From a virus, in the IMG/VR virus record IMGVR_UViG_3300025138_000203, positions 1 through 30,897 of that record: DNA of 30,897 bases, one strand, 5' to 3'. How positions within the stretch are numbered: position 1 is the first letter of the stretch; every line of letters begins with the position of its first letter. Below are positions 1 to 30,897 of the stretch, piece after piece. The notes below the pieces were generated by a model. It searched no databases. It was given only the letters and a program-made list of their open reading frames with translations, and was not told the origin of the DNA. Position numbers and translations under genes: made by a program.

Positions 1-11
1 ATGGGGTTGAT

Positions 12-209
12 ATGGCCTCTATGGAAGTGAACTTAGACAGAATAGAAAACGATAAGAAGTGGGGCGATGCTCCTTTAAATTCTGATTACACTTTTCCGTT
101 CAGTCATGTTTTTCGTGGGCTAATGCTCCGTTTTCGTACTGAAGAAACTGATGAAGTTAGCGACGTAACTATTATTAGTTTTGCGATTTTGACACACAAG
201 GACAAATGA
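12..209 (+). CDS. Short unknown protein, possibly the 3' end of a longer gene
   Basis: 65 codons from an ATG to a TGA, one base before the tail fibre start. The reading frame stays open to the left edge (codons at 3-11), and there is no clear ribosome binding site before the ATG, so this may be the C-terminal piece of a longer protein cut by the window. The residues are mixed hydrophilic with a short hydrophobic stretch near the end (VTIISFAIL). I recognise no domain. Position and spacing suggest it is co-transcribed with the tail fibre and is probably a small virion or assembly protein; that is inference from context only. Confidence 0.5.
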   Translation: MASMEVNLDRIENDKKWGDAPLNSDYTFPFSHVFRGLMLRFRTEETDEVSDVTIISFAILTHKDK

Positions 210-210
210 T

Positions 211-1752
211 ATGGCTAGGCTCAAGGTACTATACCCTGGAAATCACTCTTCATCAGCAAATATCGGCGCTGATATAGAGAACATAGTAAGGTACGTTAAC
301 GCTTCGGAGTTAGGCGACAACACACTTTCAGAACTGTTATTAAAATTGTTTGATACAGCAGGGACAGTGACGGCAGCAATTGAGCTTCGTAATGATACGA
401 CCCTTGGTTTTCAGTATCGTGTTGGAACCTACACAGACCAAGATGAAGGTTGGATTAACCTAGCTACTGTATCGGCAATAAGGGGTGCGTCTGGCGTTGA
501 TGTGGGAACGATTGGTGCGCCTTTGTTTAGCGGCAGACAAGACTTCACAGCCACTTCTGGTCAGACCGTTTTCAACTTTGGCCACATAGCAACAGATGCT
601 TTGCTTGTTTACATCAACGGCACATTACAAGCGGCAGCAAATATAAGTTCGAATACAACGGCAGGGACGGTTACGTTGTCGTCAGGTGCTACTACTGGCG
701 ATTTAGTAGCAATTTTTAAAGTTCAAAACGCAAATACGTCAGGCTACTCAAGAACTGAAACAACAGCCAACGCAAACCAAGCTGTGTTTCCTTACGTTCA
801 CACAGCAGCTCAGAGTATTATGGTGTATCGAAACGGTGTAATGCAGCGAGAAGGCTCATCGAACGACTATACGACAAACCCAGCGTCATCCACCATTACA
901 TTTACGTCAGCTCTTAGCGCTGGGGATATCATTACATTCTTGCGTGTTGAAGATACCAGCTCAGTAAAAGTCTCTGGCTTGATGACTGAAGATGCGTTTA
1001 CTGACGTAAACGGATTTATACCTTTTACAAAGCTTTCGATATCTGATGCACAAATACCACAAGCTAAAGTTGCTGACCTTGCTACAACGTTAGCGAACAG
1101 GGGCCGTGTTTATGTTTCTGGGTCTACGCCAGCTAGCGCCAACGCTGGGGATATGTGGGTAGATACAGCAGCCAGCCCTAACGTTTTGAAGTTTTACAAC
1201 GGTACAGGTTGGTTGCTGACCAGCCCAGACACAGGTATCCCTGCGTTTACTGTTAACAATGCGCTTCAGTTTCTTCGCGTAAATAGTACAGGTGGCGGCT
1301 TAGAGTTTTCTGACATTGATCTAACTGGTGTCGTACCTAAAACTTACATCGGAGCTGCATCTGGTGTTGCTGGCCTTGACGCTAGTAGCAACATACCTGT
1401 CGCACAGTTACCCCAAATTTTTGCAACACGCTCGTACTTTAAGGCTACGGCTGGCGCAATATCGAACGGTGACATAGTTATCACTCGCGCCTACAAACAA
1501 ACAGTTAGAATTGATGCAATCGCAGCTAAGACATCTGGCGGTACATGCAGTATCCAACTTAAAGTCAACGGCATTCAGCTTTCAGCTAGTGACTTGATCA
1601 CAGTGTCTAGCACTCTTTCTGAGCAGAACCTTGGGGCATCCGTACAAGTCGATGCCACAACTAGCTCAAAAGAAATCGCAATGACCGTTTCATCTTCTAA
1701 CAGCGCACAAGACCTAGAAATTACAATCGCGGCGGTAATATTAAATGTCTGA
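211..1752 (+). CDS. Tail fibre / receptor-binding-like protein
   Basis: 513 aa, rich in Ser, Thr, Ala and Gly with alternating beta-type sequence and almost no Cys, as in trimeric phage fibres. Residues about 111-171 and 182-246 are two copies of a roughly 60-residue module (Q-x-V-F at the front, a V/I-Y-x-N-G turn, and G-D-x-x-x-F at the end) that is common in tail fibres of marine phages. Residues about 295-340 hold another fibre-type module (S-T-P-x-x-x-x-x-G-D-M-W-V-D with a Y-N-G-x-G-W turn). The last 100 residues form a distinct beta-rich C-terminal domain, the likely tip. It likely binds the host surface. The start is one base after the previous stop; its end overlaps the next start by 8 bases. 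Confidence 0.8.
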   Translation: MARLKVLYPGNHSSSANIGADIENIVRYVNASELGDNTLSELLLKLFDTAGTVTAAIELRNDTTLGFQYRVGTYTDQDEGWINLATVSAIRGASGVDVGTIGAPLFSGRQDFTATSGQTVFNFGHIATDALLVYINGTLQAAANISSNTTAGTVTLSSGATTGDLVAIFKVQNANTSGYSRTETTANANQAVFPYVHTAAQSIMVYRNGVMQREGSSNDYTTNPASSTITFTSALSAGDIITFLRVEDTSSVKVSGLMTEDAFTDVNGFIPFTKLSISDAQIPQAKVADLATTLANRGRVYVSGSTPASANAGDMWVDTAASPNVLKFYNGTGWLLTSPDTGIPAFTVNNALQFLRVNSTGGGLEFSDIDLTGVVPKTYIGAASGVAGLDASSNIPVAQLPQIFATRSYFKATAGAISNGDIVITRAYKQTVRIDAIAAKTSGGTCSIQLKVNGIQLSASDLITVSSTLSEQNLGASVQVDATTSSKEIAMTVSSSNSAQDLEITIAAVILNV

Positions 1753-3328
1753 TATGAAGCAGTATGCTCAGCATCTGAGCAGTAAGGGGCGGTACGGAGA
1801 TAGCGAGCTTGTCCACGTAACGCCAGATGAGCTTAGTCTCCTTAAAAATATAGGCGCTGGGACAATCAACCCAGACACAGGGCTGTACGAGTTTTATCAC
1901 ACTGCTGGACACGCTGGAAACGAAGTTACGTTTGACCAAAAGTTTGCAGCAGAGCGTAAAGCGCAAGGCGCTGGTGGATCGTTTGATTTTGAAGGTAAGA
2001 CTTACAACACTGACTACGCTGAAGAAGCTAGCGGTAGCAGCTCTTCACAGAGCCAAGGGCGTGGAACTTTAACGCAAGCGCAGCGCACCGAAAACACAGC
2101 AAATTCATTCCTTGGACTTGATCGTGACGGCGATGGTTCGATGTGGACTAAGACAGACGAATTTGGAACCACGACTAACTGGCTTGGTCAAGAAATGAAT
2201 ATCGTCGAAGGCGTTAACGACGAATATTTCTTTGGGGCATTAGATGTAGACGGTGACGGTAGCTGGCTTACTAGCACTACTTTTAACGACAGGGATAGCG
2301 GTCAGCCAGAAACCAAGCAAAACGACAGCACATGGGGCGAAAGGTTTACAAGTAGAATTACTGGCAAGTCTCCTTTTTCCACAGCGTTAAATGTTGTTGG
2401 CCTCTTGGCAGCTCCTGTTCCTACATTGCTGGCGGCTGGGGTTGGCGCAACTATAGACACTAATAATGACGGCAGCATTATGGACAATATAACTGATGCT
2501 TTTAACCGTCCTTTAACGCCAGATCAGAAAAAGCGTCACGAAGAGTTTGTTGCAAATATGAACAACAACGATGATGACGATAACAGCAATACATATTCTG
2601 AAGTACAAGAAGTTGTACAAGAAACAGAGGCATCCGAAGTTCCCAATGATCTTACTGATCTAAAGTTTACTATTAACGGCAACGGTGAATTACCATTCTT
2701 AGATTATGAATATACAGCAGATGGAACTAATATTTCTAATTCATATGATGGTCAGCCAAAGCCATTTCGTTTAGATTTTGGATCAAACTTTCAAGCATCA
2801 GCATACACAAAAGCAGAGAAGGCTAGAAACGCCGTCATGGAAATGGTGGCTAGGCTCCCTGCCAGTATGCAAGACGAACTGAAAGGCGACATAAGTATTC
2901 GTATGGACAGCTCTAATAACATGAACCTCTATGTTGGCGACCAGAGAAGCGGATATATAGAGGCTAGTTATTCTGGTGACCAAGAAGGATACACGAACCT
3001 GATTGGTGATGTGGAAAGTATGCTCGCGTACACAAACGAGACAGGCGACACCAATTTTAATTCTGGGTATTTAGGCAGAATTACGTCACATGGCAAATAC
3101 AGCGAATATGACGTTGGGCTTCTTCAAGCTGAGCTAACAAATCTTCGGACTGAATTGTCTAATGCTACTCAATCAAACGTTAGAGCTGTTTTGGGCAGAA
3201 AGATCGCTAGCGTTGAGACTGAGTTGCGAAGAAGAAATGGTGAAACATTAGATATGGCAGACAGCATTGCTGGTGTAACTGATGTAATTTCTCAATCTGC
3301 AAGCGAAATGGTTTCGGCTGTTTCATAG
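1745..3328 (+). CDS. Virion-associated protein with EF-hand-like calcium loops
   Basis: 527 aa. Residues about 15-51 carry a motif (GD-x-x-LVH-x-TP, then GAGTINP and TGL-x-EF) that recurs in the 76-aa protein just downstream and resembles motifs near the ends of many phage internal virion proteins. Three EF-hand-type calcium loops are visible: D-R-D-G-D-G-S at 126, D-V-D-G-D-G-S at 167 and D-T-N-N-D-G-S at 238. A hydrophobic segment lies at about 213-237. An acidic Asn/Asp-rich linker at about 275-290 separates this from a C-terminal part with a helical, probably coiled end. The start overlaps the tail fibre stop by 8 bases. The stop codon TAG is also the first three bases of the repeated TAGGGACGACT element. 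The exact role is not known; virion or host-attachment accessory is likely. Confidence 0.6.
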   Translation: MSDMKQYAQHLSSKGRYGDSELVHVTPDELSLLKNIGAGTINPDTGLYEFYHTAGHAGNEVTFDQKFAAERKAQGAGGSFDFEGKTYNTDYAEEASGSSSSQSQGRGTLTQAQRTENTANSFLGLDRDGDGSMWTKTDEFGTTTNWLGQEMNIVEGVNDEYFFGALDVDGDGSWLTSTTFNDRDSGQPETKQNDSTWGERFTSRITGKSPFSTALNVVGLLAAPVPTLLAAGVGATIDTNNDGSIMDNITDAFNRPLTPDQKKRHEEFVANMNNNDDDDNSNTYSEVQEVVQETEASEVPNDLTDLKFTINGNGELPFLDYEYTADGTNISNSYDGQPKPFRLDFGSNFQASAYTKAEKARNAVMEMVARLPASMQDELKGDISIRMDSSNNMNLYVGDQRSGYIEASYSGDQEGYTNLIGDVESMLAYTNETGDTNFNSGYLGRITSHGKYSEYDVGLLQAELTNLRTELSNATQSNVRAVLGRKIASVETELRRRNGETLDMADSIAGVTDVISQSASEMVSAVS

Positions 3329-3344
3329 GGACGACTGAAGCTTA
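3326..3344 (+). promoter_or_regulatory. Repeated TAGGGACGACT element, copy 1 (candidate late phage promoter)
   Basis: TAGGGACGACT at 3326-3336, with TAG being the stop codon of the preceding gene. It opens a 55-base gap and lies 58 bases before the next ATG at 3384, which has GGAG at 3373-3376. The same 11 bases recur at 10565 and 27439. ACGACT resembles the recognition part of T7-family promoters; here it is followed by GAAG, so the initiation region is poorer than at copy 2. Promoter function is inference. Confidence 0.5.
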
Positions 3345-3383
3345 ATAAAAAAGCTAAGGTTAAATTGATAACGGAGTGAATAA

Positions 3384-3614
3384 ATGTCTTTTTCTGATTA
3401 CATCTTTGGCCCAAACACTGGCGTTTCAATGTCTCAACGAGCTGCTGGTAAAACAGATGAGCTGATAAAAACTGGTCGCAAGGGAGATGCTAGCTTGGTA
3501 CATGCCACGCCATTTACCAAGGACATGCTAAAGTCGATGGGTGGTGCTGGTACGATTAATCCCAAGTCTGGCCTTATGGAATTTTACCCAAAGTTTAATG
3601 ACATTAAATACTAA
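3384..3614 (+). CDS. Small virion-associated protein with the GTINP motif
   Basis: 76 aa with a good ribosome binding site (GGAG eight bases before the ATG). Residues about 31-68 (GD-x-x-LVH-x-TP ... GGAGTINP-x-SGL-x-EFY) repeat the motif at the N terminus of the 527-aa protein upstream, so the two genes share a module by duplication or a common assembly partner. The leader carries the first copy of the TAGGGACGACT element, which suggests that this gene starts a late transcript. It overlaps the next gene in a TAATG junction. In my memory of the family this motif is found in phage internal or structural proteins; no enzymatic function is visible. Confidence 0.6.
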   Translation: MSFSDYIFGPNTGVSMSQRAAGKTDELIKTGRKGDASLVHATPFTKDMLKSMGGAGTINPKSGLMEFYPKFNDIKY

Positions 3615-4120
3615 TGAATGAACCTATAACATATAAGCGCGTAAAGGTTTGGGACGATGACCTTGAGCATAGCATTAAAGAGCTTGCTATTTCGTTGCAT
3701 GGTGAGGCCACCACAGATGTTGCATCCCCACTAGACCTTGACCGCCTTATTGAAATTGCAAAGCTATACGTTCCTGACAGCAGAGAACGCGCTTTATTTA
3801 CTGCTGAACGATACGTTCCCGAAGTCAAGGACAGTCTTATCATCGGGGTAATGGCTAGCAAGATTTCGCAAAAGTATTATTCTAAAAACACGTTCGCTGA
3901 AAACATAGTCTGGCTTGTTGACCCAGACGAAAGAAAAACTGCTTTAACTGTGGGCTTTAATCTTCTCCAAATGCTTGTCGATTGGGGAAGAGAGCGCGGT
4001 GTTGACGAAATAAATATCAGCCAAGACAGCGCAATTAATTCTACAAGCTTTAACAAAATGATGGAACATCGCGGTTACAACTTCGTTGGCTGCAACTACC
4101 GTATGGAGCTAAACCAATGA
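3614..4120 (+). CDS. GNAT-fold protein, candidate counterpart of T7 internal virion protein gp13
   Basis: 168 aa with the overall pattern of a GCN5-related N-acetyltransferase: an N-terminal helical region, a central beta strand pair ending in DSLIIGVMASK, then IVWLVDPDERKTALTVG followed by a helix (LLQMLVDWGRERG) and a C-terminal strand around MMEHRGYNFVGCNYRMEL. The acetyl-CoA loop Q/R-x-x-G-x-G/A is not canonical (ERKTALTVG), so catalytic activity is uncertain. T7 gp13, a GNAT-fold core protein, sits directly before gp14-gp15-gp16; here the protein precedes, after one inserted gene, three proteins of rising size, so a virion role is plausible. It starts in a TAATG overlap and ends in an ATGA overlap, suggesting coupled translation. 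Confidence 0.6.
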   Translation: MNEPITYKRVKVWDDDLEHSIKELAISLHGEATTDVASPLDLDRLIEIAKLYVPDSRERALFTAERYVPEVKDSLIIGVMASKISQKYYSKNTFAENIVWLVDPDERKTALTVGFNLLQMLVDWGRERGVDEINISQDSAINSTSFNKMMEHRGYNFVGCNYRMELNQ

Positions 4121-6822
4121 AGAACGATCTTTTCACATTATTTATGCCTTCTTTCTTTGACCGTAGAACTTTTAAAAACGACGATGGCGACGATGGCGGC
4201 GGTGGCGACAATAAAGAGCCAGCCAGTGATGTTAGGACTGAGGCTGATGTTCAAGCGGATATTAACGCCGCTCTTGAAGCAAACAATGGTGTGTTTAATG
4301 ATGAAGTTAATGCTCTTGTTGTCGAGAGAACTGAGTTAAGAGGTGGTGTTGATACATCGAATGACGCTGCAAACGCAACTATGTTTGATGAAATGTACGG
4401 CGATGGAGAAGATGATGAAGATTACACGCCAACTAATACAGAACTAAAAGCAGCTATCACTGCCAGTAACGGCGAAGACAAACGCTCTGACACTTCAAGT
4501 GTAGATTACACAATATCAGGGTCAGGTAAAGACTACGAAGATGCAATAGGTACTGGTGGAACAGACTTGGTTGGCGGCACTGAATTTGTTGGCATACCTG
4601 AAACGATGACAGGCGGCGACAATAATGATGTATTCTATAAAAATGATACGACTGATGCTAGCACAATAAATCCTACAGGCGGCAAAATAACGGCAGTAAA
4701 TCAAACAGGTGATGGCGACGAAGTAGCTAACGCTAGCGCAGGGACAACCGTGACAGGGGCAGGTGACACAACGTTAGAAAGTGGCACAACGTTAGAAAGT
4801 GGCACAAGTTTAACTGACACAACTGGTTTAGATGGCCCATCAGGGTCATCCCAGAACAAATCCCCTGCTATAGTTCAGAACGAACTTACTGCAAAATACT
4901 TAGTAGAAGATTATGGCTGGGAGTTTGACGATAATGGCAACGCTCAGACCACAGACGCTAACGGCACTGTAAGGACATGGAATGTAACAACAGGTGAGAC
5001 TGAGACAATTTCAGCAGCCGAAATTGCTCAGACAGAAGCTTACAGTAAAGCCGCCACTACTGGCGACGACACGTCCCTTTACAGCATGGTAGCTGATGAC
5101 CTAGTAGCAAATGGCGGCGAGGGTAAAACTTGGTCTTATGATAGTGACGGCAATGTAGTTAGCGCAGACGGTACGCAGAAATACGATGTAGCTACAGGAA
5201 CAATGGTTGACGTTAACACTGGCGGCGATGATGAAGTAACTGGCGGCGATGATGAAGTAACTGGCGGCACTGACGTTATTGACAATAAGATTAACAGTGA
5301 CAACTTTAACTTTAACCTTCTTACCGACGAGCAAAGAGTTTACAACTCTCTATCTGCCGAAGACAAAATCAAGGTAGATAACGGCGATATGGTTTGGGAT
5401 GCCTCGTCAAACGGATTTAGACGTACCGACTACAACGAGATGACGGCAGAGCAAACAGCGTATGCACAGTTATCTCCATCAATGAAGCAGGCCATAGATA
5501 ACGGAGAGTATCGCTGGGACGCTAAAGAAGGCTATGTTAAGATAACCTCTAACAACCAAACTGGTGATGGCGATGGTGACAGCACTGGTGGCGATGGTGG
5601 CTTCAGTAAAGAGTTTGGGGGTATAACTTACACAGACGAAGATGCATATAATGCAGCAGTTGCGGCGGCTCAAACTAAAAGCACTGATGACGTTTATACG
5701 TTTGATAGTCAAAACCGCTTGCTTGCTAATGGCGCTCTTTTTAGTGGGATATACGAAGGTAAAACTTACGCCAACGGTAATCTCGTAGGTGGTAACAATA
5801 GCGGCGATGACGCTGTTGCTTTCAGTCAAGAGTTTAACGGTCAGACCTACACAACCCAAGAAGACTATGATGCGGCGGTTGAGGCGGCTATAGCTGCTGG
5901 CACTCATATGCGTGACGACGAAGGTAACGTTATTGAAGTAACGTCGAACCAAGGCGAAGATGGTTATGAAACTATCGAAGGTCTGTTATATAAAGATGGC
6001 GAGCTTTTCACAGGCACAACTTCTGATGGAGATTATATAGACGGCGTTCTCCAAGAAAAAGCAGTTACTTACGACATTGGAGATACAATATCATTTAATG
6101 GCGTTGATTACGTTATTGATGAAAACGGTCAAATATCAATATCTAGTATTGATGCTCTAGGTGAAACAGTAACTACTTTATACACGGTTGCTTCTGATGG
6201 AACGCTTACAGAGGTAGAGAGTACGGAACAACCAATAGACCTTACTGCGTTAACTGCTGAACAAAAAACAGCGTTACTAAAGTCAGTGTTTGGAGAAGAC
6301 TTTGATGTTACTCCTTATATGGATTTAACTGACGATCAAATTAACAATCTTGTATCTGACTTGCTATCAGTAATTAAAAATAGTGACGCTGGTAGCGGCA
6401 CTGACGACGACATTGCTGGCAGCTCAGACGGTGCAAACACAGGTAGCTTACAGTCGCAGATAGACGCTCTTAAACAAACCATAAAAGGTCTTCAAGGAGA
6501 TGGCGGCGATGTAGATGAAATGGACTACGATGGGTTACTTACAAAAATACAAGAGATGTTTTCGTCATACAATCAAGATGGATACGACCCTGCTGCATAC
6601 CTAAACGCATTCGGGTTTGCCATGATGCCTAACGCTGACGGCACGTTAATAAGCACTGGTTCCGACAGTGGGTTGTATTATCGCAAAGCAGTCAAAGACC
6701 GCGACACAGGTGAAATAAGATACATTAACGTTCCAATAAATTCTGCCAGCGTATCTGTTGGCGGTATTAGCGATTATAGAACGGAGCGTAGAACTGGTTT
6801 TGGTTCCACGATTGATATTTAG
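4117..6822 (+). CDS. Large acidic, repeat-rich virion protein of unknown function
   Basis: 901 aa, dominated by Asp, Gly, Asn, Thr and Glu with an extremely acidic start after a short hydrophobic N-terminal stretch (LFTLFMPSFF). It is built from diverged internal repeats: two copies with W-x-x-D-x-x-G-N (about 268-370), two copies of a 40-residue unit with LSxxxKxxxDNGxxxWDA (about 400-480), and two copies of F-x-x-E-F-x-G-x-x-Y-T with DYDAAV/DAYNAAV (about 500-600). Short exact tandem repeats occur in the DNA (18 bp at 4768, 21 bp at 5218). The C terminus (about 810-901) looks folded. It starts within the GNAT stop (ATGA). Gene position between GNAT and gp14-like genes argues for a virion component. 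Function is not recognised. Confidence 0.55.
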   Translation: MKNDLFTLFMPSFFDRRTFKNDDGDDGGGGDNKEPASDVRTEADVQADINAALEANNGVFNDEVNALVVERTELRGGVDTSNDAANATMFDEMYGDGEDDEDYTPTNTELKAAITASNGEDKRSDTSSVDYTISGSGKDYEDAIGTGGTDLVGGTEFVGIPETMTGGDNNDVFYKNDTTDASTINPTGGKITAVNQTGDGDEVANASAGTTVTGAGDTTLESGTTLESGTSLTDTTGLDGPSGSSQNKSPAIVQNELTAKYLVEDYGWEFDDNGNAQTTDANGTVRTWNVTTGETETISAAEIAQTEAYSKAATTGDDTSLYSMVADDLVANGGEGKTWSYDSDGNVVSADGTQKYDVATGTMVDVNTGGDDEVTGGDDEVTGGTDVIDNKINSDNFNFNLLTDEQRVYNSLSAEDKIKVDNGDMVWDASSNGFRRTDYNEMTAEQTAYAQLSPSMKQAIDNGEYRWDAKEGYVKITSNNQTGDGDGDSTGGDGGFSKEFGGITYTDEDAYNAAVAAAQTKSTDDVYTFDSQNRLLANGALFSGIYEGKTYANGNLVGGNNSGDDAVAFSQEFNGQTYTTQEDYDAAVEAAIAAGTHMRDDEGNVIEVTSNQGEDGYETIEGLLYKDGELFTGTTSDGDYIDGVLQEKAVTYDIGDTISFNGVDYVIDENGQISISSIDALGETVTTLYTVASDGTLTEVESTEQPIDLTALTAEQKTALLKSVFGEDFDVTPYMDLTDDQINNLVSDLLSVIKNSDAGSGTDDDIAGSSDGANTGSLQSQIDALKQTIKGLQGDGGDVDEMDYDGLLTKIQEMFSSYNQDGYDPAAYLNAFGFAMMPNADGTLISTGSDSGLYYRKAVKDRDTGEIRYINVPINSASVSVGGISDYRTERRTGFGSTIDI
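4768..4803 (+). repeat. Two exact tandem 18-bp repeats in the acidic protein gene
   Basis: The 18-base unit at 4768-4785 is repeated exactly at 4786-4803. It encodes TLESGT-type repeats and is in frame, so copy number can vary without breaking the gene. Confidence 0.85.
5218..5259 (+). repeat. Two exact tandem 21-bp repeats in the acidic protein gene
   Basis: The 21-base unit at 5218-5238 is repeated exactly at 5239-5259, followed by a partial third copy. It encodes the seven-residue unit T-G-G-D-D-E-V and keeps the frame. Confidence 0.85.
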
Positions 6823-6833
6823 AGGCAGTGTAG

Positions 6834-8090
6834 ATGAGCGACTTAGTAGATGCATTTAAGGACGTAGGTGACCTTTTATCCAGTGGATTAGAAGGCATTG
6901 ACCCATTCATAAAAGTAATGACCCTAGTAGAAGGGTTTAAGTCAGGACAAAGCGCAGACAGTCTGGCTTCCATGAGTGAAGCCCAAATTGCTGCTGCTGT
7001 CGCTGCTGCCGAAAAAGTCAGAAAATTTTACGAAGAGGGCGGCAAGGCAATGTCGTCCAACATGCAAGCGCTGCTAGAAAATTTCGGAAACTTTGGACAG
7101 GTTACGCCCAGCAATCTAAGCACTTTTGTAGAAAAGGTTGCTGAGTGGCGCACTGGTGAGGAAGACGCTGACAAAGCTGATTATGATGATACACTAGGTA
7201 GTACAAAAACTGCTGTGTCTGAAGAGACATCTTCTGACGAGGGAATGTTTACCGACACTGAAGGTACGTTTCGATCATTTGCAGAAGTGCTGCTTGGTCA
7301 AAGCGATGATCTGTATCAAGGACGCGATGCAAGAGCAAAAGCAGATGCGCCTTCAACATTTGATATGGCAAGAGACTTTGACAACATTGCAGCCAAGTTT
7401 ACTAACGTCAGAATGCAAAACGCAAAAAGAGCAATAGACAACGCTTATGGAAATGCGCTTGCATCTATCCCTGCTGGGTTTGAAAATTCTACAATGCGTG
7501 TGGCTATGGAAACATCAATGGCTGACCTTGCAGCCCAACAGCAGAACCAAGCTATTCTTGACGGCATAACAGATGCACAGGGATACATTAGCGGATTGCA
7601 GACTGCTACATCAAACGAGCAGAATATGACCAACGCTGAAAGAAACATGGCTAGTGGCCTTACAACGGCTGGTCTTAACTATGCAACTGGCAGCTTGGGT
7701 AACTCAATCGCTGGTGGAACTTACGGTCAGGGATATGCAAATGCTTACAATGATATTGAAGGGTACAACCTTGACTATCAAAGCAGATTAGCAAACTCTC
7801 CGTTTAATTATTTAGCAAATTTAGATGCTTTGACTACAGGAACATCTTTAGCTGACTACACTAGCGGCGTTAATCTTATGAGCAACAATGCTAACTTAGC
7901 ATCTGGGTATGTAGATACAGTTGCCAACCAAGTTACAAAGCCATACTCATACGCCGCTACTGGCAATGCTAACAGTACAACAGCTTTAAATAACGCAGCC
8001 AACAATGCAGCTAGCCTTGCTGAACTTTATGGCAATCAAGCATCCAGTAACTTTTACTCTACTGGATACGGCGACGAGGAAAAACTATAA
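6834..8090 (+). CDS. Putative internal virion protein (gp14-like position)
   Basis: 418 aa with a hydrophobic/amphipathic N terminus (DLVDAFKDVGDLLSSGLEGI), an Ala-rich helix around residues 50-65, an acidic linker near 105-150, a helical middle, and a C-terminal half rich in Ala, Asn, Gly, Ser and Tyr. No enzyme motif is visible. It follows the acidic protein by 11 bases and overlaps the next gene in a TAATG junction. Small-medium size, helical character, and location directly before an 825-aa and a 3311-aa helical protein match the T7 core protein order 14-15-16, but I see no direct sequence signature of gp14, so the assignment rests on synteny. Confidence 0.55.
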   Translation: MSDLVDAFKDVGDLLSSGLEGIDPFIKVMTLVEGFKSGQSADSLASMSEAQIAAAVAAAEKVRKFYEEGGKAMSSNMQALLENFGNFGQVTPSNLSTFVEKVAEWRTGEEDADKADYDDTLGSTKTAVSEETSSDEGMFTDTEGTFRSFAEVLLGQSDDLYQGRDARAKADAPSTFDMARDFDNIAAKFTNVRMQNAKRAIDNAYGNALASIPAGFENSTMRVAMETSMADLAAQQQNQAILDGITDAQGYISGLQTATSNEQNMTNAERNMASGLTTAGLNYATGSLGNSIAGGTYGQGYANAYNDIEGYNLDYQSRLANSPFNYLANLDALTTGTSLADYTSGVNLMSNNANLASGYVDTVANQVTKPYSYAATGNANSTTALNNAANNAASLAELYGNQASSNFYSTGYGDEEKL

Positions 8091-10567
8091 TGGTATGGGG
8101 TTTAGGCGCTTACTCTAAAGGACAAGCAGACAGGGTACGAGATACGAGAGCGCTTAGAGCTGAGAACGCTAGGCTTTACGCTGATTACATTCAGCTTAAT
8201 CCAGATGTAAGCGCAGCCGAAAGCGACAAGTATGCTTCCTCTTTAGCTGGTGACAGCGAACTTATGCGGTCACAGTTGCCGTCAGTAGAGGCAATGAAGT
8301 CAAGAGTGCAGCGCCGTCAGGCTGAAGTAGCGGCGGCGGCTAGCTCAAGAGAGACAGCAAAGCGGCGAGCGCTCCAAGATGAAGTAGGCAGGGCTTCTGA
8401 GGTAATGGGGCAAATGATGGTCGGGTCTAAGGACAACAAGACTGCTATTGAACAGTTTGGCAAAGCTGGTAACGGCATATGGTCGTCAGCGATCTTGTCT
8501 CCTGACGGCAGTGTGAGTAGCGCCGTAACAGCATTGGGTCAAGCCAACGCTATTAAGACTATAACGCCACAAGTAAACGCCGCGCAGTCAGTGTGGGCGG
8601 CTAACCCAATACCTGACAAATATCAATCGCAAGTTTTAAACACAGTTACTAACCAAGACTTGGTTGGTAGCTTTAAAAACATGGGCGCTCAGTTAACAGA
8701 AAATAGGCGGCAATCGTTGCAAGCTGCCGTACCAACTAACTCTAAGAAAGAGGCAAACTCTGCTGATGTTCTTAACGCTAACGCTAATGATGTTGCGTGG
8801 CAAAGCGAAGTTGCAAAATTAAAGCCCTATTTTAGCGAAGGCGAAATAGAAGATATAAAAGGCTCTTCTTGGCAACCAGAGTGGGGCGCATTTACTACTC
8901 GTCAATCAGATGAGATGGACAGAGCCTTAAAGTCAGCAACAGCAGCAGCCGAAAGTTTTTATGGCAATCCAGAAAACTTAGCAAAGGTAACGAGCGAAGA
9001 AGATTTGTACGCACAAATTTACAACTCAATGTCCAAGGATTTAAGCCCTCTAAATAAGATTAATGGCGCAGCCGATCTGCCGTCTGAGGTAAAAGGTTTT
9101 GCTAAGACAGCGTGGAACACGCTTAGAAACAACAATGTTGTTGCTTTAAATGCTCAAGAAGAAGCAACTATTCTTGAAAAACAACAAGCTGAGCTAAGCG
9201 GTATTCTTGTAAATGAAAAAATCAACAAGGATAGAACAAAGGTTGTGGACGCATTGGCAAGCCAATGGCGCATTATTTCTAACAGTGACAGTAAGATGTC
9301 AGAAAAGGACAAAGCAATTTTTGTTAGCAATGTTGAAAATCTTGTTTCCACATCTAACGATGTGGCAGCGTCTTTGAATTTTGATATTAGTGCTGACAAT
9401 TATTATAACAATCTGTTGAGTACGATATCCAGACAGGCTGACATAGAATTTGATAGCGCAGTAAAAATTTCTTCGGAAACAGTTATTAAAGCGATGTTCG
9501 ATATAGCTAACAGAACTAGACAAGCAGACGATATAGACACTGCTATGAGAACTTTAGGAGTAACTGATTTTAGTACGCAAGTAATAGACGATCCAGAAAG
9601 ATGGGAAGAGTTTGGTAACGCTATGAGAATGGCGATTGCAGAAAGAATTAGAGTTCAGAACGATGTAATCCCGAATGATTGGGGTAAAGGCGCAAACGCT
9701 CCATCCTACGATGACTTGGGCGACTTACTGAGCCAGAAAGCGCAAGAGATTACAGAAGAAATTACTGGTAGAAACGGCTTTATGGAAGCTGAAGGCCGAC
9801 TACAAAAAGCCAACGCTAGCAAATCAGTAGTGGGCATAGAGCAAGAACTAGAGCGCGGAAACGAATACATAGCAGCAGCTCAAGATGCAATGGAAGAACT
9901 TGTATTCTTTGAGCAGCAAGCGACTTCTCTTATAAACGGCAACGTATTGCCGATGACAATGGAACAGAAAGCAGCAGCCAGAGAGCAACTGCGAAATGTC
10001 TTAGTTTTAAAACAAAATCTAAACAACGCTGTTACAGGTATCAGCTCAGAAATGCGGATCATGGCGCGTAACAAACAGTCACTTAGAACGGCTGATCGTG
10101 AGACATCTTGGCAAGCCTCTAGTACACAAATGACCTCTGAGCTTACCAATCTCTCACAACAAAACATGCCAACTAAAGAGCTAAGAGCTAACGTCGAGCA
10201 GTTAGTTGATAAAGTAATCGAAGAAAATGGATTAAACAGGCTTCTTGTGACTGACTATACTATGGAAGGCGAAGAAAGAGCATGGAAGTTTGCTGACATT
10301 ATGCGAAAAAGCCCAGCAGTTAGCGGACTTATGTGGCTCAACGCAAACGCACCCATCAAGGCAAGACAAGATGATCTTCGCAATACACTTCTCAGGTTAG
10401 CTGAAAAAGAAGTAGGACTTACCACGCAGGGCCAGATGCGGCGTGACGATGCTTCTGGACTAACTCTTGGAAATTTATTTGATGAGATTGGTCAGGGGCT
10501 AACGGTAGTCGGGGATATCATTGTTGGAGCTGTTAACAAAGATTGGCGCTACTCTGACCCTGAGTAG
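8090..10567 (+). CDS. Putative internal virion / DNA ejection protein (gp15-like)
   Basis: 825 aa, almost entirely helical and charged, with repeated heptad-like stretches (for example residues about 360-420, 590-660). There is no signal peptide and no catalytic motif that I can see. Size, helix content and position between a 418-aa and a 3311-aa protein fit the T7 gp15 type of ejection-tube protein; that is inference from order and composition. The ATG overlaps the preceding stop by one base. Its TAG stop is shared with copy 2 of the TAGGGACGACT element. Confidence 0.6.
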   Translation: MVWGLGAYSKGQADRVRDTRALRAENARLYADYIQLNPDVSAAESDKYASSLAGDSELMRSQLPSVEAMKSRVQRRQAEVAAAASSRETAKRRALQDEVGRASEVMGQMMVGSKDNKTAIEQFGKAGNGIWSSAILSPDGSVSSAVTALGQANAIKTITPQVNAAQSVWAANPIPDKYQSQVLNTVTNQDLVGSFKNMGAQLTENRRQSLQAAVPTNSKKEANSADVLNANANDVAWQSEVAKLKPYFSEGEIEDIKGSSWQPEWGAFTTRQSDEMDRALKSATAAAESFYGNPENLAKVTSEEDLYAQIYNSMSKDLSPLNKINGAADLPSEVKGFAKTAWNTLRNNNVVALNAQEEATILEKQQAELSGILVNEKINKDRTKVVDALASQWRIISNSDSKMSEKDKAIFVSNVENLVSTSNDVAASLNFDISADNYYNNLLSTISRQADIEFDSAVKISSETVIKAMFDIANRTRQADDIDTAMRTLGVTDFSTQVIDDPERWEEFGNAMRMAIAERIRVQNDVIPNDWGKGANAPSYDDLGDLLSQKAQEITEEITGRNGFMEAEGRLQKANASKSVVGIEQELERGNEYIAAAQDAMEELVFFEQQATSLINGNVLPMTMEQKAAAREQLRNVLVLKQNLNNAVTGISSEMRIMARNKQSLRTADRETSWQASSTQMTSELTNLSQQNMPTKELRANVEQLVDKVIEENGLNRLLVTDYTMEGEERAWKFADIMRKSPAVSGLMWLNANAPIKARQDDLRNTLLRLAEKEVGLTTQGQMRRDDASGLTLGNLFDEIGQGLTVVGDIIVGAVNKDWRYSDPE

Positions 10568-10585
10568 GGACGACTACTAAAGGCG
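10565..10585 (+). promoter_or_regulatory. Repeated TAGGGACGACT element, copy 2 (best candidate late promoter)
   Basis: TAGGGACGACT at 10565-10575 followed by ACTAAAGG. Compared with the T7 class (ACGACT, one base, then ACTATAGGG; T3 has ACTAAAGGG), this copy matches both the recognition and the initiation parts, with one base fewer between them. It starts a 59-base leader before the 3311-aa gene. The leader also holds an inverted repeat CATTTAA (10589-10595) / TTAAATG (10610-10616) whose right arm touches the GGAG ribosome binding site at 10616-10619. No functional data; promoter status is inferred. Confidence 0.55.
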
Positions 10586-10626
10586 CTTCATTTAATCTCA
10601 TTTTATAGGTTAAATGGAGTACCTAA

Positions 10627-13600
10627 ATGGACAACGCTATTGAGCGCCGACTTGCACGTATGCAAGCAAAACGTGATGCCGCAACAACAAGCACAGACTA
10701 CACTGGTTTAAGCGGATCATCACTGGTTAACGACAGAAATTTTCTTAATGATGTGCGCGGATATTACCGCGATCAGGGTAAAACCTTCAGTTCAAATTCT
10801 GAAATGATTGACAACTTCTATACAGATAGACGTTGGAAAGATGTAAACAGCTTATCGGCTGGGATGTCGCTGTTAGAGTACGGCTTTGCTGGCGAAGACC
10901 AAGGGCGCTTATCGCGCCTGAGTAAGGCATGGAGAAACGCCCCACCAAGAGGCAGCACTTTAGATAAAGTTAAAGACTACGGCATAGCAGCAGTTTTAGA
11001 CCCAATTAACGTTATACCTACCGTCAGCGCTGGGAGAGCTGCACAGGCAACAAGGCTCGCAGCTTTAGGGGCTGGTCAAACAGCAGAGGAAGCAGCCAAG
11101 CTGGGTGTCAGACAGGGTACACGACAAGGCGCTATATCAGAAGCTAAAATAAATGCTGGGATTGAGGTTGGATTTGATGCAGCTTCTCAAGCTGGCGAAA
11201 TACAGCAAGGTGTCAGTGAAGAATACGATCCCACACGAACACTTTTAGCTGGCACATTGGGCGCTACTGCTGGTGGTACTATAGGGTATGGGCTTAGTAA
11301 CATTGCGGCTAAATGGAGAACTGGAAAACCGTTAACAAAAGCAGAAGAAGGGGATATAGCAAAAGCTCTTGGCATTGAACCAGAGCAGCTTACAGATGAG
11401 CAAATACGTGCGGCTCTTGGCGTTAGCGATCAGCTTGCATTGCCAGCTCCTGACGGTTCTGATCTTGGCGCACTGACAGGCGAGCCAATTCGCATGGCTT
11501 TACCAGCTCCAAGAGCTGCCCCAACGGAAGAAATACAAGAGCTATTCGAAGCACAAGACATGCTTAATGCTGAACGCCAATCCTTGATGGAAGATTATCA
11601 AGAGGTGTTTGGCAGACAGGTAGACGGTCAGTACACGCCAGCTCAGCTTGCAGAAATGCAAGAACTTAGAGATCGAATTTCTGAAATATCTGAAGAGTTA
11701 AATACTGTTAACGTCGAAGTAACAGACGTAGACGTTAAGCTTGCTGACATTAAAAAAGCTGAAGAAGGGCTAGCTGATTTAAACCAAGCGATCCAAGACC
11801 CACAAAGTAAGACTACCATAGGTGATATAGAGGCTGCTCAAGCAAGCATAGCTTCCCTCAAGTCAAATCTAAGTGTTAGAACCGAAGGTTTACAGACAGC
11901 TACAAAAGATCAGACAGACATATTCTATGACGTTCCTGTGTCGCGCAGAGATATAAAAGTTAAAGAACGTATAGAAGACATGGTTGCTGAAGGTATAGTT
12001 ACCTTCCGTCAGATAAAAGAAGATGCGGAAGCTGGTAATCTTTATATAACCAGCAGTGGTAATTTTACGTCGAAAACGGCTGATGAAATTGAAGCTAAGT
12101 ACGGATCACCAACGGCAGATACGAGCGACAAAACTCCAACGGCAGATTCAACGGCAGACACATCTCCAGGAAAAGTTGAGGAAGTTACAGAAGTTGCTGC
12201 TGTCGAAGAGCCAGACGCTCTTTCTAGTGATATTATTTCGTCTGCTGCTAAAGAAATGGAAGACACTTCCGCTCAAGTAGCTCGCGCTCAAGATGATTTA
12301 GATATAATCACAAGCTCCATAGACGACATGACCACAGTAGGTAATTACCAAAAAGCTGCTATCAGAGGTATGCTCAACAAAGGTGAGATTAGCCAAGAAG
12401 CATTTGATATTCTTGACGCTGACATAGACGATAACTTCTTTGTTACTGATGATGCGTTCGATGCCGCAAAAACTGGAAGACCTACAGACAAACAACTTGA
12501 AGCTATGGGTGCAAAACGCTCTATGGTTGAAGCCCCAAAAAGACAAAAGGGCGTACCTTCTATCGAAAACGCTAGGAAGATTTACACTGGCCCAAAAGCT
12601 GAAGAAATATTTGCTCGCTACGATAAGCTTCAAAACGAAATAGAAATTTATACAAAAGACAAGACTACTATTGGCAGCATAGCCTTTCGCCCTGAGTTTG
12701 AAAAAGCGCTTAAAAAAGAAGTAGCTTCAAATGTTAAAAGGCTTACAGCAGAAAAGAAAAAATCGAAATCATCAAAGGAAAGCGATGCTGTTGAAGCAAG
12801 GATAGTCAAAGAAAAAGCACGACTTGAAACTGATATGCAAAGCTATGACGCTAGCACTGATCAGATGATAAAGAGATTGATGTCGGAACAGCAAGACGCG
12901 CTTAAAGAATTTACCGATGGGCGTTTTGATGCGCCAGAACCGAAGGTGGACAACCAAACTAAGTACCTAAACAACTTAGAAGAAGAGATGATCGCTTGGA
13001 AGAAAAAGCGAAAAATGCGCGATATGCTTCGGGGTGTTCCAGAGGTAGATGAGCTAACAAACGAAGAGATTGTAGCCATTGAAGTTCGCTTAAAGAAAGA
13101 TATGAGCAACTTTGCTAGTCGCAGCCCACGATTAGAAGAGTTCAAACGCTTAAATGAAGCACAACAAAAGATAGTATTAGATGAGGTCACTGAAAACAGA
13201 CGCGACACTCTCACAAGAGAAAAGATAAATCAAAAGTCTAAACGTATTGCTGGCACGACAGGTAAAGCTACTGAGAATATAGATATATTTGCTGGTAAAA
13301 ACGTTCAGACTTACCGCGATGCAAAAGGCAACCTGATTACTGAAGCTACAACGCAAGGTATGCTGAGAAAAAGCAGAGCCACAAGAGTAAAGAAACGTGC
13401 GCTTAAAGAAGAAGGCTTTGAAGCGGTTAAAGCTAGAGCTGAACTTGATGCTGATCAGGGTAAATTAAAAATATTTTATGAGTTCAAAGGAACTGGTAGA
13501 GAGCGCGTCATTGACAGGGGTAGTAAGCCTAAGCTGAGCAATGGAGAGGTGGGTTATTATAACCACGTTACTGGTCAAAAATACGCAAACATTGAAAGTC

Positions 13601-16600
13601 TTAAAAAAGAAGGTTTGCTAAGCGAAGCTGAGCCAGCGCCAGAAACTACACAAGCTACTATTATGTCTGAAGGAGACTTTAGAGCAGCAGAGCAAACGCT
13701 ACAAAATAAGCTTGGTACACAGCTCATTGCTGGCGGCGACTTTAACGAGCTTATGGCTGAGTACCTAAAGGAAAGCAAAGCCCTTAACGCTAGGTACGTT
13801 CAAACAGATGCACCAAGCGCTGAAGAAAAAATTGTAGACATGAAGGGGGCAGAGGTTACCCCAGAAGAGCCAGTTATCGCTGGTAAACTAGAGCCTGTAA
13901 TTAAAGACAGCGCTGGCAATTCTATGAGGATAGCTATTATCCCGAAAGACCCCAACTTTAAGTTCGTCATTAACGGTAAAGAAAAAGTTTACGGCGCTCG
14001 CATGTTGGGACAAAACCAATCTAGCGTTGATGACTTGTTTGGCGAAGGTCAAAAGAACAATAGGGATCAGTGGGTAATTGCTTATCTGCCATCCAACTTT
14101 CCTAAGAGAGATATGAGCAACCCTAAAAAGGTTAGAGCTAAGATGCAGACGGTTGGCAAAAAAGAGCCGACCACTATGCAAAAAGTCGAGGCTATGGTTA
14201 ACCCAAAAGCTAAGCCAGTAGAACAAGAGTACGTTCCACCAGCGCGTCCATTAGAAATGTCCAAGGACGGCGACACTACAAAAATTAGCATGAGCGCAAT
14301 ACGTGACGGTGAGCCTAATGGGTCAGAGATTATTAGGTCACTCTTTACGCTTAGCTTGCTTAATCCAAAAACTAAGGGAAAATACAAAAGTCTTTTAGAC
14401 TTTTCAAATTCTAATCTCTCATTGCGTGAGATGGACAACATTATTGAGACTGCCGAAAGCCAAGATTGGAAAGTTACAATTCAAGTCGGCGGTGTAGACA
14501 AAGAAATACCGTATTCCCTTCGTGTTATGCACCTTAAAAACGCCTACTCAGTTATGAAAGGCGTAGCTCCCGAAGGTATAAAACTTAACAACACGGACAT
14601 CGACACAAGTATTAACCAAGCGTTGGAAATTTTTAAGAAAGCTGGCAAAAAGCAGAAGAAAGAAATTGCTCGCTTACTGAAAATAGTTGTGCCTGAGAAT
14701 ATGGCTCCACGTTTCTTTCAAACAAAAGATATCTCTTCTGCTTACCAAACAACGCAGCAAGAAAAAATGGCTGGTGAAAATACTATTCGCCTTAACCCTA
14801 AAGAGCTAGAAGGAACTGGTATCAACCCTGTCCATTTGACGATGCATGAGCTGGGTCATTGGGTCTATCGCAATATGATGAGCTACGAGGACAGAGCTTT
14901 CTTTTGGGACAACCTATCTAAGTTTTACGATGAAGATAGTAACTTCCAGCTTTACCCTAAAGCGTACAAAATTATAGGTAAGCCTGAGTACGACAGCGAT
15001 GGTAATTTTGTAAAGAATGTAGAGGGTACTCGTACACCATCAGTAAGTGGCGTTGGCATAGTGTCAAAGACTACGCCTCAAGAATACTTTGCTAATCAGT
15101 TTGTAGCTTACATGATGAACCAGCAAGGCGCTTTGGTCGTAGACACTAGCCTCATGGAAAAAGTAAAAGGCATGGTTAAAAAGCTTTGGAAAAAGCTAAT
15201 AGACCCTGATTACGAAGACACTGACTTAACCAAATTCTTTGACCGACTGATAAAAGATAAAAACGATGCAGCTCGCGCAGCTCACTCTAATCCTGTAGAG
15301 CCAACTGACGACTTTAGTAGGTTTATACAAACAAGGTTTGACCAGTTGCAGATACTTCATAGAAGTATTGATAGTAAGATTAGGTCTGGCGATACAGCAT
15401 CAGCAGCCGACGAACTTCTAAAGCTGGCTAACACCTACCGTAGTATGGCGTTCAACAAAAGGGACGGCAAAATTGCTGCTCAAAAAAAGAAAGAGCCATA
15501 CAACGATGCAAGGACAGGTGTGTTTGCACCCATCAAGCCATACGCAGTTGTTATGAAGCGCTGGGCTAAGCAGATAAACGATGAGCTACGCATAGAAGAT
15601 ACTAGAGCTGGTGACGTTCAATCACCTAACGCCAGTGGGTATTCAGCAGAAGCGTTAAGCGCTGTCGAAAAGCTATGGGGCAAAACAAAAATGTCTATGA
15701 TAGGCGACGACACGGCTATGGCGACTGACCCTATGCTGGCAAATCTTAATGACGTTATTATGGGTACGCTTAACAGCCAGTACAAGAATGTAACTGGTGG
15801 CGATATTCCATCATTTGTTCCAGCAAGTATTAAGATGCGTAGGGGTAGACCAGTTGGATCAACAGGTCGCAAGCCGCATAGTATAGAAAGACGTAATGCT
15901 ATCAACAACGCTAGGCAAAGAAAGAATATTCAAGTTACCCAGCAGATGATGGAAGCAGCGAGCGAAGACATGAAAAAGTCTGCGTCTGCTGCCGTTAAGT
16001 CTGGTCAGCCATACATGGACTTTAGGTCTATGGACTTGGATACGCTGATGAGGAATTGGGATCGCTTTGGTGATAGCCGACAAAGAACAGAAGTCGCTCA
16101 GTTCGCAAAAGATTTGTCTCACAAGCTGCCGCCGTCTAACGTTGCGACAACCAATCGACTATTTAAACAAGGCGCTGACTATAAACAGATAATGGACTTG
16201 GCGTGGAAAGCGAAGCAAGACGGCAATGCAGACCACGTTATGCTTGCAATCCGCGAGCTTCAAGCTCGCAAGTCTTCTACTGGTAAATACGATCCAACTC
16301 AGTTCGATGCAGCAGTTTTGAGGGCAGTTGACGCGGAGCATCACTTTAACCAAGGAGATGCAGCAGTTCTTGGCGTTCCAGCAAAAGCACCGTTTGCGTT
16401 GCGTTCGTTCTTGACGGCAATAACGCACCGAAAACCACGCATTGCTTACGTCGCTAGAACTATGTCAGCAAGGCTGGCCTATTTAGGCGTAGAGCTACCG
16501 TCTAACCCAGCGTCAGAAGGCTATAATAACTACAGAAATACAGCTAGAAAAAGTGCAACAACTTTAGAAAAGGCAGAGGATATAACTCCTGTCGTTCGTC

Positions 16601-19600
16601 TTGTAAGTGACTTGCTTCTTGACGCTGAATTAGTAGACGAAGCGACCTACGAATTAATGGGCCAGCTTGGTAGAAAATTTGGTGTAGAACCCAAGAAGTT
16701 AGTCGCTGATATTATTATCCAAGACAACGACATGAAGACAAAGCCGACTACGGTTAAGAGTATTATGGATCAGGTGTCAGGCGAAGAAAGATTTGCACTA
16801 GAAGACGCAATAAATGACATTCGCCAGAACATTACTCCCAGCCTTGGGTATGTGATGAAGGGTTTGATTGCCAACCCTAATGCTCGCAAGCGTTTTCCTT
16901 TCATAACGCTACATGGGGAGATGGTTTCTCCTGACGTTACCATGCCAAAAGGATCGCCTACAGTTCATTTCACTGAGAGCGTCCCTGCCGAACATGCTAA
17001 AAACTATGTAGATGACGTATTAGATAACCTTGACCCAGCTCAGCTTATGTCAGCTCGCAGATTTACTGATAGCGAAACTCCGCAAGTTTACTATGCTAGC
17101 GTTAGCAAGTTGGGTGGATTGTCTGGTGGCGTTAGGATTAAATCTACGCCAGATAATTTTATTGAACGTATGCGAACAACTATCATACAGGGTCTTAATG
17201 ACGACAACGCTAGCGAGACTGTAAATGATTTGCTTGATGAGCTGGAATTAGTAACCGATGAGATAGCATACTTGTCTGTAAGAGCTGAAGAAACTTCACA
17301 GTCTAGGTCGCACCTCAACAACCTATTTGAGTTTGAAAAGTCTTTACGCAAAGAGCTGAGAGACACACACTCTATTGGTGAGGAAATTGAAACTATACCA
17401 GTTTTCGTCAGAGATACGAAGCCAGCCGTGTTTGGAGATGTAGTCAGCCAGAAAAATCCTTTATTCACTGAGATAGCTCAAGCAATTCTACGCAACAATC
17501 AAGGCAGAGACACTCAAAGAGCTGGCGAAATCTTAATGGAGAGTGAAACAGGCGGCTATGAAACACTCGTAAACATGGCTGGATCAAAGAGCAAACTGCA
17601 CAGAATAATGAAAGACATAGGCTTTAGCAGTGTCCAAGTGAACGGAGCTAAGACCTTATTTAATTCGTCTGACATGAGGTACATTCGTGACTACGCTCTT
17701 AGATCGGAAGATTTAAACCACACCGTAGGGCTAGAAAAGAAAGCACACTCTGCAAACGTGGCGTTTGTGGATGCCGCTATGCTGGGTAAGGATGAGGGTG
17801 AAAATCTTATACGCTCAGTAATGTCTGCAATGGAAAGCGTTGGGGTATCTCCACGATTTATAGACGCAATGGACAAGAAGCGTCGAGGCAAACAAATAGG
17901 TGAGGGTGAGGCGCAAGAAATGCGTAAGGCCGCAACCCTATTCACTACTAAAAACAATGCAGAAATAACAGCCAACGCTGGCATGACGTTTATCTCAAGG
18001 GTATTCAATCCTCTCAAGGGTGGTGGGGGCCACTACGAGCGCCATGCAGTAGCCGTAAGTAAGATTTGTACACCGCTACTTAGAAAGCTGAATGATCTTC
18101 CTGACGGCGGTAATTTGGTGTCTCGCTGGTGGAGAGATAGTGCGGTCACAATGTATGACAGTGCCTCTGGTGCAATGGGTGGAGCGATTGGATTTGTTCC
18201 AAAAGCTAGAGCGACACAACCTCAGAGCCACAGTCGAATATTGGCGGCTGCGAGAATGGGCGATGTAACCAAGCTCAAGTCTAAAGATGAGGTCGAAATC
18301 TTTAATATGCTCAGGACTTACTTTGACAATACGCTGGTTCGTATGCGTCAAGCTGGTATGCAAGTTGGGAACATTTCAAGAAACTACGTTCCTCAAGTCT
18401 ACAGAAAAGACTTAATCGAAGCTGACAGAGAAGAGTTTGAGCGGCGGTTGTCTTTGTATTTCTTGGCAGAGGATGCGGAAAGACCACTAGGCCCAGATCG
18501 CGTCAACCCACTTACAGAGGTCGAGGCAAGAGCGAAAGCCTTTAAGATGGCTGACAGTATTGTGGCTGACGATGGCGTTATGAGGCCGCATGACTTAAAC
18601 ATTAAGAGACAGCCAGCCGAAGGTAAGTCTGCTGACCACACGTTTCAACGTGTAATTAGATTGGACACAGTGAACGGTGGTATGTTTAACGACCCAACGA
18701 ACCCAAACAACTTACAAGACTTTTTAGAGAACGACATAATGATTGTCGTCAGCAAGTATAGTGATGCAGCCGAGCGAGACATGGACTTATTCAAGTCATT
18801 CGGCGCTGGGCATCATGCCGTTGACGATTACTTTATTGGCCTCAACGCTAACAACGATAACATGGATGACCTAATTCGTATTATTAAAGGTGACAAGGTT
18901 GATATTGTGACACGCAAGGTTCGTGACCCAAGAGCCAAGCAAGAGCAGACAGTGAACTTTGACTATACTTATATGTCTGCACCAGCCAGACTTAAAAGAA
19001 AAGGTGAAGCTGAAAAAGCTGCTGCTGAAGTAGTCCAGTTAGCAAGGGGTGGCGCTACAAAGGCTGAAGTTTCTGAGTACCTAAACAGGCTGCATCGAAG
19101 GTCAGAAGCAGACTTAAAAGATATGAATGCAGAAGAACGCACTCTTGAGCTAAACAAAGTGAAAAACTTTAAGCTACGTGCAGAAGCTATTGCTGATGGC
19201 ATAGTGACAGCTAAAGGCGGTCTAACGCCAGTGCGTAGAGAGAACCAGCTACACGCTAAACAATATCTAAACCTAGTTAAACGCAAACAGCACAACGGAG
19301 AAGAGGGTGCATACACTGGTGTTCTTCAAACAACCCAGAAATGGCTTACTGGTTTTAACGCTGTTACCTTGCTACCGTTTACAATCTTATCCTCTCTAGG
19401 TGATAGCACGTTACCGTTGATCCAATCAGGTAACTTCCAAGCGTGGGCAAGAGGTGTAAAGAACTACGCCCAGAACGATGAGAATTATCGTGAGATGATT
19501 ACTAACGTTGGTGCAGCTACTGAAAACATTACATTCAAATACATGACCCAAGCCTTCGGTGTTGACAGCACTAAGTTTACCAATGGCTATTTCAACGCTA

Positions 19601-20562
19601 CAGGTTTAACTCCTTGGACAGAAATGTGGCGTAACATATCTGCTGCTATTGCATACGAACATTTCAAGATGATGCAGCGTCAGGCAATGGACGGCCCCAG
19701 AACACGGCAAGGTCGCATAGCTAAGAAGCAGTTAGACGCTTACGGCTTACAAGAGTTTTACGAACCCAACGCCAATCAAGTGGAGACAGCCTTAGATGGC
19801 GAACACTACCAGTATCAAACACTAGCAGTGGCAATGAACAGGTTTGTGAACGAGAGTATTTTTACACCCAATCCAACCGACATTCCTGTTTGGGGTCAGA
19901 CACCGCTTGGTAAAATAGTGTACCAACTCAAATCATTTCCAATGATGATGTGGCGACTGCATAGAAGAGCGTGGAATAGGTTTCTTGATGACCCAATGAA
20001 TGACATGGATGTGGCCCCATTGCTGTATATGTACGGCGCTGCACCTAGCATGGGGTTTGCGTCAGCTAACGTTAAGGACATCGTTCAAGGTCGAGGTGGA
20101 GAAGACAACCGACAGTTCGCTCTTCGTAACAGATCGCTCAAAGAGCAGTTTAGTTGGGCAGAAAATATGGATGAAGACGTAGCCCAATACCTTGGGTGGT
20201 ATTGGGACGGCTTTATGGTCATGGGCGGTCTGGGTCTGATTGGTGAGATGCTGTATGACATTGGGCGCAACGTTGATAACGGTGCGTTCGGTCAGGTTAG
20301 GATAGGCGAAGTTATCCTTGGGCCTAGTATGGGCTTGTTCAACGATGGGCTAACGGTAGGAGCTGGCGTATCAAACATAATAAGTGACAAGCTAGGTGGT
20401 ACATCAACCAACTACGCTGAGCGTGAAATGGTTGATACCCTGTTCCACAGATTAGCACCACCGTTTGGGTCTATGCCTTACGTTAGAGAAAACGTAGTTG
20501 ACAAGTTGGCTGGAACGCCAAGCGGCAGAGAAGGTAGTGGAAAACTAAGCTCTAAGTTTTAG
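10627..20562 (+). CDS. Giant 3311-aa ejection-type virion protein with zinc-protease motif
   Basis: By far the largest gene, 9.9 kb. Domains seen in order: helical start with a Gly/Ala-rich hydrophobic segment at about 203-225; coiled coil at about 300-425; highly charged helical stretches at about 690-910; a zinc metallopeptidase motif HELGH at 1407-1411, with TPQEYFANQF placing a candidate third ligand Glu at 1486 (gluzincin style); an AT-hook-like RGRP at 1739-1742 followed by GSTGRKP; long helical regions; and hydrophobic segments near 2909-2931 and 3191-3216 that could insert in the membrane. T7 gp16 occupies this place after gp15 and forms part of the ejection channel. Here no transglycosylase domain is obvious; the peptidase may replace it. 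It is preceded by copy 2 of the TAGGGACGACT element and GGAG. No RNA polymerase motif of the N4 virion type was found. Confidence 0.7.
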   Translation: MDNAIERRLARMQAKRDAATTSTDYTGLSGSSLVNDRNFLNDVRGYYRDQGKTFSSNSEMIDNFYTDRRWKDVNSLSAGMSLLEYGFAGEDQGRLSRLSKAWRNAPPRGSTLDKVKDYGIAAVLDPINVIPTVSAGRAAQATRLAALGAGQTAEEAAKLGVRQGTRQGAISEAKINAGIEVGFDAASQAGEIQQGVSEEYDPTRTLLAGTLGATAGGTIGYGLSNIAAKWRTGKPLTKAEEGDIAKALGIEPEQLTDEQIRAALGVSDQLALPAPDGSDLGALTGEPIRMALPAPRAAPTEEIQELFEAQDMLNAERQSLMEDYQEVFGRQVDGQYTPAQLAEMQELRDRISEISEELNTVNVEVTDVDVKLADIKKAEEGLADLNQAIQDPQSKTTIGDIEAAQASIASLKSNLSVRTEGLQTATKDQTDIFYDVPVSRRDIKVKERIEDMVAEGIVTFRQIKEDAEAGNLYITSSGNFTSKTADEIEAKYGSPTADTSDKTPTADSTADTSPGKVEEVTEVAAVEEPDALSSDIISSAAKEMEDTSAQVARAQDDLDIITSSIDDMTTVGNYQKAAIRGMLNKGEISQEAFDILDADIDDNFFVTDDAFDAAKTGRPTDKQLEAMGAKRSMVEAPKRQKGVPSIENARKIYTGPKAEEIFARYDKLQNEIEIYTKDKTTIGSIAFRPEFEKALKKEVASNVKRLTAEKKKSKSSKESDAVEARIVKEKARLETDMQSYDASTDQMIKRLMSEQQDALKEFTDGRFDAPEPKVDNQTKYLNNLEEEMIAWKKKRKMRDMLRGVPEVDELTNEEIVAIEVRLKKDMSNFASRSPRLEEFKRLNEAQQKIVLDEVTENRRDTLTREKINQKSKRIAGTTGKATENIDIFAGKNVQTYRDAKGNLITEATTQGMLRKSRATRVKKRALKEEGFEAVKARAELDADQGKLKIFYEFKGTGRERVIDRGSKPKLSNGEVGYYNHVTGQKYANIESLKKEGLLSEAEPAPETTQATIMSEGDFRAAEQTLQNKLGTQLIAGGDFNELMAEYLKESKALNARYVQTDAPSAEEKIVDMKGAEVTPEEPVIAGKLEPVIKDSAGNSMRIAIIPKDPNFKFVINGKEKVYGARMLGQNQSSVDDLFGEGQKNNRDQWVIAYLPSNFPKRDMSNPKKVRAKMQTVGKKEPTTMQKVEAMVNPKAKPVEQEYVPPARPLEMSKDGDTTKISMSAIRDGEPNGSEIIRSLFTLSLLNPKTKGKYKSLLDFSNSNLSLREMDNIIETAESQDWKVTIQVGGVDKEIPYSLRVMHLKNAYSVMKGVAPEGIKLNNTDIDTSINQALEIFKKAGKKQKKEIARLLKIVVPENMAPRFFQTKDISSAYQTTQQEKMAGENTIRLNPKELEGTGINPVHLTMHELGHWVYRNMMSYEDRAFFWDNLSKFYDEDSNFQLYPKAYKIIGKPEYDSDGNFVKNVEGTRTPSVSGVGIVSKTTPQEYFANQFVAYMMNQQGALVVDTSLMEKVKGMVKKLWKKLIDPDYEDTDLTKFFDRLIKDKNDAARAAHSNPVEPTDDFSRFIQTRFDQLQILHRSIDSKIRSGDTASAADELLKLANTYRSMAFNKRDGKIAAQKKKEPYNDARTGVFAPIKPYAVVMKRWAKQINDELRIEDTRAGDVQSPNASGYSAEALSAVEKLWGKTKMSMIGDDTAMATDPMLANLNDVIMGTLNSQYKNVTGGDIPSFVPASIKMRRGRPVGSTGRKPHSIERRNAINNARQRKNIQVTQQMMEAASEDMKKSASAAVKSGQPYMDFRSMDLDTLMRNWDRFGDSRQRTEVAQFAKDLSHKLPPSNVATTNRLFKQGADYKQIMDLAWKAKQDGNADHVMLAIRELQARKSSTGKYDPTQFDAAVLRAVDAEHHFNQGDAAVLGVPAKAPFALRSFLTAITHRKPRIAYVARTMSARLAYLGVELPSNPASEGYNNYRNTARKSATTLEKAEDITPVVRLVSDLLLDAELVDEATYELMGQLGRKFGVEPKKLVADIIIQDNDMKTKPTTVKSIMDQVSGEERFALEDAINDIRQNITPSLGYVMKGLIANPNARKRFPFITLHGEMVSPDVTMPKGSPTVHFTESVPAEHAKNYVDDVLDNLDPAQLMSARRFTDSETPQVYYASVSKLGGLSGGVRIKSTPDNFIERMRTTIIQGLNDDNASETVNDLLDELELVTDEIAYLSVRAEETSQSRSHLNNLFEFEKSLRKELRDTHSIGEEIETIPVFVRDTKPAVFGDVVSQKNPLFTEIAQAILRNNQGRDTQRAGEILMESETGGYETLVNMAGSKSKLHRIMKDIGFSSVQVNGAKTLFNSSDMRYIRDYALRSEDLNHTVGLEKKAHSANVAFVDAAMLGKDEGENLIRSVMSAMESVGVSPRFIDAMDKKRRGKQIGEGEAQEMRKAATLFTTKNNAEITANAGMTFISRVFNPLKGGGGHYERHAVAVSKICTPLLRKLNDLPDGGNLVSRWWRDSAVTMYDSASGAMGGAIGFVPKARATQPQSHSRILAAARMGDVTKLKSKDEVEIFNMLRTYFDNTLVRMRQAGMQVGNISRNYVPQVYRKDLIEADREEFERRLSLYFLAEDAERPLGPDRVNPLTEVEARAKAFKMADSIVADDGVMRPHDLNIKRQPAEGKSADHTFQRVIRLDTVNGGMFNDPTNPNNLQDFLENDIMIVVSKYSDAAERDMDLFKSFGAGHHAVDDYFIGLNANNDNMDDLIRIIKGDKVDIVTRKVRDPRAKQEQTVNFDYTYMSAPARLKRKGEAEKAAAEVVQLARGGATKAEVSEYLNRLHRRSEADLKDMNAEERTLELNKVKNFKLRAEAIADGIVTAKGGLTPVRRENQLHAKQYLNLVKRKQHNGEEGAYTGVLQTTQKWLTGFNAVTLLPFTILSSLGDSTLPLIQSGNFQAWARGVKNYAQNDENYREMITNVGAATENITFKYMTQAFGVDSTKFTNGYFNATGLTPWTEMWRNISAAIAYEHFKMMQRQAMDGPRTRQGRIAKKQLDAYGLQEFYEPNANQVETALDGEHYQYQTLAVAMNRFVNESIFTPNPTDIPVWGQTPLGKIVYQLKSFPMMMWRLHRRAWNRFLDDPMNDMDVAPLLYMYGAAPSMGFASANVKDIVQGRGGEDNRQFALRNRSLKEQFSWAENMDEDVAQYLGWYWDGFMVMGGLGLIGEMLYDIGRNVDNGAFGQVRIGEVILGPSMGLFNDGLTVGAGVSNIISDKLGGTSTNYAEREMVDTLFHRLAPPFGSMPYVRENVVDKLAGTPSGREGSGKLSSKF

Positions 20563-20728
20563 GGTCTTCATGTAACTTAGCTTGGTAGGCCATGTGTTTA
20601 ACCATATCGTCTACCACATGCTTAAATTGGTTTGGCCTTATGAAAGCTACGCGCTCACCATTTGCCCAGATGTGCATTCCGTCATCTTTGATTATCCACG
20701 CAGCGTATTTTTTATCTCTTGGGTTCAT
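20552..20728 (-). CDS. 58-aa unknown protein, last gene of the recombination operon
   Basis: ATG at 20728 reading leftward to a TAG at 20552. The start overlaps the stop of the upstream MazG-like gene by four bases (ATGA), the pattern used throughout this operon, which is the main support. The protein begins MNPRDKKYAAW and contains W-A-N-G-E-R-V-A-F-I-R and a His-rich helical end. Its 3' end overlaps the convergent giant gene by 11 bases. I recognise no family; it looks like a small soluble accessory protein. Confidence 0.6.
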   Translation of the reverse strand: MNPRDKKYAAWIIKDDGMHIWANGERVAFIRPNQFKHVVDDMVKHMAYQAKLHEDPKT

Positions 20729-21033
20729 CTTTTTGTCTTCATATAAGCTTCAAAGGTGGTGGCTGCGTAACCAGCCAAATCAATAAAGGTATCGTCGTTA
20801 CCTTCTTGAAATTTATCTGGCAGCTTCATAAGCCTTGCCAGCTTTACAGCCATCATAAACTCACCGACATGCAGTGGCGTTACTTTGGCGTTGTCTTTTA
20901 AAATACGTCTGAACAATACGTTAACTATGTCAGCTATGTCTTGAAAGTTTTCAGCGCACTCGCCGTAAGCTTCATTCCTGTCGCCGTTGATATATTCTTT
21001 CGCTTTGTCTAATACTTTATCACGCGGCTTCAT
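20725..21033 (-). CDS. MazG-like / DUF6378-like small protein
   Basis: 102 aa. The pattern Y-G-E-C-A-E-N-F near residue 23, a central T-P-x-x-V-G-E-F-M-M-A-V-K-L-A-R-L, and D-x-F-I-D-L-A-G-Y-A-A at the end is typical of small phage proteins related to all-alpha nucleotide pyrophosphohydrolases (the YG..NF / K-L-A-R / D-x-x-x-D-L-A-G-Y family). Such proteins may hydrolyse or bind nucleotides, but this family's activity is not firmly established. It overlaps both neighbours by four bases, in the same operon as single-strand binding and exonuclease genes. Confidence 0.7.
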   Translation of the reverse strand: MKPRDKVLDKAKEYINGDRNEAYGECAENFQDIADIVNVLFRRILKDNAKVTPLHVGEFMMAVKLARLMKLPDKFQEGNDDTFIDLAGYAATTFEAYMKTKR

Positions 21034-21335
21034 TCGTACTTTCTACCTTCTCGCTGAGCTAAACGATCATTTTCCCAAAGCTTAATCTTGTTGAGCAATG
21101 AAACTTCTTTACTTTTAATTTCTAATAATCGCGTCTTTTCAAAGCGATATTTCACGCCAGCTTTGTGTAGAGCGTCTTTAAGCTGATCGCTGATGTAGAT
21201 TGATTTTACCCCATCGCTAGCGGTAGGTACTTTTTCTTTTAAGTCGTCTAACCGTTCTTTGATGCTCTCAACTTCCAATTCTTTTTCAAGAATTTTTTGC
21301 TGCACATCTGTAAGCTGATTGTAGTAATCTCTCAT
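21030..21335 (-). CDS. Coiled-coil protein of unknown function
   Basis: 101 aa if started at the ATG at 21335, one base after the stop of the exonuclease gene. An upstream in-frame start would read far into the exonuclease gene and is unlikely. The protein is helical with heptads in residues about 8-33 (KILEKELEVESIKERLDDLK) and 65-95, and a middle segment (SDGVKSIYISDQLKDALHKAG). Its position between exonuclease and MazG-like genes suggests an accessory role in DNA metabolism, but nothing in the sequence names it. Confidence 0.65.
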   Translation of the reverse strand: MRDYYNQLTDVQQKILEKELEVESIKERLDDLKEKVPTASDGVKSIYISDQLKDALHKAGVKYRFEKTRLLEIKSKEVSLLNKIKLWENDRLAQREGRKYE

Positions 21336-21336
21336 G

Positions 21337-22197
21337 TTACACCTTTGGCGTTGGGCGAAATAATTTAAAATCGTCACACGCGCCAAGATGCTCTTCGCCA
21401 GTTCTGCTACATGAAAAACCGCCCTGCTCGTTTGCAAAACTGTGTTCACAGAAGCGACACTCAGGCTCAACGTCAGGAACTTCCCAACACGCACTTTGTT
21501 TAAAGCAAAAAGTACATCTAAAGTCGTCCCTCTTGGTGGCACACCTATCTTTCTGACCGCTCAGTGCTGCTTGGATACGAACAAACATTGCGTCCCATTC
21601 TTCCTGATCGAAGAAAATCATTTCTGCGTGGTAAGCAGAAGAATTTTTACAGTACGAAATGAAGAAAGCCTTGGGTATTTTAAACATTGCCATCATCATC
21701 TGACACTGGCTGTAATATTTTGGATGGGACTTTTGAACGCCATGCTTAACAAACTTATTAAACATTGTATTCTTCATCGACTTAATCTCTAGGATCGCTG
21801 TCCGTTCGTCGTCAGGTATGTCGCCACCTTCAAAGGTGACAAGCCCATCTGAATTACAAACGACATGACCGCCAAGCCACTCGCGCCTATGCTGCCGTCC
21901 TGACCACTCATCCTTCTCATGGACAAGTAGGTCAGCTCGTTTCTTTAGGTCGCGCACCACCTCATCTTCGATGCGATGACCGTCACGAAATATTCTTTTA
22001 GTTCTGGGTTCTGGCTCATCATCAGGGAAGCCCCTAAGAGAAAGGGCAAGCTGGGCGATACACTCAGTACCAGCCATGCTTGCTCCGATATAGCTTCTGG
22101 CTTCGCCTCTCTTTTGTGAGGCAAAGCCATTGTCTATATTTTCAACAACCTGTTGACAAATTGATTGCCAATCTTCCTTAGAAAGGGATTTGGTCAT
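21337..22197 (-). CDS. Cas4/RecB-type PD-(D/E)XK exonuclease
   Basis: 286 aa from the ATG at 22197, chosen because it overlaps the SSB-like gene by only 20 bases; an upstream ATG at 22242 would overlap more. Active-site elements are visible: G-H-R-I-E-D-E-V at 73-80, Asp117 in N-S-D-G-L-V, Glu137-x-Lys139 in I-L-E-I-K-S, and Q-C-Q-M-M at 164-168. Cysteines at 46, 228, 231, 237, 247, 250, 263 and 274 form a Cys-rich C-terminal domain, which could bind a metal or an iron-sulphur cluster as in Cas4/AddB relatives. It likely resects DNA for the Sak4/SSB annealing system in the same operon. A near-copy of the TAGGGACGACT element lies within the gene on the coding strand. Confidence 0.8.
   Translation of the reverse strand: MTKSLSKEDWQSICQQVVENIDNGFASQKRGEARSYIGASMAGTECIAQLALSLRGFPDDEPEPRTKRIFRDGHRIEDEVVRDLKKRADLLVHEKDEWSGRQHRREWLGGHVVCNSDGLVTFEGGDIPDDERTAILEIKSMKNTMFNKFVKHGVQKSHPKYYSQCQMMMAMFKIPKAFFISYCKNSSAYHAEMIFFDQEEWDAMFVRIQAALSGQKDRCATKRDDFRCTFCFKQSACWEVPDVEPECRFCEHSFANEQGGFSCSRTGEEHLGACDDFKLFRPTPKV
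21515..21531 (-). promoter_or_regulatory. Near-copy of the TAGGGACGACT element on the minus strand
   Basis: AGGGACGACT at 21522-21531 (read leftward), followed by TTTAG. It matches ten of the eleven bases of the repeated element and is oriented with its operon, but it lies inside the exonuclease gene and its codons (K-R-D-D-F) may explain it. Confidence 0.25.
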
Positions 22198-22651
22198 TGA
22201 TCGCTGGTGGTGCTTGTGGTGCTTGCATTGTGGAAGCAGCAATTTTTGCTGGTTGATTGGGAACGAAGTGATAGTTCACTCTGAATTGATCCTTACCGTT
22301 GTAAGGTTTATTCTTAATGTTAATCCCAATCGTCTTTCCATTAAAGAAGCTAACGTCAGGCGTGTCCTCACCTTCATGCCCCAATAGAAGCAGCAGCTTT
22401 TTAATTATCTTCCAATTAATCTCAACGGATTGTGGATGTGCTTTGTCTACTATGTCCAACCACTGGCGACACTGGCCCTTCTCGTTTTCATAACTGAGAA
22501 CTAACGTGTGCTTGCCGTTTTCGTTTTCCACCTTAGCATTTTCAATGACGACTGTGTGCCGTCCAACGCCAAGAGTATCTTTAAATGCTGGCATTTCATC
22601 CAACGCTACATCCTTCATACTGATGTTTGCAAACCCATTGAAATCGCTCAT
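22178..22651 (-). CDS. Single-stranded DNA-binding-like protein
   Basis: 157 aa with an OB-fold-like beta-rich body (residues about 30-130; T-L-V-L-S-Y-E-N near 48 and Q-F-R-V-N-Y-H-F near 122) and a Pro/Ala/Gln-rich tail ending in N-D-Q-I-P-F. That ending is close to the acidic D-D-x-I-P-F tip that bacterial SSB proteins use to recruit partners, although less acidic. The gene starts within the stop of the Sak4-like ATPase (ATGA) and overlaps the exonuclease start, so the three are translationally linked. Phage Sak4 annealases commonly work with such SSBs. The precise family name is not certain. Confidence 0.7.
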   Translation of the reverse strand: MSDFNGFANISMKDVALDEMPAFKDTLGVGRHTVVIENAKVENENGKHTLVLSYENEKGQCRQWLDIVDKAHPQSVEINWKIIKKLLLLLGHEGEDTPDVSFFNGKTIGINIKNKPYNGKDQFRVNYHFVPNQPAKIAASTMQAPQAPPAINDQIPF

Positions 22652-23436
22652 TGCGATGGCCCCTTCTTACTAAATTTTTGGTATTCAGCGTCTGACATTT
22701 GTATTATTTTCAGTAGCTGGGTTATGTCGTCCGTATCTTCGATTGGCTTTAATCTCCTGTACGGATCGCGTGTCTTTGCTTGGTGACCGTTGACGTTATC
22801 AGTCACAATGAAACGCTTAACTGCAACGTTATCGCCCTGTGTTACGGTCTTTCGAACCAAGCAAAATACATTGTCGTAAAGAGCTGGAAGTAACTTGGCG
22901 ACTTTTGATTGAATGACCATCGGGAAGTAGTCGATGCCGCCGTTGTCGTTTGTCTCTTCCTTTTGAAGGCACGTAATTAACACATGGATGGGCATGTCGC
23001 GCAGCCACTTTAGGCTGGCTACGAATTTGCGCTCATATGTGGCCCACTTTTCAAAACCGTTTGAGCTGCCGCTCTGAGCGTGTTCGTCTTCTACATCCTT
23101 AAAACATTGCTGTGATAATTCTGTCACACTGTCGATAGCGATCCATTTGTAGTTCGCTTTTGAAAACTCATCTGATGCGTTTATCCAAGAAGCAATCTCT
23201 TGAAAGCTTGCGCCTTTAGAGTTTGGTGTCGAAAAAGATGTGAACGGAATGTAATCAATAGCTGCTGATGCAACAGATGTTAACCCACTTTCACCCGACA
23301 GTATTAATCCTTTGCCGTATGCTCGCTCATAGTTCAGAGCTTGGCTTGTCTTACCTGATCCATGTGGCCCTAGAGCGATGGACTTGGTTGCCCCCGATAC
23401 AGATATATCGTTGGTCTTTAGTACGCCGACTTTCAT
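22648..23436 (-). CDS. Sak4-like RecA-family ATPase (single-strand annealing recombinase)
   Basis: 262 aa with the core of the RecA/RAD51 superfamily: Walker A G-P-H-G-S-G-K-T-S at 23-31, Walker B W-I-A-I-D at 98-102, a conserved L-I-T-C-L-Q-K-E segment around 152, and no DNA-loop extensions. Short size and an SSB neighbour are typical of Sak4-type phage annealases, which promote homologous recombination of single strands. GAAGGG stands 7 bases before the ATG as a ribosome binding site. It is the first gene of a six-gene leftward operon driven from the divergent region with a palindrome at 23488-23502. Confidence 0.85.
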   Translation of the reverse strand: MKVGVLKTNDISVSGATKSIALGPHGSGKTSQALNYERAYGKGLILSGESGLTSVASAAIDYIPFTSFSTPNSKGASFQEIASWINASDEFSKANYKWIAIDSVTELSQQCFKDVEDEHAQSGSSNGFEKWATYERKFVASLKWLRDMPIHVLITCLQKEETNDNGGIDYFPMVIQSKVAKLLPALYDNVFCLVRKTVTQGDNVAVKRFIVTDNVNGHQAKTRDPYRRLKPIEDTDDITQLLKIIQMSDAEYQKFSKKGPSQ

Positions 23437-23465
23437 TTATTTCCCTTCATTGAAATTGAATTTTA

Positions 23466-23513
23466 TAGTTGACTAAGTTGTGTAGTATTGTATCTGATAC
23501 AACCTGTCAACTA
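23466..23513. promoter_or_regulatory. Divergent promoter/operator region (genetic switch)
   Basis: Between the leftward Sak4 operon and the rightward Cro-like gene. Leftward: TTGACA (plus strand 23505-23510), a 17-base spacer, and TACTAC (23482-23487). A perfect 15-bp palindrome TTGTATCTGATACAA at 23488-23502 fills that spacer almost exactly. A second, wider inverted repeat is TAGTTGAC (23466-23473) / GTCAACTA (23506-23513), whose right arm overlaps the -35 and whose left arm contains a rightward TTGACT. This layout suggests one regulator controlling both directions, most simply the Cro-like protein. Confidence 0.6.
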
Positions 23514-23528
23514 ATAAAAGGTAACTAA

Positions 23529-23747
23529 ATGAACTTTGACGTACAACGTTTAGTGTCTGACTTAGGTGGTGCTACTAAAGTCAGTAGTCAGCTTAATATC
23601 ACACGGACTATCCCCTATGGGTGGATAAGACGACGATATATATCGTCCACTTATCTTGCGCGGTTAAAAGAAGTGAACAAATCACTCGACCTAAATCAGT
23701 ATGTAACAGGAGAAAACACCAATGGAGATGCTAAACGCAGCGCTTGA
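23529..23747 (+). CDS. Cro/YdaS-like helix-turn-helix regulator
   Basis: 72 aa. The pattern L-G-G-A-T-K-V-S-S-Q-L-N-I-T then I-P-Y-G-W-I-R-R-R-Y-I (residues about 12-39) is the Cro/YdaS type: LGG-x-x-x-V-A-x-x-L-G-V, with W-x-x-R-x-I after the recognition helix. AAAGG lies eight bases upstream of the ATG. It faces the palindromic operator at 23488-23502, so it probably regulates the divergent promoters. The 3' end overlaps the primase-helicase start by 26 bases. The C-terminal tail is short and polar, without an autocleavage domain, so it is not a LexA/CI-type repressor. Confidence 0.7.
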   Translation: MNFDVQRLVSDLGGATKVSSQLNITRTIPYGWIRRRYISSTYLARLKEVNKSLDLNQYVTGENTNGDAKRSA

Positions 23748-25644
23748 GCTAAACGAGAAGGGCATTTGTGCCTTACCAGCCAATGGTAAGCATCCTTCTG
23801 TGAGCTGGGGTAAGTACGAGGACGAACTACAACTTCCTAGCCAGAACGAACTGGAAAGGTGGTGGTCAACAAATCCTAATTGGGATTTGTGTATTATAAC
23901 TGGTGAGCTTTCTGGTCTGATTGTGGTCGATTGTGATAACGAAAAAGCCAGACAGAAAGCTATTGACCTTGGGCTAGATCGAACACCGATATCAGCAAAG
24001 ACAAAGAAGGGATGGCATTACTATTGGGCTTATCCTGATGGAGTGGGAAAGATACAAAATCGTGTTGGTGCAAATGCCAACGGTATTGATTGGCCCAACG
24101 TAAGCGGTCTTGACCTTCGTGCTAAAAAAGGTGTGGCTATTTGTGCGCCAACCAAGAACTACAAGTGGCATATGGATTGCGACTTCGATGAGCTTCCTGA
24201 CTACCCATATGGTAGTGATCTGCCAGAGGTTGAAAGCCCCTCTAACGTTGTCAGCTTAGACGACTTTAAGTTTGATGGAATAAACCTCAGTAATGTTACG
24301 GCAGATTTGAACATATGGGAGCGCACTAAGATCAAGGTGGACAAAGAAGGTAAGTTTCAAACAGGCGGTGGTAACGCTAGGGATGATGCGGCTTACAAGG
24401 CTATGGGTATGGGAGCTGGTCAGGGATTAAGAGGCGATGATCTTAGGGAATTTGCTTACGATTTCATGGATAAGTTTTTTGTTGAGCGATTAGACGAAGC
24501 CAAAATTGACCAGATGCTTGAACGAGTTGAGCGTGAGGAAGAAAAGAAAAATCCCAAACCTGTGCCAGAGCCAGTAGTTAAGAAAAGAATTTCCCCCATT
24601 ACAACGGCAGATATCGAACGCCTTGAAGCTGAGATTGGGACAAGAGAGTACGTCATTGATCCTTGGCTACCAAAAGATGGTTCCATCTGCCAAGTGCATG
24701 GGTACAGTGGGCATGGCAAGTCGATGTTTATTCGACATGCTCTTTACCATGTTGCGGCTGGCTCTAATTGTTTTGGGCCTTGGAATATATATAACCGAGC
24801 TAAAGTTTTATATTTGGACTTCGAAAACAGTCGATCAAATATTGTGACGTTTTTAGAAAAATCGCGGCGAAGTATTGGTGACGCTGGCGGCAACTTTATG
24901 ATGTTCGCCCCTTTCGACGTTGAAGATCAAATGAACCTAATGACTGACGGCGGCATGGTATTACTTTCTGATTGGGTAAAGCAAACCAAGCCTGACATAG
25001 TTTGTATTGATACTATTCGTTCTGCTTGGCTGGGGCTGGAAGAGAACAGCGCCAACCAGTGGAGCCGCATTAATCAGATGTGCCTAGACTTGCGTAACGC
25101 TGGCATTAGCGTTGTCATGGTACATCACTCAAACAAGCCCAGCGAAACCAAGCTAGGCCGCGAGGCTGGCAGCTCTAACCAGCTTACTGTACTGGAAACC
25201 CAGATAAAAATTACACAGATATTCCGCGATCCAGATACGGCTGAGACTAGGGCTGGCATCAGTGACACAGACTTTGAACACTCGTTGTGGGACGATTACG
25301 ACAGCGCAGCTATGCTTCAAGAAGGTGAGCGGTGCGATGTAATAATTGAGGCGAGGTATGGTAAAGTTCGTGATTGGACTGATGCACATGAGACACATCA
25401 CTACCTTGGCTTTGCATCCAATCCAACGCTAGCAACTCACAGGGTTATGTCACGGCAGGGCGTAAAGCAGTGGGCGCTAAATTTAGCGAAGTCGCATATC
25501 GGTGCAGACGGTCAGCGCAAATCTGCAAAAGATGATCAGGAAATAGCAACACTTGTAAACAGACCGATTGAAGTAATTAGTCAATGGACGGCGCAGCTTA
25601 GACAGTCCAACGCTAGCTGCAAGGTAACTAACCTACAGGCTTAG
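23722..25644 (+). CDS. Bifunctional primase-polymerase / RepA-like helicase
   Basis: 640 aa. Residues 1-165 match the bifunctional primase-polymerase (PriPol-type) domain: I-V-V-D-C-D with Asp70 and Asp72, K-G-W-H-Y-Y-W with His99, and G-L-D-L-R-A-K-K-G-V-A-I near 129-140. A RepA/DnaB-class ATPase follows: Walker A G-Y-S-G-H-G-K-S at 327-334, Y-L-D-F-E-N downstream, Walker B I-V-C-I-D-T with Asp430, and V-M-V-H-H-S-N-K near 460. The C terminus (about 590-630) looks like a small helical winged-helix-type DNA-binding region. AGGAG nine bases before the ATG supports the start. It would prime and unwind phage DNA. Confidence 0.85.
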   Translation: MEMLNAALELNEKGICALPANGKHPSVSWGKYEDELQLPSQNELERWWSTNPNWDLCIITGELSGLIVVDCDNEKARQKAIDLGLDRTPISAKTKKGWHYYWAYPDGVGKIQNRVGANANGIDWPNVSGLDLRAKKGVAICAPTKNYKWHMDCDFDELPDYPYGSDLPEVESPSNVVSLDDFKFDGINLSNVTADLNIWERTKIKVDKEGKFQTGGGNARDDAAYKAMGMGAGQGLRGDDLREFAYDFMDKFFVERLDEAKIDQMLERVEREEEKKNPKPVPEPVVKKRISPITTADIERLEAEIGTREYVIDPWLPKDGSICQVHGYSGHGKSMFIRHALYHVAAGSNCFGPWNIYNRAKVLYLDFENSRSNIVTFLEKSRRSIGDAGGNFMMFAPFDVEDQMNLMTDGGMVLLSDWVKQTKPDIVCIDTIRSAWLGLEENSANQWSRINQMCLDLRNAGISVVMVHHSNKPSETKLGREAGSSNQLTVLETQIKITQIFRDPDTAETRAGISDTDFEHSLWDDYDSAAMLQEGERCDVIIEARYGKVRDWTDAHETHHYLGFASNPTLATHRVMSRQGVKQWALNLAKSHIGADGQRKSAKDDQEIATLVNRPIEVISQWTAQLRQSNASCKVTNLQA

Positions 25645-25651
25645 ATGTGCA

Positions 25652-25676
25652 TGTCATATCTGTCATACCTGTCATA
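25652..25676 (+). repeat. Three TGTCATA direct repeats with nine-base period
   Basis: TGTCATA occurs at 25652-25658, 25661-25667 and 25670-25676, each nine bases from the last, in the 35-base gap between the convergent primase-helicase gene and the first basic small protein gene. They resemble a small iteron array, but could also be leftovers of replication slippage. Confidence 0.7.
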
Positions 25677-25679
25677 AGA

Positions 25680-25814
25680 CTACTTCTTCTTAGCGGTCTT
25701 AGCAGCGTCACGAAAGTTCTTATCAGAAGGTGCGCCCTTTGCGCCCTTCTTTCTCATCTTCTCACCACGTTTTCTTTTGGCGTGGATGTTGGCGTACAAG
25801 CCCTTATTCGCCAT
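25680..25814 (-). CDS. 44-aa very basic small protein
   Basis: Starts at the ATG at 25814 and stops at 25680. Sixteen of 44 residues are Lys or Arg. The beginning M-A-N-K-G-L-Y-A-N-I-H-A-K-R-K-R matches a tiny conserved protein I know from many marine phages; its function is not established. The start codon overlaps the stop of the next upstream basic gene (TGATG), which supports coupled translation. A role in nucleic acid binding or packaging is plausible from the charge but unproven. Confidence 0.75.
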   Translation of the reverse strand: MANKGLYANIHAKRKRGEKMRKKGAKGAPSDKNFRDAAKTAKKK

Positions 25815-25927
25815 CAGTAGCCTTTCTTTTTCGTCTTCATAGGCTTACCAGTTTTCTTGGCTTCTTTAGCAGCAGCCTTTTTACCAGCTTTCGTGTACGC
25901 AAATTTCTTTTTACCCACGGACGGCAT
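25814..25927 (-). CDS. 37-aa Lys-rich small protein
   Basis: ATG at 25927 with AAAGGAG nine bases upstream, a clear ribosome binding site that decides the start against a longer in-frame reading that would overlap the neighbouring gene. Fourteen of 37 residues are Lys. The pattern M-P-x-V-G-K-K-K-F-A-Y-T-K-x-G is shared by small proteins of many marine phages (from memory). It ends in a TGATG overlap with the 44-aa gene. Function unknown. Confidence 0.75.
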   Translation of the reverse strand: MPSVGKKKFAYTKAGKKAAAKEAKKTGKPMKTKKKGY

Positions 25928-25940
25928 GACGTAAACTCCT

Positions 25941-26204
25941 TTAACAATCCCAAGCGCGGCGGCTCCAATAGTTAGCCGACAATTTATTTGATTTACCTTT
26001 GATCCCACCACTGCGAGCGCAATAACTTTTCTTGCGTGAGGGCTGGTCTTTTTTGATGGACATATTAGCGTCACCAAATCTAATGATTTTTTCTTTCCCA
26101 TCGGCGCAAGCTTTGACTACGAATTTTTTGCCGCCGCTCGTCTGACGCCTCGGCTTATTGCAGGGCATATCTTTCTTGCTTATTTTCGATTTAGTCTTTG
26201 CCAT
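25941..26204 (-). CDS. 87-aa basic small protein, first gene of the minus-strand trio
   Basis: Begins M-A-K-T-K-S-K and includes K-K-F-V-V-K-A-C-A-D-G-K-E-K-I-I-R-F-G (residues about 26-44) and K-L-S-A-N-Y-W-S-R-R near the end, both hallmark segments of a conserved marine phage protein family of unknown function (DUF6321-like, from memory). Four Cys (15, 33, 62, 87) could bind a metal. An alternative start at 26168 (M-P-C-N-K-P-R-R) is possible; neither start has a strong ribosome binding site. The leader upstream holds a long G/C hairpin with a U-run. Confidence 0.7.
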   Translation of the reverse strand: MAKTKSKISKKDMPCNKPRRQTSGGKKFVVKACADGKEKIIRFGDANMSIKKDQPSRKKSYCARSGGIKGKSNKLSANYWSRRAWDC

Positions 26205-26304
26205 GCATTGCCAAAAATGGGGGGTAACAGAAAGAACATACAGAAATCTATTACCCCCCTGTAGTCTTGAAGGGAGAAAAGCGTAGTACCGAGGACGGAC
26301 TACA
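26205..26304 (-). promoter_or_regulatory. Possible attenuator-like leader of the basic protein operon
   Basis: Reading leftward from the predicted promoter at 26310-26338. The 5' segment TGTAGTCC (26297-26304) can pair with GG(T)ACTAC (26283-26290; six-base loop, one bulge) or with GACTACA (26260-26266), but not both. Next comes a perfect 9-bp stem GGGGGGTAA/TTACCCCCC (26219-26227 and 26251-26259) with a 23-base loop, followed by ATTTTTGG (26211-26218). The start codon is at 26202-26204. Such mutually exclusive pairings before a terminator-like hairpin are typical of attenuators and riboswitches. This is structural inference only. Confidence 0.45.
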
Positions 26305-26308
26305 TGCC

Positions 26309-26349
26309 CAACATATAACTATCAGTGTGTTCAGTCAAACTATATGTTG
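26309..26349 (-). promoter_or_regulatory. Leftward promoter spanned by a 9-bp inverted repeat
   Basis: On the minus strand: TTGACT (plus 26333-26338), 17 bases, TATGTT (26310-26315). The promoter sits inside a perfect inverted repeat CAACATATA (26309-26317) / TATATGTTG (26341-26349) with a 23-base loop; the left arm covers the -10. It probably drives the basic protein trio and could be an operator site. Confidence 0.5.
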
Positions 26350-26396
26350 TGTCAGTACATATATTTACCTAACGTTACTGCTGGCGTTGGGAAGTT

Positions 26397-26484
26397 GGTA
26401 CGCTCGGACTTCACTACTTGTCTCTACAGTGCCTTCCGCGAAGCGGAATGCTCTGTCTCGCTTACTTCGCTTGCCGAGCGTACC
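26397..26484. repeat. 88-bp two-tier inverted repeat (possible structured RNA or cruciform)
   Basis: Outer arms GGTACGCTCGG (26397-26407) and CCGAGCGTACC (26474-26484) are a perfect 11-bp pair. Centred within is TTCCGC (26434-26439) / GCGGAA (26443-26448), extendable with interruptions. A further hairpin CCTAACG (26368-26374) / CGTTGGG (26385-26391) lies just before it. The region shows no convincing gene; it is too unlike tRNA to be one. It may be a non-coding RNA, an origin element or a protein-binding cruciform. Confidence 0.55.
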
Positions 26485-26531
26485 AATAATTTTCATTTTG
26501 TCAACCCCCTGACACAACGTCTAGTGTGTAT

Positions 26532-26561
26532 TTGACAATACTTAAACACTGGTGTTATTAA
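26532..26561 (+). promoter_or_regulatory. Candidate promoter for the HTH/zinc protein gene
   Basis: TTGACA (26532-26537), 18 bases, TATTAA (26556-26561). Within the spacer is AACACTGGTGTT (26545-26556), a palindrome with 5-base arms and a 2-base gap, an operator-like arrangement. It lies 34 bases before the ATG at 26595. Confidence 0.5.
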
Positions 26562-26594
26562 AAAGACACAACTTTAAAAAATATGAGGTTATGA

Positions 26595-27047
26595 ATGGGG
26601 CATCCTTTAAGTTTGTCTGCTGACCAAGAAAAATATTTACGAGAAAATCATTTAAAAACTACATATGCAGAGATGTCACGAAACATCGGCGTATGCGTGG
26701 ACACACTTAAAAGAATGTTGGTCAGACTAGGGCTGCAAGAGTTCGATGGGGCTAAGTACCACATCAAAGAAAAACCAAAAACTTGGAGGCGACCTTGCAT
26801 CAACTGCAAGTCAACGACACCGCGACCAATAAACCAATACATGTGCAGCGAATGCAACGCAGTTACTGGAAGTTCGTTTGATGATTTCGTTTCTAATTGT
26901 TCGCACTCTACAACGGCAGAGAGCGCTTCTAATATGACTGACCTTTTGACGCACACTTTTGGAGCTGAGTTTGAAAGATGGTCTGAGCGAGACAAGTACG
27001 CAGAAAATTATGCTGAAGTATCGTTAGCGAGGGTAAAGATTGGGTAA
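26595..27047 (+). CDS. Helix-turn-helix plus zinc-binding protein
   Basis: 150 aa. Residues about 9-45 form a helix-turn-helix (L-S-A-D-Q-E-K-Y-L-R-E-N, then T-Y-A-E-M-S-R-N-I-G-V-C-V-D-T-L-K-R-M-L), and Cys68-x-x-Cys71 with Cys84-x-x-Cys87 form a likely zinc ribbon. This combination suits a DNA-binding regulator or a small packaging/replication protein. GAGG six bases before the ATG supports the start. It follows the inverted-repeat-rich region with a promoter at 26532 and overlaps the resolvase gene start by 8 bases. The C-terminal third is unlike anything I recognise. Confidence 0.65.
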   Translation: MGHPLSLSADQEKYLRENHLKTTYAEMSRNIGVCVDTLKRMLVRLGLQEFDGAKYHIKEKPKTWRRPCINCKSTTPRPINQYMCSECNAVTGSSFDDFVSNCSHSTTAESASNMTDLLTHTFGAEFERWSERDKYAENYAEVSLARVKIG

Positions 27048-27441
27048 TCGACAGAAAGCTAAAGGGGATGCTTACGAACGTGAGCTTGCCGCCTACCTTA
27101 ACGATGAGGTCTATGGGTATGAGCAATGTGGACGCGCTCCGCTATCTGGCGGTGGCTTCGTCGGCCTGTCAGGTGGCGCTGATCTCATTGGAACAACTGG
27201 ATTATTTGTTGAAGCTAAGCGAGTTGAGCGGCTGAGCTGGCGTGAAGCAGTCGCCCAAGCTGAACGCAACGCCACGACAACGAAAGCTCAAGAGACACCT
27301 ATCGTAGTCACACGTAAGAGCCGTGAAAAGACAGGCGACAGCCTAGTTGTGATGCGGCTTAACGAGTTCAATAAGTATTACAAAGCATGGCTACTAAGCG
27401 AAGGATATCGGACGATCCCTTCGGGGGGATCGGTAGAGTAG
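27040..27441 (+). CDS. Holliday junction resolvase-like PD-(D/E)XK nuclease
   Basis: 133 aa from a TTG start at 27040 (M-G-N-R-Q-K-A-K-G-D), which overlaps the previous gene by 8 bases; no ATG fits well. Nuclease residues: Glu13 in D-A-Y-E-R-E-L, Asp48 in G-G-A-D-L-I, and Glu58-x-Lys60 in F-V-E-A-K-R. This E, D, ExK spacing and small size match phage and archaeal resolvase-type endonucleases that process branched replication intermediates before packaging. The end of the gene contains a strong hairpin, CGATCCC (27413-27419) / GGGATCG (27426-27432), just before copy 3 of the TAGGGACGACT element. Its stop codon is the first part of that element. Confidence 0.75.
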   Translation: MGNRQKAKGDAYERELAAYLNDEVYGYEQCGRAPLSGGGFVGLSGGADLIGTTGLFVEAKRVERLSWREAVAQAERNATTTKAQETPIVVTRKSREKTGDSLVVMRLNEFNKYYKAWLLSEGYRTIPSGGSVE

Positions 27442-27456
27442 GGACGACTATTAGTT
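27439..27456 (+). promoter_or_regulatory. Repeated TAGGGACGACT element, copy 3 (candidate lysis promoter)
   Basis: TAGGGACGACT at 27439-27449, followed by ATTAG. It opens the 55-base leader of the lysis block, 58 bases before the ATG at 27497. A hairpin CTCATTGT (27470-27477) / ACAGTGAG (27481-27488) ends at the GAGG ribosome binding site (27486-27489), which could limit translation. The flanking stop codon and spacing match copy 1. Function is inferred. Confidence 0.5.
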
Positions 27457-27496
27457 ATCTGGGTATATGCTCATTGTAACACAGTGAGGGTACGAC

Positions 27497-27973
27497 ATGC
27501 TTGCCGAAACACTAGCGTTGGTATCCGCTGCAAATTCAGCCTACGCCACCGTTAAAAAATTTACGCAGAACGGCAAAGAAATCAGCGATATGGCTGCTGC
27601 TTTGGGTAAAATTATGACGGCAGAAGAAACGCTGTCGGCGCAGGGTAAGTCAAAATCAAAATCTATCTGGCGAAAAGCATTCGGAAAGAGCGGCGATAGC
27701 GTCGAGGAATTTATGGCGTTGGAAAAGTTAAACGAACAGAAGCGCGAATTAAAATCCATGATGCAGCTCTACGGACGAAGCGGAATGTGGGCTGACTATC
27801 AAAAGTGGTGCGGTCAAGAACGGATTAGAAAGAAACGAGAAGCTGAAGAGAAAGAAGCGGCTCGCATGGCGTTGATTAACGGTGGGATGTGGACGCTAGC
27901 AGCAGCAGTCTTCAGTGGATTAGTTTACCTGATGATCCGATGGGCGTTCGAAAACAAAGGGATATTCAGTTGA
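27497..27973 (+). CDS. Membrane protein with one C-terminal transmembrane helix
   Basis: 158 aa. The N terminus (M-L-A-E-T-L-A-L-V-S-A-A-N-S-A-Y) and middle are helical; a charged K/R/E-rich stretch (about 108-122) precedes one transmembrane helix at about 128-147 (W-T-L-A-A-A-V-F-S-G-L-V-Y-L). Similar proteins sit by the lysis genes in marine phages (memory), so it may be a holin-associated or tail-assembly membrane protein. It is the first gene of the lysis block and overlaps the next start in TGATG. Function is unproven. Confidence 0.65.
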   Translation: MLAETLALVSAANSAYATVKKFTQNGKEISDMAAALGKIMTAEETLSAQGKSKSKSIWRKAFGKSGDSVEEFMALEKLNEQKRELKSMMQLYGRSGMWADYQKWCGQERIRKKREAEEKEAARMALINGGMWTLAAAVFSGLVYLMIRWAFENKGIFS

Positions 27974-28197
27974 TGGAGTACCTAAATGAAATCATGCGTT
28001 GGATCGTAGCGCCAGTAACCGCATTCGTTTTTTTTATATATCAACGCCAGAACAAACATCACACCGACATCGCTGTCCTAAAGAGCGAGCTTAACTCTTA
28101 CAAGCTAGCCAACGATAGAGAGACTAAAGAGATGCGCCAGACAGTTCACCAGATATTCACGAAGCTCGACAACCTAGAACAATACCTTCGTAAGTGA
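27973..28197 (+). CDS. Small membrane protein with coiled-coil tail, possible holin
   Basis: 74 aa from the ATG at 27973 (TGATG overlap with the previous stop). A longer upstream start would overlap the previous gene heavily. One transmembrane helix at about 9-24 (W-I-V-A-P-V-T-A-F-V-F-F-I-Y) is followed by a basic patch and a coiled coil to the end. This single-TM plus charged helix design, in the position just before an endolysin block, suits a small holin or spanin-type partner; no family assignment is certain. Confidence 0.65.
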   Translation: MEYLNEIMRWIVAPVTAFVFFIYQRQNKHHTDIAVLKSELNSYKLANDRETKEMRQTVHQIFTKLDNLEQYLRK

Positions 28198-28577
28198 TCT
28201 ACAATATTCAGATCGGACGGCAAGGCGAGATGCTGGCTGCTAGCATCCTTGAGGGCTATGGTGTCTACACAACTCACGTTGACCTCCCAGAAGACGATCT
28301 TTGGGTAAAAACTCCGCACGACAAATTCTTTAAGGTGCAAGTCAAAAGTAGTTCGCGTCCTATTCTACATTCGTCACATCACACTTTACCTAAATACTCT
28401 TTCGCGCTTCACTCAATGAAAGGCTACACAGGCATCGTTATGTATGTAGCCATTGACGTAAAGATGATGATCGCTCGTTTAGGGACGACAGTTAAAACTA
28501 AGACAGTTAAATTAAAGCCAAGCGATTTCACACAGCAATCTCAAGATCGTTCTATACGAGAGGTATTCGAATTATGA
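28194..28577 (+). CDS. PD-(D/E)XK endonuclease-like protein
   Basis: 127 aa from a GTG at 28194, four-base overlap (GTGA) with the previous gene. The start region G-R-Q-G-E-M-L-A-A-S with Glu12, Asp34/Asp35 in P-E-D-D-L-W and the Q-V-K-S-S motif (Gln49, Lys51) give the nuclease fold signature GE, D, (Q/E)xK seen in small phage and intron-type endonucleases. Its place inside the lysis block is unusual. A near-copy of the repeated promoter-like element (TAGGGACGACA) lies near the 3' end of this gene, upstream of the endolysin. Confidence 0.7.
   Translation: MIYNIQIGRQGEMLAASILEGYGVYTTHVDLPEDDLWVKTPHDKFFKVQVKSSSRPILHSSHHTLPKYSFALHSMKGYTGIVMYVAIDVKMMIARLGTTVKTKTVKLKPSDFTQQSQDRSIREVFEL
28480..28497 (+). 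promoter_or_regulatory. Near-copy of the TAGGGACGACT element upstream of the endolysin
   Basis: TAGGGACGACA at 28480-28490 differs only in the last base. It lies in the coding frame (L-G-T-T) 94 bases before the endolysin ATG and could provide extra late transcription of the endolysin. The support is weaker than for the three intergenic copies. Confidence 0.35.
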
Positions 28578-29239
28578 AAGTCAACCGCATCATTGTCCAC
28601 TGTACTGCAACTCAACCTGATTGGATGGCTGACGGAAGTGCATCGGATCAGGTAGAAGCTGTGCGTCAGTGGCATTTAGACAAGGGCTGGTCAGATATTG
28701 GTTACCATCGTGTCATCTCAAGAGGTGGCGACGTAGCTCAAGGCCGCAAGTCTACGAAGCAAGGCGCTCACGTTAAGGGCCACAATAAAAATACTATTGG
28801 CATCGCATTGGTTGGCGGCTTCGGCTCTAGCGTTGACGACCAGCCTCTGAAAAATTTTACGCCAGAACAAATGAAAACTCTGAGCGATGAGATCTCAGCT
28901 ATAAAAAAAGTTCATGGCGACCACGTTACTGTTCACGGCCACAATGAGTTTGCGAACAAAGCCTGTCCTGGTTTTGACGTAGGTGATTGGCTTGACGGAA
29001 AGAAACAAGTGAAGGCTGTCGTTCAGCCCACTGCCCCACGCAAGAAGCCAACGCAATCAAAGACGGTAAAAGCGAGCGCCACTACTATGGTAGCTTCCGT
29101 TGGCTCTGCATTAACAACGCTAAGTGTGCTAGACAGCACCACGCAATACATCGTCCTTGGCTTTACAGGCGTAACTCTACTCGCTGGACTATATATATTA
29201 AGAGAACGCCTAAAGTCTTGGGCGGCTGGCTGGCATTGA
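28574..29239 (+). CDS. N-acetylmuramoyl-L-alanine amidase endolysin with C-terminal membrane helix
   Basis: 221 aa, an amidase_2/PGRP domain of the T7 lysozyme type. Zinc ligands match His9 (I-I-V-H-C-T-A-T), His121 (V-H-G-H-N) and Cys131 (N-K-A-C-P-G), with catalytic Tyr44 (G-Y-H-R) and Lys129. It cleaves the amide bond between the glycan strand and the stem peptide of peptidoglycan at lysis. After a basic Pro/Lys/Thr linker (about 150-168) one hydrophobic helix at about 191-209 could anchor it in the membrane, which is not usual for T7 lysozyme. It starts in ATGA overlap with the nuclease and ends in TGATG with the next gene. Confidence 0.9.
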   Translation: MKVNRIIVHCTATQPDWMADGSASDQVEAVRQWHLDKGWSDIGYHRVISRGGDVAQGRKSTKQGAHVKGHNKNTIGIALVGGFGSSVDDQPLKNFTPEQMKTLSDEISAIKKVHGDHVTVHGHNEFANKACPGFDVGDWLDGKKQVKAVVQPTAPRKKPTQSKTVKASATTMVASVGSALTTLSVLDSTTQYIVLGFTGVTLLAGLYILRERLKSWAAGWH

Positions 29240-29427
29240 TGTGGATCATAGCGCTCATATTATTTACTGGTGAGAGTTATAAGATTGCGTCTGATCAGAT
29301 GATTTATCAAACGCAAGAGATATGTGAGATGCAGAGAATTGATATGCTTTATTATCTACAAAGCACTGCACCAAAAGGCGGTGTTGTTTTGTCCAAGTGC
29401 GTCAACATGGAGAGGAATGAGGTTTAA
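29239..29427 (+). CDS. Small membrane protein in lysis cassette
   Basis: 62 aa from the ATG at 29239, which overlaps the endolysin stop (TGATG). A TTG at 29218 would extend it by seven residues inside the endolysin gene and is less likely. One N-terminal hydrophobic helix (W-I-I-A-L-I-L-F-T-G) is followed by a soluble part with two Cys, probably in the periplasm. It overlaps the Rz-like gene by one base. Its position fits a holin or antiholin-type protein, but no family motif is seen. Confidence 0.6.
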   Translation: MWIIALILFTGESYKIASDQMIYQTQEICEMQRIDMLYYLQSTAPKGGVVLSKCVNMERNEV

Positions 29428-29675
29428 TGTTCGGACTAATAAGTAGATTTCAACTCTATGCATATGCGTTAGCATCATTCGCCCTTGCAGTAGCTGGCGT
29501 GTATTTCATGGGCGCTCAGCGAGGACGCGCCAAACTTCAAGAAAAAATAACAGCAAAGCGACAAGAAGATTTTGCCGCAGCCGTGGAGATAGAACGTGAG
29601 ATTAACCAGATGGATGATACTACCCTTGCTGATCGCGCTAGCGAGTGGGTGCAGCGAGACGATAAAGGCGAGTAA
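29427..29675 (+). CDS. Rz-like inner membrane spanin (i-spanin)
   Basis: 82 aa. One N-terminal transmembrane helix (residues about 10-28, Y-A-Y-A-L-A-S-F-A-L-A-V-A-G-V) followed by a charged coiled coil (about 34-62), the classic i-spanin arrangement that bridges the periplasm during lysis. It starts in a TAATG overlap. A second frame within its 3' part encodes the partner lipoprotein, which is the diagnostic Rz/Rz1 overlap. Confidence 0.8.
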   Translation: MFGLISRFQLYAYALASFALAVAGVYFMGAQRGRAKLQEKITAKRQEDFAAAVEIEREINQMDDTTLADRASEWVQRDDKGE

Positions 29676-29808
29676 TTTTTGCGACGTTACCCACGACTTA
29701 AATTTCGGCAGTACAGCCACGCTCGACTACCTTATGGACAACGACAAGAAGTTGGTGCGCGGTATCGTTGGTCACAACGAAAAAAGAAAACTGTTATGCC
29801 CTAAGTAA
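29596..29808 (+). CDS. Rz1-like spanin lipoprotein (o-spanin), embedded in Rz
   Basis: 70 aa from a GTG at 29596, in a different frame and overlapping the Rz gene by 80 bases. A signal peptide (M-R-L-T-R-W-M-I-L-P-L-L-I-A-L) ends in the lipobox A-S-G-C with Cys19 as the lipidated residue. The mature part has Cys29, H-N near 60 and a Cys near the end, a pattern I recall in small phage lipoproteins. With the neighbouring Rz-like protein it would span the periplasm and fuse inner and outer membrane during lysis. Confidence 0.8.
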   Translation: MRLTRWMILPLLIALASGCSETIKASNFCDVTHDLNFGSTATLDYLMDNDKKLVRGIVGHNEKRKLLCPK

Positions 29809-29853
29809 AGTTTACGTTGCCTCAAATCCACACCAACACGTCACCTTGACTAG

Positions 29854-29892
29854 AATACTGTTGAGTAAAAAAACTTGACAGTATTTTTTTTT
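29854..29892 (+). terminator. Strong intrinsic terminator after the lysis genes
   Basis: AATACTGTTGAG (29854-29865) pairs with CTTGACAGTATT (29874-29885): 12 bp including two G-U wobbles, loop TAAAAAAA, followed by nine T (29884-29892). It sits 46 bases after the o-spanin stop and ends the lysis transcript. Confidence 0.85.
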
Positions 29893-30003
29893 GAGTAGTA
29901 AGCTATTGTTATTATGCAATATTCCACGTGTGAAGGTGTATAACTGTTATAACTGACACACCCCTACTTGACAACTTGTAACGTATTGGATACATCTAGT
30001 GGA
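29893..30003 (+). promoter_or_regulatory. Regulatory region upstream of the LuxR-type gene
   Basis: ATAACTG occurs at 29940-29946 and 29950-29956 around the palindrome GTTATAAC (29946-29953). TTGACA (29968-29973) with 17 bases to TACATC (29991-29996) is a candidate promoter; its -10 overlaps GATACATCT (29989-29997), which recurs in the palindrome at 30542-30557 after the gene. The spacing suggests self-regulation. Confidence 0.5.
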
Positions 30004-30046
30004 CAACTTTAACTCAACTATCACAACTCAGAAGGATCAATTTAAT

Positions 30047-30529
30047 ATGTTAAAGGACAGTATAGCGCGTGACTTGTCGCGCCTTGACGCTAAACAAGAT
30101 GTGATGATTTCCATGCTCACAGCCTTAATAGCACAGAACTCGGGGGGAATATCAGCTCCCCCAGATACCAAGTCTGACGAAATTGGTGACGCCACTACAG
30201 CAGAGATAGCTTTGCTTTGTTCGATGACACCCAAACAACACGCCGCAATGTTACTGTGTGTATCGGGTTGGTCGAACAAAGAGATGGCAGACCTGATGAA
30301 CGTCACAGACAACACCGTAAAGCAACATCTTCGCGCAGTTATGAAAACTCTAGGCGTTCGAACGAGAGGTCAGGTCGCACTTGCTGCGTCTGATATTCTT
30401 GGTCGCATGTCAGCCAGCGAGTACAAGAAGACAAGCGGCGGCTTTCCACCGACATGGGCAGTCGATGTTAATCCAGAGGACGATGAATACTATCCTCTCT
30501 ACGCCCCCGTCAGATCCACCAACGTTTAA
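30047..30529 (+). CDS. LuxR-type (GerE-like) helix-turn-helix regulator
   Basis: 160 aa from the ATG at 30047, which has AGAAGGA about ten bases upstream; a GTG at 29999 would add 16 residues but lacks a binding site and would lie at the predicted transcript start. A LuxR/GerE domain spans about residues 64-115 (M-T-P-K-Q-H-A-A-M-L-L-C-V-S-G-W-S-N-K-E-M-A, then V-T-D-N-T-V-K-Q-H-L). The N-terminal part is a helical segment, not a receiver or autoinducer domain. It lies between lysis genes and the integrase, so it may control lysis-lysogeny or integration. Confidence 0.8.
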   Translation: MLKDSIARDLSRLDAKQDVMISMLTALIAQNSGGISAPPDTKSDEIGDATTAEIALLCSMTPKQHAAMLLCVSGWSNKEMADLMNVTDNTVKQHLRAVMKTLGVRTRGQVALAASDILGRMSASEYKKTSGGFPPTWAVDVNPEDDEYYPLYAPVRSTNV

Positions 30530-30541
30530 CCCATAACTAAA

Positions 30542-30557
30542 CTCAGATACATCTGAG
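30542..30557. promoter_or_regulatory. Operator-like palindrome CTCAGATACATCTGAG
   Basis: Perfect 7-base arms with a two-base centre, 12 bases after the regulator stop. The core GATACATCT matches the copy at 29989-29997 before the regulator gene. It stands 12 bases before the next ATG. Confidence 0.6.
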
Positions 30558-30569
30558 AGGAAGAACAGG

Positions 30570-30764
30570 ATGAACTATAATAAACATAGAAAGGGTGGAG
30601 CGCTGGGATATAATTTCTCATTCCTCGCTAATTCGACCCTGCTCAGAGCCATGATTTTTAGCACGAAGAAGCGCCTCGGAAAAATTCAATCCGATTGGGT
30701 AGTAGGAGGCTGGTTGTCAGCCTTCTCCCCACTCGCCCCGCCATCACCCTCAACTGCAAATTAA
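30570..30764 (+). CDS. Doubtful 64-aa ORF before the integrase
   Basis: An ATG with AGAGGA nine bases upstream and the palindrome just before it, but the protein has a low-complexity Pro/Ser end and no recognised domain. A hairpin GGAGGCTG (30705-30712) / CAGCCTTC (30718-30725) lies inside. It may be a small regulator such as an excisionase-like protein, or non-coding. No evidence beyond the start signals. Confidence 0.3.
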   Translation: MNYNKHRKGGALGYNFSFLANSTLLRAMIFSTKKRLGKIQSDWVVGGWLSAFSPLAPPSPSTAN

Positions 30765-30780
30765 CACAAAGGAAAACCAC

Positions 30781-30897
30781 ATGCCGTTGGCATTAAAGAA
30801 AAACCCTGATGGGGTCTACCACATCGACGGATACGCCATGAAGAGGCGTGTCCGAAAGTCCACCAATACGACTGACTACGCCATCGCACTGCAAGAA
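30781..30897 (+). CDS. int: Tyrosine integrase, N-terminal part (cut by window edge)
   Basis: 39 codons from an ATG with AAGGAA about eight bases upstream; open at the right edge. The start M-P-L-A-L-K-K-N-P-D-G-V-Y-H-I-D-G-Y-A with R-V-R-K-S-T-N-T-T-D matches the arm-binding N-terminal domain of phage tyrosine integrases (pattern h-I-x-G-x-x-x-x-x-R-V-R-x-S-T-x-T-x-D). The catalytic part is outside the window. It makes the phage temperate if intact. Confidence 0.75.
   Translation, partial: MPLALKKNPDGVYHIDGYAMKRRVRKSTNTTDYAIALQE

Follow-up and report, generated by a model that had tools for sequence, protein, structure and literature searches.

Repeated RGGACGAC boxes as probable −35-position elements of bipartite late promoters in CRP-810-type marine phages

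The repeated element in the 30,897-nucleotide stretch of viral DNA analysed here (the window) very likely constitutes the upstream, −35-position box of a series of bipartite late promoters, with RGGACGAC as its conserved core and an AT-rich, −10-like partner downstream. As comparison with related phages suggests, these promoters are probably used by the host RNA polymerase together with a phage-encoded factor. The explanation as a whole, in which a small helix-turn-helix (HTH) protein with four conserved cysteines would read the box, was assigned a probability of roughly 0.7.

Exact copies of the 11-mer TAGGGACGACT were located at 3326–3336, 10565–10575 and 27439–27449, all on the plus strand, with no further exact copy in the window. 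As the initial annotation had reported, the TAG of each copy ends the open reading frame that precedes it, the next ATG (at 3384, 10627 and 27497) follows 58, 62 and 58 bases downstream, and the three copies lie within the window's only three plus-strand gaps of 50–60 bases. Near-copies with one mismatch were likewise found at 28480 (plus strand, TAGGGACGACA) and at 21522–21532 (minus strand). The frequency of TAGGGACGACT by itself is not significant: because ten plus-strand 11-mers occur at least three times in the window (21 with both strands counted), recurrence alone is insufficient to show that the element is real, and what makes it special is its placement in the gaps and its conservation in relatives. 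Chance recurrence, in favour of which these ten 11-mers could be cited, has practically no probability left, having been refuted by the conserved occurrence of the box at orthologous sites across 25 genomes or fragments; on this comparison, the element is real.

Judged by its gene content, the window represents a genome fragment of a marine temperate phage of the CRP-810 type, since its genes are homologues of the family genes and match CRP-810 and its relatives in order. A published account describes these phages as a marine family of global distribution with at least eight subgroups, and a word search of this paper found neither promoters nor RNA polymerase mentioned (PMC11288001). The capsid, portal and terminase genes lie outside the fragment. 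When the 901-aa protein encoded at 4117 was used as query for relatives, none were found.

Conservation was surveyed in 25 genomes or fragments of the family, among whose members the box hardly varies. RGGACGAC on the late strand precedes the portal, capsid, post-capsid, giant virion protein and endolysin genes, as well as the gene found at 3384 in the window. The exact core was present at 17/18 portal sites (0.26% expected from random stretches of the same width), 12/13 sites before homologues of the 3384 gene (0.35%), 18/22 post-capsid sites (1.4%), 10/14 endolysin sites (0.25%) and 16/23 giant gene sites (0.8%; 21/23 within one mismatch), while of the capsid sites 12/22 were exact (1.3% expected) and 21/22 had no more than one mismatch (7% expected). 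Within 1.15 Mb of relatives, GGGACGACT occurred 82 times on the late strand vs. 4 times on the other, and RGGACGAC itself was distributed 201 late vs. 28 early, compared to 77:43 for the reversed-pattern control. Among the top matches of a literature search for GGGACGAC with phage, one phage-genome paper contained the sequence solely within a PCR primer.

Just upstream of the core, the family sites show only a mild A/T preference, and many family copies follow a terminator, the post-capsid box lying directly 3′ of a terminator-like hairpin and T run in several genomes. The overlap with stop codons is therefore incidental, and of the initial proposal that late promoters had evolved over stop codons, it is the late promoter that received strong support. 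The copy at 28480 is intragenic, yet it occupies a genuine family position, which in nine genomes lies 91–92 bases upstream of the endolysin start; its codon phase is 0 in the window and 1 in the eight others, and this retention in a different reading frame argues for selection on the DNA. The minus-strand copy at 21522 falls within the exonuclease gene, where two relatives (L007 and G002) have kept it as well, which makes it more likely to be coding sequence.

RGGACGAC was assigned to the −35 position because an AT-rich second box lies at a fixed distance of 17 nt downstream, held-out genomes included. EM on 87 divergent site clusters, with placement of the second motif left free, assigned it a distance of exactly 17 nt at 53 of 75 sites; the log-likelihood was 119.7, whereas shuffles reached no more than 57.9 and the upstream side 72.3. 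The peak at 17 nt was found in two held-out sets and on the late strand only, and the exact core combined with the box was counted 65 times in 13 genomes vs. 4 times with the genomes read backwards. The family consensus reads (A/T)(A)RGGACGAC–N17–g(C/T)(A/T)(A/T)AA(T)T, where the 15 bases after the core are nearly information-free (positions 9–24 carry at most 0.2 bit). The second box is thus TATAAT-like and at the right distance for a −10 element, if degenerate at individual sites. A TTGACA-like −35 hexamer was not found at the late genes: RGGACGAC occupies its position, and the sigma-70 score of late-gene upstream regions equals background. Counted against the bipartite promoter reading, the portal box lies only 38–39 nt from the ATG, which implies an almost leaderless transcript.

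Four late promoters are predicted in the window, all on the plus strand, and the −10-like boxes of the first three are weak. Promoter 1 has its −35-position box at 3326–3336 (exact match; core GGGACGAC at 3328–3335) before a 76-aa gene at 3384, and its −10-like box GCTAAGGT, which reads GTTAAAGT in the orthologue of genome G002, lies 17 nt after the core at 3353–3360, with a predicted start at ~3366. Promoter 2 (10565–10575, exact match; core 10567–10574) precedes the gene of a 3311-aa giant virion protein; its −10-like region TTTAATCTC at 10591–10599, for which orthologous sites read TTAATCTG and ACTAATCT, contains TTTAAT at a spacer of 16, and transcription would start at ~10605. In promoter 3 (27439–27449, exact match; core 27441–27448), located before a lysis-region gene that starts at 27497 and encodes 158 aa, the putative −10-like box TATGCTCA (27466–27473) is a weak match at the family spacing, 17 nt after the core; the site before the homologue of this gene is also present in a further relative (G043). 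The intragenic promoter 4 (28480–28490; core 28482–28489) lies 92 nt upstream of position 28574, where the endolysin (amidase) gene starts, and has a −10-like box GTTAAATT at 28506–28513, with a spacer of 16.

That the element functions in RNA instead of as promoter DNA, by signalling processing, stability or antitermination, appears very unlikely. The box does lie in leaders near start codons, some of which fold well (window 10565–10632, z −4.3), but the remaining window leaders, when taken from the box onward, gave z no better than −1.8, no common RNA structure containing the box was seen, and an Rfam scan yielded no match. The fixed 17-nt partner of −10 type, the terminators immediately upstream and the intragenic copies also argue against a role in RNA. 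Of the alternatives named in the initial annotation, an RNA-processing site is thus improbable, and a regulator-binding site came nearest to the truth.

The repeat had originally been read as a T7-family promoter, hence as a sign of a single-subunit RNA polymerase encoded elsewhere in the genome. By eye, ACGACT and the continuation of the copy at 10565 as ACTAAAGG do resemble T7 promoters, but this extension, confirmed at that single site, is absent from the orthologous sites. The scan for a T7-family polymerase gene that had been suggested as a check returned none: Pfam RNA_pol (PF00940) had no match in the isolate CRP-810, a phage that infects Roseobacter FZCC0198, and 31 IMG/VR contigs of 29.8–59.2 kb, whereas the T7 control was detected with E 1e-109, and for the genome of the window itself the search covered a fragment. 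The architecture is also wrong, since T7-type (Autographiviridae) late promoters are conserved as a single unbroken stretch of ~20 bases that reaches the start site, whereas the marine sites fall into two boxes with 17 nt of nearly information-free spacer between them. What the two share is a series of promoters distributed over the late strand, each at the head of a transcription unit; no single-subunit polymerase was detected in the marine relatives searched. A profile of 22 giant virion proteins gave no significant match to the virion RNA polymerases of N4 or DSS3phi2. For CRP-810 gp36, only a weak match (E 5.8e-5) was obtained, to the N-terminal portion of the vRNAP family. An N4-type virion polymerase system was rejected on the result of the giant-protein profile, and the T7-family reading, already largely refuted, is extremely unlikely.

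Sigma region 2 (PF04542) was absent from 12 relatives and the window, with bacterial controls detected, and a phage-encoded sigma factor was rejected on this basis. AsiA and MotA (PF09010, PF09158) were also absent from these genomes, the T4 control being detected. The lack of a T7-type polymerase, sigma region 2, AsiA and MotA in searches that recovered their controls supports a host RNA polymerase guided by a phage factor. The box might instead be read by an alternative sigma factor or an activator of the host, as the missing phage sigma region 2 and the resemblance of the −10 box to the bacterial one would allow, but we consider this unlikely: RGGACGAC is not known to match the consensus of any alphaproteobacterial sigma factor. 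Moreover, the box is the same in family members spanning 41–62% GC, and hosts have been reported among SAR11, Roseobacter, Poseidonocella and Sphingomonadaceae (PMC11288001).

As the phage factor, a 150-aa protein encoded at 26595–27047 (plus strand) is somewhat favoured, on the basis of homologues, alignment and a structure model. It combines an N-terminal HTH with four conserved cysteines (C68, C71, C84 and C87), which probably form a zinc site. Homologues, mostly unannotated, were present in 14/14 complete genomes and 24/25 sequences, and the protein is nearly confined to the family, 77 of 79 matches carrying the family primase; no confirmed relative was found in bacterial genome contigs. 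In CRP-810, the unannotated homologue lies at 14316–14023 on the minus strand. The structure model has pLDDT >90 in the HTH, whose best match was the DNA-binding domain of GcrA (5yiu; Z 6.8, rmsd 2.1, 47/49 residues), a Z below 8 that may reflect a common arrangement. Foldseek of the protein against the PDB gave nothing significant, its disordered tail diluting the match. A sigma-70-like promoter (TTGACA N18 TATTAA, plus strand, 26532–26561) lies upstream of the gene, and across relatives the corresponding upstream regions scored higher for sigma-70 than random 150-mers (p 6e-5), a difference that AT content may inflate because intergenic DNA was compared with mostly coding random DNA. Counting against this candidate, a second small HTH protein (YdaS-like, gene at 23529) is equally universal.

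The same bipartite promoter could have its −35-position box read by a LuxR/sigma-70 region 4-like HTH protein encoded at 29999–30529 (plus strand), which matches Sigma70_r4_2 (4e-10) and GerE (1.8e-9) in Pfam and is present in most relatives within the window's own subgroup; in its favour, LuxR has also been proposed as a lysis/lysogeny regulator in CRP-810 (PMC11288001). This appears quite unlikely because, in a profile search, the gene was absent from complete or near-complete genomes that all bear the box (G002, G031, G033, G035 and G036), including the complete G002 with its eight boxes, and the protein was disfavoured as reader on this ground. The gene adjoins the integrase in both the window and CRP-810, which suggests a role in lysogeny.

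In the favoured mechanism, the HTH/four-cysteine protein, as the most likely reader, would be made early from its sigma-70-type promoter and bring about the switch from early to late transcription. A phage-encoded DNA-binding protein would bind RGGACGAC and so replace the usual contact of sigma with the −35 element, host sigma would contact the −10-like box, and host RNA polymerase would start a few bases after it. More tentatively, and with somewhat less than even probability, the whole family of marine alphaproteobacterial phages may turn late through an undescribed type of sigma-appropriating activator, in which a GcrA-like HTH and a four-cysteine zinc site read RGGACGAC. The shared promoter code makes late transcription units predictable in hundreds of uncultured genomes, serves as a marker independent of protein similarity and points to a single testable regulator; should the HTH/four-cysteine protein be the reader, it would represent a new way for a phage without polymerase or sigma factor to redirect the host RNA polymerase.

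Among known systems, T4 middle promoters combine a MotA box with a sigma-70 −10 and depend on sigma appropriation by MotA/AsiA (PMC2988021). In sequence architecture, the marine promoters are alike in that a phage-specific box, asymmetric and compatible with monomer binding, replaces the −35 and a host-type −10 is kept, presumably again with host RNA polymerase and phage factors as readers. However, the MotA box, (a/t)3TGCTTtA, is unlike RGGACGAC and lies 12 ± 1 bp from the −10 rather than ~17–18, the marine family has no homologues of MotA and AsiA, and its promoters precede late genes. GcrA, a sigma-70-linked alphaproteobacterial transcription factor with a small HTH, shares the alphaproteobacterial setting, and its DNA-binding domain gave the HTH of the candidate reader its best superposition. 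Nevertheless, neither the window nor 12 relatives matched Pfam GcrA (PF07750), which was detected in the Caulobacter control, a cysteine cluster replaces the GcrA C-terminal region, and the marine box lacks GANTC. The late transcriptional regulators of Gram-positive phages (Ltr, ArpU and RinA; for example PMC13123087) are small proteins that turn on packaging, assembly and lysis genes via host RNA polymerase. The marine system would likewise pair a small phage-encoded late regulator with host RNA polymerase, although Pfam and PHROGs scans detected no sequence relationship. Ltr, ArpU and RinA act at one known operon promoter, whereas the marine family has many promoters along its late region.

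The record of 30,897 bases from IMG/VR had a single GenBank relative sharing several homologous genes, Roseobacter phage CRP-810 (57,692 bases), with values of 43% for the tail protein and 38% for the primase and a match to the giant virion protein. CRP-810 is the defining member of a temperate marine phage family that comprises eight or more subgroups (PMC11288001); the other relatives were mostly metagenome contigs of uncertain completeness. With ORFs called by a simple longest-ORF rule, the window comprised a tail protein followed by a series of late genes with unknown products, a 3311-aa virion protein (10627–20562), an early block on the minus strand (exonuclease, SSB, Sak4-like), a primase, an HTH/four-cysteine protein and a PD-DEXK nuclease, and then a lysis region, a LuxR-like gene and the beginning of an integrase gene. 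None of the terminase, portal and capsid genes falls within the window. The giant virion protein is a single ORF here and in most relatives, and three overlapping ORFs (gp34–gp36) in the CRP-810 record. The approximately 950 bases between the primase and HTH genes (25645–26594) had no clear plus-strand gene and may hold small lysine-rich minus-strand ORFs.

Scanning the window located exact plus-strand copies of TAGGGACGACT at 3326, 10565 and 27439, and one-mismatch copies at 28480 (+) and 21522 (−). The initial annotation had correctly described the exact copies as overlapping a stop codon, preceding the next ATG by 58, 62 and 58 bases, and occupying the only three late intergenic gaps of 50–60 bases. 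Their recurrence alone was unconvincing, since ten plus-strand 11-mers recur at least three times in the window and the count at two mismatches was within the range of shuffles; what is unusual is their placement in late-gene gaps. The minus-strand copy (21522–21532) lies inside the exonuclease gene, is kept there in two relatives (L007 and G002), and is apparently coding sequence.

Among 80 relatives fetched via the tail protein, together with loci already collected, GGGACGACT occurred 82 times on the late strand vs. 4 times on the other. In the whole-contig set (23 relatives and CRP-810), the conserved core was RGGACGAC, with G or A as first base. An exact box was present at the orthologous place upstream of the portal gene in 17/18 cases (random expectation 0.26%), the gene after the capsid in 18/22 (1.4%), the giant gene in 16/23 (0.8%), w3384, the window gene starting at 3384, in 12/13 (0.35%), and endolysin in 10/14 (0.25%); these random-window controls, like that with reversed genomes, take related genomes as independent, and clustering at 55–60% identity lessens this kinship without removing it. 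Upstream of the capsid gene, the box was exact in 12/22 and within one mismatch in 21/22. Genome-wide, late- and early-strand counts of the core were 201:28, compared with 77:43 for the reversed pattern. These genes and the others served by the box (tail fibre, gp47 and w27497, starting at 27497 in the window) are mostly structural and lysis genes. The endolysin box lies within the upstream gene, 91–92 bases ahead of the endolysin start in nine genomes, reading GGG-ACG-ACA (LGTT) in the window and nGG-GAC-GAC (WDD or RDD) in the eight others. The word thus persists through a change of codon phase, indicating conservation as DNA rather than protein, although this change is one independent event and a small sample.

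At the level of sequence, the comparisons demonstrated the anatomy of a predicted bipartite promoter and its conservation throughout the family. In divergent site clusters, column information fell to about zero after the core and rose again approximately 26–32 bases from the core start. An EM search, in which a second motif was free to sit anywhere in the 40 bases following the core, returned g(C/T)(A/T)(A/T)AA(T)T, and in 53 of the 75 sites its distance from the core was 17 nt (log-likelihood 119.7; shuffles and upstream sequence reached at most 57.9 and 72.3, respectively). This −10-like box was then scored on held-out sites, namely those with AGGACGAC in the 13 initial genomes and every site in 12 new ones. 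Its late-strand score peaked at 17 nt, with no such peak on the early strand; a score just as high at −4 is trivial, as the box there overlaps the fixed core. Exact core plus box occurred 65 times in 13 genomes vs. 4 times with the genomes read backwards, a control that likewise counts related genomes as independent. With the −10 hexamer set at −12 to −7, RGGACGAC falls at about −38 to −31, where a −35 element would sit. Several post-capsid copies lie directly 3′ of a terminator-like hairpin and T run, as expected for a new transcription unit.

The 11-mer had been likened to T7-family promoters, but the spacer and the −10-like box are inconsistent with a T7 promoter; ACTAAAGG, the extension that suggested this, is private to the copy at 10565. 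The single-subunit RNA polymerase postulated alongside was not borne out, as PF00940 had no match in CRP-810 or 31 IMG/VR contigs (T7 RNA polymerase control, E 1e-109). A profile of 22 giant proteins gave no significant match to the N4 or DSS3phi2 virion polymerase. CRP-810 gp36, corresponding to the giant protein N-terminus, matched the N-terminal part of the N4-type virion polymerase family weakly, and also internal virion protein D of pelagiphages.

Neither sigma region 2 nor AsiA or MotA was found in the relatives searched. Proteins common to 14/14 complete genomes included two small DNA-binding candidates: a YdaS-like 72-aa protein at 23529, which resembles a phage repressor, and the HTH/four-cysteine protein (26595–27047). 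In an alignment of the latter, four cysteines were invariant and the CVDTLKR segment of its HTH nearly so, and the HTH was confidently predicted in the structure model. Its best superposition was the GcrA DNA-binding domain (5yiu; Z 6.8, rmsd 2.1, 47 residues), about one Z unit above the next matches and short of the level proving kinship; the protein had no Pfam GcrA match. It is nearly confined to the family, as 77 of the 79 loci retrieved with it also have the family primase. In CRP-810 the gene lies at 14316–14023 (−) of OR671924.1, in a stretch without annotated feature. Upstream of this gene across relatives, sigma-70-type matches were better than in random stretches (p 6e-5, which base composition may inflate), the one in the window being TTGACA-N18-TATTAA at 26532–26561, whereas those upstream of late genes were at background. 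Alternatively, the box could be read by the LuxR-like protein (29999–30529, +); this is the poorer candidate, being absent from five complete or near-complete relatives (G002, G031, G033, G035 and G036) that all have boxes.

We infer initiation at the late promoters, use of host RNA polymerase, and the HTH/four-cysteine protein as the reader. Early in infection, host RNA polymerase with sigma70 would make this protein from an ordinary promoter. It would then bind RGGACGAC, probably as a monomer because the box lacks a dyad, substituting for the −35 contact and bringing the polymerase to late promoters whose −10 boxes would be too weak to act alone. In T4 middle promoters, a MotA box replaces the −35 element and the host −10 is kept (PMC2988021). 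The family box likewise stands in place of −35 with a −10 retained, but the family promoters are not members of the T4 class, differing in sequence and spacing and having no MotA or AsiA match in the relatives searched.

The giant gene leader (10565–10632) had a predicted fold of −19.3 kcal/mol (z −4.3; equalled by 0/200 shuffles), conserved in only part of the family. As the 5′ arm of this fold shares bases with the −10 box, promoter-started RNA would lack the arm, while in read-through RNA the ribosome site would be masked, as is the case for T4 gene e. The capsid leader (~165 nt; outside the window, in relatives such as L034, L050 and L085) contained a conserved GCGCTACGGC forming a hairpin with a cUACGg loop and compensatory changes in 3/5 pairs; Rfam gave no match for this leader in these three relatives. 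Approximately 5–7 nt separate the −10-like box from the downstream portal ATG in most of the compared genomes, so the predicted transcript would be nearly leaderless. The 16-mer ATGGAGTACCTAAATG at 10612–10627, the ribosome-site and start region of the giant gene, recurs at 27973–27988 as the first codons of a 74-aa ORF at 27973.
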